64,000 nucleotides of DNA from Gluconobacter kondonii (lineage in GTDB: Bacteria; Pseudomonadota; Alphaproteobacteria; Acetobacterales; Acetobacteraceae). Numbering within the stretch: the stretch's first letter is position 1; each line of letters opens with the position of its first letter. Below are positions 1 to 64,000 of the stretch, one piece after another. Made by a program: the position numbers and the translations under genes. A model generated the notes under the pieces. That model had not been told where the DNA came from and searched no databases. It saw only the letters and a program-made list of their open reading frames with translations. Location of the stretch: NCBI RefSeq assembly GCF_002723995.1, contig NZ_BEWP01000009.1, forward strand, positions 1-64,000, read 5' to 3'.

Positions 1-2
1 CC

Positions 3-3000
3 ATCGGTCTGACCGACTGGAACACTGTAGCCGGGGTGATCCGCGCCCATCTGGCGGCGCGCGAGGCCGGTCTGCGCCTCCTGCCCGGATGCCGCCTCGC
101 TTTGCGCGATGGCAGCGCGCTCCTGGCCTATCCCCGCAATCGCGCGGGTTGGGCGGGTCTGTGCCAGCTCCTGACGCTTGGTCATCACCGAGGCGAGCGG
201 GACGTGTTTCTTCTGGGCTGGGAGGATCTCGTAGCAGCGGCACCAGACCTCCTCCTGATCCTGTTACCGCCCGAGGATCTGGCTGCGCTTCCCGGGCACG
301 TTCAGAGCCTGCTGGATCTGCCCGGACACAGGGAAGACGAAGAAGAGATCCGGTTTCTCGCGCTGACGCTGCTCCGGCAGCCGGGAGATCTGGCGCGGCT
401 TCACGCACTCGCGGCGTTCAGTGCGGCACAAGGTCTGGCCTGCGTGACGACAGGAGATGTTCTCTACCACGATGCGCGCCGGCACGTTCTTCAGGACGTG
501 GTCACGGCGATCCGGGAAGGCTGCACTGTCGATGCTCTCGGCAACCGCCGGCACGTTCATGCCGATCGCTATCTGAAAGCCCCGGAAGAGCAGGCCCGCC
601 TCTTCGCCGCCTTTCCGGACGCTCTGGCCAACACGCGGCGGATTGCCGAGGCCTGCGCCTTCAGTCTCGATGATCTCACCTATCAGTATCCGACCGAAAC
701 CGAGCGCACAGGCGAAAGCGCGCAGGAGACCCTGACACGTCTGGTCCAGACCGCACTGCCGCGTCGCTACCCGGCCGGGGCGCCGCCTGAGGTCGAGACG
801 CAGATCGCCCACGAACTGAGGCTGATCGGCTCTCTCGCCTACGCGCCGTATTTCCTGACAGTGAACACCATTGTCCGTCATGCCCGCTCGCTTGGGATAG
901 TCTGTCAGGGGCGGGGATCGGCCGCGAACTCGGCCGTCTGCTACGTCCTGGGAATCACCAGTATTGACCCGGTCCGCTCGGGTCTTCTGTTCGAGCGCTT
1001 CATCTCGGCCGAACGGCAGGAACCGCCCGACATCGACGTGGATTTCGAAAGCGACCGCCGAGAGGAAGTGATCCAGTGGATCTATCGTCACTATGGTCGC
1101 CATCGCGCGGCCCTGTGTGCGACCGTGCAGCGTTATCAGCCCAAAGGCGCGTTGCGCGAGGTCGGCAAGGTGCTCGGGCTGCCAGAGGATCTGACCGGCC
1201 AGCTTTCCAAACATATTGCCTCATCCCTGCCGGATCCGGACCTGTGCAAGACGCGCGCTGCCGACCTTGGCCTGAACCTGAAAGACAGACGCCTCAGCCT
1301 GACGTTTCATCTCGCCCGTCAGCTTCTCGGCTTCCCGCGCCAGCTTGGAACGCATCCGGGCGGATTTGTGCTGACCGAGGATCGGCTGGACGAACTTGTT
1401 CCCCTGCTGCCGACCGCCATGGACGGACGTCAGATTATTGTCTGGGACAAAGACGATATTGACGTGCTGCGCTTCATGAAGGTGGACGTTCTGGGTCTGG
1501 GAATGCTCGGCTGTCTGCGTCGCGGGTTCGAGCTGCTGCACACCGTGTATCAGACCCGCATGGACTTGGCTTCGATCCCGGCCGAGGATCCGCAGACCTA
1601 TCGCATGATCCAGAAAGCCGACACGCTCGGGACATTCCAGATTGAAAGCCGGGCGCAGATGTCGATGCTGCCGCGCATGAAGCCCAGGACTTTCTATGAT
1701 CTGGTGATACAGGTCGCGATTGTCCGGCCCGGGCCAATCCAGGGAGATATGGTTCATCCCTATCTCCGCAGGAGAGAGAAACTGGAGCCTGTCACCTATC
1801 CGTCCGAGACCCTACGCGGGATCCTTGGCAAAACACTGGGCGTGCCGCTCTTTCAGGAACAGGCCATGCAGGTCGCGATCCACTGCGCGGGCTTCACGCC
1901 AGGCGAGGCGGATCAGCTCCGTCGCGCCATGGCCACGTTCAAGATGACAGGGGGCGTGTCGCCGTTTCGGGACAAGCTGGTGAACGGGATGCTGGCCAAC
2001 GGCTACGAGCAGGACTTTGCCGAACAGACGTTCAGCCAGCTCGAAGGCTTTGGAAGCTATGGCTTCCCCGAAAGCCACGCCGCCTCGTTCGCCTTGATCG
2101 CCTATGCGTCGGCCTGGATGAAATGCCATTATCCGGATGTGTTCTGTGCTGCCTTGCTAAACAGCCAGCCTATGGGGTTTTATGCGCCTTCGCAGATTGT
2201 TCAGGACGCGCAACGCCATGGCGTCGAGGTCCGTCCTATCTGTATCAATGCCTCACGATGGGATTGCATCCTGGAGCGCGGCCGGAATGGACGGTACGCG
2301 GCTGTTCGACTGGGGTTCAGGATGGTGCGCGGGTTGGCGAACGGCCATGGTGCCGCCCTGATCGCGTCTCGGATGCCGGATTACGAGAGTGTTGACGATG
2401 TGTGGCGCCGTGCCGATGTGCCGGTCTCGGCCCTGGAATGTCTGGCAGAAGCAGACGCCTTCCGGGTGTTTGGACAGATGCGCCGTGCTGCGCTCTGGTC
2501 AATCAAGGGGCTCGCGGACACGGCCCTGCCGTTGTTCGAAGCGGCGGATCGCGGGCGGAACTTTCCGCTGCCGGAGGTGATCGAGCCGGAGATTGTCCTG
2601 CCGCAGATGTCAGAACGGGCGTCGGTGCATGAGGACTATCGGGCGACAGGACTCAGTCTGAACGGTCATCCCGTCGCGTTTCTAAGGGAGGGACTGCGAA
2701 AAGAAGGGATCGTTCGTTGCGGGGATCTGCCGTATCTGCGGGATGGGCGTCGGATCCAGCTTACAGGTCTTGTCCTGATGCGGCAGCGGCCAGGAACAGC
2801 GAACGGCACCACGTTCGTGACCATCGAGGACGAAACCGGCACAGCCAATCTGATTGTCTGGAAGGACGTGCAGGAGAAATACCGCCGTCCTCTTCTCGCG
2901 TCCCGTCTTCTGGCCTGTAAAGGGCGGCTTCAGAAGGAAGGCGATGTGATCCATGTCGTTGTGCTCAGCCTGGAAGACCGAACGCCGTTGCTTCTGGGAT

Positions 3001-3032
3001 CTGAACTGCTCAAAGCACGCGATTTTCGATAG
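3..3032 (+). CDS. dnaE2: Error-prone DNA polymerase III alpha subunit DnaE2 (5' end outside window)
   Basis: The frame is open from the window edge ([11 protein letters not shown]...), so the GTG at 36 is not the true start. About 70-80 N-terminal residues of the PHP domain are missing compared with the usual ~1,080. Visible parts in order are the PHP remainder, the polymerase core with [10 protein letters not shown]-type and GRGSAANS motifs, [14 protein letters not shown], and a C-terminal OB fold ([15 protein letters not shown]). DnaE2 (ImuC) works with ImuA/ImuB in SOS-induced translesion synthesis and mutagenesis. Those partners would lie upstream, outside the window. Stop at 3032, followed by a hairpin terminator. 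The family call is secure. Whether the gene is SOS-controlled cannot be seen because its promoter is missing. Confidence 0.95.
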
Positions 3033-3039
3033 GAAGGGT

Positions 3040-3062
3040 AATCGGTGCGGCCGATTTTATTT
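3040..3062 (+). terminator. Rho-independent terminator after dnaE2
   Basis: AATCGG and CCGATT pair around a 5-nt loop and are followed by a T-rich run (TTTATTT). It starts 8 bp after the dnaE2 stop. Confidence 0.6.
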
Positions 3063-3254
3063 CAGAAATAAATAGATGCCTGTTGATGTTGATCCTGTGG
3101 CGTTGTGGGCAGAGCGGCGCCCTGTGGTCAGCCTGCAGGGCTGTCCATCAGGACGCGAGCGACCGTGAAACGGCTGTCCATAAATCCATAGGCTTTACTT
3201 TCACATCGAAACTCAACCAGATTGTTCTCCGACATCGAACTGGTCGTCCGTTTG

Positions 3255-3422
3255 TCAGTGATCCTTTTCACGCTTGAGCTTTTGAATGTTCGGCCAGCAC
3301 CAAACGAAGCCAAGCCAAATGGCGACTAGCGCTAAACAACCACACCAGAAATAACCAAGGCCGCCGTCAAGCAGGTTAAACCATCTGTGTATCCAATCGT
3401 TAGGGATCAGCTCTACATTCAT
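3255..3422 (-). CDS. Small single-pass membrane protein, 55 aa
   Basis: An ATG at 3422 opens a 55-codon frame ending in TGA at 3255. The product starts MNVELIPNDWIHRW, has a Trp/Cys-rich hydrophobic segment at about residues 22-44 (GYFWCGCLALVAIWLGFVW) and ends in a charged tail (KLKREKDH). An AAGGA ribosome site lies about 8 nt before the start. It is the third gene in line after the lipoprotein (4043-4870) and the soluble protein (3531-4016), all on the minus strand, so it may be co-transcribed. No family recognised. Confidence 0.55.
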   Translation of the reverse strand: MNVELIPNDWIHRWFNLLDGGLGYFWCGCLALVAIWLGFVWCWPNIQKLKREKDH

Positions 3423-3530
3423 AATTTGGTCCTTTCCGTCGAATGGTTGCCAGTCATGGCCGTCATCCTTGAATGATTAGATTATTAGCCCGGGTTCCCC
3501 CAGTTATAATCCCTCATTCTGTTCCGCGTA

Positions 3531-4016
3531 TCATTCGTGCCGATCTTGCGATGCTTTAAGCGTTACGACTGATACGCGAGCGTTCGCGTAGGGTGTGGCG
3601 GACGGATCTGGATGCGTGATGATGTCTGAACCGGCAGCGGTAGCAAGTAATGTGCCAAAATATGGATCATTTTCTTCTGCGATCGAGAGCACCTCGTTCG
3701 CGCTGACGGGCGCGCCAAACTCTTTCCCGAGCTTGCTCAGGATATAATTGTCCAGCACCGCATGAATCATGAATGGCTGGTTCCGAAGAGACAGCAGAGC
3801 TAACAGATTCTCTGGCATATCGTCGTCAGGCTCAGCATCCATGACGGCATCCACGTTATCAAGAAGAACGTGGAGCACCACACCATATACAGTGATCTCC
3901 AACGCACGCTGCGCCTCTGTCTCCGTATTATTCACGGCTGCATTCCCTGTTCGCTGCACGACATCAGTTAGACTTTGTGTTGGGAAACATTCCTTTCCCA
4001 ACATACTTTTCATCAC
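3531..4016 (-). CDS. Hypothetical soluble acidic protein, 161 aa
   Basis: Starts MMKS (ATG at 4016, or the second ATG one codon later). It has no signal peptide or membrane segment. The acidic middle (AVMDAEPDDDMPENLLALL) suggests a globular helical protein. It lies 26 bp downstream of the lipoprotein gene on the same strand, so the two probably form an operon. I do not recognise a family. The product may be plasmid-specific. Confidence 0.6.
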   Translation of the reverse strand: MMKSMLGKECFPTQSLTDVVQRTGNAAVNNTETEAQRALEITVYGVVLHVLLDNVDAVMDAEPDDDMPENLLALLSLRNQPFMIHAVLDNYILSKLGKEFGAPVSANEVLSIAEENDPYFGTLLATAAGSDIITHPDPSATPYANARVSVVTLKASQDRHE

Positions 4017-4042
4017 CGTAGCTCAGCCGGGTCTGAAAATAC

Positions 4043-4870
4043 CTACTTCGCTTTGCCGGACAACGCCGCCTTATTGGCGGCCACAGCCTTCTGCGAACTG
4101 ATCGAGTTTAGATCGTCTGCCGTTGCGCCCGCCTGAACCTTGGCCTTGCCTGTCTGAACCTGCTGCAAGCCGGTTGTTGCTTCCTGCGCCATATTATCCA
4201 GGCTGATCGCACCGGCTGCTTCCGCCGCCTTCGGCGCAACGGCCTTTTCGTAGATGATTGGTGCACCATCGGCCGTCGTTGTCGGCGCGCCCGGAGCGGG
4301 CGCAGTAGTTTCCACAGGCGCAGGTGCAACAGCCACCGGTGCGGCACTCACAGGCTGACCGGGCTGTGCTGTCACCTCTGCCTGTAGAGACGGTGCGGCC
4401 GGTGCCGCGATAACCGGCGTGCTGTAAGCCGTGCGATTAATGATCAGATGATCGGGTCCGGTGGAATCCGTGGGATCTTTGTCATAGATGTCGACAAGCT
4501 TGTCGTTACTGCCAAAGCAGAACAGAACCGTATGGAGCTGCGGACGGGTTCCAGCCTTCACCGGTGCCCAGATCACCTGAGCCAGACCAAGTGTTGCAAC
4601 GCTGGTGACAACTTCACCCGCCTTCATCGCCGCGCGGCCGCCTGCGGTCAGGCCGGTGGTGTAAATCTTGTAGATATCGCAGGAGCGACCGTTCTTCTGG
4701 ATCGTGCCCTCCGCCTTACCGACCGTGCTGACAACGCCGAAACGGTCCGTGTTCTGGTTGAACTGACTGAGCAATACGGGCTCAGGCGCGGGCATACCGC
4801 TACTGCAAGCCACCAGAAGCAGGAGGGCAGAGCTGGAGAAAAGTGTTTTTGAAATGGCTTTCAGTGTCAT
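4043..4870 (-). CDS. Lipoprotein with Ala/Pro-rich tail
   Basis: ATG at 4870 (a GTG at 4888 also opens the frame) gives a 275-aa protein with a lipoprotein signal peptide ending in LLLVAC-S. The N-terminal half (FGVVSTVGKAEGTI, then Cys-Asp-Ile-Tyr, and TVLFCFGSNDKLVDIYD) resembles the small BamE/SmpA-like lipoprotein fold, but this is a loose impression. Residues ~145-210 are a low-complexity Ala/Pro/Thr linker. The C-terminus is helical and Gln/Ala-rich. It is divergent from the ribbon-helix-helix gene at 5023 and heads a minus-strand operon. It is probably anchored in the outer membrane. A role in transfer or envelope is an inference. Confidence 0.65.
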   Translation of the reverse strand: MTLKAISKTLFSSSALLLLVACSSGMPAPEPVLLSQFNQNTDRFGVVSTVGKAEGTIQKNGRSCDIYKIYTTGLTAGGRAAMKAGEVVTSVATLGLAQVIWAPVKAGTRPQLHTVLFCFGSNDKLVDIYDKDPTDSTGPDHLIINRTAYSTPVIAAPAAPSLQAEVTAQPGQPVSAAPVAVAPAPVETTAPAPGAPTTTADGAPIIYEKAVAPKAAEAAGAISLDNMAQEATTGLQQVQTGKAKVQAGATADDLNSISSQKAVAANKAALSGKAK

Positions 4871-4936
4871 GACGGACCTGTCGATCACGGTCCCTGCCTG
4901 ACCGACAGGGACACAGTATGTTGCGTTATGAAACGT

Positions 4937-4980
4937 AATAACCGATTGCTCTTATACGTCAATAAGCGATTTCGGTTATT
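4937..4980. promoter_or_regulatory. Inverted repeat in divergent promoter region, candidate RHH operator
   Basis: AATAACCGA at 4937-4945 is repeated inverted as TCGGTTATT at 4972-4980, spaced by 26 bp, between the divergent genes starting at 4870 (minus) and 5023 (plus). The downstream gene encodes a ribbon-helix-helix protein, so this is a plausible autoregulatory operator. A TTGACA at 4987-4992 follows it. Confidence 0.4.
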
Positions 4981-5022
4981 ATCAAATTGACACTGACGCC
5001 TGCTCCCGTGTAGCGAGGGTCC

Positions 5023-5208
5023 ATGGGAAGACCACCACTCGATATCAAACTCACATCCGTGCGCCTGAATTCCTCCGCGCGAGAGAGGATTGTTCGTCTT
5101 GTCGGACAAGGCGGTATGGCGGAGTTTATCCGTGAGGCGGTTGAGAAAGAGTTAAAGCGCCGCGAGCAGTCTCTCCGTCGTCAGGGCGATCCGCCTTCAG
5201 ATCCCTGA
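5023..5208 (+). CDS. Ribbon-helix-helix DNA-binding protein, 61 aa
   Basis: The small protein MGRPPLDIKLTSVRLNSSAR has a beta strand with alternating residues (IKLTSVRL) followed by two helices (ARERIVRLVGQGGMAEFIREAVEKELKRRE), the arrangement of a MetJ/Arc-type ribbon-helix-helix fold. GAGGG lies 5 nt before the ATG. The 3' 83 bp overlap antisense with the end of the O-antigen-ligase-like gene. A palindrome upstream (4937-4980) is a likely operator. It is probably a transcriptional regulator or copy-control protein. No toxin partner is adjacent. Confidence 0.65.
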   Translation: MGRPPLDIKLTSVRLNSSARERIVRLVGQGGMAEFIREAVEKELKRREQSLRRQGDPPSDP

Positions 5209-6484
5209 CGGCTTCCGCCAGCCCTGCCCCCAGAAGCAGAAAAGCAATCCCGCCAAGCGACATGTTCAGGAAAGCGCTCTGCGACGACAGAGGCCACTCA
5301 TGCAGGACAGCGGCCCCGAAGAGACCGACGCGCCAGCCAATGTGCGCTGCACAAAGAGCGACCTGCCTCCTGGCGGTTCGTCCCAGAGCAAGCCACCAGC
5401 TTCCGATCATCACAACAAACAGAGCGGCTCCCGGAAATCCGCTGTTTGTGGCGGCTTCGAGCACATGATTATGAGTGTGCTGAACACACACAGACACCCC
5501 GCCTCCGTCCGGTTGCAGATGGCTCGGACCGGGCCTGAGAAACTCTTCAGATCGGCAATAATGCCGGAACGCATCATCCCCCAGTCCCATAGCCGGGTGT
5601 GCTTCGATCATCACGGCCGCCCGGTTGTAGATCTGCCCATACGGGGAACTGGCGAAGTGGGCGAGCTGCGTCTGGGTCTTTGTCACCAGATGCCCGAAAG
5701 CCTCGGGGGACGCGAACGCCAGCATTCCAATGAGAGCCGGACTGACGACCAGAAGTGCGAGCGAAGGACGTCGAAGTGACGGGAGCACCAGGGCACAGAC
5801 GCCGGTGCCGAGAAGAAATGTCGCCAGAGACATCCGCTGGCCAGCCAGAACAAGCAAACCGAGAACCGGCAGCAGGGTCGCCCCCGTCACGAGTGCTTTC
5901 TGCCAGGACCGTTTCACCCGTTCCCCCAACAGCGCCCCAACAAACAGAGCGGCCGGAAGACCCAGCAGTGCAAAAGGCGCAGACACACGCGGCTTGTCAT
6001 AGGGGCCAGTGAGTGTCCCATCACCGAAACGCGGATTTCCAAACAGGTTATGACCCGTCACCGCCTGAAGCAGCATCTGCCCACCCAGATACAGCACGCA
6101 GGCCACGATCAGACGGCGACACCGCGTCCGGGTCCAAGATTTCTGCAACGTCCAAAACGCCAGAGCGAACGCCGCCAGCGGAAACCGGATGGCCAGCAGC
6201 GCCTGAGTGAGGCTGGCCGTCGCCTCGGCCGGAACTGGCAGCTGCCGTGGCAGGGAGCAGAGAAGCAGCCACCCCCACCAGACAAGGGCCGGCCAGACGA
6301 AGCCCTGCCGACACCAGGACCAATCACGGGTCAGGGCGCTCCGAAGCAGAAATCCGACCGCCAGTCCATCCAGACACCCCTCGGCGATACCACGCCAATG
6401 CACCAGAAACAGCGGCAGAAGCAGGGTGGCCAGTGCGCCGAGACGATCAAGAATTCGCAGAAGAGTAGGCTTTGCAACAAACCC
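5126..6484 (-). CDS. O-antigen ligase/polymerase-like membrane protein
   Basis: A polytopic protein of about 452 aa with roughly ten hydrophobic segments. It carries a periplasmic loop with HTHNHVLEAATNSGFPGA, the H-x-H-N...G signature of the Wzy_C/WaaL family. These enzymes move glycan chains from undecaprenyl carriers onto lipid A core, or polymerise them, in the inner membrane. The ATG at 6484 sits 2 bp after the repC stop (TGA-C-ATG), so translation is probably coupled to the replication gene; an in-frame start at 6526 would overlap repC. The 3' end overlaps the RHH gene in antisense. Plasmid carriage suggests envelope glycan modification, perhaps affecting mating or phage recognition (inference). 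Confidence 0.8.
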   Translation of the reverse strand, partial: GFVAKPTLLRILDRLGALATLLLPLFLVHWRGIAEGCLDGLAVGFLLRSALTRDWSWCRQGFVWPALVWWGWLLLCSLPRQLPVPAEATASLTQALLAIRFPLAAFALAFWTLQKSWTRTRCRRLIVACVLYLGGQMLLQAVTGHNLFGNPRFGDGTLTGPYDKPRVSAPFALLGLPAALFVGALLGERVKRSWQKALVTGATLLPVLGLLVLAGQRMSLATFLLGTGVCALVLPSLRRPSLALLVVSPALIGMLAFASPEAFGHLVTKTQTQLAHFASSPYGQIYNRAAVMIEAHPAMGLGDDAFRHYCRSEEFLRPGPSHLQPDGGGVSVCVQHTHNHVLEAATNSGFPGAALFVVMIGSWWLALGRTARRQVALCAAHIGWRVGLFGAAVLHEWPLSSQSAFLNMSLGGIAFLLLGAGLAEAVRDLKADRPDDGETARGALTLSQPPHG

Positions 6485-6488
6485 CATG

Positions 6489-7853
6489 TCAGATCCACGC
6501 CGGCCGGGTTTTGGAGCTTTGCACACCTACGGTCGCGAGCGAGCCACCGGCCTCGGCGAGCATCCCCACTTCCCGGGTGCGATGATCCCGCAATGCATAC
6601 AGGCTGCGATCAAGGAACAGGGTGTTTCGTGCCCCGCGTTCGATTAGGGACCGGAAATAGGCGTCCCGGAACCGGATGACCGCGCCCCGCTCCAGTCGGG
6701 ACGCCATGACGATCACGGCGACAGCCGCCTGCAATCTTCCGAGGACGACGCAAGCCTGCGACCAGGCATGACAGGACACACCCACCTGCCCCGACAGATA
6801 CTCGGCCGCATCGATCAGCTGCTCGGCACTCGGCCGACCCGAAGAACAGAGATCCCGCAGACTGCTGCAGATCTCGAGATAGAACGTCGCTGTCCCCTTG
6901 AATCCGCGCAGCGCCGTCCGGTCATACACGCACGAACGGTCGGACCTGGAGCTTTGCCCTTCACGCCGCATTTCTTCAATGCGAATGCCGCTATCGGCGG
7001 CTACGTGGTCTACTTTTTTAGAAGATTGAATGTTTTTAGTATCTGTATAGTGGGCCCCATTTTGAGTACCCATGGGCCTCATTTCTACTGGATACGGCGT
7101 TGGAAAATCTAGGTTTTCCACAGGCTCTTCATTTCGGTCAGTTTCAGGCTTGGCACATGGTTCGGCGAGAGCCGTAGAAAGGGCCAGCATCTCTCCATAC
7201 AATTGCTCCAGTGGCCCGACCTGGTCCGTTCTGAGACGCGAACGCATGATCCCTGCCGCCTGCTCCATGATCTGCTGAAAGCCACAATCTTCAGACTGTG
7301 CTCGGACCAGATCATTCACGCGCGCAATGCTTTCACGCAAAAACGCGACGCGCTTGCGCAATCGCCGTTGCTCCGTGCTCAATTCCAGAAGGTCAGGCCA
7401 TCGGTAACGCAGGGAAGCCAGATTAAAGCCAACCTGTGTCTGGCCCTCTTCTGCCTGCCACCGTCGACCACGCTGTCCGTTACGGCCATCCTGCGGCACC
7501 AGAAACCGCGCTTCTGCGAGCTCCCGGATGTGCCTCTGCAATGTGCTCCGCGACAGACCTGTCCAGGACATGAGCGTCGTGTTGTGCGCGTAGATGAAGG
7601 GCGTCTCAAGCGTCGTCCAGGCGTCCGGAGAGGTCTTCTCCACCATGATGATCAGCGTCGAGGCTGCTCCCCGGCTGACGGGCAGCGCACCCCGCAGGGA
7701 TTTCAGCATGTTTAGCATATCCCGCTTTCCGGGTTCGGCCGGGACGGGGGTGGTTAGTTCGTCGCGTGCGGCCAGCATGGCCTCACTGATCCGGCGTCGG
7801 CCGCGCCGCGTGCACGGGGCCTGCGCCCTCTGCGTCTGTGCAGAATGCTTCAT
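6489..7853 (-). CDS. repC: RepC-type plasmid replication initiator
   Basis: 454 aa. Residues ~45-125 match the conserved winged-helix N-terminal part of RepC of repABC plasmids: SRGAASTLIIMVEKTSPDAW, then FIYAHNTTLMSWTGLSRSTLQRHIRELAEARFLVPQDGRNG. The middle is helical. The C-terminal part (residues ~320-440) is a second conserved block. In repABC plasmids oriV lies inside repC. An AT-rich stretch within this gene at about 7010-7130 fits that. No repA or repB is adjacent, so this is a stand-alone RepC replicon in this window. The gene is followed by the O-antigen-ligase-like gene with only 2 bp between. Confidence 0.85.
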   Translation of the reverse strand: MKHSAQTQRAQAPCTRRGRRRISEAMLAARDELTTPVPAEPGKRDMLNMLKSLRGALPVSRGAASTLIIMVEKTSPDAWTTLETPFIYAHNTTLMSWTGLSRSTLQRHIRELAEARFLVPQDGRNGQRGRRWQAEEGQTQVGFNLASLRYRWPDLLELSTEQRRLRKRVAFLRESIARVNDLVRAQSEDCGFQQIMEQAAGIMRSRLRTDQVGPLEQLYGEMLALSTALAEPCAKPETDRNEEPVENLDFPTPYPVEMRPMGTQNGAHYTDTKNIQSSKKVDHVAADSGIRIEEMRREGQSSRSDRSCVYDRTALRGFKGTATFYLEICSSLRDLCSSGRPSAEQLIDAAEYLSGQVGVSCHAWSQACVVLGRLQAAVAVIVMASRLERGAVIRFRDAYFRSLIERGARNTLFLDRSLYALRDHRTREVGMLAEAGGSLATVGVQSSKTRPAWI

Positions 7854-7957
7854 TGGTCGGTCCGGTCTGTTTAAAGTGAAAGGACCACCTCACGGCCGGA
7901 CACCAGACAAAACGCTCCCGTTCGCAATTTAGTGCTTGCGTTTCGAAAAGAGCTGAC

Positions 7958-7988
7958 GCTAGATGAATTTACCAATTCATCACCTAGC
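7958..7988. promoter_or_regulatory. Dyad-symmetric site upstream of repC
   Basis: GCTAG-ATGAATT-TACC-AATTCAT-CAC-CTAGC forms a two-part hairpin or palindrome 105 bp upstream of repC. It could be an initiator-binding site, an operator or an RNA hairpin in the repC leader. The rest of 7854-8232 has no convincing gene. Confidence 0.4.
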
Positions 7989-8208
7989 AACTGTTTTGCC
8001 GGAGCCCTGGCTCTTCCGATTTGGCGATCGGATGAGGCGGGGTTTTTGGTATGTGGGCGCTACGTCATCGGGGGTCCTCTGGATCGACTCGCTGGCGCCG
8101 CCCACAGGGACGTCTCCAGACATCCGGGCATCGTGCCTCCGTTCGGGCGCTGTAACAACCTCGAAAGCGCGCTGACAGCGAAAAAACTGTGTAAAAACGG
8201 GCGTTTAG

Positions 8209-8226
8209 TGTGTCCATTTTGGCGCG
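8209..8226. repeat. 18-bp repeat, copy 1
   Basis: TGTGTCCATTTTGGCGCG occurs here, between repC and the lytic transglycosylase gene, and again identically at 54027-54044. Function unknown. The 245 bp around it (7989-8232) otherwise show no supported gene. Confidence 0.5.
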
Positions 8227-8232
8227 CTCTTT

Positions 8233-8949
8233 TCAACTTGTGACGGCCTCCGAAGCCCCGCTGCCCATGCGGCTGGCCACCGTCTGCTGGTACTGACCCA
8301 CCGTCCAGCCGCTCATATTGTTGGCCGCGAGCGTTTTGGCGGAGACATACTGGCTGAGCGGCGTACTCGCATTTGATTCGGTTGCAATGGCCGCGCCGGC
8401 CTTGGTGCCGAACATGTAGGCGCCATACACCTGCGTCCCGGTGGCGGGTGCGCCTATCGAGCGACTCACGGCGGACGCGTAATCGCTGATGATGGCGCTC
8501 GCCACCTTGGCCTGAGCAACGGGATCGGAGCGGTCCGCGGCACTCAGACCGAGTTCTGAGGCATACTGGTTCCAGGTGCCGTCCGTGACCTGCCAGACCC
8601 CCTGAGCACTTGAAGACGTATTCCCGACGTTCTGGAAATGGCTTTCAATCTGCCCGAACGCCGCCAGCGTGTCCGGATTGATCCCTGCCGCCTGCGCCGC
8701 AGCCACCGCGTCAGCCCCATAGGTCTGGGCCATCAGCGTCCCATAGGCATCCGCCGTGCCCCAGGCGCCCTGATACGAGGATGTGGCGGTGGTCCCGCCA
8801 GTTGTCGTCGCGCTCGATGGCCGCGTAAAGACGGGCGATCCGGGCTCCGGGTTGGTCGGCACGATCTGCTCAGGCACTGCCCCGAACGCAGCCGTGGCAG
8901 GAGTGCTCATGCTGAGGGTCAGCAGCGTCAGAACCGGGAAGGCTCTCAC
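8233..8949 (-). CDS. VirB1-like lytic transglycosylase
   Basis: 238 aa with a signal peptide (MRAFPVLTLLTLSMSTPATA-A). A Thr/Ser-rich linker is followed by a lysozyme-like domain with FGQIESHFQNVGNTSSSAQG, where the Glu is the expected catalytic acid, and VWQVTDGTWNQY. It cleaves peptidoglycan in the periplasm to let the secretion channel or pilus through. The GTG at 8949 overlaps the TGA of the preceding gene (GTGA), so the two form an operon driven by the motif promoter at 9452-9477. A second transglycosylase, PilT, lies at 38991. Confidence 0.8.
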   Translation of the reverse strand: MRAFPVLTLLTLSMSTPATAAFGAVPEQIVPTNPEPGSPVFTRPSSATTTGGTTATSSYQGAWGTADAYGTLMAQTYGADAVAAAQAAGINPDTLAAFGQIESHFQNVGNTSSSAQGVWQVTDGTWNQYASELGLSAADRSDPVAQAKVASAIISDYASAVSRSIGAPATGTQVYGAYMFGTKAGAAIATESNASTPLSQYVSAKTLAANNMSGWTVGQYQQTVASRMGSGASEAVTS

Positions 8950-9419
8950 TTTGCAGGATGCGTAAACAGGACCATCCCGGCCGCGTTCTCACCAGAGACA
9001 ACACACGCCCGGGACGCTCCGTCCACGAGCGGGCGATAGGCCACAACGTCGGCCTCCGGGATCCACGCAAATGTCGTCCCCGATCGCAGAACCTGCCGCC
9101 AGCCCTGAAAGACAGTGTCCGTGACAGCGATCTGCGGAGCAGCGCTTCCGACACGGGCAGCACCACGACGCGGCTCCGCAAAAAGCGGCTCGAAGTCATG
9201 AGCGGGACTACGGCAGGTCACGGGAACCGGCGTGGCATGCAGCGTCTGCGGGGCCTGCGTGACTGTCGGGGGTGGACCCCAGTTGCGAGAACCGAGTTCC
9301 AACTGGCGCTCCTGCGACAGCCTGTCCAGCTGCTCCGGCGTCAGGTGCTGCGCTGGGGCCTGCGAGACCAGAGGAGCAGCCAGCGAAACACAGACGGTAA
9401 GCCAGAAGCGAAAGCGCAT
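8946..9419 (-). CDS. Secreted protein of the transfer region, 157 aa
   Basis: The ATG at 9419 follows an AAGG ribosome site and opens with a signal peptide (MRFRFWLTVCVSLAAPLVSQ-APAQ). The mature part has two short blocks: a Gln/Glu-rich helix (LTPEQLDRLSQERQLELG) and a C-terminal beta-rich region (VFQGWRQVLRSGTTFAWI). No enzyme motif seen. It is the first gene of a two-gene minus-strand operon with the lytic transglycosylase, directly downstream of one of the ten transfer-type promoters. It is probably a periplasmic accessory of the conjugation apparatus. Family not recognised. Confidence 0.65.
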   Translation of the reverse strand: MRFRFWLTVCVSLAAPLVSQAPAQHLTPEQLDRLSQERQLELGSRNWGPPPTVTQAPQTLHATPVPVTCRSPAHDFEPLFAEPRRGAARVGSAAPQIAVTDTVFQGWRQVLRSGTTFAWIPEADVVAYRPLVDGASRACVVSGENAAGMVLFTHPAK

Positions 9420-9451
9420 GGTGCAGAATCCTTGTGAAAGTACCTCTCCAT

Positions 9452-9477
9452 AGTCTCTCCGATACGAATGTGAGTGC
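9452..9477 (-). promoter_or_regulatory. Transfer-regulon promoter motif (site 1)
   Basis: GCACTCACA (9477 to 9469 on the minus strand), 11 bp, then GAGACT. It faces the operon 9419-8233 and is divergent from site 2, 30 bp away. Confidence 0.6.
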
Positions 9478-9507
9478 GAACATGACCCCAATTGACGCCC
9501 CTGGATC

Positions 9508-9533
9508 GCACTCACATGGGCGCCCGTCATGAT
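9508..9533 (+). promoter_or_regulatory. Transfer-regulon promoter motif (site 2)
   Basis: GCACTCACA at 9508-9516, 11 bp, then CATGAT at 9528-9533, 21 bp before the ATG at 9555, which has a GGAGG ribosome site. Confidence 0.65.
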
Positions 9534-9554
9534 GTCCGCAGGAGGATCAAACCC

Positions 9555-10490
9555 ATGCGCTCTTTCATTCCGATGCTGATACTCGGGGTCCCGGCTGTTG
9601 CCCTGGGGGCCTCGACCTGCCCTGCCGCCGCGCCAGTTCATGCACCCGGTGGCGCCCCCCCTTCGCAGCCCGCGCCTGTTATACCGGAGATGGGACCCAC
9701 GCTTCCGGCTGCTGATATCGCCGCCTCACCTGCCTTGACCCGCCTTGCGAGCCAGGGCGCACAGCTCTATCGGCTGAAATCGGAACACGGCCTTGAGGCC
9801 ATCTTCGCCCGCAGCGGCACGCAGTTCCGTGTCTTTTACCTGACGCCCGATCATCTGGCCGAAATCGGAGGGGTCATGTGGGACGCGACCGGTCATAACG
9901 TCACGCGCGATCAGGTCTCATCAATCCCGGGTGCGATCCCGACCGTGCAATGGAACCCCTCTGCCTCCGGTCAGGGCTCAAGGCCGGGCACTGCATCGAC
10001 AGCAACTGCCCCCCTGATGACAGATCCTGTTGAGCGTGTGAAAGCCGTTGCCTTCGGGCTTGAAGGACAGGACACGGCGCCCCGCGTCTATATGTTTATC
10101 GATCCGCTCTGCCCGTTCTCGACCCGAGCCTATGCAGCTCTGAAACCTGCGGTTGCCTCCGGTCGATTACAACTTGCGATCGTTCCGGTCTCGATCAACG
10201 ATCATGAGAACAGCGGCGCCAGTACGCCGGCTGCGCAGCAGATGCTCTCTGCAAAGCAGCATGACATGGCGGCACTCTGGAACCAGATCGATGACCTTGG
10301 CCATGCTGTTCCAGGCCACACAACATCCGACACGGCGGGCGCCAGCCTGATGCTAAATCTCTCTGCCGCTCATGCGATCGGTCTGAGAGGAACGCCAACC
10401 TTCGTGTGGAAGGATCGCACCGGCACCCCGCATGTTGAGGCAGGACTGCCAGACGATCTCGATGCGTTTCTCGCGAGCCTTCACGCGTGA
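9555..10490 (+). CDS. Thioredoxin-fold DsbC/TrbB-like periplasmic protein with a CPFS active site
   Basis: 311 aa from ATG 9555, with a signal peptide (MRSFIPMLILGVPAVALGA) and a Pro-rich linker. The catalytic thioredoxin-like domain has FIDPLCPFSTRAYAALKP and the cis-Pro loop RGTPTF. The active site is Cys-Pro-Phe-Ser, so the second cysteine of the usual CxxC is missing and only monothiol chemistry is possible. IncI plasmids encode a DsbC-like TrbB near the transfer genes that helps fold disulfide-bonded transfer proteins. The position here suggests an equivalent role. It is the first gene after promoter site 2, and its stop overlaps the next gene (GTGA). Confidence 0.75.
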   Translation: MRSFIPMLILGVPAVALGASTCPAAAPVHAPGGAPPSQPAPVIPEMGPTLPAADIAASPALTRLASQGAQLYRLKSEHGLEAIFARSGTQFRVFYLTPDHLAEIGGVMWDATGHNVTRDQVSSIPGAIPTVQWNPSASGQGSRPGTASTATAPLMTDPVERVKAVAFGLEGQDTAPRVYMFIDPLCPFSTRAYAALKPAVASGRLQLAIVPVSINDHENSGASTPAAQQMLSAKQHDMAALWNQIDDLGHAVPGHTTSDTAGASLMLNLSAAHAIGLRGTPTFVWKDRTGTPHVEAGLPDDLDAFLASLHA

Positions 10491-10939
10491 GCGGTCGTCC
10501 GACAGTAAAACAGCGGACCGGACGCGCCGCGTTATGGCTCGTCTTTCCGTTTGTCTTTGCACTCAGGCCGGGTCTGCGCACAGCGCAGCAAGGTCTTCGG
10601 ATCCTTCAGGACGTTCCCGTGATCCACCCCGTGGACCAGACGGCGTTCGAGGACCAGCCTGTCCGGTCGCTGCAAATGGTGGCCATTCAGAAGCGAACCC
10701 GGACCCTGGGGCGCCTGTATGGAACGCTCTGCCTGCTGGCGAGCCTTTGGTGGGTGGTGCTCATCATGTGGAGCGGTGGGGCCGCTTTCAGCGCGTCCTG
10801 TGTGGAAGCGCTCGCATGCGCGGTTGTTCTGGGAAGCCAGTTTATTACTCAGGGCTTCTCAAACTGGCAGGCCCGGACAGGGCGCGCTGGAAAACTCTCG
10901 GAATATCTTTCGGACGGGCGGCTGCTTTGGCCCCGGTGA
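10487..10939 (+). CDS. Transfer-region membrane protein, 150 aa
   Basis: The GTG start overlaps the stop of the thioredoxin-like gene. There is a short N-terminal hydrophobic stretch (AALWLVFPFVFAL) and a pair of membrane segments at about residues 78-118 (LYGTLCLLASLWWVVLIMW and CVEALACAVVLGSQFI). The topology resembles small inner-membrane accessories of IncI systems such as TraX, but no motif proves this. It converges with the lipoprotein gene at 10959, with a hairpin between them. Confidence 0.6.
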   Translation: MSGRPTVKQRTGRAALWLVFPFVFALRPGLRTAQQGLRILQDVPVIHPVDQTAFEDQPVRSLQMVAIQKRTRTLGRLYGTLCLLASLWWVVLIMWSGGAAFSASCVEALACAVVLGSQFITQGFSNWQARTGRAGKLSEYLSDGRLLWPR

Positions 10940-10950
10940 GGCCATTCCGT

Positions 10951-10970
10951 GGGACGTCTCAGAACGTCCC
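10951..10970. terminator. Hairpin between convergent operons
   Basis: GGGACGT-CTCAGA-ACGTCCC is a perfect 7-bp stem located where the plus operon (ending 10939) meets the minus operon (ending 10959). There is no T-run, so termination efficiency is uncertain. Confidence 0.4.
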
Positions 10971-11267
10971 GGACTGAGCGGCTTTGCGGTCAATCGACCA
11001 GGCAGCTTTTTCGTAATCGGGTCGATCGCCCTGATCGACCGGGTCGTTGGGTTTGACAATGGTTCCTGCCCGTGTGGCCAGTGCAGGACGCCAGATGACA
11101 GGCGCAGACCCGTAAGGCGCGTACGGATCGTAAAGCGCCTGCTTCACCTTGGGGGGTGGTGGCACATTGTAAGACGAGAGCGAACGAATGTTGCCGTGAG
11201 CGCAGGCTGACAGGTTGATCAGTAAAGACAGGCCCGCAACACCTTGTCTCAACGTAATGACCGTCAA
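10959..11267 (-). CDS. Small lipoprotein of the DotA operon
   Basis: 102 aa from a TTG start that overlaps the stop of the preceding gene (TTGA). The lipoprotein signal ends in LLINLSAC-A. The mature part is Pro-rich and then carries PVIWRPALATRAGTIVKPND. It is the last gene of the minus-strand operon that contains dotA. It is probably an outer-membrane lipoprotein of the secretion channel. It is too short to be a second DotD, and no family was recognised. Confidence 0.6.
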   Translation of the reverse strand: MTVITLRQGVAGLSLLINLSACAHGNIRSLSSYNVPPPPKVKQALYDPYAPYGSAPVIWRPALATRAGTIVKPNDPVDQGDRPDYEKAAWSIDRKAAQSGTF

Positions 11268-11587
11268 GACCTGTTACCCTTTGCCTTTAGCTCGGCTTTG
11301 AGTGACGCAACCTGTGCTTCCGCCTTCTCGGCACGACCTCGCCAGAGCTCTCGGGTGTCTTCGCCCCACGCCCGCCACTCATCCCGATTTTTCTCCATCA
11401 CATCAAGGCCACGATTGGCCACCCTGAGTTCTTCGGCAAGCGCATCGTATCTTCTAACAAGGTCGTTATGAAGATCTACGACCTGATTATAGGCGGCCAG
11501 AGGAACAGACTTACCGGCAGCTTGTGCCATTCTTTCGGTAGCCTGCGTGATGCGGCAGAGCTGACCGAATTCCAGAATGTCAGCCAT
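11264..11587 (-). CDS. Coiled-coil protein, 107 aa
   Basis: The whole sequence after residue 35 is a charged heptad-like helix (LVRRYDALAEELRVANRGLD, then RGRAEKAEAQVASLKAELKA). It has no signal peptide. It lies directly downstream of dotA (13-bp gap) and overlaps the following lipoprotein gene. It is a cytoplasmic accessory of unknown role. Coiled coils of this kind often bridge complex subunits. Confidence 0.6.
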   Translation of the reverse strand: MADILEFGQLCRITQATERMAQAAGKSVPLAAYNQVVDLHNDLVRRYDALAEELRVANRGLDVMEKNRDEWRAWGEDTRELWRGRAEKAEAQVASLKAELKAKGNRS

Positions 11588-11599
11588 TATCCGTTCTCC

Positions 11600-13909
11600 T
11601 TAATCCTCGGCGCGGCCAGAGATCTGCATGAGAGCTCTGGTAGTAGAGTCTACTGGCTCAGCCGTGCCCTTGTCGACGGTATTCTGGGCATTGCCGATCG
11701 CACTCACATCCGACACGGTCTGTTGGGCAATATTTGCCACTTTATCGGTAGGAGCGGCGATACCCCGGCCGGTTGACTTGTCATTGAAGTCGTCACTGTC
11801 CACACGACCAATACTTGTCATGCCCGCCATCGCAGGAATGTGGTGGGGCAGGGTCGAAATCAGCCTGAAGCACATAACGGCGATGCTCATCTCCATTGTG
11901 ACGAACATGCAGAGCAGGACGATCAGACCGATAAAATTATCCAGAAGCCAGCCGCGCTCGAAAACAAAGCCCGTTGCGATTGAAAAAGCCTTCATGACCA
12001 GCCAGGAGATTGAGGCAAAAATCGTGTAACTGAGCACGAGACCCGCAATCATCATCACCGGCCGAAAGACGATCGTGAATAACACTTCATATCCGCGGTT
12101 CCCGCGGCCATGGAGGCCCTCTCCCTGAAACACCAGATGGGCCAGCATCCACAGCGGAACGCCCACCACGGCTTCAACCACAACAATGTACCAGCCCGCG
12201 ACACCTGCCATCCAATAGGCGAACGGGGTCATCGGGAGGACGTAAGCAAGCGTAATACCGGGCGCAAGGAGGAAGAAAGCGGCCGCAAAGACAGGCGTCA
12301 GGATTGCCTTGATCAGACCGCTTAGTGCGAAGCTGCCCGCGGAGGCGATGGCAGCCGGGACATCCCCTGTGGCAAGATTGGCCGCTGTTGCGAGCCCCGC
12401 TCCTGTCTTGCTGCTGAGAACCGCCGCACCACCAATTATCGCCAGCGCCGTATGTATCAGAAGATGGCCAAGCCCGATCATTGCCCCCAGCGGGTCGGTC
12501 CAGTCGCTCCCGGATGTAGGCGACAGGAGATGATTGACGATCAGCGTCATCACCCCGTTCGTGATGCCGAGCGCCTGAAGTACACGGTCCAGAGCGGATT
12601 GCCCGGAGCTGGGCAAAGCCGCACTACTGAAGAGCCTTGTCGCCCCGTTCGGCGCACTGGGACTATCTGACGTGGAGAGCTTCTGCTCCTCGGCAGCCTG
12701 ATACTGTTCGATTGCCGTGATTGGACCCGCAAGATCTTTGGAAAGAAAGGACCCCAATCCCTGCCAGCTTGGCTGTGTGACCGAGGGGACAATGGAGGAC
12801 ATGGACAGCACTTCTGCATTAAGGCGGGAGATCTCAAGGTAGTAAGCTCCCAGGCCGCTCCATCCGAGGTTTTTCATAGCCACGTATCCGGCATCATTAG
12901 AGCCGTTGCCATCCGAAGAATACTGCGCGCGGATCTTGCTGATCATGGCAGTGGCCGCTTCACTCAGCGCACTCGAATAGGACGTATTTTGCGCAGTCAG
13001 TACGCCATCCATAGAGCGCAGGGCAGTGACATCCCGGGTCTGCCATATCGTATCTGCGAGAGAGGACATGGGCGTGCGCACCGCGCTGATCAGGTTCTGC
13101 AGCGCCTGGACCTGCTTAGTTGCGACATCCGACAAATCGAGATTTGAACCGAGCATCTGCTGTTCGAGCTGCTGTGGGATCATGACCGAGATACTGCCGC
13201 ACGTTACCGCAGCCGTCGCTTCGCCGATCGCAAGGCTGTAATCGACGGTCACGGGCGAGCCGTTCCCGGGATTGGAAATCTTGGGTTCGGGCATGAGGTC
13301 AGGATTGTTTGAGGCCTTATTGACCAGAGCGCGGCACAGTTCGCTTTCCATCACCGCCATAACGACCGGTCGGGTCCCCGGGATAATCGGCTCGGCAAGG
13401 GGCAAAGCATCCGGGCCGATGGATTTGGCCACAACATCCGTCAGGTTGCGAGCCATCCCGATTGCCGTTTTCGCACCCTGCACGACGAGCGCCTGGCCGA
13501 CCGAGAAGCCTCCATTTGCAGGGATTGGCACCATCAGCCCGAGTGCCACAACAACCCGCAGCGGTACCCACCCGGAGAAACTTGCAGAGAAAATCTTCCC
13601 GCTTTCAGCTGTCTTATGAACCTGCAGGATGGAAGCATAGCTGATCCAGAACGCTGCAATCAGCATCGCATAAGCCGAAATATACTGCAGCATTGTGCCT
13701 GTGGCTGTCTCTGTACCCCCGGACATCGGAAAGAGACTGTCGAGCACGCGGGCGGACCAGTCATCGCCCGCACTCAGGTTGCTCCAGCTCACGCTGTCTG
13801 CCGTGGTTCCGGCATAGGCGGATCCCATAGTTACCCCGAGGGCAACGACTGTCATGGTGACCGCTCGGAAGGGCCGTGACGCTCTAAGGAGCCGCATGAA
13901 CTGGTGCAT
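11600..13909 (-). CDS. dotA: DotA/TraY family polytopic inner-membrane transfer protein
   Basis: 769 aa. After a signal-like N-terminus (GVTMGSAYA) comes a first membrane segment (YISAYAMLIAAFWISYASIL), then GWVPLRVVVALGLMVPIP, a typical DotA/TraY signature. A large periplasmic region is followed by a cluster of membrane segments at residues ~455-680. DotA/TraY is an essential inner-membrane component of type IVB (Dot/Icm, IncI) systems. Start ATG 13909, 5 bp after the stop of the preceding gene. The assignment is supported by the surrounding dot/icm set. Confidence 0.85.
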   Translation of the reverse strand: MHQFMRLLRASRPFRAVTMTVVALGVTMGSAYAGTTADSVSWSNLSAGDDWSARVLDSLFPMSGGTETATGTMLQYISAYAMLIAAFWISYASILQVHKTAESGKIFSASFSGWVPLRVVVALGLMVPIPANGGFSVGQALVVQGAKTAIGMARNLTDVVAKSIGPDALPLAEPIIPGTRPVVMAVMESELCRALVNKASNNPDLMPEPKISNPGNGSPVTVDYSLAIGEATAAVTCGSISVMIPQQLEQQMLGSNLDLSDVATKQVQALQNLISAVRTPMSSLADTIWQTRDVTALRSMDGVLTAQNTSYSSALSEAATAMISKIRAQYSSDGNGSNDAGYVAMKNLGWSGLGAYYLEISRLNAEVLSMSSIVPSVTQPSWQGLGSFLSKDLAGPITAIEQYQAAEEQKLSTSDSPSAPNGATRLFSSAALPSSGQSALDRVLQALGITNGVMTLIVNHLLSPTSGSDWTDPLGAMIGLGHLLIHTALAIIGGAAVLSSKTGAGLATAANLATGDVPAAIASAGSFALSGLIKAILTPVFAAAFFLLAPGITLAYVLPMTPFAYWMAGVAGWYIVVVEAVVGVPLWMLAHLVFQGEGLHGRGNRGYEVLFTIVFRPVMMIAGLVLSYTIFASISWLVMKAFSIATGFVFERGWLLDNFIGLIVLLCMFVTMEMSIAVMCFRLISTLPHHIPAMAGMTSIGRVDSDDFNDKSTGRGIAAPTDKVANIAQQTVSDVSAIGNAQNTVDKGTAEPVDSTTRALMQISGRAED

Positions 13910-13914
13910 TGTTT

Positions 13915-15609
13915 TTAGACCTCGGGGCTCGGGCTGTTATCGCGACTTTGTTCCTGGCCTTGTTTTCGATCTTTGGTAAAAAAATCATGGAAACGGTCCA
14001 CCAGACGCTGCAGAGCCGCACCCACTTCCTTCAAAAAGTCCTTGCCCGGCTCCTGGCCCGGAAGAGATTCCAGCTTCTTGGCGACACTGGCGGCGGTTTC
14101 TTCTGTGCTTTGTACAGTGGGATCACTCAAAGCGTCCCGCCTGGACGCGTCGTCACCCAGAACCTCGACTTCCTTGCCCAATCGCTGAGAAGATCTGCGC
14201 AGTTTCTCCCAGGACTCTGCAAAGCCGGGCGTCTTCTCCAGGGAAGCGGTGAGCTGTGCGCGAAGCGCCTTGTGGCTCCCATCGCCGGTCATGCCCGCAA
14301 TGACAGAACGCTCTGACTGTCCGGGCTCTGATGCGGCTTTACTGAAGGCTTCAAAAAATTCATGGCCCACGCGCTTGAGCGTGCCAAGATCTTCCTCGAC
14401 CTCACGTGCCGCCGCCTTGACCCTTCGGGTCCGGTCCAGGATCTGGCGCTCGTCGCTTTTGCCGATCATCCCGTGCAGGAAGTCCGCAAGCCCCTGCCTG
14501 TTTGCCGTTGAAGCTGAAGTTGGCGCAGCTTTCGCCTCAGCCTCATTGGGCTTGCTCTCCGGCTTTGGCTTGTTTTCCGCGGTCGCATGATCAGCATCGA
14601 GCTTGGATGTTCTGGTGCCTGGGGTTGGTCTTAGGGCTGCCTCAGGCTTTTCTCTTTCCGACCGGTCGGCCACACTCTGATCGTCACGATGAACTGCGCG
14701 ATCTTTTTCGGCAGGATTTTGCGACACTGGGTCTTCCACTGCTTCCGGCTGCTCGGACCGGGAATGAGTCCCGTGGAACTCATCATCGTCCCGAAAAGGA
14801 CCGGCTTCTTCTTCAAGAGACTGTAGATATCCCTCCTCCTCAAATGGATCATTCGAGTGAAGGCCAGGCTCAAGGATTTCGTGTTGTGTCCGAGGCGCCT
14901 GCTGAGGATCGTGGGAGGGGTGTCCACTTTTAGCGGCAGGAGGCTCAGGCTCCGTCTCGGTTGGTTGGGACATGTCAGCAGAAGCCTGTTCCTGTACTTC
15001 AGGAGAAACTGCCACCTCAGGCGCGCTCTCCGGCGTCAATGTCCCTGCTGGTTCGGGCGGCTGTACATCTGGTCGAGGTGACAACTCTGGTTCGCTCTGT
15101 TGCGCGCGGGCAGGAGTGCCGGACAGTGCCATGGTGATGCGATAGTCCAGGACAGCAGCCAGACGTGCTGCAGCGACCGAAGCCTGTTCCTCAGGAGACA
15201 TCTCGGATAGGTCCAGCGCCGCTTTGCGAATATCGCGAACGAGATTTCGATCCTCAAGCGAGCCTGCCTGCGCCAAAAGCGCTTTGATTTCTTCGTTCTC
15301 CAGCCCCGGCAAATCTGTGCCATGGGCCTTCAAGCCAGCCGCGAGAATGGGCGGGATCTGCGGCTCTGCACCGGTTCCGCTCAGAGCCTTCCAGTCCTGG
15401 ACAAGCCAGGCCACCTGAACCGTGAACTTTGGATCGCTTTCCAATGCAGGGTTTTCCTGCAGTCGTACGGTCAGGTCAGACAGATCTTTCGCAAGCCCGC
15501 GCTCAGCTGCGGGGATGGTGGACTGATGAGTATCAAGGGCGTTCAGGACGTAGCCTAACGGCCCTTGCTGAGTAAGAGTACCCGACATGGTCATTCCTAT
15601 TCGAGACAT
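13915..15609 (-). CDS. Large acidic/low-complexity protein of the dotA operon
   Basis: 564 aa. Residues 1-165 are helical and folded (LPGLENEEIKALLAQAGSLE). Residues ~165-375 are a Pro/Glu/Ser-rich, probably disordered linker. Residues 375-550 are helical again with Lys/Glu-rich segments (RQILDRTRRVKAAAREVEED). No signal peptide or membrane segment is present, so it is cytoplasmic. The ATG directly follows the stop of the upstream gene (TGAATG). It might be a substrate, a chaperone or a scaffold of the transfer apparatus. Family not recognised. Confidence 0.65.
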   Translation of the reverse strand: MSRIGMTMSGTLTQQGPLGYVLNALDTHQSTIPAAERGLAKDLSDLTVRLQENPALESDPKFTVQVAWLVQDWKALSGTGAEPQIPPILAAGLKAHGTDLPGLENEEIKALLAQAGSLEDRNLVRDIRKAALDLSEMSPEEQASVAAARLAAVLDYRITMALSGTPARAQQSEPELSPRPDVQPPEPAGTLTPESAPEVAVSPEVQEQASADMSQPTETEPEPPAAKSGHPSHDPQQAPRTQHEILEPGLHSNDPFEEEGYLQSLEEEAGPFRDDDEFHGTHSRSEQPEAVEDPVSQNPAEKDRAVHRDDQSVADRSEREKPEAALRPTPGTRTSKLDADHATAENKPKPESKPNEAEAKAAPTSASTANRQGLADFLHGMIGKSDERQILDRTRRVKAAAREVEEDLGTLKRVGHEFFEAFSKAASEPGQSERSVIAGMTGDGSHKALRAQLTASLEKTPGFAESWEKLRRSSQRLGKEVEVLGDDASRRDALSDPTVQSTEETAASVAKKLESLPGQEPGKDFLKEVGAALQRLVDRFHDFFTKDRKQGQEQSRDNSPSPEV

Positions 15610-16785
15610 TCAGGGGAGTGTTGTGGTGGGAACTGGCAGAGGCGAAACCGCCCGAAGCCTTTGCTCAGCGGAGGTCGCGAGCCTGTTCGCTTCCATCAGC
15701 GCCCGGGTCTGGTCCAGTTTGAACTGCTGCCAGGCAATCCAGTTACGCTGTGCATCCAGTAGAGCGATCTGGACCAGGACCGACTTGTCGGAGGGCATCG
15801 CCTGCAGATCGGCCTGCCAGTCAGTGCCACTGTATTTCCGGTTGATTTCCAGTTCCGTGGCTTCGCTCTCAGAGCCGACTGAAGTGTTAGTATAGCCCTC
15901 ACGGACTGCCTCTGCCTTTTGGGCAGCACTCAGCGTCACGGTGTTCGCGTGCCACCCGATAATGTCGTCTCCGACGTGATGGGCGAGCGAAATGGCAGCA
16001 TTATAGGCACGGCGACCCGGAAGGGCGGACTGCCCATCCACAGAGGTCAGGGCGCTCCCCCGCAGCGCGGCAGGCGCAACCGGCTGGATCAGTGTCGTAA
16101 CATAATCATTGGCGCGGTCGATCGAGGCCTGATCCTGATAAGCCGGGGGCGTTAACAGGCTGGTGGCGTCCTGATCTGCATTCTGCTGGTCTGCGGATGC
16201 GAGCGAACAAACACCCGCGTCCGCTTCTGCATCCGAGCAGTAAAGCGTGAAATGGCGGTTATTATTGGCCTGTGCGCCCTGCCCTGCACCTTCCCAGGAC
16301 GGCGTTCCTTTACCGGCCTGTGTCCGCTTGTCCTTGCCGCTATCAAGAGCCGTCGCGACGGCCGCACCATTTCGCGCTGCGACAACGGCAGCCTGCCCTC
16401 CCTCCAGATTGAGGCAATCCTGTCTGTTGGTCTCATGGTTATCGCGTTGCTGAGCTGCCCGAACGTCTCGGGCAAGTTCGGCCTGAACCATGTTGTTGGC
16501 GTCAGCTATCTGTTCCTGCGCGCCAACCTGCGCCTTCATGTAGTTGCTTAGCTGCGTAAAGCCGTCTCCGAGACTGCCGTTAATGAGGCCGAGCGTGCTG
16601 TTCAGGACTTTCTGGGCCGTTGTTATGACGCTGTTCATCGCGCCCTGGAGCGTGCTGATTGCGCCCACGATCGCAGCTGAATCAAAAAAGGCGTAAGCCG
16701 GTTTCGGGGCAGCAACGGTGGCGAGCGTGAAAACAAGAAGGCTCACACCCCCCAAGCGTCCGGCTCTTTCAAGGAGGCGCGTCAT
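15610..16785 (-). CDS. Secreted TraW/VirB5-like transfer protein
   Basis: 391 aa with a signal peptide (LLVFTLATVAAPKPAYA-F). A helical region follows (AIVGAISTLQGAMNSVITTA, then QLSNYMKAQVGAQEQIADAN), then a Cys-containing middle part (three Cys at ~125-195) and a helical C-terminus. The layout, a long helical bundle exported to the periplasm, recalls VirB5/TrbJ-type and IncI TraW proteins. The position next to dotA matches the R64 order traW-traX-traY. The ATG overlaps the upstream stop (ATGA). The family call is tentative. Confidence 0.6.
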   Translation of the reverse strand: MTRLLERAGRLGGVSLLVFTLATVAAPKPAYAFFDSAAIVGAISTLQGAMNSVITTAQKVLNSTLGLINGSLGDGFTQLSNYMKAQVGAQEQIADANNMVQAELARDVRAAQQRDNHETNRQDCLNLEGGQAAVVAARNGAAVATALDSGKDKRTQAGKGTPSWEGAGQGAQANNNRHFTLYCSDAEADAGVCSLASADQQNADQDATSLLTPPAYQDQASIDRANDYVTTLIQPVAPAALRGSALTSVDGQSALPGRRAYNAAISLAHHVGDDIIGWHANTVTLSAAQKAEAVREGYTNTSVGSESEATELEINRKYSGTDWQADLQAMPSDKSVLVQIALLDAQRNWIAWQQFKLDQTRALMEANRLATSAEQRLRAVSPLPVPTTTLP

Positions 16786-17354
16786 TGGGTCACCTGGGAA
16801 ATGCCAGTGCTCGAACCAATCGCTTCAAAACTGTATCCAGACGGAAGCTGGCTCTGCCCGGTGACGTCCCAGCTCTGGTCACCGGTCGTATTGGTCCCGG
16901 CATTGATCAGGCTGTCGCCGCCGCCGCCAAAATTCAGGTTCGGGCAAAAGCTCCCGGCCCCAAGACCAAGATTGAAGTTCGTATCCAGCCCCGTCACAGA
17001 AAGACCGCAATGGGCGGAACTCTGGAGGCTGTCCCATTCTGATGAAAGCTGCGAGCAGATCTTGCCCATTGCCGCCTCAGCAAGAGATGCGACGTTCAAT
17101 CTGTTCGTCACAACATCCAGCCCAACGCCGTTGAAGAAGTTCCCAAGGCAGGTGAACTTCGTTACGGATTTGGGCTGATGGATTGTTGCATCGTCTGCTT
17201 TCAGGTCTGCAGCAAGGCCGGTTGCCCCTGCTTGCACCAGTGTCTGGCAGCCTGTGGAAGAGTCCGCCCCGAATGCCGGGGCAATCAGACCGAAGCCCAA
17301 AGCTGCGAACAGCGGTACATAAGTTAGACGTCCACGCTCTCGACCGGCTTTCAT
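16782..17354 (-). CDS. Secreted Cys-containing transfer protein, 190 aa
   Basis: ATG 17354 gives MKAGRERGRLTYVPLFAALG, a signal peptide ending near APAFGA-D. The mature part has six cysteines (STGCQ, FTCLG, KICSQ, AHCGL, SFCPN and one between) and a Gly/Asn-rich stretch. This start overlaps the stop of the 48-aa gene upstream (ATGA), which favours it over the longer GTG-started frame at 17456. It is probably a periplasmic partner of the TraW-like protein that follows. The cysteines make it a possible client of the CPFS thioredoxin-like protein. Family not recognised. Confidence 0.6.
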   Translation of the reverse strand: MKAGRERGRLTYVPLFAALGFGLIAPAFGADSSTGCQTLVQAGATGLAADLKADDATIHQPKSVTKFTCLGNFFNGVGLDVVTNRLNVASLAEAAMGKICSQLSSEWDSLQSSAHCGLSVTGLDTNFNLGLGAGSFCPNLNFGGGGDSLINAGTNTTGDQSWDVTGQSQLPSGYSFEAIGSSTGISQVTQ

Positions 17355-17497
17355 TGCGGCGCAATCCGAGGTGTTCCTAAGGGACGCTTGTTCAACTGCG
17401 GGGCAGGCTTGACGATCGGTGCAAGAATTTGCCTTGCGGTATCTGCTGTCAGCCACCCTTTTTTGGGATTTTTCGGCTCTTTCGTCTCACCAGGCAC
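17351..17497 (-). CDS. Small basic Pro-rich protein, 48 aa, first gene of the dotA operon
   Basis: A GTG at 17497, with GGAGGG six bases upstream, opens a 48-codon frame starting MPGETKEPKNPKKGWLTADT and ending RIAPQ. Its TGA overlaps the ATG of the next gene. It sits directly downstream of transfer promoter site 3, with a leader of about 27 nt. The strong ribosome site, coupling and position argue that it is real. It is cytoplasmic, basic and proline-rich, of unknown function. Confidence 0.65.
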   Translation of the reverse strand: MPGETKEPKNPKKGWLTADTARQILAPIVKPAPQLNKRPLGTPRIAPQ

Positions 17498-17530
17498 TTT
17501 GACCCTCCAAAGCGGTTTCCATTGTGAGCG

Positions 17531-17556
17531 ACCTTAATGATGCGAGATGTGAGTGC
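17531..17556 (-). promoter_or_regulatory. Transfer-regulon promoter motif (site 3)
   Basis: GCACTCACA (17556 to 17548, minus strand), 11 bp, then TAAGGT. It drives the seven-gene operon 17497-10959 including dotA. The rest of 17557-17850 holds only a small hairpin (GGGAAT/ATTCCC at 17671-17688). Confidence 0.55.
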
Positions 17557-17872
17557 GCGCCGCACCGTGGCGTCCACAGGTGACTGGTCTGGCAGTGGAA
17601 AACATAGTCGCGAGACGTTCCGTTTCCGTCACAATCGAGGCCAAAAACTGAAACGTGAGCTATGCAAAATGGGAATGGGGGTATTCCCAGAACGCGGACG
17701 CGGCCATTTTCCGGACTCCGCTGCCCGTTCCACGCACTGTTGCAGAAATACACAGTTCCCAAAAAACGCCGCTCTTGCGGTAACATTTTGAGACGCATCC
17801 GGTTAGGCTGAATGACGATAAATTAACGATCTACCGGATGTATAGAATACCATGCAGGCAAGGAATAACGAA

Positions 17873-18610
17873 GTGACGTTCCATCATAGCATGGTTCTTC
17901 CATGGGCTAATGTGCCTACCGAAAGAATATCTCGCCTACTGACAGGTACAAAAGTATTAATAGAACGTAAAGAAACTTCGTTAAAGCGCTCGAACACCAG
18001 AAGGTTATGGTCTCAGGATGAGACGAACGCGCTCGTAAAATGCTATCCGACCGACACGGCGATCACAGTCATTGCCGAAAGGATCGGAAGAACTCCGCAG
18101 GCTGTCACGAACAAGGCAAAGCGCCTCGGGCTCCGGCGTCCGCTGACGCTCAAGCGCCAACGTGCGGCAGAAGCACGAAAAAACCAGCTTATTGCTCCCA
18201 AGCTCGATCAGGGTCTCGCATCTGCAACATTAGGGGTCTTCCCGAAAACCGCGTCTGGGAGAGCCATCTGGAACACCCATTCTCTGCATCTTCTGGCCGA
18301 TCTCTGGAAGCGGCTCTACTCACCAGCCTTTATCTCTGAATACTTCGGACTGAAGTATAATACTGTCTGCATGGCTGCGAAGAGAGCAGGCCTTCCAAGC
18401 CGGGCCGGTTTCACTTTGTTACGGAAATCTCCCACCGAAAATCCATTTTCTGTTGCCGAAAATGCAACACTCGCCAGTCAGATGATCGCGCGGACCTGTG
18501 GCATCACGAACACAGTTTTCTTCCAACACCCGAAAGACCGTCGCCAGCAGCATTACAGCTACCTTGGCAGTCGCCTCGTCGAAAAACGCGCATCCGGATG
18601 CTTTCACTGA
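17873..18610 (+). CDS. Double helix-turn-helix (GcrA/Myb-like) putative regulator
   Basis: 245 aa from a GTG at 17873 that has AAGGA 8 nt upstream. An ATG at 17852 lies just 3 bp after a TATAGAAT -10-like box (17841-17848) and so is less likely. It contains two similar winged or homeodomain-like modules: RLWSQDETNALVKCYPTDTA followed by AERIGRTPQAVTNKAKRLGL, and later LLADLWKRLYSPAFISEYFG with KYNTVCMAAKRAGLPSRAG. These resemble GcrA/SANT-type DNA-binding helices. It lies directly upstream of and coupled to dotI, and it lacks the ACTCACA promoter. It is a candidate regulator of the transfer genes (inference). Confidence 0.6.
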   Translation: MTFHHSMVLPWANVPTERISRLLTGTKVLIERKETSLKRSNTRRLWSQDETNALVKCYPTDTAITVIAERIGRTPQAVTNKAKRLGLRRPLTLKRQRAAEARKNQLIAPKLDQGLASATLGVFPKTASGRAIWNTHSLHLLADLWKRLYSPAFISEYFGLKYNTVCMAAKRAGLPSRAGFTLLRKSPTENPFSVAENATLASQMIARTCGITNTVFFQHPKDRRQQHYSYLGSRLVEKRASGCFH

Positions 18611-19257
18611 TGCGTAATGCGTCTGCTGCTATCAGCCGAAGACTTCTTGATCCCGAGTTTCTTCAGCGCGTCATCAAACGTGGACTCATCGCGTTTTCAG
18701 GAAGTCTCGTGCTGAACGTCATTCTTGGATTGGCGCTCACGGTGTTGGTAATGAAAACACCGCATGTTCGCTACATTTACCATGACTCACTTGGGAAACC
18801 CCGCGAGCTAATCGTCACGGATCAACCTTATTTTTCGGACTCCGAGGTGATCAATTGGGCCGCCAGGAAAGTCACCAATCTCTATACGATGGATTTCGTG
18901 AATTATGCGAAGCATCTGGACAACTCTGCCAAAGACTTCGACCTTCCCGCATGGAATGCCTGGGGCCAGTCCTTCTCCGGGCCGGGTAATATCGAGTTTA
19001 TTAAGTCCAAACGTGTTTTCCTGACTGCCACACCGAAGAGTGCGCCATCGATACGTTCCGAAGGAAAAACAAGAACGGGCGACTATGAGTGGCATGTTTC
19101 ATTTCCGATGCTGCTCAAATGGGAAAATGCGTCGGGCTCGACCACCAATCTTCTGGCGGTTGACGTAACCATCAGGCGCACCAACAGTCCCGAGCATCCT
19201 GATGGGCTTGTCATCACCGAACTCAATGCGCCTCGCGCCGCCGATAACGGGGGCTGA
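18610..19257 (+). CDS. dotI: DotI/IcmL/TraM family inner-membrane core protein
   Basis: The ATG at 18610 overlaps the TGA of the regulator (TGATG); an in-frame ATG at 18598 is possible. One membrane segment lies at residues ~28-50 (GSLVLNVILGLALTVLVM), followed by a VirB8-like periplasmic domain with VRYIYHDSLGKPRELIVTDQ and TMDFVNYAKHLD. DotI (IcmL, TraM) forms the inner-membrane ring of type IVB systems. It starts the run dotI-dotH-dotG-... that has the Legionella icmLKEGCDJB order. No frame damage seen. Confidence 0.9.
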   Translation: MRNASAAISRRLLDPEFLQRVIKRGLIAFSGSLVLNVILGLALTVLVMKTPHVRYIYHDSLGKPRELIVTDQPYFSDSEVINWAARKVTNLYTMDFVNYAKHLDNSAKDFDLPAWNAWGQSFSGPGNIEFIKSKRVFLTATPKSAPSIRSEGKTRTGDYEWHVSFPMLLKWENASGSTTNLLAVDVTIRRTNSPEHPDGLVITELNAPRAADNGG

Positions 19258-20184
19258 ATGCACGTCGCAATCAAAATGGTTCTCGGGATTCTGCTACTAG
19301 CGGTTCCCGACACGGTGGTCTGCGCACAGACCACGCGGGACAGCAATGGAGCGCCACGGGTTGATCCCATTTATGAGGGTTTGCCGCCACCGCCGAGTGC
19401 GATGCAAAACCTCTATGACCGGTTCGATCAGGGCCAAAGAAACCTTGATGCGCAAGACGACCCGCATCGGCTCGCCACTCCGGCATCCCGTTCGGTTCGT
19501 GTGTCCCTCGCTCCCGGCGCTCAAACCAACATTATCAGAATTGCGCAGGATTATCCCGCAGCGATCACGTTTCTTGATGAAACAGGCCAAGCATGGCCAA
19601 TTGCGTGGAATATTGCCACCAACAAAAGCGGTGGCTGCGATGCACAGGGACAGGGGCAAAACTCGGCCGTGCGGAGTGTGGGTATCAACGCCTGCGTACC
19701 GGAAGCGGGGTCTAATGTTCTGCAGCTCACGCCCATTTCGCGATATGCCCACGGTGGTCTCCTGGTCAACCTCAAGGGAGCCCCAAAGCCAATATCATTT
19801 ATGGTTATCAGTGGCACGGGAACCTACGACGCGGACCTGACTGTGCGGGTTGCTGCACGCGGACCAAACGCAAAAGACGCCCCGAACCTTGAACCCGACG
19901 CGCCCGCCACAGGTGATCGCAATCTGGACGCGATGCTCGATGGCGCACCGCCCGCTGATGCTGTTCCATTAGTCGTTTCTGGCGTGAGTCCGGATCGGAT
20001 CAGAGCGTGGAAGCTGGGGGACAAAATGTACCTCCGCACGGATTACACGCCGATTTCTCCAGCTCCAACCGCTCATGAATCTGAATACGACGTCGGAATC
20101 TATGAGATCCCGCAGACATCAAAGGTGCTGTTGTCCTCAGGTGCCCGGATTGTCTCAGCTACACTTTCGGAGGATGGCCCGTGA
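19258..20184 (+). CDS. dotH: DotH/IcmK/TraN family outer-membrane core protein
   Basis: 308 aa with a signal peptide (VLGILLLAVPDTVVCA-Q). Conserved features are GLPPPPSAMQNLYDRFDQGQ, the beta-rich domain (SVRVSLAPGAQTNIIRIAQD, ITFLDETGQAWPI) and a C-terminal domain (VSPDRIRAWKLGDKMYLRTD). DotH with DotC and DotD makes the outer-membrane core of type IVB systems. Its C-terminal part is related to VirB9. It abuts dotI and overlaps dotG. Confidence 0.9.
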   Translation: MHVAIKMVLGILLLAVPDTVVCAQTTRDSNGAPRVDPIYEGLPPPPSAMQNLYDRFDQGQRNLDAQDDPHRLATPASRSVRVSLAPGAQTNIIRIAQDYPAAITFLDETGQAWPIAWNIATNKSGGCDAQGQGQNSAVRSVGINACVPEAGSNVLQLTPISRYAHGGLLVNLKGAPKPISFMVISGTGTYDADLTVRVAARGPNAKDAPNLEPDAPATGDRNLDAMLDGAPPADAVPLVVSGVSPDRIRAWKLGDKMYLRTDYTPISPAPTAHESEYDVGIYEIPQTSKVLLSSGARIVSATLSEDGP

Positions 20185-21428
20185 CCGACGCCCCATCAGG
20201 ACCGAGCTCGGCCGCTCGTGGCTTTGCATCCAGTATCAAGTCCTCCCGCCGCCCCGCCTTTGCGGCTGCGGGCCTCCTGCTTTTCGCCGCGGGCGGGTGG
20301 TACATCATGAGCCACGGATCTGCGCCGAAACCGAAATCGGCAGCGTTGCAGACCCCGAACCTTGCGCCACCTGCGGGAGGCAATAATCATTCCGACAAGC
20401 TGGACAGCGCGACGCTCCAAAAAGAAAAGGCCGATGCCGATGCTGCTAAGGCCCATGGAAAATCTTTTGCGAGTGCGCTGACAACAAACAGGCCTCTTGG
20501 GGACGATAAGGCGCCACTTTTGAATGGGATGCCCGGTACGGGTTCGGCAACACAAGCTGGCGTCACCCCGCCTGGTACAGCCCACACGTCGCCACCGCCC
20601 GCAGTGAACCAGTTCACGCGCGCTCCAGCAGGAACAAAGGCCGCCCCAGCACCACCGGCCAGCCGTGTGCGGCGACCGGGAGAACTTTCCGAAGCGCAGG
20701 AGGTCGAGCTTTTGGCAGCATGGAGCGGACGGGCGGGCTCATTGGACATGGAACTTCCGGCCGAATCTGTCGCAGCGAGCGCCCATAAGCAGGCGAACGC
20801 CTCTTTTACCCAAGAGCCGCAGTCCTCTCAATCAAGCGCAAGTGCTGCACAACAAAATGCGGCGACGGTAAAACCGGCAACCCACAGGCTCCTTGCCGCA
20901 GGACGTGGCGTCTATGGTCATTCCGTACTCGGCATCAATAGCGACTATCCCGGCACGCCCGTACTCGTCGAAGTTGATTCAGGATCACTGGCCCACGACA
21001 GGCTGTCTGGCTCCTTTGAACGCAAAGACGAACGGCTGGTTATCAAGTTCGATAAACTTATGATCGGGGACAGCGATCCTTTGCCGGTCTCGGCTTATGC
21101 TGTGGCACCCGACACCATGGAAACGGGCCTCGCTTCGGAAGTTCAGGAGCATCTCGCGACGCGCATCTTTCTTCCGGCCGCTGCTGCTTTTGTCGAAGGT
21201 CTTGGCAACGCCATGCAGAACTCAAACACAAACAGCGTCACAAGCGGGCTTGGCGTAAGTTCGTTTACGCATCTGACGTTGCCTCAACAGCTTGCCGTCG
21301 GTGCCGGACGGGCCGGACAGGAGATGGGCCAGCTCCTGCAAAAACAAACGCCGCAGAACCCCACGGTCCTTTTGCACAAGGACGATCCTATCGGAGTGAT
21401 TTTCACGGACCCCGTCGACGTCCCCTGA
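20181..21428 (+). CDS. dotG: DotG/IcmE/TraO family VirB10-like channel protein
   Basis: 415 aa from a GTG overlapping the dotH stop (GTGA). It has a cytoplasmic N-terminus, one membrane segment at residues ~32-50 (FAAAGLLLFAAGGWYIM), a Pro/Ala-rich periplasmic linker and a C-terminal VirB10-like beta-barrel domain (VYGHSVLGINSDYPGTPVLV, LVIKFDKLMIGDSDPLPVSA). DotG spans both membranes and lines the channel. It is shorter than Legionella DotG (~1,050 aa) because the long pentapeptide-like repeat region is absent, as in plasmid TraO proteins. Confidence 0.9.
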   Translation: MTDAPSGPSSAARGFASSIKSSRRPAFAAAGLLLFAAGGWYIMSHGSAPKPKSAALQTPNLAPPAGGNNHSDKLDSATLQKEKADADAAKAHGKSFASALTTNRPLGDDKAPLLNGMPGTGSATQAGVTPPGTAHTSPPPAVNQFTRAPAGTKAAPAPPASRVRRPGELSEAQEVELLAAWSGRAGSLDMELPAESVAASAHKQANASFTQEPQSSQSSASAAQQNAATVKPATHRLLAAGRGVYGHSVLGINSDYPGTPVLVEVDSGSLAHDRLSGSFERKDERLVIKFDKLMIGDSDPLPVSAYAVAPDTMETGLASEVQEHLATRIFLPAAAAFVEGLGNAMQNSNTNSVTSGLGVSSFTHLTLPQQLAVGAGRAGQEMGQLLQKQTPQNPTVLLHKDDPIGVIFTDPVDVP

Positions 21429-21430
21429 CT

Positions 21431-21456
21431 GCACTCACAACGGCCTCTGGCATCCT
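21431..21456 (+). promoter_or_regulatory. Transfer-regulon promoter motif (site 4)
   Basis: GCACTCACA at 21431-21439, 11 bp, CATCCT at 21451-21456. The ATG of the next gene is 29 bp downstream behind AGGAGGGA. Confidence 0.65.
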
Positions 21457-21485
21457 GCAATCACGATACAGGAGGGACCATTAGC

Positions 21486-22712
21486 ATGCGAGGAAACGCA
21501 ATGCGCCGTGAGGACACAGGAGGGGTCGTTGAGATGCTGCGGCCCCAGAAGCGCTCCCCAGACCAGCCCGGCACACAGGCCGAAGACGCCCCGATACCAC
21601 AGGAGACGGAGCTGCCGGGTACCCGGGCGCATGCGCCAGAGGCAGCGGCAGAGAACGGCCGCAAGCCTCGGAATGCGCAAAGTAACGAGGAACATCACGT
21701 CACGCGCGCGCCACGAACTCGGCTACTTGTCGGAACGGCGCTGGCGTTGCTCGGGACAGGAGGTCTTCTTGGCGGTGCTGTGGCCGTCGGTGCGCATTTC
21801 GGCGTTCCAATCCCTTTCGTAAATGACACGGCACGCGTATCGGTACCCTCCAGATCGAACGTGCCTGCCGTGGCTTCTGCCCGGAAGGAACCCTTGGCGC
21901 TGACGCCACCAGCGCTCGGCACGCCCGATGTGTCAGAGAAACAGGCCCAGGAGCCATCGGTAGCTCAAAGCGACGACCCTTTCGCAGGCGAGGGCATGTC
22001 AGCCCCTATCGACCCCCCTGCCGCCCCGAAGCCTGCGGCAGTCAAAGCGGCTCCGACCATCTCCACGACGCCCGCTGTCGCGGACCAAACGCCGAACGCC
22101 CCAGCGGTTCCCACGAGCCAGGCGGCACCTGCGCCTCAGACACAGCCAATCGTGTCAGTAGCTTCGGCCACAGCACCCGTGCCTTCTGTCGCGTCACCTG
22201 CATCCTCGTCTCCGGACGCAGCTCTCGAGCTCGAGATGGCCAAGCAGCTGAAGGCGTTGGACGATCATGTCGCGGCCTTGCAGAAAAACGTCGATGCCAT
22301 GCAGGACAATCTGACGGGGGCGCTAAACCGCGGTCTTGGCGAGTTCAAGGGACGTCTTGACGAGCTTCAGCATCACGAAGACCAGACAGATCGCGCACTC
22401 CAGGCGAGCCAGTCCGCGCTCCTCCATCCTGCTCATGACCACAGCAACGCCGCACCCATTGCGTCTCGGGTCGTAAATGTCGCGCTGCCTCACCCTTCCG
22501 CCGAACCCAGCGCGCCGAAACCCGCCCCTGTTCATCTGCCCCAGTACACAGTGCAGGCAGGAGCGCCAGGAATTGCCATTCTTCAAGATGAACAGGGCAA
22601 TGCCAGTCGCGTCGAGGCCGGCTCCGTTATTCCCGGTTGGGGACCCGTCATCACGATCACGTCTTCAGGCTCGCGATGGGTCGTGCGCACCCCAAAAGGC
22701 CTGATCCACTAA
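21486..22712 (+). CDS. TraP/DotF-like membrane protein
   Basis: 408 aa. A disordered cytoplasmic N-terminus (~75 aa) is followed by one membrane segment (LLVGTALALLGTGGLLGGAV) and a long Ala/Pro-rich periplasmic linker. Next is a coiled coil at residues ~245-310 (MAKQLKALDDHVAALQKNVD) and a small C-terminal domain (ISRV... YTVQAGAPGIAILQDEQGNA). Position between dotG and dotE corresponds to icmG/dotF and to IncI traP. The sequence itself is only weakly diagnostic. Strong ribosome site (AGGAGGGA). Confidence 0.65.
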   Translation: MRGNAMRREDTGGVVEMLRPQKRSPDQPGTQAEDAPIPQETELPGTRAHAPEAAAENGRKPRNAQSNEEHHVTRAPRTRLLVGTALALLGTGGLLGGAVAVGAHFGVPIPFVNDTARVSVPSRSNVPAVASARKEPLALTPPALGTPDVSEKQAQEPSVAQSDDPFAGEGMSAPIDPPAAPKPAAVKAAPTISTTPAVADQTPNAPAVPTSQAAPAPQTQPIVSVASATAPVPSVASPASSSPDAALELEMAKQLKALDDHVAALQKNVDAMQDNLTGALNRGLGEFKGRLDELQHHEDQTDRALQASQSALLHPAHDHSNAAPIASRVVNVALPHPSAEPSAPKPAPVHLPQYTVQAGAPGIAILQDEQGNASRVEAGSVIPGWGPVITITSSGSRWVVRTPKGLIH

Positions 22713-22713
22713 A

Positions 22714-23259
22714 ATGGAGGGGCTCTTCGACTTCGCTCAGGATCTTGGTGCCGCGCTGTCCTGGTTGCTTCCGTTTCTCTGCTACGTCGGCGGAGGCTGC
22801 TTTCTTCTGAGCGGCGTTATGGGCATTTTTCAGCGATCATCCATCAGTAACGGATTACTCTCCAAGGGCGTGGTTCCGGAGATGATGATCCTTGTCGGTG
22901 CGACATTCCTGTCGTTTCCCGAGTTCCTCAATATGGGAAACCGAACCCTCGGTTTCGAGGGCAATGCGGGCATCGGCACACCGACCAAGATGAGCTTCTC
23001 GTCAGATACCCTGATGACGGCGGCCCAAGGCGGCCCGCTGGCTGCCCTGACGGCCATCCTCAATGTCTTTCATGTCTATTTCGCAGCCTATGGCGCGCTG
23101 ATCGTCTATTTCGCGATCGTGCGTCAGATGGGCCGGGCGAAAGGCGCGAACAACAGTTCCACCGGCCTGAACATGGTCATGGGAATAGCGGGATTCCTCG
23201 TGATGAACGCAGACGTCCTTGGTCCTGCACTCCTCAAAGAACTGAAGCTTGTGCAGTGA
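22714..23259 (+). CDS. dotE: DotE/IcmC/TraQ-like inner-membrane protein
   Basis: 181 aa with about four hydrophobic segments: WLLPFLCYVGGGCFLLSGVM, MMILVGATFLSFPEFL, HVYFAAYGALIVYFAIV and LNMVMGIAGFLVMNADVLG. These match the hydrophobic pattern of DotE/IcmC and IncI TraQ. It sits 1 bp after the TraP-like gene and before icmD, as in Legionella (icmG-icmC-icmD). Confidence 0.75.
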   Translation: MEGLFDFAQDLGAALSWLLPFLCYVGGGCFLLSGVMGIFQRSSISNGLLSKGVVPEMMILVGATFLSFPEFLNMGNRTLGFEGNAGIGTPTKMSFSSDTLMTAAQGGPLAALTAILNVFHVYFAAYGALIVYFAIVRQMGRAKGANNSSTGLNMVMGIAGFLVMNADVLGPALLKELKLVQ

Positions 23260-23312
23260 CCCCACACCTTCACCCTACAGTTGACGCCGAGAGCGTCTAT
23301 TCCGGAGTCATT

Positions 23313-23714
23313 ATGACACAGACCTCCCACACACACCTGAAGCGTTCCCTGATGGTCGCGGCCCCTTCGCTTGCCGCATTGTCATCTCTTGCTTTCGCTT
23401 CCGCAGCACATGCTCAGGCTATTGACGACATCACGCGTGATGCAACCCAGAAGGGGATGAACGCCTTTGGCATGGCGCTGAACGCCTTCTGCTTTATTGG
23501 CGGTGGCATTCTGCTTGCGATGGCGGTTTTCGGCTGGTGGCAGCATCAGCGGAATCCGAACGCAGGATCAAAGCCGGGCATGATCATGGCTGGCTTTATC
23601 TGCGGTGGCATCCTGCTGGCTTTTCCGTTCCTCGCCAAGACTGCGTCCTTCACGATGTTTGGTACCGCACCGAGCGTCACAGGCGAGCAGCAGCAGATGA
23701 AGTTCGACAAGTAA
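23313..23714 (+). CDS. icmD: IcmD/DotP/TraR-like small membrane protein
   Basis: 133 aa from ATG 23313 (GGAG 5 nt upstream; the longer GTG frame at 23256 lacks a ribosome site). A cleavable signal ends near ASAAHAQA. Two membrane segments follow (FCFIGGGILLAMAVFGWWQ and MIMAGFICGGILLAFPFLA), a VirB2/IcmD-like layout. The position between dotE and dotN supports IcmD (TraR). Confidence 0.75.
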   Translation: MTQTSHTHLKRSLMVAAPSLAALSSLAFASAAHAQAIDDITRDATQKGMNAFGMALNAFCFIGGGILLAMAVFGWWQHQRNPNAGSKPGMIMAGFICGGILLAFPFLAKTASFTMFGTAPSVTGEQQQMKFDK

Positions 23715-23715
23715 G

Positions 23716-24258
23716 ATGCCGTCGTCCCGTCCACTCGTCTCAACCGGCAAAAACAAGCTGATGGTCGAGGACCTGAAGGCACCATCTAGCGGGCACTGCA
23801 CCTGCTGCGAGCACATGCTCGCGGTAGTCAGCGTGGCAGGCAGACCCCTCTGCCTGACCTGTGCTCCGGCCTTTGCCCTTGATGAGCCAGGTATAGACGA
23901 TGTTGCGACCCTGATATGGCTTCCCCACCTGGATCAAGGTGCTCTGGGGCGTTGCGTCACAGCGCTTCATGTAGCGGCAAGAGCAACTGACCATACCGTA
24001 CACGACCAGTCGCTTACTGGTCAGGCGCTCAGCGCAAAGCGTGCCTTCGAGGCGCTTCTCTCCTGCCGCCTCGGGGCCGTGGAGAAAATCGGAACGGACC
24101 GCCCGTCTCTGTATCGATCCGCTCTGAAGAGCCTCTCTCGTAACCCTCTTCCGGAAGCCCATGAAACAGGACTGCGGATCCTCATGAAGGGCACGTGGTT
24201 TCCAGATAATCCGCGCCGCTATCTCGACGCGGCTCAAGAATGGGCAGTGGCACGCTGA
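23716..24258 (+). CDS. dotN: DotN/IcmJ/TraT-like zinc-binding protein
   Basis: 180 aa, cytoplasmic. Residues ~28-52 hold paired Cys motifs (CTCC...LCLTC) typical of the zinc knuckle of DotN/IcmJ, followed by IWLPHLDQGALGRCVTALHV. DotN binds the DotL coupling protein in Legionella. It lies directly before dotO (icmB), as in icmD-icmJ-icmB, and its stop overlaps the next ATG. Confidence 0.8.
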   Translation: MPSSRPLVSTGKNKLMVEDLKAPSSGHCTCCEHMLAVVSVAGRPLCLTCAPAFALDEPGIDDVATLIWLPHLDQGALGRCVTALHVAARATDHTVHDQSLTGQALSAKRAFEALLSCRLGAVEKIGTDRPSLYRSALKSLSRNPLPEAHETGLRILMKGTWFPDNPRRYLDAAQEWAVAR

Positions 24259-27200
24259 TGTTACGTAAAAAACCTGCGCACTCAGACGAGCAGGAAAGCC
24301 CCCGTCTTCCCCGGTCCAGAGCCTCCTTCCTTGATGGTGTCCTGCGCTGGATTGCCGCCGCCTCTACCTATCTGCACCGGGACGTGACATCGTTCTGCGA
24401 TCTGGCAACCTGCGATCAACGCGGCCTGATCACGTTCCAGGGCGATTACGCCACCGTCATCAGCCTGCGAGGAATGCGGCGGATTGCCAACGGCGCTGAA
24501 ATCGCCGCGGCATCCTCGCGACTTCGTCTGGCTCTAGGTAGTCAGTTCAGCCGACCCGGGCATGCGTTGCAGTTCTGCTATGTCGCCGATCCTGAGGGTG
24601 TCGGTGAGAGCATCCGGCGAAACCTCGATGAACGACGGACCGTTGCAGGTGCGCTGAACGCCGATTTCGAAGATATCTTCACGGAACGACAGAAGGTGCT
24701 TCCGCCCTTCATGCGTCAGGAGCGCACGTATCTTGTGCTCTGGACAAGACCTGCATGCCTGTCATCGCAGGAGGTGTCACAGGCGAAGCGCGAGCGGGCC
24801 AACCGCCTCAAGGGTCTGCCGCCGCTTGGTGATGCACAGAACCCACTTTTGGGAAGCCTCGAACTCGGCACCATCCATCAGACCTTCGTTCAGGGCACTT
24901 GCGATGCTCTGAGTGCTGAGGCTGTGCAGGTCGATATTCTCAGCCCCGAAGAGGGTCTTCAGGCCATTCGCCACGAACTCTACCCCGATACGATAGGCTC
25001 TTCGTGGACCCCCTCCACGCCGCTTCGCAGCCCGGGTGAAACCATTCCGGAGACTGAAGCGCCCCCTGATGCGTCGGCGGCCTTATGGCCCCCGTTGCGC
25101 GAACAGCTCTTTCGTGACGATGCTGCCACTCCTGATTTTTCGACCGCCCGAATAGGTGTGTTCGACTGGAGCCCCATCGAGCTGACGCGTGTACCCGAAA
25201 TGCCGGTGCCGGGCGTCAGCAACAAGCCGGTTCCGACTTTTACCGAGCTTGCGGCACGTCTGTCGGGTCGTCGCATACCATGGCGCGCGACAGCTTTGAT
25301 CGAAGGCGTGCGACCGGGTTACATGATGTGGAAGGATACGATCGCTCAGTTCCTGAAATTCGGCTCCAACACCCCCATCAATTCCGGGTTCGAAGAGCTG
25401 AAGGCCATGCGTAACAGCCAGAGTGACAGCATCGTCAAGCTGCGCATGGCCTTCGCCACCCGCTCGAACGCCGGTGACACCGAGACACTCCGCACCCGCG
25501 CCTCAAGGCTGGAGCAGGCCATCCAGTCCTGGGACAGTGCTCAGGCCAGCCGCGTGTGTGGAGATCCGCTTGCGGGTGTGCTGTCTTCCGTCCTCGGGAT
25601 CGCCCTTGCCTCGACCGCACCTCCGACCCCTGGCCCGATGTCCCAGATTCTGACGATGATGCCATGGGCCAGGCCAGGGATGCCCTGGGCCGACGGCGCA
25701 ATGCTGTTTCGTGCGAACGACGGCACCGTGGTTCCTTATGACCCTGCTGGCTCAGGGCGCGAGGCGGTACTTGACCTGTTCGTAGCGCCTTCTCGTCGCG
25801 GCAAATCCATGCTGGCCAATGCCCTCCTGCTGGCCACGGTTCTGAGCCCTGCTGCAATGACAGCTCAAGGCGCCAAACTGCCCCTGATCGGCAAGATGGA
25901 CGTTGGAGATTCGTCTTCAGGGTTTATCGATATGGTCAAGGCCGGCTTGCGACAGGAAGACCGGCACCTTGCAATCCATATTCCGTTTCAGCTGATTGAC
26001 GAACACGCTTACAATATTTTCGATACCGAAACATGCTGCCGGGCACCGCTGCCCTATCACCGCACGTTTCTGACCAATTTCATCGCGCAGATCTGCAAGC
26101 CGCTGGATGGCTCAGACTTCGAGGGCATGAACCAGCTGATCGACGCGCTCATTACGGCCGCGTATGAATACTTCTCTGACACGGGACCCTCTGTGCGGCC
26201 AAAGATGTACCGTGAGGGCGTTGATCGCTCGGGCATCGACGCGGCTCTTGCGCACCATCGTCTTGTGGCGACGCGGAATACGTCCTGGTGGGAAGTTGCA
26301 GACCTGCTGGCAAACGCCGGCGACATGCGCATGGCGCACCGCGCAACACAGTTTGCCGTTCCGGTTATCGGCGATCTCGTCGAGGTCGTGCGTGAAGAGC
26401 GCATCCGCATGGAGTTCGACAAGACGAACCCGACAGGCGGCGCAGAGTCCTCCATTGACGTCTTCCGACGATACCTCAATCACTTCGTCGCAAAATTTCC
26501 AAGTCTGACAAAGCCCACACGTCTGGATCTTGGAGATGCGCGGATTGTGGTCATCGACATTGACCGGGTCGCGCCGGAGGGTCAGGGAGAGGCACAGCGC
26601 CAGACAGATCTTATGTATCTTCTGGGGTTTCAGATCGCTTCGCGCAACTTCTTCCTACATCCAGAGGATGCCCAATACGTCCCTCTCCATGTGCGTCCGT
26701 ATCATCGCAAGCGTTTCGAGGAGTTTCGGGAAAGCTTCAAGCGGATTGAGTGCGACGAGTTCCAGAGAACCGCAGGTGCCCCGTTCGTGCAAAAGCAGTT
26801 CGAAGAGGCGGCACGGCGCGGCGCGAAGCTCAACGTAAAAATCGGCCTTGCCAGCCAGAAGCTCGCCGACTTTGGGGACTATCTCATCTCTCACTCGACC
26901 GGTCGCTTCATCCTGGGGGCAGGCGACGAAGACGAAGCCAATGAGATCTGCACACGGTTCCGCCTGAGTTCAGCTGCGCAGGCCATCGTACGCAATGGAC
27001 TGAACGGCCCTCGCGCCGATGGAAGCGGTGCCCCACTCATCTGGCAGACGCGCGTAAATCACGAGCTCTACGAGTTGTTCGTTCTCAATCTCATGGGGCC
27101 GATTGAACTCTGGGCTCTCTCCACCAGTCCAAAGGACACGGCGCTGCGCCGCCGCCTTTATGACGCGTTAGGAACGACGGAAGCACGTCGACGCCTCGCA

Positions 27201-27416
27201 AGGGTTTTCCCACGGGGGTCGGCCGAGCAGGAAATCGAGCGTCGCGAAGACGTCCGGATGAAAGCCGGTCAGGATTCAAGCACCGCCCTCGGCGGCGTGA
27301 TCGAGGACATTGCCAGAGAACTCAGGGATGGTGTTGGGCTGGGTACGGTCATCCGGATGCCTTCTGAAGACGAACTGTCCGCACTCACAAAGGAGTCCGC
27401 CACACTAACAGCATGA
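24258..27416 (+). CDS. dotO: DotO/IcmB/TraU family ATPase
   Basis: 1,052 aa from ATG 24258, which overlaps the dotN stop (TGATG). Walker A is APSRRGKS at residues ~510-517, and a hydrophobic Walker B follows (RIVVIDIDRVAP, ~761-772). The protein is VirB4-like in size and domain order and powers type IVB assembly or transport at the cytoplasmic face. The first P-loop Gly is replaced by Ala. It carries the downstream promoter motif (site 5) inside its 3' end. Confidence 0.88.
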   Translation: MLRKKPAHSDEQESPRLPRSRASFLDGVLRWIAAASTYLHRDVTSFCDLATCDQRGLITFQGDYATVISLRGMRRIANGAEIAAASSRLRLALGSQFSRPGHALQFCYVADPEGVGESIRRNLDERRTVAGALNADFEDIFTERQKVLPPFMRQERTYLVLWTRPACLSSQEVSQAKRERANRLKGLPPLGDAQNPLLGSLELGTIHQTFVQGTCDALSAEAVQVDILSPEEGLQAIRHELYPDTIGSSWTPSTPLRSPGETIPETEAPPDASAALWPPLREQLFRDDAATPDFSTARIGVFDWSPIELTRVPEMPVPGVSNKPVPTFTELAARLSGRRIPWRATALIEGVRPGYMMWKDTIAQFLKFGSNTPINSGFEELKAMRNSQSDSIVKLRMAFATRSNAGDTETLRTRASRLEQAIQSWDSAQASRVCGDPLAGVLSSVLGIALASTAPPTPGPMSQILTMMPWARPGMPWADGAMLFRANDGTVVPYDPAGSGREAVLDLFVAPSRRGKSMLANALLLATVLSPAAMTAQGAKLPLIGKMDVGDSSSGFIDMVKAGLRQEDRHLAIHIPFQLIDEHAYNIFDTETCCRAPLPYHRTFLTNFIAQICKPLDGSDFEGMNQLIDALITAAYEYFSDTGPSVRPKMYREGVDRSGIDAALAHHRLVATRNTSWWEVADLLANAGDMRMAHRATQFAVPVIGDLVEVVREERIRMEFDKTNPTGGAESSIDVFRRYLNHFVAKFPSLTKPTRLDLGDARIVVIDIDRVAPEGQGEAQRQTDLMYLLGFQIASRNFFLHPEDAQYVPLHVRPYHRKRFEEFRESFKRIECDEFQRTAGAPFVQKQFEEAARRGAKLNVKIGLASQKLADFGDYLISHSTGRFILGAGDEDEANEICTRFRLSSAAQAIVRNGLNGPRADGSGAPLIWQTRVNHELYELFVLNLMGPIELWALSTSPKDTALRRRLYDALGTTEARRRLARVFPRGSAEQEIERREDVRMKAGQDSSTALGGVIEDIARELRDGVGLGTVIRMPSEDELSALTKESATLTA
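27381..27406 (+). promoter_or_regulatory. Transfer-regulon promoter motif (site 5), predicted leaderless
   Basis: GCACTCACA at 27381-27389, 11 bp, CACACT at 27401-27406, inside the end of dotO. The ATG of the VirB9-like gene is only 6 bp after the hexamer, so the mRNA would start at or next to the start codon. Confidence 0.6.
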
Positions 27417-28384
27417 AGAACGCTCTTTTCATGCTTCCGCTCGTCGGTCTTGCAGCGCTCAGCGGGTGTGCGGGTGAGAATACCGAGACCCCGGTGACAG
27501 TCGATGTTCCGGGGATGCCGTCACCCGAGCTGGCCCTGCAAAAAAGCCTTGATCGTATCAACGGCTTTTTGGGGAGCCTGAATCAGAGGATCGATACGCC
27601 GGTTCGACAAACAACCGCGCTTGCTGTCACGCCCTCCCACCCGATCAATCTCGCGCCACAAGCCCAGGCATCTTCGCCGCCGGTAACATCCCCACCGGCT
27701 GCATCGCATGAAGCCAGCCCGCTTGCTGGCAAAGCGGGCCTGACGTGGTTCGCTTACGGCGATGGCTATGCACGGGTGCGCTGCGCGCCAAGTGCCCTCT
27801 GCATTCTTCGCCTTCAGCCGGGTGAGACAGTCGCAAGTGAGGCCCTTGCTGTAGAGCCAAAAGCCGGATGGCGGACAGATCTTGTGCGTGGAACACACGG
27901 CATTCACGCTGCATGGGCCGTCGCACTCACGCCTGACCCGGCCGCCAGGCAGTCCATCCTGCGCTTCTCGACCAGTCGACGCTCTTATATCGTCATTCTT
28001 GATCCCGTCGGCCCTTCAATGCGCAGCATTGCCTACAGCTATGCTTCGGGCGATCCGCAGACGCAGCCCGAGCCGCCGCCGTCGCCAGAGGCGCTGGCCA
28101 GGCGGAATACGCCAGATTTTGACTTCCACATGACGGGCAGCAGCCCGGGATGGAAGCCTCTGCGGATCTACCGCGAGGGCGATCATACCTACATTCAGTT
28201 TCCGCCCGGTGGGATCAACCGCGCCCCTCGTCTGGTTGTGCTGTCACCCTCCACCACCGCAACCCAGCCGTACCGAACGGTCGGTGACTCTTACGTCGTC
28301 GATCTACCCGTCACTGACGCCCTGTTGATCGGTAACGACCCCGGCTCTCCTACAATTCGCATCTCTCATGGAGGAAAGGCATGA
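27413..28384 (+). CDS. VirB9/TrbG-like lipoprotein
   Basis: 323 aa. The lipoprotein signal ends LSGC-A. An N-terminal VirB9-like domain shows YARVRCAPSALCILRLQPGE, a Trp-containing strand (GWRTDLVRGTHGIHAAWAVA) and SILRFSTSRRSYIVILDP. After a Pro-rich linker comes a C-terminal domain with PDFDFHMTGSSPGWKPLRIY. VirB9-type proteins form the outer-membrane core of type IVA systems. Type IVB systems normally use DotH instead, which is also present here (19258). The gene opens the pilus operon and its stop overlaps pilL (ATGA). Confidence 0.75.
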   Translation: MKNALFMLPLVGLAALSGCAGENTETPVTVDVPGMPSPELALQKSLDRINGFLGSLNQRIDTPVRQTTALAVTPSHPINLAPQAQASSPPVTSPPAASHEASPLAGKAGLTWFAYGDGYARVRCAPSALCILRLQPGETVASEALAVEPKAGWRTDLVRGTHGIHAAWAVALTPDPAARQSILRFSTSRRSYIVILDPVGPSMRSIAYSYASGDPQTQPEPPPSPEALARRNTPDFDFHMTGSSPGWKPLRIYREGDHTYIQFPPGGINRAPRLVVLSPSTTATQPYRTVGDSYVVDLPVTDALLIGNDPGSPTIRISHGGKA

Positions 28385-29295
28385 CGCGCCGTCCTTATGC
28401 TCTCACAGTGGCGTCGCTGCTCGCTTTCCTGAGCGCTTGCACCGAAGTTCCGCCGTCACAAACGTCCCACATCAGCGGAGCGGGCTTTCGAGACACGTCC
28501 GCCCTCACCGTCTTCATTGCGGACATCCTTGCACATAGTCTGGATGCAGGGCGAACAGTCCTGCGCCTCGCACCCTATATCGGCCCGGATGACGCTCACG
28601 CCCAGACCCTGCTGACGGACACCCTGCGCGAGCGGGGCTTCGCTCTCTCACCACAGGGCATGCCATATCCGGGGGCGCAGACCGTGCGCTATGCCGTCTC
28701 TCCCCTAGGGGCGGATCTTCTGGTGGAACTGGATGTCGAAGATGCTGTTGCCATCTGTCTTTACGGACATGACAACGCCGGAGCTTTGAGGCGCAAGGGC
28801 AGCTGCAGCCTTCGGAGCGGTGCGTCCCTGACGCTCCAGATCCCTGAACAGGACGTTCTGGTTTCGGGGCCGCCTGCCCCTGAAAAACCTCAGCAGACGC
28901 CACTACCCGGTCCAGTCCAGCTGGCCCCACAAAACCCCGTCATTCAACCCCATCCGGATGAGGTCGAAGCCAAGCCACTCCCTGTCCGGGCACCCGTGGA
29001 TCCGGAGCATCCGGCGCTGGTGAAGCTTCAGCCCCCTGCGGAAGTCTGGACGCTTGTGGAAGGGCAACCCATCCGGGACCAGATGATGGCCTGGGCTGAC
29101 CGCGCTGGCTGGAAGATCAGCTGGCCAGCCTCCCTGAACTGGATGGTGCCGGCCATGACGACCTTCAACGGTGATTTCAAAACCGTCATGTCGTCCGTCA
29201 TCCAGACAGTATCGGACGAAGGGAAGTCCATTCGGGCGGAGTTCCACACCCCTAACAGATACCTCGTTGTAACTTCGCCAGGAGGCGGCCGATGA
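28381..29295 (+). CDS. pilL: PilL-like lipoprotein with TcpQ domain
   Basis: 304 aa with a lipoprotein signal (LLAFLSAC-T), a central region, a Pro-rich linker and a C-terminal TcpQ-type domain (VWTLVEGQPIRDQMMAWADR, GWKISWPASLNW, RYLVVTSP). R64 PilL and V. cholerae TcpQ act with the secretin to build type IVb pili at the outer membrane. The overlap with pilN (ATGA) supports an operon. Confidence 0.8.
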   Translation: MTRRPYALTVASLLAFLSACTEVPPSQTSHISGAGFRDTSALTVFIADILAHSLDAGRTVLRLAPYIGPDDAHAQTLLTDTLRERGFALSPQGMPYPGAQTVRYAVSPLGADLLVELDVEDAVAICLYGHDNAGALRRKGSCSLRSGASLTLQIPEQDVLVSGPPAPEKPQQTPLPGPVQLAPQNPVIQPHPDEVEAKPLPVRAPVDPEHPALVKLQPPAEVWTLVEGQPIRDQMMAWADRAGWKISWPASLNWMVPAMTTFNGDFKTVMSSVIQTVSDEGKSIRAEFHTPNRYLVVTSPGGGR

Positions 29296-30980
29296 AACTA
29301 CGCACCACATTCCTGGCAACACTGGCAGCCGGCACACTTCTCTCCGGATGCCAGGACTTCCAGGACGCCCAGCATCGCGAAGCCGATGTCATGAACACGG
29401 CCGAGCGTCAGCACGTCCCGAACATCCCGGTCATTTCAGAGAGCGACAAGCCCTGGCTTCTTGGTGACGCGATTAAGGATGTCGATCCCATTCCAGACCT
29501 CCTGAAACATCCCGCCGCCATAACGATCGCGCGCCCCACGTCGCTTCGGGACGCGGCCATTCTGGCCAGCCGCCTGACAAGCGTTCCTGTCAGAATCATG
29601 CCGGATGCGGAGGATGCTGACGATGGTAGCGAGATCGGTACGGCGACACCACAATCCGTCAGTTTCAATGGAACCAATCTTCCCCCTCCCCCGGTGATGT
29701 CTGCCATGTCAGCCGCTTTGGGAAACAAGGGAAAGAGTGCCAGGCAGAGCTGGAACGGTAGCGGCGACTGGCTGAAGTATGACGGCACACGGGAAGGCGT
29801 ATTCCAGGCTCTCGCCACGCGCTTTGGGGTGTGGCAGCGCTTCGTCGACGGTCATGTCGAGTTTTACCGCACGCTTACCAAGACCTTCACCGTGCCTGCC
29901 TTTGCGGGCGACACACAGGCAAACACGTCCATCATAGCTTACACGGGTGGTGGCTCGGGATCGTCAGGGTCATCGTCGGGAAGCTCGGGTGGCGGCGGGG
30001 CATCTACCGGCTCGGGAAGCTCGTCGGGTCAGTCTTCAGGACAGTCTTCTGGTATCGCCTCGGTATCGAGTACCAGTAAGACCAACCGCTGGAAGACCAT
30101 CGAACACACCGCGCAGATCGTGTCAGGAGGAGCAAGCGTGGTCGCGGATGAAGGCCTGGGCACGCTGTCCGCCACTGGCACGCCCGACCAGATCGCGCGT
30201 GTCGACGACTGGATGAAGAACCTGAACGATGGCCTGATGAAGCAGGTCGCCGTCGAGGTCCATGTCTACACTGTCAAAGTGTCGCATGAGAGCAACTACG
30301 GCTGGAGTCCGCAGCTTGCCCTCAAGAATTACGGCAAGGCGTTCGGAATGGCGGCGATGCCTGCTGCAATTCCGGCCCTGCAGAGTGCGGACACACCATT
30401 CAGCTTTGGTGCGTCCATTCTCGATACGGCGACCGGAGCAACAGGACAGTTCTCAGGGACCAAGTTTGTCGTCCAGGCGCTTCAGCAGCTCGGAAACGTC
30501 ACCGAACAGTATGATCGGGGCGTGGTGACGACCAACGGCGTTACAGCTCCGTTCCAGAACGGTATCAACACGACATATCTTGCGAATACGACGACGACAC
30601 TCGCGACCAATGCCGGATCTGCCAACTCGCTGTCTCCTGGGGTCATCATGTCCGGCTTCATGGGGTCGGTGACGCCAAAGATCGTCGATAACCGCATTCT
30701 TCTGAGGGTGAATTTCCTCCTCCAGACGCTTCTGTCGATTCAGACCATTACGTCCAATGGTTCCAGCCTTCAGGCGCCCAAGAGCTCGAACACGTCGCTT
30801 GATGACACAGTGGCTCTACAGAACGGCTCAACCCTCGTCCTGAGCGGCTATGTCGACGATGCAACATCCCGTACGCGCAACGGTGTCGGTTCAGCCCTGA
30901 ACTGGGTCACAGGTGGCGGAGGCGACGCCCAGGTTTCCAAAACACATGTTGTCGTCACAGTCGAGGCTCGCACCCTATGA
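29292..30980 (+). CDS. pilN: PilN outer-membrane secretin (lipoprotein)
   Basis: 562 aa. Lipoprotein signal TLLSGC-Q. N domains include the conserved WLKYDGTREGVFQALATRFG. A Gly/Ser-rich spacer lies at ~215-255. The secretin core has TGTPDQIARVDDWMKNLN, KQVAVEVHVYTVKV and a C-terminal barrel ending in VSKTHVVVTVEARTL. R64 PilN is the ring through which the thin pilus passes, used for liquid mating. Overlaps pilL and pilP. Confidence 0.9.
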   Translation: MKLRTTFLATLAAGTLLSGCQDFQDAQHREADVMNTAERQHVPNIPVISESDKPWLLGDAIKDVDPIPDLLKHPAAITIARPTSLRDAAILASRLTSVPVRIMPDAEDADDGSEIGTATPQSVSFNGTNLPPPPVMSAMSAALGNKGKSARQSWNGSGDWLKYDGTREGVFQALATRFGVWQRFVDGHVEFYRTLTKTFTVPAFAGDTQANTSIIAYTGGGSGSSGSSSGSSGGGGASTGSGSSSGQSSGQSSGIASVSSTSKTNRWKTIEHTAQIVSGGASVVADEGLGTLSATGTPDQIARVDDWMKNLNDGLMKQVAVEVHVYTVKVSHESNYGWSPQLALKNYGKAFGMAAMPAAIPALQSADTPFSFGASILDTATGATGQFSGTKFVVQALQQLGNVTEQYDRGVVTTNGVTAPFQNGINTTYLANTTTTLATNAGSANSLSPGVIMSGFMGSVTPKIVDNRILLRVNFLLQTLLSIQTITSNGSSLQAPKSSNTSLDDTVALQNGSTLVLSGYVDDATSRTRNGVGSALNWVTGGGGDAQVSKTHVVVTVEARTL

Positions 30981-31591
30981 AACACCTCATCGCAGCAGCG
31001 GTCGCTTTTACTCTGCCCGGCCTGGCGCAGGCGGCGACACTGGATTGCGCAAAGCACCTCAATGAGCCGGCCGCTGGTGAGGTTCTGAGTATGGCTCAGA
31101 TTGATCAGAACAATGCCTGTCTGACGTATCTTCAACAGGCAAAGGCAGCGTCTGACCTGACAACGGCTATCGCTGCGAACGAGCGCAAGCAGAATGAGAA
31201 ACAGGTGCAGGGACAAGCACCCCGGGCGGCGCTTGATACGCAGCTGGCACCGCCCCTCTCGCCACCTCCGCGTGAAGGATCGAACGACGACCATCCTCTC
31301 CCAAAGAGCCTGCCCAAGCCTCCCACCTATGACGCCCTGCTGGTTGATCCTTACAATCACACGGCGTCTGCCATTCTCAGGTTTGCAGACGGAAGCACCT
31401 CCGAGGTGTCAAAGGGGGTTACACTTCCGGACGGAAGCGTCGTGCTCGCGGTGACATCTTCGGGCGTCCAGATCTCTTCCAACGGGTCCAGAAGCCGCCT
31501 GAACGCAACCGGAAGTCAGCCGAGCGGCACGCAGATCATTGCCATTCCGGGCGGGTCGAACACGCTCCCTCCACCGACGTACTCGCGCTGA
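30977..31591 (+). CDS. pilP: PilP-like periplasmic pilus assembly protein
   Basis: 204 aa with a signal peptide (FTLPGLAQA-A). A Cys pair lies near the N-terminus of the mature protein (LDCAKHL, NACLTY). A small C-terminal beta domain has ASAILRFADGSTSEVSKGVT and GSVVLAVTSSGVQISSNG. The start overlaps the pilN stop. The size and layout fit R64 PilP, though it precedes pilO here whereas R64 has pilO then pilP. Confidence 0.75.
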   Translation: MKHLIAAAVAFTLPGLAQAATLDCAKHLNEPAAGEVLSMAQIDQNNACLTYLQQAKAASDLTTAIAANERKQNEKQVQGQAPRAALDTQLAPPLSPPPREGSNDDHPLPKSLPKPPTYDALLVDPYNHTASAILRFADGSTSEVSKGVTLPDGSVVLAVTSSGVQISSNGSRSRLNATGSQPSGTQIIAIPGGSNTLPPPTYSR

Positions 31592-31598
31592 GGGTCCG

Positions 31599-32795
31599 AT
31601 GGCATTCTTTATTCGCAACGAGAGACGGGTCTGGGTCGGCGATCTGAGATGGCGCAGCTTCGAGCGCGCCCCGTCCCTGCTGACTGTCCACAAGGTGGCT
31701 GCCGAATTCAGCAGCAATTACTATGTGCAAAGCCGGACTTACCCTCAGCACGTTGGGTTCCTGTCCGCTGAGACCGTCGATACCAAAGAGCCATTTCACA
31801 GCCTCGCGCTGGCCATCAGCGAGAAATTCGGGGGGAGATACTACGGCGAATACGAGGTCGGGATTGACCAGTTCTGGATCATTGCCACCGACGAAGAAGG
31901 GCTACCTCTGCCGGGGTCAGACGGCGTCTATCGTGAAGAGGCGATCGAAGCTGTTCGCTCGACCTTCTCCGGCTATCCGTTCGACCAGAGAGATCTTCTC
32001 TCGTCCCGCGAATTTGAAGCGCTTTTAGAAGATCTGCCAGACGCTCCTCTCAAGGTCCGGTCAACCTCGCTCGCCCCCATTTATACGTCTGCGGCCGTTG
32101 TCATCGGCCTTCTCTTTCTTACCGGCGTAGCATCGTATTTCTACCATCTGCACGTTCTGGACCAACGTCGGGAACTCGCCCGCAAGGCTTTGATAGAGAG
32201 CGCGAAACGGCTTCCCAAAGTCGTCGCGAAGCGTGAGCCCCCTCCATCGGAATGGATCGACGGATGCGTGTCGATGATCCCCGCCTCTCCGTATGCGTCC
32301 GGCTGGACCCTGGACCATGCGTCCTGCAAAGGCGACGTGATCGATCTGCACTGGTACCGAACTGGCGGCAGTATGGCTGATGCCCCAGAGGGTGAGCTTA
32401 TGGACAACGGAAACGCCATCGTGACGCACCGTCCCCTGTCCTACAGCTTCAAAAAACGGCAGGACACGATAGCGGGCTATAATGAACGAACGCTTATCGG
32501 CATCCTGCAGCGCAGCGGGGTCATTCCGGCGCTTAACTCGTCAAAGCTCAATCTTCTGGTGAACGGAAGACAGGTGCCAACAGAGACCACCCGAATGTCC
32601 TTCAGCCTTCAGACTGATCCGCGGGACATTCCTTGGGACGCCTTTGAGAACCTTAGGGTCACATCACTTTCACGGACTGTCTTGCCCGCCCAGTCGGCGT
32701 CGCAGACGGGTTCCTGGCAGATGCAGGTTTCTTTTACGCACACGCTTGCGCCTGTCACTGCCACGCCAAAGCCATCCCTCCGGACCTCGAACTAG
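31599..32795 (+). CDS. pilO: PilO-like pilus accessory protein
   Basis: 398 aa from ATG 31599 (GAGGG upstream; the frame opening at 31539 overlaps pilP). An N-terminal cytoplasmic domain has YGEYEVGIDQFWIIATDEEG. One membrane segment lies at ~169-188 (IYTSAAVVIGLLFLTGVASY), followed by a periplasmic domain with two cysteines. This matches R64 PilO, an inner-membrane protein of the thin-pilus machine. Confidence 0.75.
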   Translation: MAFFIRNERRVWVGDLRWRSFERAPSLLTVHKVAAEFSSNYYVQSRTYPQHVGFLSAETVDTKEPFHSLALAISEKFGGRYYGEYEVGIDQFWIIATDEEGLPLPGSDGVYREEAIEAVRSTFSGYPFDQRDLLSSREFEALLEDLPDAPLKVRSTSLAPIYTSAAVVIGLLFLTGVASYFYHLHVLDQRRELARKALIESAKRLPKVVAKREPPPSEWIDGCVSMIPASPYASGWTLDHASCKGDVIDLHWYRTGGSMADAPEGELMDNGNAIVTHRPLSYSFKKRQDTIAGYNERTLIGILQRSGVIPALNSSKLNLLVNGRQVPTETTRMSFSLQTDPRDIPWDAFENLRVTSLSRTVLPAQSASQTGSWQMQVSFTHTLAPVTATPKPSLRTSN

Positions 32796-32804
32796 GTCAC
32801 AGGA

Positions 32805-32830
32805 GCGGGGCCGACTATCGCCCGGCCCGC
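32805..32830 (+). other. Hairpin between pilO and pilQ
   Basis: GCGGGGCCG and CGGCCCGC can pair (one bulged G) in the 70-bp gap before pilQ. There is no T-run, so it may be an mRNA processing or attenuation hairpin rather than a full terminator. Confidence 0.35.
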
Positions 32831-32865
32831 ACCTAGCGCAGCGCCAGACCTGAAAGACCATTGAA

Positions 32866-34509
32866 ATGCTCGCTTTTCTGAAAAAGACAAAGCCAAAGAA
32901 AGTCGGGACATCGTCGAATGTTCTGACAATTCCAACAGGGTTGCGAAGCCAGATCCATCTCGATCCGGTGAATCAGGCTGTCTATGTCAACCAGAGATTG
33001 CAGCGTTCAGCCGACGCTCTCGACTGGATTGCCAATACGCGCAGGCATCCCCAGCTGGATTGCCTGAAGGTTATCTGGGAGCCGATCAGTGACGTGACGG
33101 CCCGCATTCAGAACGCCCATGAAACAGGAAGCCTTTCGGACACAGAAGAAAGTGAAGACGCCGAAGTTCGGGATGAGGCGCTGGCTCTTCTTCGCGAAGG
33201 AGCCGAAAGCGGTGTGTCTGATATCCACCTCCACCGCAAAGAGCGCCACACCGAAGTCCAGTTTCGAATCAACGGTTCACTCGTGGTTGCCCATGAGCTG
33301 ACGAACGAGCATGCGGATCGTCTTTTGCGGGCGATGTACACGATGGCGACCTCCCGTGACAGCGCATACAGCGACCTGTCGTTTCAGGACGCGGCCATTG
33401 CTGGCGATATTCTCAAGGGAACAGGGCTCGCCAACGTCCGTATTGTCAAAGGCCCGTGCCTTCCGGTTTCGGAAGGTGGAAAGTTCATGGTCATCCGCCT
33501 TCAATACGTGAAATCCGGAGGCAATCGCCGTAGTCAGCCGCAGCAGCAGACTACCTTCCGAACTCCGCGCAGACCTGAAGGTAAGCTCAAACTGCTCGAA
33601 TACGGCTTCACGCAAAGCCAGGTCGACCGCATCCTGAACATCGCCGTCTCGCCTTCAGGCGTCCTCATTTGTACCGGCCCCACCGGATCCGGGAAGACGA
33701 CCCTGCTCTACGAGATCGCATTGCACAAAGCCCGGACCCAGCCGGAGCGGCGCCTGGTCGAGATCGCCCAGCCTGCTGAGTATCCCATGCACTGGGGTAT
33801 CCAGCTTGATATTTCGAATGCCCTGACGTCCGAAGAAGCGGGTCGTGAGTTCCGTGCACGCCTACGGACCGCGCTACGTATGGATCCGGATGACCTGTCC
33901 ATCGCAGAAATGCGCGATAGCGAAGTCGCGCTGACCACGTTTGATTCCGCGCAGACAGGCCATTTCGTGATGAGTACGCTCCATGTGGACGATCCGTTCG
34001 ATTACCCTCTGCGGTTTCAGAACATGGATTTCGAACGCCTGAGTTTCCGCACGACCTGCAATGCCTCCATCGTCCGGGGCGTCGTCGCGCAACGTCTGCT
34101 TCCTGTCCTCTGCAAACACTGTTCGCTTCCATGGACCGTCGCTGACGAGAGACTGCCACGCAGGACCTGCGAAGCTGTCCCGACATGGGGCGAGGATCTC
34201 AGCGCGGTCCGCAGAAAAGGGCCAGGATGCCCTCATTGCTTCGGTACTGGCATCTCCGGTCGAACCACGGTTGCCGAGGTTGTCGAAACGGACGAGCAGT
34301 TGATGTCTGACTTCGTCAATCATGGCGTAGCCATCGCCCGGCATCGGTTCAGAGCCCGGCCCGATGCCGATCCGTCGATGGTCGAGACAGCAATGGGCCG
34401 TGTCTTCCAGGGGCTTGTCGATCCATTTGCCGTGACGGCAACCGTTGATCGGATCCGAACGCGTGACGCCGTCATGAGCGAACGACTGTCAGGGGCAAAA
34501 CTGCCATGA
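32866..34509 (+). CDS. pilQ: PilQ type IVb pilus assembly ATPase (GspE/PilB family)
   Basis: 547 aa. An N-terminal domain is followed by the nucleotide-binding domain with Walker A ICTGPTGSGKTTLL (~residues 271-278), an Asp box and Walker B region (DDLSIAEMRDSEVALTTF), the His box (GHFVMSTLHVDDP) and a four-Cys zinc site (CKHC at ~409 and CPHC at ~456). This is the extension motor of the thin pilus. Overlaps pilR (ATGA). Confidence 0.92.
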   Translation: MLAFLKKTKPKKVGTSSNVLTIPTGLRSQIHLDPVNQAVYVNQRLQRSADALDWIANTRRHPQLDCLKVIWEPISDVTARIQNAHETGSLSDTEESEDAEVRDEALALLREGAESGVSDIHLHRKERHTEVQFRINGSLVVAHELTNEHADRLLRAMYTMATSRDSAYSDLSFQDAAIAGDILKGTGLANVRIVKGPCLPVSEGGKFMVIRLQYVKSGGNRRSQPQQQTTFRTPRRPEGKLKLLEYGFTQSQVDRILNIAVSPSGVLICTGPTGSGKTTLLYEIALHKARTQPERRLVEIAQPAEYPMHWGIQLDISNALTSEEAGREFRARLRTALRMDPDDLSIAEMRDSEVALTTFDSAQTGHFVMSTLHVDDPFDYPLRFQNMDFERLSFRTTCNASIVRGVVAQRLLPVLCKHCSLPWTVADERLPRRTCEAVPTWGEDLSAVRRKGPGCPHCFGTGISGRTTVAEVVETDEQLMSDFVNHGVAIARHRFRARPDADPSMVETAMGRVFQGLVDPFAVTATVDRIRTRDAVMSERLSGAKLP

Positions 34510-35630
34510 GCCTTCGGATTGTCTACACGTCTGCGGCGGCTGAAAAGCCGCGGCTCACCCAGGACCTTGCACAGTGGATGGATATTCACGTCGCCTTTAC
34601 ATGGCGGACACGGGCGCGACTGTATCGGATGATTGCCATCAGGCTCAGGCAGGGATCGGAGCTGGAACGCATTATGCTCCTGTATATCCGTCAGCAGGAG
34701 CGCAGGAAAAAGACCTCCGTGCCACGGATCCTGAACAAGGTGCTACATAGAATGGCCGCTCAGGGTATGAGCTTCGCCGAGGCGCTAAGGCCTTACGTCC
34801 CTCATGACGAATACATGATGATCCTCTCCGGCGAGAAAGGAGACGACATCGCCTCTGCAATGGACCTCCTGTGCGATATCAAAACCCGGGTGGGACGCAT
34901 CATGCGGGCGGCGAGGAGTGCGATTGGCCAGCCCCTGATGTATGTCGGGATCATCTTCGCGTTCCTTTATACGATCGCGAAAATGGTCATTCCCTCGCTA
35001 CTCATGAACGGCGGCATGAAGATGAAAGCGAGTACGTCACAGGATATGCTTGTTTTCGCCAGTAGTCTCGCGACCGGCCTGAATGGTGTCCTGATCCTCA
35101 GTGGGCTGGTTGGGGCATTGATACTGCTCTGGCTTAGTCTCACAAAGCTGACAGGGCCTCTTCGGGTGTTCCTTGAGCGCACAGCGCCTTGGTCCATCTA
35201 TCGCAATATTCAGGGTTACATCTGGATCTCGAGTTTTATTGCCCTGGTTCGGGCCGGGATGACAGATACCGAAGCCCTCACCCATCAGATGCAGGTTGCC
35301 ACACCCTGGCTTCGTGAACGTCTCGAAGCCATTCTTGACCGTCTGGGTCCACGGGGCATGTCCCTGCCCGAGGCTATGGAAGATTCCGGGTTCGCCTTCC
35401 CGTCCCCGGAAGTCATTGACGACATCGAGGCAAGCTGGGGCGGCACCGGAGCTTATGACCGTCTTCTGCAGTCAAGTCGCGCCTGGGCTGATGAGATCGA
35501 GTTCACGACCCTGGAGCAGGCGGCAGCAGCGAAAGGCTTTGCGAACGCAATGATGATGCTGATTGCCGGTGCGTTGATCGTAGCGTCCAACAACATCGGT
35601 TCAGGCATGAGCGATATCGGCCCGATGTAA
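34506..35630 (+). CDS. pilR: PilR inner-membrane platform protein (GspF family)
   Basis: 374 aa. Two GspF-type repeats, each with a cytoplasmic helical bundle (MAAQGMSFAEALRPYVPHDE; RLGPRGMSLPEAMEDSGFAF), and three membrane segments at about 140-165, 180-220 and the C-terminus (FANAMMMLIAGALIVASNN). It couples PilQ to pilin insertion. No terminator is seen before pilS, which has its own motif promoter. Confidence 0.9.
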   Translation: MSLRIVYTSAAAEKPRLTQDLAQWMDIHVAFTWRTRARLYRMIAIRLRQGSELERIMLLYIRQQERRKKTSVPRILNKVLHRMAAQGMSFAEALRPYVPHDEYMMILSGEKGDDIASAMDLLCDIKTRVGRIMRAARSAIGQPLMYVGIIFAFLYTIAKMVIPSLLMNGGMKMKASTSQDMLVFASSLATGLNGVLILSGLVGALILLWLSLTKLTGPLRVFLERTAPWSIYRNIQGYIWISSFIALVRAGMTDTEALTHQMQVATPWLRERLEAILDRLGPRGMSLPEAMEDSGFAFPSPEVIDDIEASWGGTGAYDRLLQSSRAWADEIEFTTLEQAAAAKGFANAMMMLIAGALIVASNNIGSGMSDIGPM

Positions 35631-35650
35631 ATGATATCCCGATTGCGTCC

Positions 35651-35676
35651 GCACTCACAAAGACCCGTTCGATAAT
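35651..35676 (+). promoter_or_regulatory. Transfer-regulon promoter motif (site 6)
   Basis: GCACTCACA at 35651-35659, 11 bp, GATAAT at 35671-35676, the best -10 match of the set. It drives the major pilin pilS, 29 bp downstream with an AGGGG ribosome site. Confidence 0.7.
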
Positions 35677-35705
35677 GCTCCCAGGACTATATCAGGGGAA
35701 TTATC

Positions 35706-36212
35706 ATGGATCAGATTGTATCACTCCTCATCAAAGCCGGCGCTGTCCTACTTGCGCTAATTGCTGTTCTGGTGGGTGGTTATGCCGTCTTCGCCAAAAA
35801 CAATGGCAGCACGGCCGCCGCGGAGCAAAGTCAGCTTGCTACCAACATCAGTGGTTACATCAATGGCGGGATGACCACCCGCAACTACACAGGGCTGGAC
35901 AATTCCGTCGCCATCAAGGCGGGCCTGGTTCCGAAATCCATGCAGAATGGTGATGGAACGACCATTCTTGGCCCGTGGGGCAATTCCCAGGTGACGATTG
36001 CCCCATGGAACCAAGGGCATTCCGAAGCCTGGACGAATGTTGACGGAGACGCTTGCGCCACGTTCGCCCGGAGCCAGAATGCGTACGGCGTCACTATCAA
36101 TGGTACCGAAGTCATTATGTCGGACTCTAATGCCGCAGTGAATATCGCGAATGACTGCGATGCGTCATCCGGGACCACACAAGTCAATGTCACCTTCGAA
36201 TACTCGAACTGA
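35706..36212 (+). CDS. pilS: PilS-like major pilin without recognisable prepilin leader
   Basis: 168 aa. The N-terminal hydrophobic helix (IVSLLIKAGAVLLALIAVLV) is followed by a TcpA/PilS-like globular part (GLVPKSMQNGDGTTILGPWG) with a Cys pair (DACATF ... NDCDAS) that can form the D-region disulfide. The start ATG is directly followed by the hydrophobic core. An in-frame stop at 35673-35675 with no other start in between excludes a longer leader, and there is no Gly-1 or Glu+5. In R64, PilS is cleaved by PilU. No pilU gene was seen here. Confidence 0.75.
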   Translation: MDQIVSLLIKAGAVLLALIAVLVGGYAVFAKNNGSTAAAEQSQLATNISGYINGGMTTRNYTGLDNSVAIKAGLVPKSMQNGDGTTILGPWGNSQVTIAPWNQGHSEAWTNVDGDACATFARSQNAYGVTINGTEVIMSDSNAAVNIANDCDASSGTTQVNVTFEYSN

Positions 36213-36218
36213 AGGCGT

Positions 36219-36695
36219 ATGGCCTACGTCATTCTGGCATTGGCTCTGGTGATCATGGCCGCAAGTTCAATGGATGGCCTTAGGGTCATCCAACGACAGA
36301 ATCTGCCGTCCCCCCTGGTGTCAACGACCGAGACTGCGCAGGCCTGGCTTGCCTACAAAGCGGCCCTGCTTCTCTACCTCGAAAACCATCCGGCAACCCG
36401 ATCCTCTGTACCTCTCAGCGCGTTGACCCTTGGGAACAACGCGGCCCTGGTCACAGCCGCGCAAAACAGCATCACGGGCACGGGCCAATCGGTCTCGGTC
36501 ATTGCCTGGATGCCTATGGAAGCCGCCGACATTTCGCGGGCAATCCTGCTCGCGAATGGCGATCTTTCCCTTGGAACAGCGCGAAGCGGGCACTGGTTCA
36601 CCCCAGCGTCAGGTGACATGGGAGCCCTTCCGGTCGCAGTGCCAGATGGCGACGCCGTTTCCTACATCAGCCTGAGCGGCACGGGATATCAATGA
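36219..36695 (+). CDS. PilM-like small pilus biogenesis protein
   Basis: 158 aa with an N-terminal membrane helix (VILALALVIMAASSM) and a periplasmic domain beginning ETAQAWLAYKAALLLYLENH. This resembles the R64 PilM family (about 145 aa, N-terminal anchor then an A-x-x-F/W-x-x-Y-x-x-A helix). It could instead be a minor pilin. Gene order differs from R64, where pilM precedes pilN. Its stop overlaps pilV. Confidence 0.5.
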   Translation: MAYVILALALVIMAASSMDGLRVIQRQNLPSPLVSTTETAQAWLAYKAALLLYLENHPATRSSVPLSALTLGNNAALVTAAQNSITGTGQSVSVIAWMPMEAADISRAILLANGDLSLGTARSGHWFTPASGDMGALPVAVPDGDAVSYISLSGTGYQ

Positions 36696-38206
36696 ACACA
36701 ATCGTCGCACTGATGATCGCCACGGTCATCGGAATCATGATCCTGCCGCGCTATTACTCCATGGTCGAGAATGGCACGCGTCAGGGAAGCCTTGCGGTGA
36801 CCGCTGGCCAGTTTCAGGACCTGATCCGGGCGGCCGGACAATATGAAAACGCGCACACCAGCGAACTGACGGCTGCTATTCCGGTCGGCGGGACCACGCA
36901 GATTGCGCTGTCAACGCTCATCAGTGAGCACGACCTCCCGCCTGCATTTACGGCGACAAATCCGGATGGACAGGCCTGGAGCGTCTATATTCAGCAACCC
37001 ACCTCCGGTGTGCTGAGTGCTGTCATCGAGAGCAGCGGCGGTACATCCTACATCCCAAAGGACGAAGTCTCTGTCGCGGCCATGACTGGCCATCAGGGTG
37101 GCTTTGTTCCCTATGACGGCATGCTTGGTGGACTGACGGCTGACACGGCATACGGCGCGAGCGGAACCTGGCGTTTCAATATGGCGGGCCTCCCCAACCC
37201 TGGCCCCGGGCATCTTGTCGGTCTGGTCTCTGCCAGTGCGGGGTCATCGGACGCTGGCGTGACGACGAACGACTATCTGTATCGGACCGCTGTGGCCGGC
37301 CACCCCGAGCTGAACACGATGCGGGCGCCTCTCGATATGGGGGGCAATAACCTAAATAACGCCAATGATGTCAACGCAACGCGAGGCGTCTTCGCTGGTG
37401 GGAACCCGAACGGTGGCTATGGCGGCGTAAAGGTGGCGAGTGCGTATCTGTATGGCGATGACACCAATGCCGCCGTGCGAACTCCAGGTGCTGTCTATCT
37501 GCAGCACTATGACGGCTCAGCAGCCAATCTGATGGCAGGTGAAGGGCATTTCAGCTCCAACATTGGCACTTACGGCCTAGATCCGTATGTGGGTCTGCCA
37601 AGCGGCTGGGGCGGCGGCGTTCATAGCTGGGATGGTTACTACGAAGGAAGCTTGGGCGTCGGTACAGGTGGAGGTGTTCGTACCTACATTAACAATCAGG
37701 GGTACGTGAGCATTGGCGACCGCCTTGATGTTCAGAACTCGGTTCGCGTGGCGCAACTGGGATGTGCCTTCAACGTCGGCAACGCGTGTTTTTATGGAGA
37801 CAATGACAACGTAGCGATCCGAGCGCCCGGAACGACATACATTCAGCATGCCGACGGCAGTGCGGCCGATCTTGGCGCGGGAAATGTTTCAGCTACCACT
37901 GTCAGGCTGGGGACCGATAATGGCAATGCGTGGCCAGGAAACGGGTGCAGTCCGAACGGCGCGTTAGCGACCAAAAATGACAACTCGGGACTGCTTCTGG
38001 TGTGTCAAAGCGGTGTCTGGCGTGCACCACAGGCCCAGATCTCAGGTTATGTGCCGACCACAACAAACGGCTTTTCCGGTTACAACCGGACAAACAGCAT
38101 CACGGGCGGCTACAGCTGCCCAGCCGGCACAGCAGACCTCGGGATCGAGACCATCTGGTACGGCAATTATGGATACTCAACCCTTCATCTGTGCAGCGCC
38201 CAATGA
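36692..38206 (+). CDS. pilV: PilV-like minor pilin/tip adhesin, single fixed C-terminus
   Basis: 504 aa. N-terminal hydrophobic helix (IVALMIATVIGIMILPRYYS), a pilin-like region (FQDLIRAAGQYENAHTSELT), then a long Gly/Asn-rich beta region with repeated blocks (TPGAVYLQHYDGSAANL at ~265 and APGTTYIQHADGSAADL at ~375). The C-terminal part after CQSGVWR (residues ~439-445) corresponds to the segment exchanged by shufflons in R64 PilV, which binds recipient LPS. No invertible segments or rci gene are present here. The ATGA junction couples it to the next gene. Confidence 0.8.
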   Translation: MNTIVALMIATVIGIMILPRYYSMVENGTRQGSLAVTAGQFQDLIRAAGQYENAHTSELTAAIPVGGTTQIALSTLISEHDLPPAFTATNPDGQAWSVYIQQPTSGVLSAVIESSGGTSYIPKDEVSVAAMTGHQGGFVPYDGMLGGLTADTAYGASGTWRFNMAGLPNPGPGHLVGLVSASAGSSDAGVTTNDYLYRTAVAGHPELNTMRAPLDMGGNNLNNANDVNATRGVFAGGNPNGGYGGVKVASAYLYGDDTNAAVRTPGAVYLQHYDGSAANLMAGEGHFSSNIGTYGLDPYVGLPSGWGGGVHSWDGYYEGSLGVGTGGGVRTYINNQGYVSIGDRLDVQNSVRVAQLGCAFNVGNACFYGDNDNVAIRAPGTTYIQHADGSAADLGAGNVSATTVRLGTDNGNAWPGNGCSPNGALATKNDNSGLLLVCQSGVWRAPQAQISGYVPTTTNGFSGYNRTNSITGGYSCPAGTADLGIETIWYGNYGYSTLHLCSAQ

Positions 38207-38994
38207 GCAACGCCCTCACGCTGCCTGAGACCGTGAACACGCCTGTGGTTTCAGGCGTGAAGAGCGGAACGTATGACTTTACGCCGGAACTCTTCATGTC
38301 CTTGCGCACAACCCTGCGTCGATACAAGCATCGACGTTCTTCCAAGATGCCGAATTACGGTGTCAGAACGATTGGGGGGCATCGAGTCAAGCATGTGATT
38401 CCTCTTGGAACACACTGTCTGCCAGCAACCATTCTCCGGAACGCCGACCTGCGCACGGGCGCGCTGCCCTTCGACTGGGTCCACGCAACCCCCGGGATGA
38501 TCCGGCACTGTCTTGAAACCGATTTCGCAGATTTTCTTCCAAAACCGGGCGAAAACGGTCACGCTGCGTTCCGTGATCGCTTCGGGGTGAAGGACATGTT
38601 CCCCCATAAGGATCCGCAGGCCCCGGAAGATCGCAGATACTATACGCGGTGCATCGACCGGCACCGGCGTTTGATGAGGTCAAGAAACGGAAAACTGTTT
38701 GTGATGATCTCCCGGCCTTCCAATCCCATTGGCTGGCATTTCAGGGAGCTGGTTGACCTGATCAGCCGTCTCACGCCCAACGCCGAGCTTCTGGCGATTC
38801 AGCTTCTCCCGCAGCGCGGCAACGGTGAAAGCGTGGGCCTTGAACTGTCTCAGGAACAGAATGGATCACGCCTGTATGACTTCAGGCCCGTGTCCGACGA
38901 GAGCGCTCTTGGCTATTTCCCTGACGTTCTCGACGAACTCATGATCCTGCGGCTGATCTATCAGTATCACCTGCATCCGATCGCTCTCCCGTGA
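38203..38994 (+). CDS. DUF1796-like putative papain-like cysteine peptidase
   Basis: 263 aa from ATG 38203, overlapping the pilV stop (ATGA). Residues ~60-110 match the DUF1796 pattern: HVIPLGTHCLPATILRNADL, then RTGALPFDWVHATPGMIRHC and DFADFL, with a conserved Gly-x-x-Cys. A later His-containing block is FGVKDMFPHKDP. No signal peptide is seen, so it is cytoplasmic. DUF1796 is annotated as a putative cysteine peptidase, but a glycan-related role has also been considered likely for such families. Its coupling to the adhesin gene suggests a role with PilV (inference). Confidence 0.6.
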   Translation: MSNALTLPETVNTPVVSGVKSGTYDFTPELFMSLRTTLRRYKHRRSSKMPNYGVRTIGGHRVKHVIPLGTHCLPATILRNADLRTGALPFDWVHATPGMIRHCLETDFADFLPKPGENGHAAFRDRFGVKDMFPHKDPQAPEDRRYYTRCIDRHRRLMRSRNGKLFVMISRPSNPIGWHFRELVDLISRLTPNAELLAIQLLPQRGNGESVGLELSQEQNGSRLYDFRPVSDESALGYFPDVLDELMILRLIYQYHLHPIALP

Positions 38995-39698
38995 CAGCGC
39001 TTCCGCCCTGTGCCGGACTGGCCGCACACGCCTATAGCGTGCCTATCGCCTCCATTGAGCGTGTCGTAGATCATGCGTCGGGACCCGGCCTTGGTGTCAT
39101 GAAAATTGACCCTCGCTGGTTGCCGATTCTTCAGCGCGCCGGATTTGATCCCGAAGAGGTCCGATCCAAGGCCTGCATGAATATTGCGGCCGGAGCATGG
39201 ATCCTGGCATGGGCCGGCACAGCCCGTTCGTCGCCTGAGGTTCGGGAACGGGACCAGTCGGCGTCACCCCCTGCCACGGGCTTTACGGGGTCTCTCGGGG
39301 CATGCATCACCCATGCAGCCAAACAGTATCATCTGCCCGAACTCCTCTACCGAGCCATTTTACTTACTGAGGGCGGTCGGGTCGGACATATCAGCCGAAA
39401 CACGAACGGCACCTATGACATGGGCCCTGCCCAGGTGAACTCGATGCACCTGCCAGAACTCGACCGCATGGGGATCACACGCGATCAGATCATTAATGAT
39501 GGCTGTCTGAACATCCACATCGGTGCCTGGGTTCTGGCAGGTGCACTGGGAGGCCACACCCCGGACAATGCCGCAGAGTTCTGGCGTCGGGTCGGCAACT
39601 ACAACTCCAGCACTCCCCGATACAACGTCGCGTACCAGCGCAAGGTCTGGAAAAATGTGCAGCTCGCTGCGCACTCACAAACGTCTCCGCCATCATAG
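38991..39698 (+). CDS. pilT: PilT-like lytic transglycosylase with a degenerate duplicated domain
   Basis: 235 aa from a GTG overlapping the previous stop (GTGA). The second half is a transglycosylase domain: LLYRAILLTEGGRVGHISRN (catalytic Glu ~127), TYDMGPAQVNSMHLPELDRM, CLNIHIGAWVL and RVGNYNSSTPRYNVAYQRKV. The first half repeats the fold (LGVMKIDPRWLPILQRAGFD, ACMNIAAGAWILAWA) but lacks the catalytic Glu and the following loop. R64 PilT is the peptidoglycan hydrolase of the thin pilus. No signal peptide is evident. Confidence 0.75.
   Translation: MTALPPCAGLAAHAYSVPIASIERVVDHASGPGLGVMKIDPRWLPILQRAGFDPEEVRSKACMNIAAGAWILAWAGTARSSPEVRERDQSASPPATGFTGSLGACITHAAKQYHLPELLYRAILLTEGGRVGHISRNTNGTYDMGPAQVNSMHLPELDRMGITRDQIINDGCLNIHIGAWVLAGALGGHTPDNAAEFWRRVGNYNSSTPRYNVAYQRKVWKNVQLAAHSQTSPPS
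39671..39696 (+). promoter_or_regulatory. Transfer-regulon promoter motif (site 7), predicted leaderless
   Basis: GCACTCACA at 39671-39679, 11 bp, CATCAT at 39691-39696, inside the 3' end of pilT. The dotD ATG at 39704 is 7 bp after the hexamer, with no room for a ribosome site in the transcript. Confidence 0.6.
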
Positions 39699-39703
39699 GC
39701 AGC

Positions 39704-40141
39704 ATGTGGCAAAACCCTCTCTGCCGACCTTTCGGCCTTACCCTCCTGCTACTGTCAGGCCTCTGTGCCTGCAGCGAGCAGCCTCGGCCGCCTGTGCGCC
39801 CCTTCGATCAAGACATGAATCATATTCTGTCCGCCTTAGACCAAATTGGCGCCCTCCGTTTTCCTCTCGTCCGGGCGGGTTCGGTTCTTCCAGCCGAGAT
39901 GAACCGGCCTGTCAGCTGGCACTGGCAGGGTCCGCTCGATGAGGGCATCAGGCTAATTGCCAGGCGGGTTGGCTATGAGACCGAGATTCCGCCATGCCCT
40001 GCACCACCGATCATAGCTGTGGATCAGCAGGCGACCACGTTCGGTCGCTTGCTGGACGAGATGGCCTCCGCGTCATCCGGCCATGCCGACATCTGGGTTG
40101 ATATCCCTCACCACGTCATAAGGATTACCTGGAATGCATAA
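39704..40141 (+). CDS. dotD: DotD/TraH family outer-membrane lipoprotein
   Basis: 145 aa. Lipoprotein signal LLLSGLCAC-S. The secretin-N1-like domain shows VSWHWQGPLDEGIRLIARRV, GYETEIPPCPAPPIIAVDQQ and IWVDIPHHVIRITW, the DotD pattern. DotD targets DotH to the outer membrane together with DotC. It is the first gene after promoter site 7 and its stop overlaps dotC. Confidence 0.85.
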   Translation: MWQNPLCRPFGLTLLLLSGLCACSEQPRPPVRPFDQDMNHILSALDQIGALRFPLVRAGSVLPAEMNRPVSWHWQGPLDEGIRLIARRVGYETEIPPCPAPPIIAVDQQATTFGRLLDEMASASSGHADIWVDIPHHVIRITWNA

Positions 40142-41069
40142 GCCTCGGCACTCCGCCTGTCGGGTTGCCCTTCTTGCGGCCTCACTCTGTGCGTTCAACG
40201 CCTATGCGCACGCCGAGCCACCTCAGGATCTTCCTGTTCCGGAAATACCCGAAGGAAACCCGGAGGCAGGTGACGCCATAAATACGCCCGTCACCGGGGC
40301 TGTCGAAGCCCCTGATATCCCAGACGTGGACAGGCCATCATCACTCGAAGCGATGATGGCCGTGCGTCCCGGCTACTCCCCCAAACAGGAAAGCGGGAAT
40401 GGGCGCGACAGTGCTGTCCGTAGTGCGGCGTGGGCCTATGGCGCCCAAGGCGGGCGGGCCGCAGAGTCCTACGCAATCAATGAACTCCTGCGCCGATATT
40501 CCCATATTCTGGACCAGAAAGTGGATTTCCGCACTCTGGTGCTCCCAGCTGGGAACGGTCAGACCCTTATCCGACCACCCGTGGTCACAGAAGCGCAAAT
40601 GGCAGTCGCTCTCGATCCAAGTGGCCAGACTGCCCGGGAGACAGGCACGATTTACCAGATTACACGCCGCGCTCAGCTTGTGACGGCCGTACCGCAATGG
40701 CGCACATGGCTTGTACGCACTGTTTCACCCCCTTCTCCGCCCGCCGACGCGGTCCGGCCGCGCACCCCGCATGAAGTTGAGGTCTGGCGATCTGGCGTTG
40801 CTTATGGCTGGGCAGCAGGACAAAGGCAGGCCGTCGAGATCTTTCTTGATGACCTGTCGCGCATGGAGCGCGATGTCATGGGCATGGGTCGTTACAGGGT
40901 ACTGCTGCGGGCCGGAAAAGTGGCAGCCCCGGAGGTCTCCCAGCTGCACCGCGACGTTCAGGGTGGAGCTGATCTGATGCGCCTTGATGACAGAGAGCTT
41001 CGCATCCGCAGTCAACCTGGCCTCGATGCCAATCGGGCTCACTGGCACGTTTCCGAAGGAGATCAGTGA
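40134..41069 (+). CDS. dotC: DotC/TraI family outer-membrane core protein
   Basis: 311 aa. Signal peptide (VALLAASLCAFNAYAHA-E). The conserved DotC body has RSAAWAYGAQGGRAAESYAI, ILDQKVDFRTLVLP, LIRPPVVTEAQMAVAL and VEVWRSGVAYGWAAGQRQAV. Legionella DotC is a lipoprotein. Here a canonical lipobox is not obvious (ASLC would need a small residue at -1), so it may be secreted as a soluble protein. Confidence 0.85.
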   Translation: MHKPRHSACRVALLAASLCAFNAYAHAEPPQDLPVPEIPEGNPEAGDAINTPVTGAVEAPDIPDVDRPSSLEAMMAVRPGYSPKQESGNGRDSAVRSAAWAYGAQGGRAAESYAINELLRRYSHILDQKVDFRTLVLPAGNGQTLIRPPVVTEAQMAVALDPSGQTARETGTIYQITRRAQLVTAVPQWRTWLVRTVSPPSPPADAVRPRTPHEVEVWRSGVAYGWAAGQRQAVEIFLDDLSRMERDVMGMGRYRVLLRAGKVAAPEVSQLHRDVQGGADLMRLDDRELRIRSQPGLDANRAHWHVSEGDQ

Positions 41070-42202
41070 TGCCAATTAACCCTGCTCCCAACACGAGATC
41101 TCACGACCCAGAGCGTATTGCCAGCCTTCTCATTGGCGCATGCGTCGGCATTGCTCTGTGTTTGTTCCTGCTCTGGTTGAAGTTCCACACCCAGATCGTC
41201 GAAGCCGTCTTGTTCGTGCAGGGCTATGAGCTACGGCTGATTGGACTTTGCACACCGCGTTATGATGCAGTCCTTGCTAATCTCGGAGAGGCCATCCCCG
41301 AACGTGTCTCTGCATCGACACTTTGGGAACTCTGCACGCTGACCGGGTCGGTTCTCCGATGGCCGGCTCTTGCTCTCATTATCATCCTCGCAGCCCTTTG
41401 CATGACCCGCGCTCCGTTGGAACGTCACCGCAGGCGGTTCGGTCTCGAAGGTATGCAAAAAGCACTTGCTGAGATTCATCCCCTGGGCGCGGCGTGGCTC
41501 GGCAAAGGATTGAAGCTAATACGCCCCGCGCCTCCTGAAGCGCCGTTGGCGCCTCTCGATCCGGCGTTGAACCTTGAGGAGTGGAGGGCACGGTACGTTC
41601 GTGGAACATCATTCGCCGAACGGCGCGAGACCACCTTCCAGGCACTTCAAGCGCAGCTTGGTAGCCCGTGGCGTGGCCCTCTGGAGGCGACAGTGGCGGA
41701 GAAATGTCTATTTCTCTGCTTCTCGCTCTATATCCAGAGACGAAAAGTAGAAGCACAAAGCGTTCTGGAGCGCCTCTCAGTGCAGCTACAGGGTTCATTG
41801 AAAAATGGGGCGCCGTCCAGCTTCGCGAACCTGTCGAAATCCTTCGTCTCTACCATTGATAAGCAACTGAAGAAGGAAGGCTTTCGCTCGACCTTAAAGA
41901 TCACAGAGCAGCACGCTTTCACACGACCGGCGCTCCTCTCTCTTCTGCAGGAAGCGCGCCTCAAGGCAGGGGTCGTCAACCCGGGCCTTTTCGCAGCCAT
42001 TCAGTTCCTTGACCGCGACCTCTGGCTCGTTCTGTCAGCAGCGTCCTACCCGCGCGACGGACTCCCACCTTACGTGATGGCCATCGCCGCCTGTCCGGAA
42101 GCCGCAGCAGCACTGGCACACTGGAAAGCAGAATGTCTTGCCGGACGCCCTCTGACGACCCCCCAAATTTCCAGCCTTCTCGAGACCTTCTGCAGACCAT
42201 GA
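41069..42202 (+). CDS. dotM: DotM/IcmP/TrbA family coupling-complex protein
   Basis: About 377 aa (ATG 41069; a GTG one codon earlier is also possible). Two membrane segments (IGACVGIALCLFLLWL and LALIIILAALCMTRAP) are followed by a cytoplasmic domain with HPLGAAWLGKGLKLIRPAPP and ITEQHAFTRPALLSLLQEAR. DotM recruits substrates in the type IV coupling complex with DotL. The junctions are overlapping on both sides. Confidence 0.85.
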   Translation: MPINPAPNTRSHDPERIASLLIGACVGIALCLFLLWLKFHTQIVEAVLFVQGYELRLIGLCTPRYDAVLANLGEAIPERVSASTLWELCTLTGSVLRWPALALIIILAALCMTRAPLERHRRRFGLEGMQKALAEIHPLGAAWLGKGLKLIRPAPPEAPLAPLDPALNLEEWRARYVRGTSFAERRETTFQALQAQLGSPWRGPLEATVAEKCLFLCFSLYIQRRKVEAQSVLERLSVQLQGSLKNGAPSSFANLSKSFVSTIDKQLKKEGFRSTLKITEQHAFTRPALLSLLQEARLKAGVVNPGLFAAIQFLDRDLWLVLSAASYPRDGLPPYVMAIAACPEAAAALAHWKAECLAGRPLTTPQISSLLETFCRP

Positions 42203-42561
42203 CTGATTCCGTAATTTTCGCTCTCATGCCCGATTTTATCCGCGCCCGCATTGCGGCTTACACGCTGCGGGACTGGGTGGCAGAGCACTATGCCGTGCCA
42301 GCCCTTCAGCTCGATCGGGCGATGACCCTGACGCTTGTTCAGCTCGACCATGTGGCGTCTTGCAAAACCTATTACGGGTATGACGTAAGCCGCGCGCCGT
42401 CTTCTCTTTTAGAGCCGATCTCGGGGTACATGGAGGCACTGCATCAGAAGCACGGTCCACAAGAGCAAAGCGACAACTTCCCAAAGACTCTCGTAAGGAC
42501 CCATCAACAGGTCATCCACGAATTCGAGACACTGAATCGTCTGGGAAACAAAGCACGGTGA
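42199..42561 (+). CDS. Unrecognised cytoplasmic protein between dotM and dotB, 120 aa
   Basis: The ATG at 42199 overlaps the dotM stop (ATGA). The protein is helical with no membrane segment (RARIAAYTLRDWVAEHYAVP; VIHEFETLNRLGNKAR). Its position in the coupling/ATPase operon suggests a small adaptor. It could be a diverged IcmW- or LvgA-like chaperone, but no motif supports that. Confidence 0.55.
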   Translation: MTDSVIFALMPDFIRARIAAYTLRDWVAEHYAVPALQLDRAMTLTLVQLDHVASCKTYYGYDVSRAPSSLLEPISGYMEALHQKHGPQEQSDNFPKTLVRTHQQVIHEFETLNRLGNKAR

Positions 42562-43673
42562 GCATGTTCTGGCCGCATGACGGAGAAGCTTTGCGGGGCA
42601 ATACGCTGGATCAGTTCCTGATCTGGTGTTCCGAAGCCGAGTGCTCCCGTGTCGAAATCCAGTCTGACATGCCCGTCATGGTGCGTCTGCATGGTGAAAA
42701 CCATCAGGTAACGCGAGATGTCAGTCTGCCGGGTGAAGTCGAGGATGCGGTTAACTACATCTTTCGCTCGGCGACAGGTGTTACGAACCTCAAGAACGGT
42801 GATCCAATCGATGTCGGCCATACAATCTGGCCAGACCGCAAAAGGAGACGATACCCGTTCCGGCTGAATGCCGTCAGCTCGCAGGTTGGTGCCAACGCAG
42901 GCATTTCGATGACGTTTCGGCCACTCGTTGATATCCCCCGGCCGTTAGAGGACCAGCAGGTCGAGCCTCAACTGCTGGAGGCACTCCATGGAGAAAAGGG
43001 CATTTTCATGATCTGCGGCGCCACGGGCTCGGGGAAATCAACGCTGATTGGCGGCATCAACCGGGCCCGGCTTGAAGATCCGGATATTCACTGCAACCTG
43101 ATCGAGGCGTCAGCCCCCCTTGAGATCCTTTACGATCGCGTAGACCGGAGCAACTCAGCAGTCACGCAACTTGAAATTCCCAGAAATCTCAAGAGTTTTG
43201 CCGAGTTTGTCCGGGCGTCGATGCGTCGAGAGCCAACCGACATCGTCGTAGGAGAGTGCCGCGATCCCGAAACCATGGAAGCGTCGATCCAGGCGGGCAT
43301 CTCCGGCCATCGCCTCCTAAGCTCTCTGCATACGAACAGTTGCTCTTCAACGGTCCGACGTGTTCAGGCCCTCTGCCCCGCAGATCAGCGAGACAGCCTG
43401 ACAATATCGTTCGTCGAAAACCTTCGTCTTCTGGTGAACCAGAGGCTTCTCAAGTCGACCGATGGCAAAAGGACGCCCGTTCGGGAGTTCCTGCCTGTGA
43501 CCCGTGCCATCCGAACTCAACTGCTGGACGCGCCGCGTGATCGCTGGCCGAATATCACGCAGGCCGCCGTTGAAGAACACGGGCAGACTTTCGCTCAATC
43601 CATCGCGGCGGCTGTAAAACAAGGCAGAATTACAGAAGCCGTCGCGGCCGCTGCCATGAAGGAAGAGAACTGA
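42558..43673 (+). CDS. dotB: DotB/TraJ family secretion ATPase
   Basis: 371 aa from GTG 42558 (GTGA overlap) or ATG 42564. VirB11/PilT-type ATPase: Walker A CGATGSGKST at ~154-161, Asp box (EASAPLEILYDR), Walker B region (TDIVVGECRDPETMEASIQA) and His box (GHRLLSSLHTNSC). DotB is a hexameric ATPase that docks to DotO to activate type IVB secretion. It is followed by icmT (TGATG overlap). Confidence 0.92.
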   Translation: MSMFWPHDGEALRGNTLDQFLIWCSEAECSRVEIQSDMPVMVRLHGENHQVTRDVSLPGEVEDAVNYIFRSATGVTNLKNGDPIDVGHTIWPDRKRRRYPFRLNAVSSQVGANAGISMTFRPLVDIPRPLEDQQVEPQLLEALHGEKGIFMICGATGSGKSTLIGGINRARLEDPDIHCNLIEASAPLEILYDRVDRSNSAVTQLEIPRNLKSFAEFVRASMRREPTDIVVGECRDPETMEASIQAGISGHRLLSSLHTNSCSSTVRRVQALCPADQRDSLTISFVENLRLLVNQRLLKSTDGKRTPVREFLPVTRAIRTQLLDAPRDRWPNITQAAVEEHGQTFAQSIAAAVKQGRITEAVAAAAMKEEN

Positions 43674-43921
43674 TGTGGCGCTTTACCGCGGACCCTGTCC
43701 GCCTTCTCATTATCGACGCCCGTGCGCTTGCACCATTCGCCCTGTGGATCGCCCACATGCGGGAATGGACATTCATCTTTGCCGTTATCGGAGTGCTTTT
43801 CTTCAGTGTGCTGGCATGGCTCGGCCTCACGCTTCCTGTAGCCGTGCGTATGTTCCGGGTCATTCTGTGTGGCCCCGTTCGCCCTCGTCTTCCCTCCTGG
43901 AAAAAGCGTGATTACGCATGA
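43673..43921 (+). CDS. icmT: IcmT/TraK family small membrane protein
   Basis: 82 aa: MWRFTADPVRLLIIDARALA, then REWTFIFAVIGVLFFSVLAW and a GPVRPRLPSW tail. It matches the compact IcmT pattern (M-W-R at the start, IDARA, a W-T-F-I membrane helix, GP near the end). It is an inner-membrane component of type IVB systems. Overlaps the neighbours on both sides. Confidence 0.9.
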   Translation: MWRFTADPVRLLIIDARALAPFALWIAHMREWTFIFAVIGVLFFSVLAWLGLTLPVAVRMFRVILCGPVRPRLPSWKKRDYA

Positions 43922-44289
43922 GCGATCTTGATGACCTGGTGCGATGCTGCACCGCTCTTATTGAAACACAGGGATACCGTTTCGAGACTGGCATTCCAGG
44001 CGTTGGCGCTCTACCGGCATGGCGTGTGAGCCAGACAAACGTGTTTCTTCCGGTACTGCTCAGGCTCGCAGAAGAGTTCTGGCGATCAGAGACAAAAGGG
44101 GCGGGCTTCGGGCTCAAGCTCGAGCCCGATACTCTGAGTGTGACGGGCTACACGCTGACAGGGCTTTACCATGTCCCGCTGTCGATCGCTCTGCTCGCGC
44201 TCAATGCGGTGCTCAGAAGAACCGCCGATCCTGAAGGCTGCATCACCATAGAAGCTCTGACGACCTACGCCCAGACGGCCACGACCTGA
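43918..44289 (+). CDS. IcmS-like small acidic chaperone candidate
   Basis: 123 aa, slightly acidic, with no membrane segment. It comes directly after icmT, the position of icmS in Legionella (icmT-icmS) and of traL in IncI plasmids. It has a Gly-rich turn followed by helices (GAGFGLKLEPDTLSVTGYTL, VPLSIALLALNAVLRR) that could match the IcmS fold. Sequence similarity is weak, so the assignment rests mainly on position and size. Confidence 0.45.
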   Translation: MSDLDDLVRCCTALIETQGYRFETGIPGVGALPAWRVSQTNVFLPVLLRLAEEFWRSETKGAGFGLKLEPDTLSVTGYTLTGLYHVPLSIALLALNAVLRRTADPEGCITIEALTTYAQTATT

Positions 44290-44292
44290 TCT

Positions 44293-44318
44293 GCACTCAC
44301 AAACGCCTGTCGGATACT
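44293..44318 (+). promoter_or_regulatory. Transfer-regulon promoter motif (site 8)
   Basis: GCACTCACA at 44293-44301, 11 bp, GATACT at 44313-44318. It drives the membrane protein at 44348 and dotL. Confidence 0.7.
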
Positions 44319-44347
44319 GCACAGGCGTCTAATTGTTGAGGTCCGCA

Positions 44348-44728
44348 ATGATCATATCTGTTCCACCTGACACACAGTCCGTTTCTATTCGTCGTGAAGG
44401 GGAACGGACCATTATCGTTCTTGACCAGGACATTCTCTCAGAGTTATCCGCCAGTGCCTGCCCTGTAGAGGCGGCCCCCATCACCAGCGCAAGACAACCG
44501 CGCAGAGCCAGACGCTTCCGCCTTCCTGTCCTCGTCGGCGTCTGTGTGATTGTCATAGGGGCAGCCGCAGGCCACCGGCTATGGGCTTCGGCCAAAAATA
44601 GCCAAGCGCATCCTGTCGCTGCACTGCAAGTCCCTCAACTGGTGGGCCCTGCTCCCGCGACCCGACGTTCCATTCCGGCCGCGTCGCAAGCCGCGCCCGT
44701 GCCAAACAACGCGTTCGGGTTGGAATAA
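44348..44728 (+). CDS. Single-pass membrane protein upstream of dotL, 126 aa
   Basis: ATG 44348 (TGAGGT upstream; the TTG at 44333 is a less likely start). A cytoplasmic N-terminus with SVSIRREGERTIIVLDQDIL leads to one membrane helix (LPVLVGVCVIVIGAAAG) and a Pro/Ala-rich periplasmic tail. It is co-transcribed with dotL, 2 bp apart. No family recognised. A role in the coupling complex is suggested only by position. Confidence 0.6.
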   Translation: MIISVPPDTQSVSIRREGERTIIVLDQDILSELSASACPVEAAPITSARQPRRARRFRLPVLVGVCVIVIGAAAGHRLWASAKNSQAHPVAALQVPQLVGPAPATRRSIPAASQAAPVPNNAFGLE

Positions 44729-44730
44729 TC

Positions 44731-46980
44731 ATGGCGATGATCAGACGCCGTATTGACGGGCCTCAGGACTTTCACGAGCAAAAGGGGGGGCTGGCATTCC
44801 GCGATACCCGCGGCGTGCCACATCAGGTCGCAGAAATCCTGCGAACCGGGTTCTCGTCCATCGGGCTCGTTGCAATGGCTGGCGTATCCGTCGCTGTCCC
44901 AGCACTGACAACCGCCATTGTACCGCTGGCCATTGCCTATGCAGGCTATGTTCTGACACGGCCAGTGACATTGCCTCTGCGCTTGCCGGCAAACGCGAAG
45001 GGGAAGGACTACGGTAATCCGCAGCCAGACCCAAAACGACCTGGCGTCGAAATCCCGGGCAAGCCTTCGGGAGACTGGCTGCTCGGCTGGGATGAAGTCA
45101 CCGCCCAACAGGTGTGGCTATCGGGCAATGATATGACGATGCACGCCATCCTGCCTGGATCCACAGGATCCGGCAAAACGCAGTTTATCTACAGTCTTCT
45201 GTGCAATGCGCTGGCACAGGGGGGCGGGTTCACGATTGTCGACGGCAAAGCCTCGAACAACCTTGCCTTCTCCGTCGCGGCCATGGCGAGACGGTGGGGT
45301 CGGGAAGCCGATCTGCGCTTTATCAACATGATGGTCTCGGCTGGTGACAGAAAGACCAACACCTGGAATCCCTTTTCCTCCGTCAACGCTGAAGGCATGA
45401 CGGAGCTTCTGCTCACGCTTTTTCTTCCGGAGGACAAGAAAGGCGGCGGCGGTAACTCCGCGCATTTCCGGGACAGGGCCGAGGCGCTTATTCGTGGCAT
45501 GTCCTATGTCTTTGTCTGGGTCCGGGACAACCTTGGCATTCCTATCATGTCCGAGACGATCCGGACGATGTTCTCTGATATCGTCAAACTGCGCGATCTC
45601 TACCAGGATAAGATCTTCACCTACTATGATGCGGACTCAGGCGAGGCGCGCAAAGTCGAACTGCCTGCAGAGTTTGACGGTACTCTACTGAACCCTGTCC
45701 GCGACTACGTGACGGAAACAGGCGGCTTCTCGAACACCAAGAGCGTGGGAGACCAGGACAAAGTTCGCGAACAGCATTCCTATGTTGTGGGTGGTTTCGG
45801 CAAAACGTTCACCCAGATGAGCTCCACACTGGGACATATCTTCCGGTGCAACATCGGCGACGTGGACTTCCGGGACGTCATTTTCAATCGACGCATCCTC
45901 GTCGTGCTTCTCCCCTCGCTCGAAAATCATCCGGACACGAACGCCGCACTCGGCAAGGCGGTCATCACGGCGCTGCGTTACGCACTGGCGGCAGCACTCG
46001 GAACCTCCATCGAGGGTGACTATGAGGATCGCGTCGTAAATCGTGCGTCGTCCTCTGCTGTGCCCTATCCTTTAGTCTTGGACGAGGTCGGTCAATTCGC
46101 GACACGCGGGATCGACGCAATGATGGCGTTGGGGCGTGAACTGAATATTTCCCTGCTTCTGGCTTTTCAGGAAGTAGGCACCCTCGAAGCAACGCTCGGG
46201 AAAGACCTAACCGTTCCGCTTCTCGGCAACCCAAAGCTCAAAATCTTTGAAAATGTAGAGGACGCTGGTCCTACCCGGGAGTGGATCGAAAAATCAGGCG
46301 GAACGATGCCTGTCAGCGTCCTTCCCGGCTTCGACAGTTCCAACCCTCTCGGCGTCTATGCAGACCAGCAACGCGCAGACATTCGGGACGTCAAGCGGAT
46401 CTCCTGGAGCGACGTACAGAACCTCCGCCCCGGGCAAGCCATCATTCTCTTCCGAGGCAAGCGAATTTACACACGATTATTCCACGCAGGAATCAAACCA
46501 GAAGGCGTGAACAGGGTGTTCCCCACAGTTTCAGCGGCTCCAGCCCTTCCGGCACCCGTATCACAGGAGCCGACTACAGAAGGTGTCGAGGTGGCTCACC
46601 GGCTTCAGGAAGGGCGCGACCGGATCGAAAAGGCTGATCTCCGGCCATTAACCGGAGTTCTGGGAGATCTGTATCAGCGCCTCGGCGTCGTTCTCAAGAC
46701 GGAAGGTACGCCCTTGCAGGACGCACAGGAGCTCCTGACCCTGCTTTTCCCTGATGAGACCCCGGCAGACGACAAGCCTTTCGCAAAGCTGTTTGAGACC
46801 CTCGTCCCTCCGTCCGCTCAGTTGCCCCGAACAACGGAACCGCTTCATCCGCACCTGGACAAAGCATTGCTGGCAGAACTGGTTGCGTTCGAGACAACTC
46901 TCGGACAGGACGAGCGTGCGGCTGTTGAGACCGTCACGCACGCCCTGAATCTTTACGCGCGTGGTCAGGAACTCGCCTGA
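44731..46980 (+). CDS. dotL: DotL/IcmO/TrbC type IV coupling protein
   Basis: 749 aa. Two N-terminal membrane helices (~45-75), then a VirD4-type ATPase with Walker A GSTGSGKTQF (143-150), FTIVDGKASNNLAFSVAAMA, Walker B YPLVLDEVGQFATRGIDAMM and RELNISLLLAFQEV. A C-terminal extension of ~130 residues would bind adaptors (DotN, IcmS-type). It recruits the relaxosome to the secretion channel. A hairpin terminator follows at 46986. Confidence 0.92.
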   Translation: MAMIRRRIDGPQDFHEQKGGLAFRDTRGVPHQVAEILRTGFSSIGLVAMAGVSVAVPALTTAIVPLAIAYAGYVLTRPVTLPLRLPANAKGKDYGNPQPDPKRPGVEIPGKPSGDWLLGWDEVTAQQVWLSGNDMTMHAILPGSTGSGKTQFIYSLLCNALAQGGGFTIVDGKASNNLAFSVAAMARRWGREADLRFINMMVSAGDRKTNTWNPFSSVNAEGMTELLLTLFLPEDKKGGGGNSAHFRDRAEALIRGMSYVFVWVRDNLGIPIMSETIRTMFSDIVKLRDLYQDKIFTYYDADSGEARKVELPAEFDGTLLNPVRDYVTETGGFSNTKSVGDQDKVREQHSYVVGGFGKTFTQMSSTLGHIFRCNIGDVDFRDVIFNRRILVVLLPSLENHPDTNAALGKAVITALRYALAAALGTSIEGDYEDRVVNRASSSAVPYPLVLDEVGQFATRGIDAMMALGRELNISLLLAFQEVGTLEATLGKDLTVPLLGNPKLKIFENVEDAGPTREWIEKSGGTMPVSVLPGFDSSNPLGVYADQQRADIRDVKRISWSDVQNLRPGQAIILFRGKRIYTRLFHAGIKPEGVNRVFPTVSAAPALPAPVSQEPTTEGVEVAHRLQEGRDRIEKADLRPLTGVLGDLYQRLGVVLKTEGTPLQDAQELLTLLFPDETPADDKPFAKLFETLVPPSAQLPRTTEPLHPHLDKALLAELVAFETTLGQDERAAVETVTHALNLYARGQELA

Positions 46981-46985
46981 TATCT

Positions 46986-47016
46986 GAGGCGGCATGTCCC
47001 CAGCCGCCTCTGTTTT
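46986..47016 (+). terminator. Terminator between dotL and the convergent relaxase gene
   Basis: GAGGCGGC and GCCGCCTC form an 8-bp GC stem around a 9-nt loop, followed by TGTTTT. Confidence 0.65.
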
Positions 47017-47021
47017 CCAAA

Positions 47022-50000
47022 CTACATACCGCGTCCTGCACCACGAACCCGCGTGCGATCGCGCTCCCGCTCTTGTTCCTGTGCAGCAGCGCGAGCCTGC
47101 CGCAGCCGGTCTTCGGCCTGCTGCGCTCTCCGACGCTCCTGCAGATCTTCAACCCGCCGCGCTGCATTCAGGGCGTCCTGCGCGGCATAGCCGGCCTTAC
47201 GCAGCTTGCGACTGACATCATCCCATTGCGCGCGCGGCACATCCCGGATCGGGGCTTCCTCAACCTGACGACGCACCTGACCGCCCGGTGACTGCCCCTT
47301 CTGGCGCGCGCGCTCATTGACGTGGTTCTGTCGGATCCAGCGCGTATTGGCTTCCTCATGCACGAGACGGGCTTTCGCAAGATCGACGGCCAGGGATTTG
47401 TAGGGATGACGGCCCATGTCAGACGCCAAGCGGTCATACAGATCGGTGACCGTCACCGGCCGGATGTCGCCAAGAGCCCGCGAGAACGTCTCGGCCTCCC
47501 GGAGAGAGCCCTCCGATACGGCCGTCCAGCAGCGATGAACATGCCGGCTTTCGGCAACATAGGACGTAAAGCCTGTCATGGCCGAGGATCCACGCGGCAT
47601 GGCGTTGATATGCTCGTCGGACGTCACACCCTGCGCCGCATCAACTGTCATAGCGTGACCAAAGCCCAGACGGATGCGTCCGGTCTTCGGGTCGGCCAGC
47701 CGGGTCCAGGGCACGAGCCCTTCCCGTCCCTTTGCGTTCTGTAGAACCAGTCCCTCATCAGACCAGCCCCTGACGGTCGTGAAGTCACCATTCGAGCCAA
47801 GATCACGCCAGCGGCGCCCATGGGGGGTGTCCACCCGGACGCTGGTTTTTGCAAACAGCCGAACCCTGTCACCGACTGCGAGAGGCAGCTCATAGGTGAC
47901 GCCACGCTGATCGATGGCGGCCTTGACGATCTCCGCCTGACCGATCTCGCCACGCTTGCGCAGCCGGTCGCGGACGGCACGGCTAAGATCCATAACGTCT
48001 TCGTTCGTCGGCGCAGACATGGTGATGCCCCGTTGCGATCCGGCCTGGGCCAGCATGTCGCGGCGTCGAAGATACAGGTCAGCGATCTGCTCGACGACCT
48101 GATCATGATCGCCGCCCACAAGTCGGATGGTGCCGTCCTTGCGCTTCATGTCGATTGCTTCACGCGCCCGCGCAATATCGGCTTTCTTCTGCTCGTCCTC
48201 AGTCTGGCTCAGATCGCGGCCGGGACTACGGAACATGCTGGCGATCTGCCGACCGCGCGCGGACTTCTGGCGGATTGTGCTCAACAGCTCCGGACGCGCT
48301 TCTTTGGGCATGACACGCAAAAGCAGTTCAACAGCATCACCGGCCTCGATCGCCTGGGCCTGTTCGCGGTCGCCCACCACCCGGAGGGCAAAGCCCTTCT
48401 CCTGCTGAAGCTGGAGGATCTCGAGCAGCTGACGCGGGGAGACCTGACTGACTTCATCAAGAACCAGAACGGACTGCCGATCGAGGACGATCTTTCCCTG
48501 CGCAAGGCCGTCCAACAGAGGTGTCATCGCGTAGGTCTGGGAAATGCCCGCATCCTTCAGCGCATCGGCCTGACGCCAGGCAATGGCCGCGCCAATGACG
48601 GTGCGGCCATCCTCCTGCCAGGCATCGACCAGAGGCTTGAGAAGCGTCGTTTTGCCGGAGCCGGCGACACCAATCAGGAAGCCCAGTCCGCCCGCCTGAC
48701 CAAGCGCATTGATGGCTGAAAGCTGCGCAGCGCCGTGTGCCGGTTCGCGTGTGAAGTCGAGACCCGACCGGGCAACGGCAGCGGAAATCTGCTCGTCACT
48801 GAGCGCGCCGTCCCGCGTCCGCGCAGACAGGCCGGCAAGACGGGCCATGTCCTTTTCAAGGGCGATCTGGGCACTTGTCGCGACCCGGAGGCGGCCATCC
48901 TGCTCGCGCTCAAGGAAGCGGACCTGTTGGCCGTCGATCTCAATGCCGCGCTCCTGGATCAGATCGGCAATCCGCTCGATGTCCCGCATGTCTTCAATGC
49001 CAGCCGCAATGAGACCCCGTGCGGCATGGGTCCGGAACGTGTCCCGGTCGAGAACAGCAGCTGTCCGAAACTCCTCAGCCAATTTCTTAGCCGCAATCGC
49101 ATAGGCCTGCTCGTAGCGCTCAGCGCGCCCTAATGGCTGGACCTTCTCATTGGTCAGGACAGTATCGTGATACCACCCGATTTCGTGAGCCTGCTCAAGC
49201 CAGAACTCCCTGTCGTTGCTGCCATTGTACTTCTTTGAGCGGTAAGCGAGATTTGCGTTGTGAAGGATTGAAAACTTCCGCTCGGCCGACAAATCGTTCC
49301 AGTCCAGGCCCTGCCGTTTGGCATAGGCTTTTCCCATTTTCTCCGCCTGGGAATGCCGCTTTGAAAAAAGCTCACAGGCTTCTCGCGGCACACTATCAAT
49401 CGCGATTGCGCGGCCACTCTCGTCGACGTGTACCGCGATACCGAGCTTGCGAAGTTCGCTTGCAAGTTCCGCCTGAAAATACGCCCCGAACATGAAAGAC
49501 GTCGCACTGGTAATGCGAGCACTGTCCAGCGAACCCAAATGGCCGCTTTCGGTCGCTACGGCATTCAAAAGCAGATTGTGAATATGCGCCTGTGGGTCCC
49601 CCGGCACCGGAACTTCCACCGCCGCCGTGGGGCCTTTTGCGCCATCCTGAATCTTCATGACCGGTCGTGCCGTGTAGTGCCGGAACGATACCCACGCGAC
49701 TTCCCCCCGTTCCAGCGTGGCTGTCTTTCCTGACCCTCTGCGCGCCACGCCAACCTCTTTGGCAATAAACGCCATAGCCTTGTCGTTGGCCTTGTGAATT
49801 GCGCTCCAGATGAGCGCCCGCTCGGCATCCGTCGACGCAAATTCAGCGGCAAGCGTCACTGATTTATCGGGTGACGCTGTGAAGTCGATGGCCGAGTGCT
49901 CACGCTTCCGGCCTGTGTTGGCCCATTTTTCACCTGTGTCAGCGCGCTTCGCTTCGAACAGATTGGCCAGCGCCTGGTCTGTCGGCACCTTCATGACGTC

Positions 50001-50225
50001 AATGCCTAGCGCATCAGCGATCCGGGGGGCCATATCTGGCGACCACATTCCCCGCCCATCACGTCCGGTATAGTAGGTTGTCAGCCGGTCACCGTTTTCA
50101 CGGGTCGGATCACTCCGTTCCCGTTCAAAGCGGGCATCCTTCTCCGGCTCGGACTGATTCTCTCTCAGATAAGCGACGATCAGCTTACCGGCACCTGCCG
50201 CAGAAATCTTCCGGTAAGTGATCAT
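47022..50225 (-). CDS. MobF family relaxase-helicase (TrwC/TraI-like)
   Basis: 1,067 aa. The N-terminal relaxase domain has a Tyr pair (TTYYTGRDGRGMW, ~51-52) and the HUH metal site (PQAHIHNLLLN, His ~214 and 216). The helicase part has GVAGSGKTTLLKPLVDAW, VLVLDEVSQVSP and GHAMTVDAAQGVTSDEH, as in RecD2-like TrwC/TraI helicases. The C-terminus is a basic coiled coil. It nicks oriT, stays bound to the transferred strand and unwinds it. IncI-type systems usually work with MobP (NikB) relaxases, so this pairing is unusual. It overlaps the small gene upstream by 4 bp. Confidence 0.92.
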   Translation of the reverse strand: MITYRKISAAGAGKLIVAYLRENQSEPEKDARFERERSDPTRENGDRLTTYYTGRDGRGMWSPDMAPRIADALGIDVMKVPTDQALANLFEAKRADTGEKWANTGRKREHSAIDFTASPDKSVTLAAEFASTDAERALIWSAIHKANDKAMAFIAKEVGVARRGSGKTATLERGEVAWVSFRHYTARPVMKIQDGAKGPTAAVEVPVPGDPQAHIHNLLLNAVATESGHLGSLDSARITSATSFMFGAYFQAELASELRKLGIAVHVDESGRAIAIDSVPREACELFSKRHSQAEKMGKAYAKRQGLDWNDLSAERKFSILHNANLAYRSKKYNGSNDREFWLEQAHEIGWYHDTVLTNEKVQPLGRAERYEQAYAIAAKKLAEEFRTAAVLDRDTFRTHAARGLIAAGIEDMRDIERIADLIQERGIEIDGQQVRFLEREQDGRLRVATSAQIALEKDMARLAGLSARTRDGALSDEQISAAVARSGLDFTREPAHGAAQLSAINALGQAGGLGFLIGVAGSGKTTLLKPLVDAWQEDGRTVIGAAIAWRQADALKDAGISQTYAMTPLLDGLAQGKIVLDRQSVLVLDEVSQVSPRQLLEILQLQQEKGFALRVVGDREQAQAIEAGDAVELLLRVMPKEARPELLSTIRQKSARGRQIASMFRSPGRDLSQTEDEQKKADIARAREAIDMKRKDGTIRLVGGDHDQVVEQIADLYLRRRDMLAQAGSQRGITMSAPTNEDVMDLSRAVRDRLRKRGEIGQAEIVKAAIDQRGVTYELPLAVGDRVRLFAKTSVRVDTPHGRRWRDLGSNGDFTTVRGWSDEGLVLQNAKGREGLVPWTRLADPKTGRIRLGFGHAMTVDAAQGVTSDEHINAMPRGSSAMTGFTSYVAESRHVHRCWTAVSEGSLREAETFSRALGDIRPVTVTDLYDRLASDMGRHPYKSLAVDLAKARLVHEEANTRWIRQNHVNERARQKGQSPGGQVRRQVEEAPIRDVPRAQWDDVSRKLRKAGYAAQDALNAARRVEDLQERRRAQQAEDRLRQARAAAQEQERERDRTRVRGAGRGM

Positions 50226-50500
50226 CTTCCAGCCGGTGCAGAGAAGGTGGAAGCTTCAAGCCGGCCAAGCTGCGCCGAGATTGTCTCAAGGGCGGCACCC
50301 TGCTGTTCCATGGCCTGAGCCATGCGCGCGACGACCTCGACCAGGCCCTCGCCTTCTTCTGCTTTCTCTGGAGGGCTGACCATCTGATGGATTTGGGCGA
50401 GCGTCTCCCCGATCTGATCCAGCCGTTGCAAAACGAGGAGTTGAAACGGCGCTTCGCGATCTACCGGTTGCGGGAGGTCAAATACGTTTTCGTCTGGCAT
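50222..50500 (-). CDS. Small acidic coiled-coil partner of the relaxase, 92 aa
   Basis: The ATG at 50500 lies behind GGAGAC. Helical throughout (FQLLVLQRLDQIGETLAQIH; LVEVVARMAQAMEQQGAALE). Its stop overlaps the relaxase start, so the proteins are made together. It may be a relaxosome accessory factor, although no DNA-binding motif (such as the RHH of TrwA) is visible. Driven by promoter site 9. Confidence 0.6.
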   Translation of the reverse strand: MPDENVFDLPQPVDREAPFQLLVLQRLDQIGETLAQIHQMVSPPEKAEEGEGLVEVVARMAQAMEQQGAALETISAQLGRLEASTFSAPAGR

Positions 50501-50526
50501 GCATCGTCTCCGTGGGCAAAGGAGAC

Positions 50527-50552
50527 ATTTTGCTCGAGGTGGTTGTGAGTGC
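50527..50552 (-). promoter_or_regulatory. Transfer-regulon promoter motif (site 9)
   Basis: GCACTCACA (50552 to 50544, minus strand), 11 bp, CAAAAT at 50532-50527, 26 bp before the ATG of the relaxase operon. Confidence 0.65.
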
Positions 50553-50604
50553 TCGCCGACAAAAACTGTCGCTCCGAGCCCACATCGTCTCAGAGACTAT
50601 CTGC

Positions 50605-50988
50605 CTAGCCGTCGCATCCCACCAGGAGCGCAATCTGACGTCTGATGGCAGCAAGCTGATCAGATCTCACTTTGCTGCCTGTCACGGTGACACGTTGCTT
50701 GGATGTGGTGGTGAGCAGAGCACTGACCGCCCAACAGGGTTTAGAACAACCGTTCTCGGATGTTGGGTCGATCCGTACTGCCAGATCCGGAATGACGAGG
50801 TTCTCATCGTCGGTCAGCGGCACAAGCATCACGTTCGGCCACTCAGGCGGAAAGAGGTCGTCTTCGACAACAACAGCCGGCCGACGCTTGTTGGGCTCCT
50901 TCGGCAGCGCATCTCCACGCCAGTCTGCCAGCACAATTTCTCCAGGCGAGAAGATCGCTGCCATGGCGACCGGCCGATCAGGAGCCAT
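50605..50988 (-). CDS. PemK/MazF-type toxin
   Basis: 127 aa from ATG 50988, overlapping the antitoxin stop. The PemK/MazF core is visible: FSPGEIVLADWRGDALPKEP, NKRRPAVVVEDD, NVMLVPLTDDENL and SDQLAAIRRQIALLVGCDG. Family members are mRNA endoribonucleases that act in the cytoplasm and stabilise plasmids by post-segregational killing. It is paired with the RHH antitoxin directly upstream. Alternative starts (ATG 50964) exist. Confidence 0.8.
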   Translation of the reverse strand: MAPDRPVAMAAIFSPGEIVLADWRGDALPKEPNKRRPAVVVEDDLFPPEWPNVMLVPLTDDENLVIPDLAVRIDPTSENGCSKPCWAVSALLTTTSKQRVTVTGSKVRSDQLAAIRRQIALLVGCDG

Positions 50989-51214
50989 GGGTTCCGCCAG
51001 CCTCTTCAAAAAGCGCCTGGGCGGAAGGCGTCGCAGCGACGTAGCGGGCAACACGCGCACTGTCCCTGCGGATACGGTCTCGGCGCGCACTCTTTGCCCC
51101 TGTCTCCAGAAGATCACGGATGAGTTGGCTCAGAGGAATACCGCGTGCTGTTGCTTCCTGCTCCAGGTCGGTGCGCAACCGCTCGTCCAGACGGATCGAA
51201 AGGGGGGATGCCAT
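50978..51214 (-). CDS. Ribbon-helix-helix antitoxin
   Basis: 78 aa from ATG 51214 (GGAG 7 nt upstream; a further ATG at 51226 is possible). Starts MASPLSIRLDERLRTDLEQE, a beta strand followed by two helices (GIPLSQLIRDLLE) typical of RHH/CopG antitoxins. The C-terminal tail would wrap the toxin. The overlapping toxin gene and a promoter with an embedded palindrome fit an autoregulated type II module. Confidence 0.8.
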   Translation of the reverse strand: MASPLSIRLDERLRTDLEQEATARGIPLSQLIRDLLETGAKSARRDRIRRDSARVARYVAATPSAQALFEEAGGTHGS

Positions 51215-51243
51215 GACACACTCCATACATTCAGAACGTCATT

Positions 51244-51273
51244 AATGTAGCGCACTGTCGTAGTGCAGAACAA
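51244..51273 (-). promoter_or_regulatory. Autoregulated promoter of the toxin-antitoxin operon
   Basis: On the minus strand: TTGTTC, 18-bp spacer, TACATT. The palindrome GCACT-GTCGT-AGTGC (51252-51266) occupies the spacer, a usual place for antitoxin binding. Confidence 0.55.
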
Positions 51274-51314
51274 CATATTTGGCAGAGCAGAATGCGATGA
51301 GAGGTCTTCAGCCC

Positions 51315-51488
51315 GGGTCAAACCCTGCCCCGCCGGATGCAACACCCGCAGGGTGGCGCGAAGCGCAAACTGAAAGTTTGCATTTGTGTATGGAAAAAGA
51401 AAAACTCTGTAGCTTTCTTGTAGTCGTTAGTAGTCGACGCGTAGCTCTTACGTAGTCGATTGTAGTCGATTGGTAGTCGTGTTAGGGT
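51315..51488. repeat. Palindrome and phased-repeat region: candidate oriT or partition site
   Basis: Three inverted repeats: GGGT-CAA-ACCC (51315-51325), ACCCTG...CAGGGT (51322-51327 and 51349-51354) and the perfect GCAAACTGAAAGTTTGC (51365-51381). Then TAGTCG, or the variants TAGCTT and TAGCTC, begins at 51410, 51421, 51431, 51442, 51453, 51463 and 51474. The steps are 10-11 bp, one DNA turn. The region is non-coding, lies between the toxin-antitoxin module and the accessory mobilization genes, and is ~0.9 kb from the relaxase operon. It could be oriT, a centromere-like site or an operator array. Confidence 0.6.
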
Positions 51489-51537
51489 GCCCCTTAGAGA
51501 TGCGCAGCAGCCGCACAACGGCCACGGGAGGCACCAC

Positions 51538-52440
51538 ATGGCAGCGACAGGTATCGGGATCAGCGGGGCCATTGGCGCGCTTGAAAACGTGTCTGGAGCG
51601 ATGTCGCTGCGCGTGTGGATGGAAGCGAACCGCGAAGAGCTACTGCGGGCATGGAACGGGCGTCGTTTGAACTGGCAGGCCTTGTGCGCATGGTTCAAAG
51701 ACGTTGGATTAACCAATGCTGATGGGCAGGCACCGACTGTACGATGTGCCAAAATGACGTGGTATCGGGCAGGCAAGACATTGGCTGCCCGAAAGGACCG
51801 TGCAGTGGCAGAGGCGAACGGTCCTTCTCGTGATCAAGCGGCTCGCAGAACTGTCGCACCGACAGACAAAGCGCGGTCTGGCCCCTCTGATGAAGAGATC
51901 CTTGCCCTCATGGCTGAAGCCGATAATGAGGAGCGTCTCAACAGGGAGCGTCGTGAGCGGATCGCAGGCTATGAGGCACAGCGCAGAACCACGGCGGAGT
52001 CCAAAGGGAATGGCGTTCAGTCAGAGGTACCCGTCGAGGCCGCCCAGTCCGAACCTGCACCTCTAGAAACCGCCACCCGACCCCGGATCAAAATCGGGCA
52101 GATCGCCAACCATGTGACGATGCTCAAGCAGGCTCCCCGCTATGGTGCGGACAGGGACAAGCCACTCCCGCCGCCTTATGTCGGGCCTCGGCCTGATGGA
52201 ATGCCGGAATATCTGCCGCTCGATGCCCTCATGCCTCTCGATGCGACGGGGCGTCAGCCCGATGGTCGCATCGATTATGAGGCGCTACCGGGACTGCCAC
52301 GACGCTCGTTTTTTGAAAGTGAGCGCGAATGGGCCAAGGCGTGTATCCCGATGGTTGAGGCAGTCCCGCATGAAGATCGCTCTATCGTCCTGAAAGCCCT
52401 CCTTATGCGGTCCCGTGATCGCATGAAAAGCCTATACTGA
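51538..52440 (+). CDS. Hypothetical protein downstream of the phased repeats, 300 aa
   Basis: ATG 51538 behind GGGAGG. The N-terminal ~75 residues (MSLRVWMEANREELLRAWNG, NWQALCAWFKDVGLTNADGQ, TVRCAKMTWYRAGKTLAARK) look like a small helix-turn-helix-type domain as found in plasmid mobilization or regulatory proteins. A charged middle part (EEILALMAEADNEERLNRER) and a Pro-rich C-terminus follow. The phased repeats directly upstream could be its binding site (inference). No family recognised. Confidence 0.6.
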   Translation: MAATGIGISGAIGALENVSGAMSLRVWMEANREELLRAWNGRRLNWQALCAWFKDVGLTNADGQAPTVRCAKMTWYRAGKTLAARKDRAVAEANGPSRDQAARRTVAPTDKARSGPSDEEILALMAEADNEERLNRERRERIAGYEAQRRTTAESKGNGVQSEVPVEAAQSEPAPLETATRPRIKIGQIANHVTMLKQAPRYGADRDKPLPPPYVGPRPDGMPEYLPLDALMPLDATGRQPDGRIDYEALPGLPRRSFFESEREWAKACIPMVEAVPHEDRSIVLKALLMRSRDRMKSLY

Positions 52441-52452
52441 GCGCTCTTGCTC

Positions 52453-52478
52453 GCACTCACATACGGTGTCCGCATACT
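52453..52478 (+). promoter_or_regulatory. Transfer-regulon promoter motif (site 10)
   Basis: GCACTCACA at 52453-52461, 11 bp, CATACT at 52473-52478, in front of the ParA-like gene at 52530. Confidence 0.65.
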
Positions 52479-52529
52479 GAAGGTCTCTCCTCACTGAGCT
52501 GGAGAAGGCATTGAAAGTAAGGACCTGTC

Positions 52530-53312
52530 ATGAGTGAAAAGCCTATCCCCTCCAAGTCACCCCGTTCGCCTTCTGCTGCGGTCAAAGCGGGTCGCGGCAA
52601 TCTCGGAGGATCTACGGCCGAGGCGGCGCTCGCGGAGCGCGCCATTATGCAGGGGCGCCCGCCTCTTCTTGCAGACGGTGACGCCCGCAATCCCGGGCTC
52701 TCGGCGTTTAAATCGGTCTATGAGCGCTTTGGTTTGAGCCGCCCCCTGAGCGAAGAAGCCTCCGTGCTGAAAGAGTGGTTTTCCGAGGCATTCGGAATGG
52801 CCGCCGAGCAGAAGAAATCGCTTCTGGTCGATGTCGGCGGTGGCGACCGCACTTTTGAACTCTGGGCAAAAGAAGAAGGCATCATTTCTCTTGCTGAGAG
52901 TATTGGCCTCGAAGTGACTGGGCTCTTCATGTGTGGCCCGCAAGTGGGCGATCTCGATTACATCAAGCGGCTCTGGGAGAGCGAGCTCTTCCGCCCGAAA
53001 AGAGCTCTTCTGGTGTTTAACGACTGGTCGGTTCCAGTCGGACATGACCCAGACCGCGCATTTGGGAATCTCACGGAGAATCCCTTTTTCGCCCAGATGT
53101 CTGACTGCAAGCTTGGCTTCCTTCGCATTCCTAAGTTGAGCATTCTCCCCGCTATCATCGAGAGTGGGCTCTCCTTCCAGCAGGTCATGGAGAGTGCGCC
53201 GCGCCCCTGCGGAACGCCATTCGACGTTCTGCGTCGTGCACAGGTCAAGCGCTGGTTTGACCTGATCGAAAGCAACATTGTCGCCGAAAAGGTTGAAAGC
53301 TGGCTCCCATGA
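52530..53312 (+). CDS. ParA/TraL-like protein with degenerate P-loop
   Basis: 260 aa. The arrangement is that of deviant-Walker ParA/TraL proteins: an N-terminal phosphate-loop position (VKAGRGNLGGST where K-G-G-x-G-K-S/T is expected), then LLADGDARNPGLSAF (the D-x-D switch region) and SLLVDVGGGDRTFELWAKEE (the hydrophobic Asp strand). The Gly-Lys of the P-loop is replaced by Gly-Gly, so ATP hydrolysis is doubtful. TraL/VirC1-like relatives act in mobilization or partition. Overlaps the next gene by 4 bp; driven by promoter site 10. Confidence 0.6.
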   Translation: MSEKPIPSKSPRSPSAAVKAGRGNLGGSTAEAALAERAIMQGRPPLLADGDARNPGLSAFKSVYERFGLSRPLSEEASVLKEWFSEAFGMAAEQKKSLLVDVGGGDRTFELWAKEEGIISLAESIGLEVTGLFMCGPQVGDLDYIKRLWESELFRPKRALLVFNDWSVPVGHDPDRAFGNLTENPFFAQMSDCKLGFLRIPKLSILPAIIESGLSFQQVMESAPRPCGTPFDVLRRAQVKRWFDLIESNIVAEKVESWLP

Positions 53313-53956
53313 GTGACACTGAGACGCCTCTTTCTACCCTGCACGCGTTAAAGGACGCGGGCCGTCTGATGGAGGAAGCGGCCCGACTGGAAGGGATGGA
53401 CCAGTATTCTCCATTCGGGAAATGGGTTTCCGCAACCCGGGCCACCATGGATGCCTTTGCGCAACTTGCCCTGTCATGCGCCTCTGAAATGCAGGATTTC
53501 AGGGGAGAGGCCCGCGGCATTATCGAGATGGCCAAGCAGGAACAAAGCACTCTGCGGGACCAGTACATCGAAAGCCGTCGGCAGATTGAAAAGATGGGGG
53601 AAGTCGCGGAGCGGAATATCGAGAAACAGGAACTGTTTCGAGACCGCGAATTACAGGCCACTCTCGGGCGGATTGTCTCTGGTGTGACGTCGGAACTTCG
53701 CGACAAGGTTTTCGATCAGTTACGGACAGAGATTCCGACGCATGAGCGCCAGTTTTACAAGGAAGCGCGATGGCGCGCCTATGTACGGATGGCGCTGGCC
53801 GGTGCGGTCCTTATCGGTCTCGGCTTTGCCTCTGGTTACACGTATGACGGTTATGCAGCGCAGGTCGGACGTTATTGCGAGGAGCATCAGGCGTTCGACA
53901 CGAAGGGCGCATCATGGTGTCAGATCGTCCCGCCGCCGATCCTGCCGAAGTCCTGA
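53309..53956 (+). CDS. Coiled-coil tail-anchored membrane protein, 215 aa
   Basis: Overlaps the ParA-like gene (ATGA). Cytoplasmic helical part with a coiled coil at ~75-115 (MAKQEQSTLRDQYIESRRQI) and one membrane helix near the C-terminus (MALAGAVLIGLGFASGYTYD). Two Cys lie in the short periplasmic tail. It may connect the ParA-like protein to the membrane, similar to two-gene mobilization accessories. No family recognised. Confidence 0.6.
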   Translation: MSDTETPLSTLHALKDAGRLMEEAARLEGMDQYSPFGKWVSATRATMDAFAQLALSCASEMQDFRGEARGIIEMAKQEQSTLRDQYIESRRQIEKMGEVAERNIEKQELFRDRELQATLGRIVSGVTSELRDKVFDQLRTEIPTHERQFYKEARWRAYVRMALAGAVLIGLGFASGYTYDGYAAQVGRYCEEHQAFDTKGASWCQIVPPPILPKS

Positions 53957-54026
53957 GCAGGCTCTTGCGTACCCGCTCCAGGGCGAAGCCCTGACGCAAC
54001 ATACGTCACAGCCGCGCCTGCGCGGT

Positions 54027-54044
54027 TGTGTCCATTTTGGCGCG
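54027..54044. repeat. 18-bp repeat, copy 2
   Basis: Identical to 8209-8226 (TGTGTCCATTTTGGCGCG). Here it lies between the end of the 53309 gene and the bidirectional terminator. Confidence 0.5.
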
Positions 54045-54059
54045 GTCTGACCGGACAAC

Positions 54060-54091
54060 AAAAAAGGCGGCTCCCCAGGGAGCCGCCTTTT
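54060..54091. terminator. Bidirectional rho-independent terminator
   Basis: GGCGGCTCC-CCAG-GGAGCCGCC stem-loop with an A6 run before and a T4 run after. It serves both the plus gene ending at 53956 and the minus gene ending at 54118. Confidence 0.85.
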
Positions 54092-54117
54092 GCGCGTGTG
54101 GATCTGGCCGAGGCCGA

Positions 54118-54339
54118 TCAGGCGAGGCCGTTCGACGCGGCCCGGATCTCGTCAGGGGTGGCACCAGCGGCGCGCGCCTCTTCTGCGGCCTTCTCGATGC
54201 TGGAATCGAAGCGGGTATTTTCCAGAAACGTCATGAGGGCGTCCGCGATGGCGAAGCCCCGCGCAAGGTGCTCCAGCCGTCTCAGGGGGAGGCTCTTGGC
54301 GCTGGCGTCGGGAACATAGGGGGCGAGTGCGTGAGACAT
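54118..54339 (-). CDS. Small hypothetical protein, 73 aa
   Basis: The ATG at 54339 gives MSHALAPYVPDASAKSLPLR followed by a helical region (HLARGFAIADALMTFLENTR, IEKAAEEARAAGATPDEIRA). Soluble. It lies downstream of the 54432-55088 gene with a GC hairpin between and the strong terminator behind. The amphipathic helices suggest a small folded accessory protein. Family unknown. Confidence 0.55.
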   Translation of the reverse strand: MSHALAPYVPDASAKSLPLRRLEHLARGFAIADALMTFLENTRFDSSIEKAAEEARAAGATPDEIRAASNGLA

Positions 54340-54401
54340 GGGACAGGCTCCACGACCGGGCAGGGCCGGTCGCTCTTCGATGTGCAAAAAAACAGGAAGA
54401 G

Positions 54402-54422
54402 GCCGCGCCCTTTGGGCGCGGC
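54402..54422. other. GC hairpin between two minus-strand genes
   Basis: GCCGCGCCC-TTT-GGGCGCGGC, 9-bp stem. It lies 10 bp after the stop of the 54432-55088 gene. A T-run in the minus direction begins only 9 bp further on (54392-54386). It may be a weak terminator or an RNA-stabilising hairpin. Confidence 0.45.
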
Positions 54423-54431
54423 GGGCTTGCC

Positions 54432-55088
54432 TTAGAAGCCCATGGCGTCCGCCTGAACGGCGGCAACGTCACGGGAGAGGCTGCGGCCATTGTCGCGGGT
54501 GTAAGGCTTCCAAGCCTGACCCATGAGTTCTTCATAGGCAGCGCATGCGCCAGAAGCGACGCAGGCCAGCGCGTATGCCTTCGCGCCGTTCTCGGCGGCA
54601 ATACGGCGCAGGCCGTCCACGCGGTTTTCTCCACCGTCCACGCCCAAGCGGTCTTCGTCGCGGTCGGCGTTCTTGAAACTGTCAGCCGCGTCAATGGCAA
54701 TCATACGGCGGTTTTCGTAGAAGTTCGCGGCGCCATAGGCGGAACGGATGAGGCCATCCACCACGCGGTCAAGGTGCATCCGCAGACCGTTGAAATTCTG
54801 CTCGCCCCGAATGTGGGTCACGAGGATGGGAAACATCAGTTCGTATTGCTCGCGCACCATGTTGGACCCTGCCCCGGTCAGCTCGTCAACGTCACCCGCT
54901 TCGACACCGAACGCGGGCACGATTTTTGACATCTGGTCGTCAGAGGGAACAAGACGGAGAATGTCGGCCAGAGACGGCGCGGCAAGAGCCTTGGTGCGGC
55001 GTTGTGCTTCACTGAAGCGGCGAACAGCGGCGGGGGAATAGTTGCCCTGAGAAGCGTTCTGGGACATTGTGCGGGATGCGTCGGACAT
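54432..55088 (-). CDS. Hypothetical protein of the accessory region, 218 aa
   Basis: Starts MSDASRTMSQNASQGNYSPA behind AAGG. Soluble and mostly helical. Recognisable blocks are LADILRLVPSDDQMSKIVPA, REQYELMFPILVTHIRGEQN, RVVDGLIRSAYGAANFYENR and AYALACVASGACAAYEELMG. It has a good promoter of its own at 55183-55211. I do not recognise a family. Confidence 0.65.
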   Translation of the reverse strand: MSDASRTMSQNASQGNYSPAAVRRFSEAQRRTKALAAPSLADILRLVPSDDQMSKIVPAFGVEAGDVDELTGAGSNMVREQYELMFPILVTHIRGEQNFNGLRMHLDRVVDGLIRSAYGAANFYENRRMIAIDAADSFKNADRDEDRLGVDGGENRVDGLRRIAAENGAKAYALACVASGACAAYEELMGQAWKPYTRDNGRSLSRDVAAVQADAMGF

Positions 55089-55182
55089 GAAAACAACCTT
55101 TCTAGTCTAGCGAAGTCCCGTTCGGTGGTGAGACACCGTTCGGGGCGCTTTGTCTTGAGGGCCAATCCCTCTCGACAAGTAA

Positions 55183-55211
55183 AAGATAGCCTTTCCGGCC
55201 GTTCATGACAA
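55183..55211 (-). promoter_or_regulatory. Sigma70-type promoter for the 54432-55088 gene
   Basis: Minus strand: TTGTCA (55211-55206), 17-bp spacer, TATCTT (55188-55183). The element GACAAGTAAAA occurs at 55174 and again at 55259. A perfect palindrome CAAGTAA-AAAGA-TTACTTG lies at 55261-55279. Confidence 0.55.
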
Positions 55212-55300
55212 GAGAAAAAGCACAAAAAACCGCCATAAAACGCGCTTTATTTTTGCATGACAAGTAAAAAGATTACTTGATTACTTTATGACGACCTGTC

Positions 55301-55846
55301 GTTTTCCTAGACCCATCCTGCCCGTGCGGCGAGCACATTGACGGCGACGAGAGTGGAACGACAGTGGCGTTTTCCTGAGCCCATCCTGCCACCAGCCAAG
55401 ACGGGCGACGGGACAGGCCGTCAAGCCAGGAGCGTCCTGAGCAAGGGTGGCTGGCCTGCGGCTGATGCGGGGTCGCGTGCGGCCCTGCAGCAGACGCGGG
55501 CCTGACACCTGAAGCCGAGGGTCGCGCAGAGGCTTTACGGACTGGCACGGCGACTGTCAGACTGAATGCTGGATGCGAGGACGCTGTCGTGGAACGGCCC
55601 TCCCGGGCGGTCCTTCAGGACCGTTCGGGAGGGACGAGGAGCCGTCTCACGGTCGAACGTGCCAGACCAGAACCGTCCGTTCATGGAAAAGGATGCGGGT
55701 GAACCGTTACCCGGACGGGCCGAGACGCGGGGTCCAGACGCCCGGTTGAGGGCGGCTGGACGCTGTGGCTCGGTCGAACTTGGCGACGCAGGAGCCTAGT
55801 GAGATAGGGTGAACGAACCCTTCAGGGCCGCCCCGACCCTTCCTTT
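55301..55846 (+). ncRNA. ~540-bp non-coding repeat element, copy A (candidate structured RNA)
   Basis: Copy B lies at 57290-57832. The first ~280 bp align without gaps. The second part diverges but keeps hairpins: 55598-55633 (CCCTCCCG...CGGTCC-TTCA-GGACCG...CGGGAGGG) and 55732-55761 (GTCCAG-AC-GCCC...GGGC-GG-CTGGAC). Where B differs in these stems it has G.U-compatible pairs on the plus strand, which would be mismatches on the minus strand. This points to a plus-strand RNA. No credible protein frame is seen. No promoter was identified with confidence. Confidence 0.5.
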
Positions 55847-55853
55847 GCTTTTT

Positions 55854-56030
55854 CTACCTACGGCCCTGATTTGCGCCGGAAGAGTCCCGCGTCAGGAAGA
55901 ACACACCCCCACCCACGGCAAGTACCAGCAGGCCTCCCCGGATTGGATGCAGAAAGCCCTGCCAGATCAGGAGAAGAATGGCGACCTGAATGATCAGCGC
56001 ACTGATGCGAATGACGGTTTGTCGAGACAT
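55854..56030 (-). CDS. Small two-helix membrane protein, 58 aa
   Basis: ATG 56030 opens MSRQTVIRISALIIQVAILL and continues with a second hydrophobic segment (GGLLVLAVGGGVFFLT) and a polar tail ending GANQGRR. Two short membrane helices joined by a turn (HPIRG). No clear ribosome site. It lies behind the terminator at 56152-56173, so it would need its own transcript. Function unknown. Confidence 0.5.
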   Translation of the reverse strand: MSRQTVIRISALIIQVAILLLIWQGFLHPIRGGLLVLAVGGGVFFLTRDSSGANQGRR

Positions 56031-56151
56031 GGAGCCAGTCTAGTCTTTTTTGCTGTCCTGGCGCAGCCCCCCTGTGGGGGGCGAGCACTGGGGGCATCAA
56101 AGCTCGCGCCGTCGAGGCGCGCCCGCCTGACTAAACCGGGCGAGCGGACAA

Positions 56152-56173
56152 CAAAAAGCGGCCCGGAGGCCGC
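56152..56173 (-). terminator. Terminator of the ssb operon
   Basis: GCGGCC-TCCG-GGCCGC stem (minus strand) followed by a T5 run. It ends the minus-strand operon containing the 92-aa and 41-aa membrane proteins. Confidence 0.75.
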
Positions 56174-56182
56174 CTGTCGGTG

Positions 56183-56308
56183 TCACTGATGGGACGTTCG
56201 CAACTTTGCGAGCCGGGTGGCAATCGGTCCGATCGCAAGGCCCAGACCGATGGTGAAAACAGCGGCAGGAAGAAGAATAAACAGGATACTCTGGGTCACG
56301 TTATCCAT
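56183..56308 (-). CDS. Single-pass membrane protein, 41 aa
   Basis: ATG 56308 with GGAGG 9 nt upstream; it overlaps the stop of the 92-aa gene. The product MDNVTQSILFILLPAAVFTI continues GLGLAIGPIATRLAKLRTSHQ: one membrane helix and a basic tail. The strong ribosome site and coupling support it as a real gene. Unknown function, possibly a partner of the 92-aa membrane protein. Confidence 0.65.
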   Translation of the reverse strand: MDNVTQSILFILLPAAVFTIGLGLAIGPIATRLAKLRTSHQ

Positions 56309-56579
56309 TGGATTTCGCCTCCGTCTTGTCCTCAGGATAAGGGATATAGGCCAGAAAAGTCAAAGAAATTGCCTCAAGCGCGGCTCCCAGAAAAAAGCAG
56401 GTGACGGCACGCATGGGGGTCAACGGTCCTGTCCCGGAGATGAGTGGGGTCACGATGCCGAGCCCCCACGCGCTGAGGGCGAATGTCTGAAGGACGCTGG
56501 CAATCGCCTTGTAGCGGTCTTCCTTGTGTTTGGAGCGCTGCGGCGGGGGCAGCAGCGCCATGAGGCGGTCTTTGTTCAT
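56301..56579 (-). CDS. Two-helix membrane protein, 92 aa
   Basis: Basic cytoplasmic N-terminus (MNKDRLMALLPPPQRSKHKE), then membrane helices (SVLQTFALSAWGLGIVTPLI and VTCFFLGAALEAISLTFLAY), then a charged tail. It lies 28 bp after ssb on the same strand and overlaps the 41-aa gene. The size and topology resemble small holin-like or plasmid-encoded membrane peptides, but nothing more specific can be said. Confidence 0.6.
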   Translation of the reverse strand: MNKDRLMALLPPPQRSKHKEDRYKAIASVLQTFALSAWGLGIVTPLISGTGPLTPMRAVTCFFLGAALEAISLTFLAYIPYPEDKTEAKSNG

Positions 56580-56607
56580 CTTACGCTATGCCCCTTCCCC
56601 CCGGCCC

Positions 56608-57102
56608 TCAAAATGGAATTTCGTCATCGAGGTCGTTCCCGCCCGGTGCGTCCCAGCCCGCATTGCGGTTTCCGTTGCCAGACGATCCCCCAGACCGGCC
56701 GCCACCGTTTCCACCACCAAAGCCGGCATCGCCCTCATCGCCATTGCCTCGGTTGCTGTCGATCAGCACCAGCTCACCCCGGAAACGGTCAATGACAACC
56801 TCTGTAGTGTAGTGCTCCTGACCGCCCTGATCTGTCCATTTACGGGTGCGGAGTTCGCCTTCGATATAGACCTTGCGGCCTTTGCGAAGGAACCGCTCCG
56901 CCACGTCACCAGACCGCTCATTGAAGATGACGACACGGTGCCATTCGGTGCGCTCACGGCGCTCGCCGCTCTGGCGATCGTTCCATGTGTCGGACGTAGC
57001 CAGAGGAAAACTCACGATCTTGGAACCGGACTGCGTATGACGGACTTCGGGGTCTTTACCAAGGTTGCCAACGAGAATGACTTTGTTAACGGAACCAGCC
57101 AT
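56608..57102 (-). CDS. ssb: Single-stranded DNA-binding protein
   Basis: 164 aa from ATG 57102 (GGAGG upstream). OB fold: SVNKVILVGNLGKDPEVRHT, SFPLATSDTWND, WHRVVIFNERSGDVAERFLR, GKVYIEGELRTRKW-like strand and TTEVVIDRFRGELVLID. A Gly/Asn-rich linker leads to the acidic tip DLDDEIPF that binds partner proteins. Plasmid SSBs protect single-stranded DNA during conjugative entry and can dampen SOS. The gene lies between two copies of the ~540-bp repeat. Confidence 0.95.
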   Translation of the reverse strand: MAGSVNKVILVGNLGKDPEVRHTQSGSKIVSFPLATSDTWNDRQSGERRERTEWHRVVIFNERSGDVAERFLRKGRKVYIEGELRTRKWTDQGGQEHYTTEVVIDRFRGELVLIDSNRGNGDEGDAGFGGGNGGGRSGGSSGNGNRNAGWDAPGGNDLDDEIPF

Positions 57103-57172
57103 AAGAGCCTCCAAGAAATAGGGAACGTATCAACTGGACTGTTTCGGCGTTATTGCCTCCGTCCATGAATAG

Positions 57173-57201
57173 ATATTAGGTTTTTACTTGCTCACGGTCA
57201 A
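57173..57201 (-). promoter_or_regulatory. Sigma70-type promoter of ssb
   Basis: Minus strand: TTGACC, 17-bp spacer, TAATAT (57178-57173), about 70 bp before the ssb ATG. The AT-rich stretch 57202-57289 before copy B holds no gene. Confidence 0.6.
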
Positions 57202-57289
57202 CGAAAAACCGCAGGAAACCGCCGTTTTCGAGGAAATAAACTCTCCAAAATTGAGGGTTTACTTATTGAATACTTAATAGACATTTGAT

Positions 57290-57832
57290 GTTTTCCTAGA
57301 CCCATCCTGCCCGTGCGGCGAGCACGCCGACGACGACGAGAGTGAAAGGGAGGTGGCGTTTTCCTGAGCCCATCCTGCCACGGGCCAAGACGGGCGACGG
57401 GACAGGCCGTCAAGCCCGGAGCGTCCTGAGCAAGGGGGGCTGGTTTGCGTCTGATGCGGGACCGCGTGCGGCCCTGCAGCAGATGCGGGCCTGACACCTG
57501 AAGCCGAGGGTCGCGCAGTGGCTTTACGGACTGGCACGGCGACTGTCAGACTGAACGCTGGATGCGAGGCCACCTCCATGGAACATGCCTCCGCGGACGG
57601 TCCGAAGGACTGGCCGGGGAGGTTGAGGAGCCGTCTCACGAACAGATCCCTCAGACCAGGACCGCCCGTTCATGGAAAAGGATGCGGGTAAGCCGTACCC
57701 GAAAGGGCCAGACCCGAGGTTCAGACGCCCGACTGAGGGCGGCTGGACGTCGGGGCTACGCGGAGCTTGGCGACGAAGGAGCCTAGCGCAGTAGGGCGAA
57801 CGAACCCGTCAGGGCCGCCCCGATCCTCTCTT
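57290..57832 (+). ncRNA. ~540-bp non-coding repeat element, copy B (candidate structured RNA)
   Basis: Diverged direct copy of 55301-55846. The hairpin at 57588-57622 is CCTCC-G-CGG-A-CGGTCC-GAA, mirrored by GGACTG-G-CCG-G-GGAGG. Compared with copy A both arms gained one base and internal pairs shifted together. The hairpin at 57719-57748 keeps its stem with a G.U pair. A 22-bp block at the left end recurs 68 bp further on in each copy (57290-57311 and 57358-57379). It lies next to the IS66 element. Confidence 0.5.
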
Positions 57833-57983
57833 CGCCTCCCCTCCCCTTCACATCACCCACGGGTCAGTCTCGAAGAAAGAAAACACTCTATCCCCTCTCT
57901 CCCGTAAGCGTCCGGAGATGACACGCTGCGATCCTGCGTGAGGTGTGCCTTAATCGTGCCTCCACTACGGGTATTGGAATGTC

Positions 57984-58643
57984 ATGATTAATCGGAAAGA
58001 GGTTTGGCGAGACCGGCTTGTCCAGTTTGCTGAGAGCGGGCTGACGCAGACTGCTTTCTGCAGCCGCCATGGTCTCAGCGCCAAAGCTCTTCGGCTCTGG
58101 GCGCGTCGGCTCGGTTTTGTCTGGCCGCCACCGATCAAGGCGTCGATCCCGGACGGGACATCAGGAGAACGGGCTAAGGAATTCTCTGGCTCGTCCAGAA
58201 CGGATCTTGCGATCCCCGTTGGGGATCTGAAAAGTCTTCTGGCCGTCCGGGTGCGTAAGACATGGACGCCCGAGGAGAGTTTGGCGCTTCTGGTCGACGC
58301 CCGGCAATCAGGCATGTCGCTGGATCGCTATGCCAAAATGAACGGTCTGACACCCAGTATGCTGTATCGTTGGCAGAAACAGTTTGCCGATCAACTTGCG
58401 GAATGTCCGGCTGATCCCCTGGCACGTCAGCCGAAATTTGCCGCAGTTAAAATCGACGACATGCCTTCCACGTCACAACAGATGGCCCAAACACAAGCCT
58501 CTCCACTTGCCTCCAAAGACAAACAAAACTTTGGAGCGTACATTGAAATCGTGCTGCGCAATGGGCGTATCCTGCGGATCACCACTCCGATCGACTTTGA
58601 AGCGATGACCCGACTGGCGGATGCGCTTGAGGCTGCGGCATGA
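57984..58643 (+). CDS. tnpA: IS66 accessory protein TnpA (with extended N-terminus)
   Basis: 219 aa. Two helix-turn-helix modules: the N-terminal VQFAESGLTQTAFCSRHGLS AKALRLWARR-type segment and a second, TPEESLALLVDARQSGMSLD with TPSMLYRWQKQF. These are followed by the short C-terminal beta segment typical of IS66 OrfA (EIVLRNGRILRITTPIDFEA). It is longer than the common ~130-aa TnpA because the HTH is duplicated, as in some IS66 subgroups. Overlaps tnpB by 4 bp. Confidence 0.85.
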   Translation: MINRKEVWRDRLVQFAESGLTQTAFCSRHGLSAKALRLWARRLGFVWPPPIKASIPDGTSGERAKEFSGSSRTDLAIPVGDLKSLLAVRVRKTWTPEESLALLVDARQSGMSLDRYAKMNGLTPSMLYRWQKQFADQLAECPADPLARQPKFAAVKIDDMPSTSQQMAQTQASPLASKDKQNFGAYIEIVLRNGRILRITTPIDFEAMTRLADALEAAA

Positions 58644-59002
58644 TCAGCCTCCCACCCCATATCCGGGTTCATGTGGCCCTGGGCTACACCGATTTGCGCA
58701 AGGGGATCGACGGGTTGTCGGTGCTGGTACAGGAGACGCTGCGGGCCGATCCGTTCAGCGGGCATGTATTTGTGTTTCGCGGCCGAAAGGCCGGACTGAT
58801 CAAGCTGTTGTATCACGATGGTAACGGCATGTGCCTGTATGCCAAGCGCCTCGATCAGGGTATCTTTACATGGCCGGTTACGCAGGCCAGCCCCGGAGAA
58901 CCGGCGACGGTTCTGCTCACCCCGGCCCGATTGTCGATGCTTCTGGAAGGATTGGACTGGCGGGCCCAGGCCCCCGCGCGACGTATGCTGATGGCAGGGT
59001 AA
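58640..59002 (+). CDS. tnpB: IS66 Orf2-like protein TnpB
   Basis: 120 aa of the classic IS66 OrfB type: VALGYTDLRKGIDGLSVLVQ, FVFRGRKAGLIKLLYHDGNG, CLYAKRLDQGIFTWP and LSMLLEGLDW. Required together with TnpA and TnpC for transposition. Overlaps tnpA (ATGA). Confidence 0.93.
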   Translation: MISLPPHIRVHVALGYTDLRKGIDGLSVLVQETLRADPFSGHVFVFRGRKAGLIKLLYHDGNGMCLYAKRLDQGIFTWPVTQASPGEPATVLLTPARLSMLLEGLDWRAQAPARRMLMAG

Positions 59003-59054
59003 AACGCGCCGATTTTTCTTGTATCAACCCGCAGAAAACTGGCATTTTATAGAC

Positions 59055-60581
59055 ATGCGGATTGCCCTCGACAGCCTGCCGTTTGACCCGATCACCCTGC
59101 AAACCATGGTGCGGGATCTGGCCGGCGCTGTGGATGAGGGGCGGATCGAGATTGATCGCTTGCGGCAGATCATCCGGGAGTTCCAGCGCGCCCGGTTCGG
59201 TCGTCGCGCCGAGACACTCGAACCCGATCAGCTTCTGTTGACGCTGGAAGCCGACATACCCAAAACCCCTGTCATTGCACCTACCTCGACGCTTATTACG
59301 GAAATCAGCGGCGCTGCACCGATAGTTAAATCCCCGCATCGCAAAGCCTTGCCAGAGCATCTGCCGCGCACGGACGTGACGATCCTGCCCGACGTGACAG
59401 CCTGTCTGTCCTGCGGTGGCGCACTGCGCGACGCAGGCACGACCACCAGTGAAATGCTGGACTGGGTTCCGGCCTCGGTGCGGGTCGTGCGGATCAACCG
59501 GCCCAAATGCGCGTGCCGCGCCTGCGGGACGCTGCATCAGGCTCCGGCACCCGAGCGCATCGCCGAAGGGTGCCTCGCCACTCCGGGCCTGATCGCGCAT
59601 GTGCTGACCAGCCGTTATTGCGATCACCTGCCGCTGTATCGCCAAAGCCAGATGTTGGCACGTCACGGTGTCGCTCCCGCGCGTTCCACGCTGACCGATT
59701 GGGTCAAGGCCGCCGCCTGGTGGCTGGCCCCGCTGCGTGACCAGCTGATGATCCATGTCTGTGCCGCAGAACGGGTTTTCGCGGATGACACCCCACTGCC
59801 CATCCTTGATCCGGGACGTGGCCGGACTAAAACCGGACGGCTCTGGGCCTACACGCGCGACGATCGCCCCTTTGGCGGTAAGGCCCCGCCAGCCGTGGTG
59901 TTTTATGCGACACCGGATCGCACGTCCGCTTGGCCGGCACGCCATCTGAAAAGCTATCGCGGCGTTCTGCAAGTCGACGGCTATGCCGGGTTTGAGCAGC
60001 TGAGACGGGACGGAAAAATCCATCTGGCGGCCTGCTGGGCGCACACGCGCCGTAAGTTTTACGAGTTGCACCAGACGGGATCACCAATGGCAACCGAGGC
60101 TTTGATGCAGATCCGGTCTCTGTATGAGATTGAGGCATCCCTTCGGGGGCTGCCGCCTGATCAACGCAAAACGCTTCGGGATGAGCAAAGTCGACCGCGT
60201 GTTGAGGCGCTGGAACTCTGGCTCCGACAAAAACTGGCTTTGCTCCCCTCTCGCGCCAGACTGGCGGAAGCGATCCGCTATGCGTTGAACCGCTGGGACG
60301 ATCTCGCGCGGTTTGTCGAGGACGGACGCATAGATCTTGACACAAATCCGGTGGAACGGGCCATTCGACCCATCACGCTCGGCCGTAAGAATGCTTTGTT
60401 CGCGGGTAGCGAAGGCGGCGCCAACCGATGGGCCATCGTGGCGTCCCTGATCGAAACAGCCAAGCTCAATGGCATTGAGCCGTTCGTCTGGCTGCGTGAC
60501 GTGTTGACGCGCATGATCGACGGATATCCAGCAGCCCGGATCAGCGAACTGCTTCCATTCCCCCAAAGCGCCAACGGCTGA
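59055..60581 (+). CDS. tnpC: IS66 transposase TnpC
   Basis: About 508 aa from ATG 59055. N-terminal helical leucine-rich region, zinc-finger-like Cys motifs (CLSCGGAL; CACRACGTLH), and the DDE core with VFADDTPLPILDPGRGRTKT, VLQVDGYAGFEQL and the Glu in DLDTNPVERAIRPITLGRKN. The C-terminal IS66 tail (NGIEPFVWLRDVLTRMIDGY) is present. Intact, so the element may still be active. Confidence 0.93.
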   Translation: MRIALDSLPFDPITLQTMVRDLAGAVDEGRIEIDRLRQIIREFQRARFGRRAETLEPDQLLLTLEADIPKTPVIAPTSTLITEISGAAPIVKSPHRKALPEHLPRTDVTILPDVTACLSCGGALRDAGTTTSEMLDWVPASVRVVRINRPKCACRACGTLHQAPAPERIAEGCLATPGLIAHVLTSRYCDHLPLYRQSQMLARHGVAPARSTLTDWVKAAAWWLAPLRDQLMIHVCAAERVFADDTPLPILDPGRGRTKTGRLWAYTRDDRPFGGKAPPAVVFYATPDRTSAWPARHLKSYRGVLQVDGYAGFEQLRRDGKIHLAACWAHTRRKFYELHQTGSPMATEALMQIRSLYEIEASLRGLPPDQRKTLRDEQSRPRVEALELWLRQKLALLPSRARLAEAIRYALNRWDDLARFVEDGRIDLDTNPVERAIRPITLGRKNALFAGSEGGANRWAIVASLIETAKLNGIEPFVWLRDVLTRMIDGYPAARISELLPFPQSANG

Positions 60582-60663
60582 TTTGGGGGGAAGCAGAATG
60601 TCAGCTTCGGGTCTTTGGTAGGCAACAGCAGACGGAGTTTTTTTGCTGATCGTCAGGCGTCGC

Positions 60664-61077
60664 TCAATGATCATCCGTACAAAGCGTATGGTCTCCCAAA
60701 ACTTCGATAACGCGACACGTACTGACTGTCTGGCAGGCGCACTGATCAAGCATTCGACGCATCTCAGTCTTTAGTGCCGTCAATCGGGTGATACGCTTTT
60801 CAATCTCGACGAGCTGCCGCTTGGCGATCTCGTCAACGGCTGCACAGCTTTGATCAGGTTCATCCGAAAGTGTCAGCAACTCTCTGATGTCATCAAGAGA
60901 GAAACCGAGTTCTCGGGCATGCCGGATGAAACTGAGTCTTTGACCAACGGCCATTTCATATATCCGCTGGCCGCCTTCGCTTCGCTCAGGACATGACAGG
61001 AGACCGATCTGTTCATAGTAGCGGATGGTCGGCACTTTCACGCCAGTAAGCCGCGATAATTTTCCGATGGTCAGCAT
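60664..61077 (-). CDS. MerR family metal-responsive regulator (ZntR/CadR/PbrR-like)
   Basis: 137 aa from ATG 61077 (AGAGGG upstream; the longer frame would overlap the -35). Winged helix MLTIGKLSRLTGVKVPTIRY, coiled coil and metal-site cysteines: one in DEPDQSCAAVDEI and a cluster in CACQTVSTC near the C-terminus, as in the Zn/Cd/Pb branch. It should activate the divergent ATPase gene when metal is bound. The C-terminus ends LCTDDH right at the IS66 right border but looks complete. Confidence 0.88.
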   Translation of the reverse strand: MLTIGKLSRLTGVKVPTIRYYEQIGLLSCPERSEGGQRIYEMAVGQRLSFIRHARELGFSLDDIRELLTLSDEPDQSCAAVDEIAKRQLVEIEKRITRLTALKTEMRRMLDQCACQTVSTCRVIEVLGDHTLCTDDH

Positions 61078-61086
61078 AAAACCCTC

Positions 61087-61117
61087 TTGCACCTCTAGTG
61101 ACTAGAGCAATTATATC
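61087..61117 (+). promoter_or_regulatory. MerR-type promoter/operator of the metal efflux gene
   Basis: TTGCAC -35 (61087-61092) and TATATC -10 (61112-61117) are separated by 19 bp containing the palindrome CTCTAGTGACTAGAG (61093-61107). The long spacer is the hallmark of MerR-activated promoters. Confidence 0.75.
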
Positions 61118-61150
61118 TCCTGTTCCCTGCCGAGCGAACAGGAGAACCAG

Positions 61151-63286
61151 ATGCCGGGCAAACATGAGTGGCGTATTACCGGGATGGACTGCCCGGCCTG
61201 CACCGCAAAAATCCAGAAAGTCCTGTCCCGCAAGACCGGTCTCGAGAACATCGAAATTTCTTTGGTCTCTGAGACATTGCGTCTCATCATAAACGAGAAA
61301 CATGCGTCAAAAAGCGACGTCGAAGCCGCAGTCAGAGCTCTTGGCTACGGAATAGAGCCCATTGGTCCAGACCGGCCCGGTTCGACCACTGTCGTCACGT
61401 CATCAGTCTCACCGTTTCGCGAATGGTATCGGACAGCCAAGGGTCGTCTGGTGCTTATCACCGGTATCCTGCTCGTCCTTGCCTGGGGGGCAACATGGTT
61501 CCTTCCTGAAAATCTGCTATCATGGCCTTTCTTCGCCGCGTGTCTGACCGGATTGCTTCCGGTCGCCTATCGCGCTTTCAACGCGCTTAGGCTTGGTCAA
61601 CCCTTCACGATCGAAGCGTTGATGACGCTCGCCGCAAGCGGGGCACTCTTCATTGGTGCAGCGCAGGAAGCGGCCCTCGTTGTATTTCTGTTCGCGGTCG
61701 GGGAGTTGCTGGAAGGTGTAGCGGTCAGCCATGCGCGAGATGGTATCAAGGCATTGGGCACGCTTGTCCCAAAAACGGCCTTAAAAGAAGAAGCGTCCGC
61801 TACGAGAGAAGTGCCGGCATCCGACCTGGTTCCCGGAGATATTGTTCAGGTGAGACCCGGGGACCGAATCCCCTCTGATGGAGATATTCTTTCAGGCACC
61901 AGCGGCATTGATGAAAGTCCCGTCACAGGGGAAAGCGTTCCCATCACCCGGGGGCCGGGCGAGGTAGTTTTTGCGGGATCAATCAATACCGAAGCCGCAT
62001 TGCGTGTCCGTGTCACCAAAGCCGCATCTGACAACACCATCGCTAGAATCATCCGTCTTGTTGAAGAGGCAGAAGAAGCCCGTGCCCCAACTGAGCGTTT
62101 CATCGACCGTTTCAGTCAATGGTACATGCCTGCCATTGTCATACTGTCGGCGCTCGTTATCTGCCTCCCACCTCTAGCTTTTGGACAGATCTGGTCGATA
62201 TGGATTTACCGCGGCCTTTCCCTGCTGCTGATTGGTTGCCCCTGCGCCCTGGTCATTTCGGTCCCTGCTGCCATAGCGTCTGCACTCTCGCTCGGTGCCC
62301 GTAACGGCCTGCTTCTTAAAGGCGGCGCGGTCATTGAGACCGCTGCCAAAGTGTCCATTGTTGCTCTGGACAAGACGGGCACGCTGACAAAGGGACAACC
62401 AGACGTCACAGATCTGATTGTCCTGAATGGGGAGTCCAAGGAGAAAGTCCTTGGTCTTGCTGCTGCCATCGAGGCAACGTCCAGCCACCCGCTGGCGCTC
62501 GCCATTCTGCGAAAGGCAGAAGGGTTAAACAGACCAGTTGTCCAAAGCAGCAAAGCTCTTGCTGGCAAGGGCGTGACCGCTGAGATTGATGGGCGCTCTT
62601 ATACCCTTGCAAGCCCCCGGCACGCCGCACAGGCTGGCGCATTGTCGGAGAGCGCGCTGTCAGCAGCCACCTCATTGGAGGCCGCAGGCAAAACCGTCGC
62701 TGTCCTCTACGCAGCCCAGGCTCTGGCTTTGATTGGGTTGCGGGACGAGCCGCGCAACGACGCGTCAGAGGCGATGCGTCAGTTGCGCGCCCTTGGTATG
62801 ACGCCCGTGATTCTGACCGGAGACAATGAGCGCACGGCGGCCGCTATCGCTGCAGATCTGGGAACTGATTTCAAGGCAGAACTGCTCCCCGAGCAGAAAC
62901 TGATGGAAATTCAGGACCTCAATCAGCGGGGTAAGGTCATGATGGTTGGAGACGGCATCAACGACGCCCCGGCCCTGAAGCAGGCGGCTGTGGGTGTCGC
63001 GATCGGCTCTGGAACCGATGTCGCGCTGGAAACAGCAGATGCGGCGATCCTCCGAAATCGTGTCACGGATATTCCCGGCCTCATTCGTCTTTCCAGAATC
63101 ACCATGCGGAATGTGCGGCAGAATGTCGCACTTGCCCTGGGGCTGAAAGGGGTCTTTCTGGTGACATCCATCGTCGGTGTGACAGGGCTCTGGGTCGCGA
63201 TCATGGCAGATACAGGAGCAACCGTGCTGGTGACCCTGAACGCCGTGCGGCTCCTGCGGGTCAATGTTTTCCGAGATGCATCATGA
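61151..63286 (+). CDS. P1B-type heavy-metal ATPase, Zn/Cd/Pb type
   Basis: 711 aa, GGAG before the ATG. N-terminal heavy-metal domain with GMDCPACTAKI, six to eight membrane helices, the CPC metal site (residues 363-365, IGCPCALVISVPAAIA), phosphorylation motif DKTGTLT (Asp 407) and MVGDGINDAPAL hinge. The last helices contain ADTGATVLVTLNAVRLLRV, the Asp-containing signature of ZntA/CadA exporters. It exports Zn(II), Cd(II) or Pb(II) from the cytoplasm. Divergent from the MerR gene. Its stop overlaps the next gene. Confidence 0.93.
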   Translation: MPGKHEWRITGMDCPACTAKIQKVLSRKTGLENIEISLVSETLRLIINEKHASKSDVEAAVRALGYGIEPIGPDRPGSTTVVTSSVSPFREWYRTAKGRLVLITGILLVLAWGATWFLPENLLSWPFFAACLTGLLPVAYRAFNALRLGQPFTIEALMTLAASGALFIGAAQEAALVVFLFAVGELLEGVAVSHARDGIKALGTLVPKTALKEEASATREVPASDLVPGDIVQVRPGDRIPSDGDILSGTSGIDESPVTGESVPITRGPGEVVFAGSINTEAALRVRVTKAASDNTIARIIRLVEEAEEARAPTERFIDRFSQWYMPAIVILSALVICLPPLAFGQIWSIWIYRGLSLLLIGCPCALVISVPAAIASALSLGARNGLLLKGGAVIETAAKVSIVALDKTGTLTKGQPDVTDLIVLNGESKEKVLGLAAAIEATSSHPLALAILRKAEGLNRPVVQSSKALAGKGVTAEIDGRSYTLASPRHAAQAGALSESALSAATSLEAAGKTVAVLYAAQALALIGLRDEPRNDASEAMRQLRALGMTPVILTGDNERTAAAIAADLGTDFKAELLPEQKLMEIQDLNQRGKVMMVGDGINDAPALKQAAVGVAIGSGTDVALETADAAILRNRVTDIPGLIRLSRITMRNVRQNVALALGLKGVFLVTSIVGVTGLWVAIMADTGATVLVTLNAVRLLRVNVFRDAS

Positions 63287-64000
63287 GTTCGGGACAGCAT
63301 TTCCCATTAACGCGGGTTCTGGCTGCATTGGGAGCCATGATCCTGCTGACGAACGCGGCTCCAGCGCTCGCCAGGACAGGATCGACTGACACCTTGCATG
63401 ATATGATTGCCGACGCATGGGCCAATGATCCCGCTCAGAATGATCTGACCACACAGGAAAGCGGTGCGCAGAAGCGTCAGCGGGCCGCAAGGTCCTGGTT
63501 TGCGGGCGGACCATCGATCGACGTGCAATATTACGATGACCGTCCCAGTGGCCGGAATTATAATTACCGGACAGCACAGGGAGGTCTGTCGGTTCCTCTA
63601 TGGCTTCCCGGGCAGGGGACGGCGACCGAGCATGTCGCTGCGGCCGACGCTCAGGCTGCACAGACACAGCGTGCTGTCGCACATATGGCCATGGCCATTC
63701 GCGTGGCGGACACGGTTGGCACATTGCTTTTGTCAGAGCGCCATAAAGCGACTGCTCAGTCGACATTGATCGCGCTCCGCCGGATCAATCAGGTTGTCAG
63801 TCTGTCAGTTCGGAAAAGTGAAAGTGTCTCAACCGAGGCGCAGGCGGTGAGTGCACAGATGGCGCTCGCGGAAAATGAACTCAACACGGTTGAGGAGGAA
63901 ATCGAGGCAACGCATGCCTCTCTCGATATTCTGACGGGCCACCCCACACAACCAGATCTGACAGGGATCGATATGCGCTGGCCGGTGTTTCTTCAAGCCA
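63283..64000 (+). CDS. TolC/CzcC-like outer-membrane efflux protein (3' end outside window)
   Basis: The ATG overlaps the ATPase stop (ATGA). Signal peptide (LAALGAMILLTNAAPALA-R), then DTLHDMIADAWANDPAQNDL, a TolC-like helical hairpin with RAARSWFAGGPSIDVQYYDD and GGLSVPLWLPGQGTATEHVA. The 239 visible residues are about half of the expected length. CzcC-type proteins form the outer-membrane exit duct of metal RND pumps, whose CzcB and CzcA genes may follow downstream. Confidence 0.85.
   Translation, partial: MSSGQHFPLTRVLAALGAMILLTNAAPALARTGSTDTLHDMIADAWANDPAQNDLTTQESGAQKRQRAARSWFAGGPSIDVQYYDDRPSGRNYNYRTAQGGLSVPLWLPGQGTATEHVAAADAQAAQTQRAVAHMAMAIRVADTVGTLLLSERHKATAQSTLIALRRINQVVSLSVRKSESVSTEAQAVSAQMALAENELNTVEEEIEATHASLDILTGHPTQPDLTGIDMRWPVFLQA

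Follow-up and report, generated by a model that had tools for sequence, protein, structure and literature searches.

The ten boxes described here, in a 64-kb stretch of Gluconobacter kondonii DNA (the window), are probably promoters that depend on an activator and belong to one transfer regulon spanning the plasmid, at which a small plasmid-encoded helix-turn-helix protein, HTH2, would bind the box and substitute for the -35 element. This reading was drawn from sequence comparisons, and it runs as follows. The hexamer of each promoter would serve as a -10 element for RNA polymerase carrying the host housekeeping sigma-70; HTH2 would bind the 9-mer, which spans about -32 to -24 relative to the predicted transcription start; and it would replace the missing -35 in a class II-type activation, possibly MotA box-like, in response to a putative inducing signal. 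The window belongs to a contig of 109 kb (C9) that is similar to the Gluconobacter plasmid pGOX1.

We observed 12 copies of the 9-mer GCACTCACA in the window as compared with 0.55 expected (exact count), and 10 sites of the form GCACTCACA-N11-NANNNT as compared with 0.02 expected, a number that was reached in none of 100 shuffles. The ten boxes with an 11-bp spacer and NANNNT hexamer that the initial annotation had listed were all recovered exactly (Table 1), and the copies of the 9-mer at 4344 and 11700 do lack the hexamer, as it had described. A mismatch scan with the eleven specified letters gave 10 exact sites in the window, none with one mismatch and 8 with two, for a total of 18 sites with up to two mismatches (14.4 expected). 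Also, no spacer other than 11 between box and hexamer was enriched.

Table 1. Boxes GCACTCACA-N11-hexamer in the window and the genes that they precede. A box is said to drive a gene that it stands upstream of; operon extents are predicted, and gene names for the operons at 9452 and 17531 are those of pGOX1 orthologs.
Position	Strand	Hexamer	Genes preceded	Remarks
9452..9477	-	GAGACT	9419-8946 (hypothetical), 8949-8233 (transglycosylase)	Divergent partner of box at 9508; orthologous box in Komagataeibacter, A. orientalis, A. vaccinii CP043507 and Neokomagataea
9508..9533	+	CATGAT	9555-10490 (DsbC-like), 10487-10939	Product of 9555-10490 has a sub-threshold DSBA match
17531..17556	-	TAAGGT	Leftward operon from 17456, including DotA/TraY (13909-11600)	Lowest score within the C9 set
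21431..21456	+	CATCCT	Operon from 21486, including DotO (24240-27416)	Extent predicted from gene order
27381..27406	+	CACACT	27413-28384 (CagX/VirB9-like), then pilus genes	In 3' end of dotO; ATG 6 nt beyond hexamer; predicted leaderless
35651..35676	+	GATAAT	35706-36212 (PilS-type pilin) and later genes	
39671..39696	+	CATCAT	39704-40141 (DotD)	In 3' end of preceding gene; ATG 7 nt beyond hexamer; predicted leaderless
44293..44318	+	GATACT	44333-44728, 44731-46980 (coupling protein)	
50527..50552	-	CAAAAT	50500-50222, 50225-47022 (MobF relaxase)	Box within 450 nt upstream in every ortholog-table plasmid where the relaxase ortholog was found
52453..52478	+	CATACT	52530-53312, 53309-53956 (conserved, no assigned function)	

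The initial annotation had placed every box before an operon for secretion, pilus, relaxase or mobilization. That description fits most of them, but not the box at 52453, which precedes genes with no assigned function, nor those at 9452 and 9508, which precede operons with a transglycosylase gene and a DsbC-like gene, respectively. No box precedes the dotI/dotH/dotG operon at 17852+.

Genome-wide, the exact pattern has 14 matches in 3.27 Mb (the reversed-pattern control has none), of which 12 are on C9, one on C32 and one on C23. Beyond the window, C9 carries exact boxes at 73669 and 80484, both on the minus strand, and 2 further minus-strand sites, at 73295 and 71137, keep the geometry unchanged with one mismatch in the 9-mer. 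The contig thus has 14 boxes in all, including one before the regulator operon and one before a nuclease gene, so that the regulon takes in its own regulator operon, located outside the window. The suggestion that ten sites define one regulon was therefore correct as to the single regulon, and too low as to the number of sites. The clustering of boxes on one contig and the orthologous promoters in diverged plasmids both support the earlier proposal of one plasmid-wide transfer regulon.

The hexamer agrees with the -10 element of Gluconobacter sigma-70 promoters as given in the main text of PMC5756330, in which the host -10 is 'nAtnnn' with T or C as first base, and the -35 is 'ttGnnn'; that main text contains neither 'conjuga' nor 'type IV secretion'. 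At 109 box sites on 8 plasmids, we found no match of 5/6 or better to TTGACA at spacings of 15–19, although the mean best -35 match was slightly above random on 5 of the 8. The promoters thus show a -10, no -35 (looked for as TTGACA at those spacings only) and a conserved site in the -35 region, as in class II sigma-70 promoters, and the absent -35 signal supports the earlier placement of the 9-mer between about -32 and -24 instead of a normal -35. The rigid 11-bp spacing suggests an activator that has to bind beside the polymerase on a single, fixed side of the helix. Also, at 13 of the 109 sites the distance from the hexamer to the first ATG is exactly 6 nt (1.6% at random positions). The model predicts transcription starts about 7 nt beyond the hexamer, which on pGOX1 (NC_006672) would be at 101393, 113325, 119266, 127506, 131402, 136024 and 160363 on the plus strand and at 5981, 6380, 25383, 51083, 101298, 109380 and 142224 on the minus strand.

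In diverged plasmids, whose proteins are 34–65% identical, the box layout and the 11-bp spacing are kept and the letters of the box drift. Variant spellings include GCACCCACA, GGCGTCACA, TCAGTCGCA, CCRTTCGCA and others, at least 6 spellings sharing the same 11-bp geometry, and the host of the window itself appears to carry 2 of them. A spacer of 11 is prominent on C9, pGOX1 and the Neokomagataea, K. saccharivorans, A. orientalis and A. vaccinii plasmids, and also on those of H24, Kozakia and Roseomonas. It should be noted that the same plasmids served both to learn the variant boxes and to count them, and that the counts use fixed patterns; an iterated PWM search was abandoned when it drifted and chance sites entered the pGOX1, K. 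saccharivorans and CP043508 sets.

We also searched de novo for 8-mers preceding NANNNT, with 11 different offsets allowed. The box was found in the same register in the four cases that were compared with the best of 8 shuffles, namely C9 (score 18.7, best shuffle 5.4), pGOX1 (18.6, 6.1), A. orientalis (23.7, 4.8) and K. saccharivorans (10.2, 4.6). In G. albidus it ranked fifth. For A. vaccinii, the score of CP043507 (9.2) equalled that of its reversed-sequence control (9.2), and in CP043508 the top 8-mer was not the box, which came sixth after repeats were collapsed; the A. vaccinii lineage therefore rests on orthologous positions. The box was not recovered de novo from G. sphaericus CP068420, which has 5 sites. 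For genes that head an operon on C9, we looked at the orthologs in five plasmids or contig sets that have diverged from it; by a fixed distance rule, a box was present in 36 of 44 cases, and HTH2, an operon-internal gene, had a box of its own in none of 8 in the same test. The nuclease gene lacked the box in 4 of 4 diverged plasmids, and the exact core is absent at the HD gene of pGOX1.

The HTH2 gene lies at 72152-72628 on the minus strand of C9, 8 kb beyond the window, and its product matches Pfam HTH_31 and HTH_3 above the cut-off. The HTH2 operon stands behind a box in all lineages examined except Lichenicola, where an HTH2-like protein is present with no box before its gene; with HTH2 in a box-driven operon, the circuit is probably self-reinforcing. 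Plasmids that were picked solely by a distant HTH2 homolog (G. oxydans H24, G. albidus, Kozakia, Roseomonas and A. pomorum) all had boxes of the same geometry, and in each the HTH2-like gene follows directly after its own box, with its ATG 6 nt beyond the hexamer. HTH2 was found on 11 of 11 plasmids, a count that is partly circular and gives no independent support, these plasmids having been chosen via HTH2 or included in its profile. The activator and the box seem to have drifted together, which would account for the different boxes of different plasmid lineages, and each of the related plasmids probably encodes a small activator of its own. The structure models for HTH2 and for a winged-helix partner, wHTH (176 aa), had pLDDT values of 64.5 (low) and 72.1 (middling), respectively; Foldseek searches with the 2 models gave nothing at E 0.001, and the best hit of HTH2 among solved structures had an E of 0.024. 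On pGOX1, the HTH2 gene is GOX_RS00035 and the wHTH gene is GOX_RS00040. In Gluconobacter, Neokomagataea, Komagataeibacter and some Acetobacter plasmids, HTH2 is accompanied by wHTH and a GapR-like protein. The latter and a 218-aa protein, also shared, may be partners in regulation.

The initial annotation had left the choice between an activator and an alternative sigma factor, and here the activator is favored, since the upstream box varies by lineage and the -10 keeps the form read by the host sigma-70. A dedicated sigma factor that reads box and hexamer together could explain the rigid spacing and the non-standard upstream element, but the hexamer keeps its host form while the box drifts. 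Moreover, none of ten scanned proteins from the regulator and unknown-function operons has a sigma-family match in Pfam at E 1, and the pGOX1 feature table, which is incomplete, names no sigma factor. We have set this explanation aside as very improbable. That wHTH, alone or complexed with HTH2, is the box-binding activator seems unlikely to us, even though its gene is directly after the box in Gluconobacter, Neokomagataea, Komagataeibacter and Acetobacter (orientalis and vaccinii), it is conserved with HTH2, and it has a sub-threshold match to TrmB and weak ArsR/MarR-like matches. It is convincing on only 7 of 11 plasmids; the box layout occurs with HTH2 and with no convincing wHTH on those of H24, G. 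albidus, Kozakia and Roseomonas (none in 2 of them, E values of 9e-4 and 5e-3 in the others). As sole regulator it was rejected because plasmids with the TCGCA box lack it.

Autorepression is common among small XRE-like proteins, and the matches of HTH2 in PHROGs, all of them weak HTH matches, include one 'transcriptional repressor' family. The box might accordingly be read as a repressor operator over a constitutive promoter, through which HTH2 silences the regulon and itself. We judge this a poor prospect: promoters with no 5/6 match to a -35 at any of 109 sites should be weak when unaided, and an operator needs no single exact distance to the -10.

HTH2 is thus a candidate activator through which acetic acid bacteria may control conjugation, and the boxes give a list of its likely targets. 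Among the matches listed in our literature searches, there was no described regulator of such a type, and no title on plasmid transfer was among those listed for the exact string GCACTCACA. The fixed geometry with at least 6 spellings is in effect a natural experiment on how the specificity of an activator can shift along with that of its sites, which number over a dozen, and on how cross-talk between plasmids that share a cell might be avoided. We propose, tentatively and at somewhat less than even chances, that the HTH2 family consists of one-component activators that replace the sigma-70 -35 contact at one exact position, and that their 6 or more spellings keep the transfer switches of co-resident plasmids insulated from each other.

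Several known systems invite comparison. According to PMC4207636 and PMC5058578, AcaCD of IncC plasmids is an FlhDC-family master activator with 17 major intergenic binding peaks, mostly before transfer genes, and its promoters resemble ours in being class II-type with no obvious -35; however, in the SGI1 promoters that were studied, 22–24 bp separate the AcaCD site from the -10, as opposed to 11 bp here. A Pfam search to E 1 gave no FlhC/FlhD match for HTH2 or wHTH. The alphaproteobacterial mobile element ICEMlSymR7A is controlled by FseA/QseM (DUF2285; PMC10359603) and likewise has its transfer switched by an HTH-variant activator, but neither HTH2 nor wHTH has a DUF2285 or DUF6499 match (Pfam, E up to 1). 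At T4 middle promoters, according to PMC2988021, a MotA box of about 9–10 bp centered at -30 lies 12 ± 1 bp from a sigma-70 -10 and replaces the -35; the box described here, centered at about -28, with 11-bp spacing and no -35 signal, has the same arrangement. Unlike the plasmid system proposed here, the phage system requires AsiA, the DNA-binding half of MotA has a double-wing fold, and MotA boxes tolerate changes, whereas these boxes are nearly invariant within a plasmid. By analogy, the HTH2 family may be a plasmid counterpart of phage sigma appropriation.

The initial annotation had claimed ten boxes in the window, each a copy of the 9-mer GCACTCACA followed by exactly 11 bp and a hexamer of the form NANNNT. 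All ten were found at exactly the coordinates it gave, against an expectation of 0.02, and the 9-mer itself occurs there 12 times versus 0.55 expected. When up to 2 mismatches over the specified letters were allowed, the window yielded 10 exact, no one-mismatch and 8 two-mismatch sites, or 18 versus 14.4 expected. The whole genome (3.27 Mb) contains 14 matches and none to the reversed pattern; 12 are on C9, the 109-kb contig whose first 64 kb make up the window, and one each on contigs C32 and C23. Two variants with a single change at the first or second base of the 9-mer (71137 and 73295) bring the C9 total to 14 boxes, and the core common to all of them is ACTCACA. In a family survey, 98 of the 397 genomes drawn had a match, mostly 1-2 each; the highest counts were 15 (G339), 14 (the window's own genome), 10 (G180), 9 (G323) and 3 (G390). 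Exact boxes number 13 on pGOX1 of Gluconobacter oxydans 621H and 12 on a G. thailandicus plasmid, both typed as MPF_I/MOBF conjugative; a 20-kb piece was 52% covered by pGOX1 (83.5% identity) and 36% covered at the best place by the G. thailandicus plasmid (83.9%).

Coordinates of boxes and associated features (G000, the window's genome; C, its contigs; L, individual loci)
Feature	Location	Strand	Remark
Regulator-operon boxes	C9 73694, 73295	-	outside window
Box before HD-domain gene	C9 71137	-	outside window
Box before DNA/RNA non-specific endonuclease gene	C9 80509	-	outside window
GapR-like gene	C9 about 71854-72333 (L076:7854-8333)		directly behind HTH2
dotI/dotH/dotG operon	window 17852-21428	+	without box
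Hexamer-less 9-mer in dotA/traY	window 11700; pGOX1 103553; NZ_CP043044 15473		antisense
218-aa protein gene	window 54432-55088	-	
GCACTCACA-N11-AATATT match	G000:C23:22329; H24 71760; G. albidus 190611		
NZ_CP102495 locus	L105:8872-9075		
Boxes just outside ortholog rule	A. orientalis 145670, 167401; A. vaccinii CP043507 13590, CP043508 101840		last across record's origin
Integrase module	G000:C32 (L080: box 4198, integrase 5931-7379); pGOX1 47610-52140; L192, L193, L093; L194		L194 partial

Several features of the window itself may be recorded here. The dotI/dotH/dotG operon is without a box, and its divergent neighbour has one. The hexamer-less 9-mer within dotA/traY is kept in 3 plasmids, probably through coding constraint. 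A 218-aa protein, with no match in a Pfam search, retains 55-61% identity in diverged plasmids, where it is more conserved than HTH2, the small helix-turn-helix protein encoded on C9 8 kb past the window.

The 11-bp spacing proved rigid. On C9, NANNNT follows 14 of the 17 ACTCACA cores at spacer 11, versus 0-2 of them at any other single spacer between 5 and 19, and the same core gave 14 of 16 on pGOX1 and 7 of 12 on Neokomagataea contigs. Cores in the plasmid's own spelling were at this spacer in 8/15 cases in K. saccharivorans and 19/37 in A. orientalis; a looser core gave 20/69 and 13/40 on the 2 A. vaccinii plasmids. The G. oxydans H24 plasmid (AGTCGCA, 16/28; other spacers 0-4), Kozakia (GTCGCA, 14/115; others 0-6) and Roseomonas mucosa (TTCGCA, 10/45; others 0-3) behaved similarly, and G. 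albidus has 15 TCGCA-type sites, with the box ranked fifth.

A de novo search for 8-mers at any offset of 8-18 before NANNNT returned the box as top 8-mer in C9 and pGOX1, and in the same register ACCCACA in K. saccharivorans CP023039, CGTCACA in A. orientalis AP018516 and CCCACA in A. vaccinii CP043507. Scores, with those of 8 shuffles and of the reversed sequence in brackets, were 18.7 for C9 (5.4; 5.9), 18.6 for pGOX1 (6.1; 5.3), 23.7 for A. orientalis (4.8; 5.6), 10.2 for K. saccharivorans (4.6; 7.5) and 9.2 for CP043507 (5.3; 9.2), the last proving nothing alone because its reversed control equals it. Another 8-mer led on A. vaccinii CP043508, where the box came sixth once repeats were collapsed. 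TCGCA-type boxes occur on the H24, Kozakia, G. albidus and R. mucosa plasmids, which were reached via distant HTH2 homologs; the Roseomonas score (4.6) was as low as shuffles of other plasmids. Across 11 plasmids, each plasmid's own spelling was commonest, except that A. vaccinii uses the K. saccharivorans spelling; G. sphaericus CP068420 has 4 own-spelling sites and 3 with the A. orientalis core. A GCACTCACA-N11-AATATT match is conserved on TCGCA-type plasmids or contigs.

Orthologous promoters were compared in K. saccharivorans, A. orientalis, the 2 A. vaccinii plasmids and the Neokomagataea contigs by accepting the nearest lineage-specific box up to 450 nt upstream of, or 60 nt inside, orthologs of operon-leading C9-regulon genes, with coupling protein and relaxase as stand-ins for their operons. 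By this fixed rule, with lineage patterns learned from these same plasmids, a box was present at 36 of 44 orthologs (6/7, 10/13, 11/13 plus 4/6, and 5/5, respectively), the A. vaccinii pattern being permissive, with totals of 24 and 16 matches on its 2 plasmids. The proteins concerned are 34-65% identical. Four of the 8 misses are the nuclease gene and the other 4 have a box just outside the rule; operon-internal HTH2 had a box in 0 of 8 cases, and the pGOX1 HD gene has no exact core in front. Judged from these sequence comparisons, the layout is conserved across Acetobacteraceae plasmids while the letters drift.

According to a study of G. oxydans promoters (PMC5756330), the -10 is nAtnnn, with T (40%) or C (39%) first, and the -35 is ttGnnn. 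The box hexamers fit that -10, with C as the commonest first base in the majority of the plasmids. Over 109 sites from 8 plasmids, the best TTGACA match at spacings of 15-19 averaged 2.4-3.1 of 6 versus 2.5-2.9 at random positions (slightly higher on 5 of the 8), and no site had at least 5 of 6 matches; TG precedes the -10 at 14 of 109 (a raw count). The first ATG lies exactly 6 nt past the hexamer at 13 of 109 sites versus 1.6% at random positions, and 5-7 nt past it at 19 versus 4.8%, figures that overstate significance since the sites include orthologs, which do not count as independent, and the random positions were drawn without restriction to the starts of genes. Leaderless mRNAs beginning 7 nt past the -10 would yield an ATG at 6 nt, and window genes at 27413 (6 nt) and 39704 (7 nt) fit such spacing.

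The proteins common to the 5 plasmids that were compared with pGOX1, and encoded on the Neokomagataea contigs too, include three from one operon, namely HTH2, its winged-helix partner wHTH and a GapR-like protein, as well as the relaxase and 2 proteins without known domains. The GapR-like, DNA-binding protein follows HTH2 in regulator operons of Gluconobacter, Neokomagataea, Komagataeibacter and Acetobacter (orientalis, vaccinii). In Pfam, HTH2 matches HTH_31 and HTH_3 above cut-off and neither FlhC/FlhD nor DUF2285, and wHTH has a sub-threshold TrmB match; structural models show two four-helix units for HTH2 (mean pLDDT 64.5) and a C-terminal winged helix for wHTH (72.1). All 11 plasmids matched the HTH2 profile (E 4e-12 to 2e-79), a count that is no test, as each plasmid either was discovered by way of HTH2 or had contributed to the profile; what does test the link is that boxes turned up on plasmids chosen for a distant HTH2 homolog. 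The wHTH profile was convincing on 7 of 11 and absent or marginal on the 4 TCGCA-box plasmids. The short HTH2-like gene (90-110 aa) of H24, G. albidus, Kozakia, Roseomonas and A. pomorum begins 6 nt beyond the hexamer of its own box, and in other lineages HTH2 lies downstream, on the same strand, of a box-driven wHTH gene; the exception is Lichenicola, whose HTH2-like gene has no box in front. On this evidence HTH2 is the leading candidate for the protein that reads the box, and a plausible activator of the regulon. Its recognition-helix motif is EHRT in 6 ...CACA-box lineages and M/V/R-H-(R/Q) in 5 ...CGCA-box lineages, a weak hint of covariation with box spelling that may reflect a single event. 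NZ_CP102495 is typed non-mobilizable, yet retains the regulator genes along with 6 ACTCACA boxes; the annotation shows its HTH2 as a short fragment, though the full-length reading frame is open.

The window's genome has a second HTH2-like gene (E 5e-12) on contig C29, with an AGTCGCA box in front. AGTCGCA boxes cluster on C16 (7), C29 (5) and C11 (4), with none on C9; only clusters count, the seven-base pattern having a high background (32 genome matches versus 20 in the control). We infer that these 3 contigs belong to a second plasmid, and insulation of co-resident plasmids would be a plausible reason for box drift. Several genomes share a module of ~4.5 kb that carries a GCACTCACA box and encodes a tyrosine integrase, a DUF5710-type protein and a VapBC-like pair; the copies in G302 and G366 lie on contigs that have an HTH2-like gene and boxes of their own, both of TCGCA type. 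By analogy with SGI1, which responds to AcaCD, the module may be a passenger answering the activator of another plasmid.

Taken as sequence evidence, these observations indicate that the boxes form a genuine, sharply delimited class of promoters that governs a transfer regulon. Among the papers listed by literature searches on pGOX1 and on transfer regulators of acetic acid bacteria, no description of it was found. In its mode of working, AcaCD of IncC plasmids comes closest; it has 17 major binding peaks, mostly at transfer genes, without a -35, and on SGI1 promoters the -10 is 22-24 bp downstream of its site (PMC4207636, PMC5058578). The closest geometry is that of the T4 MotA box, which is separated from the -10 by 12 +/- 1 bp (PMC2988021), as compared with 11 bp here.
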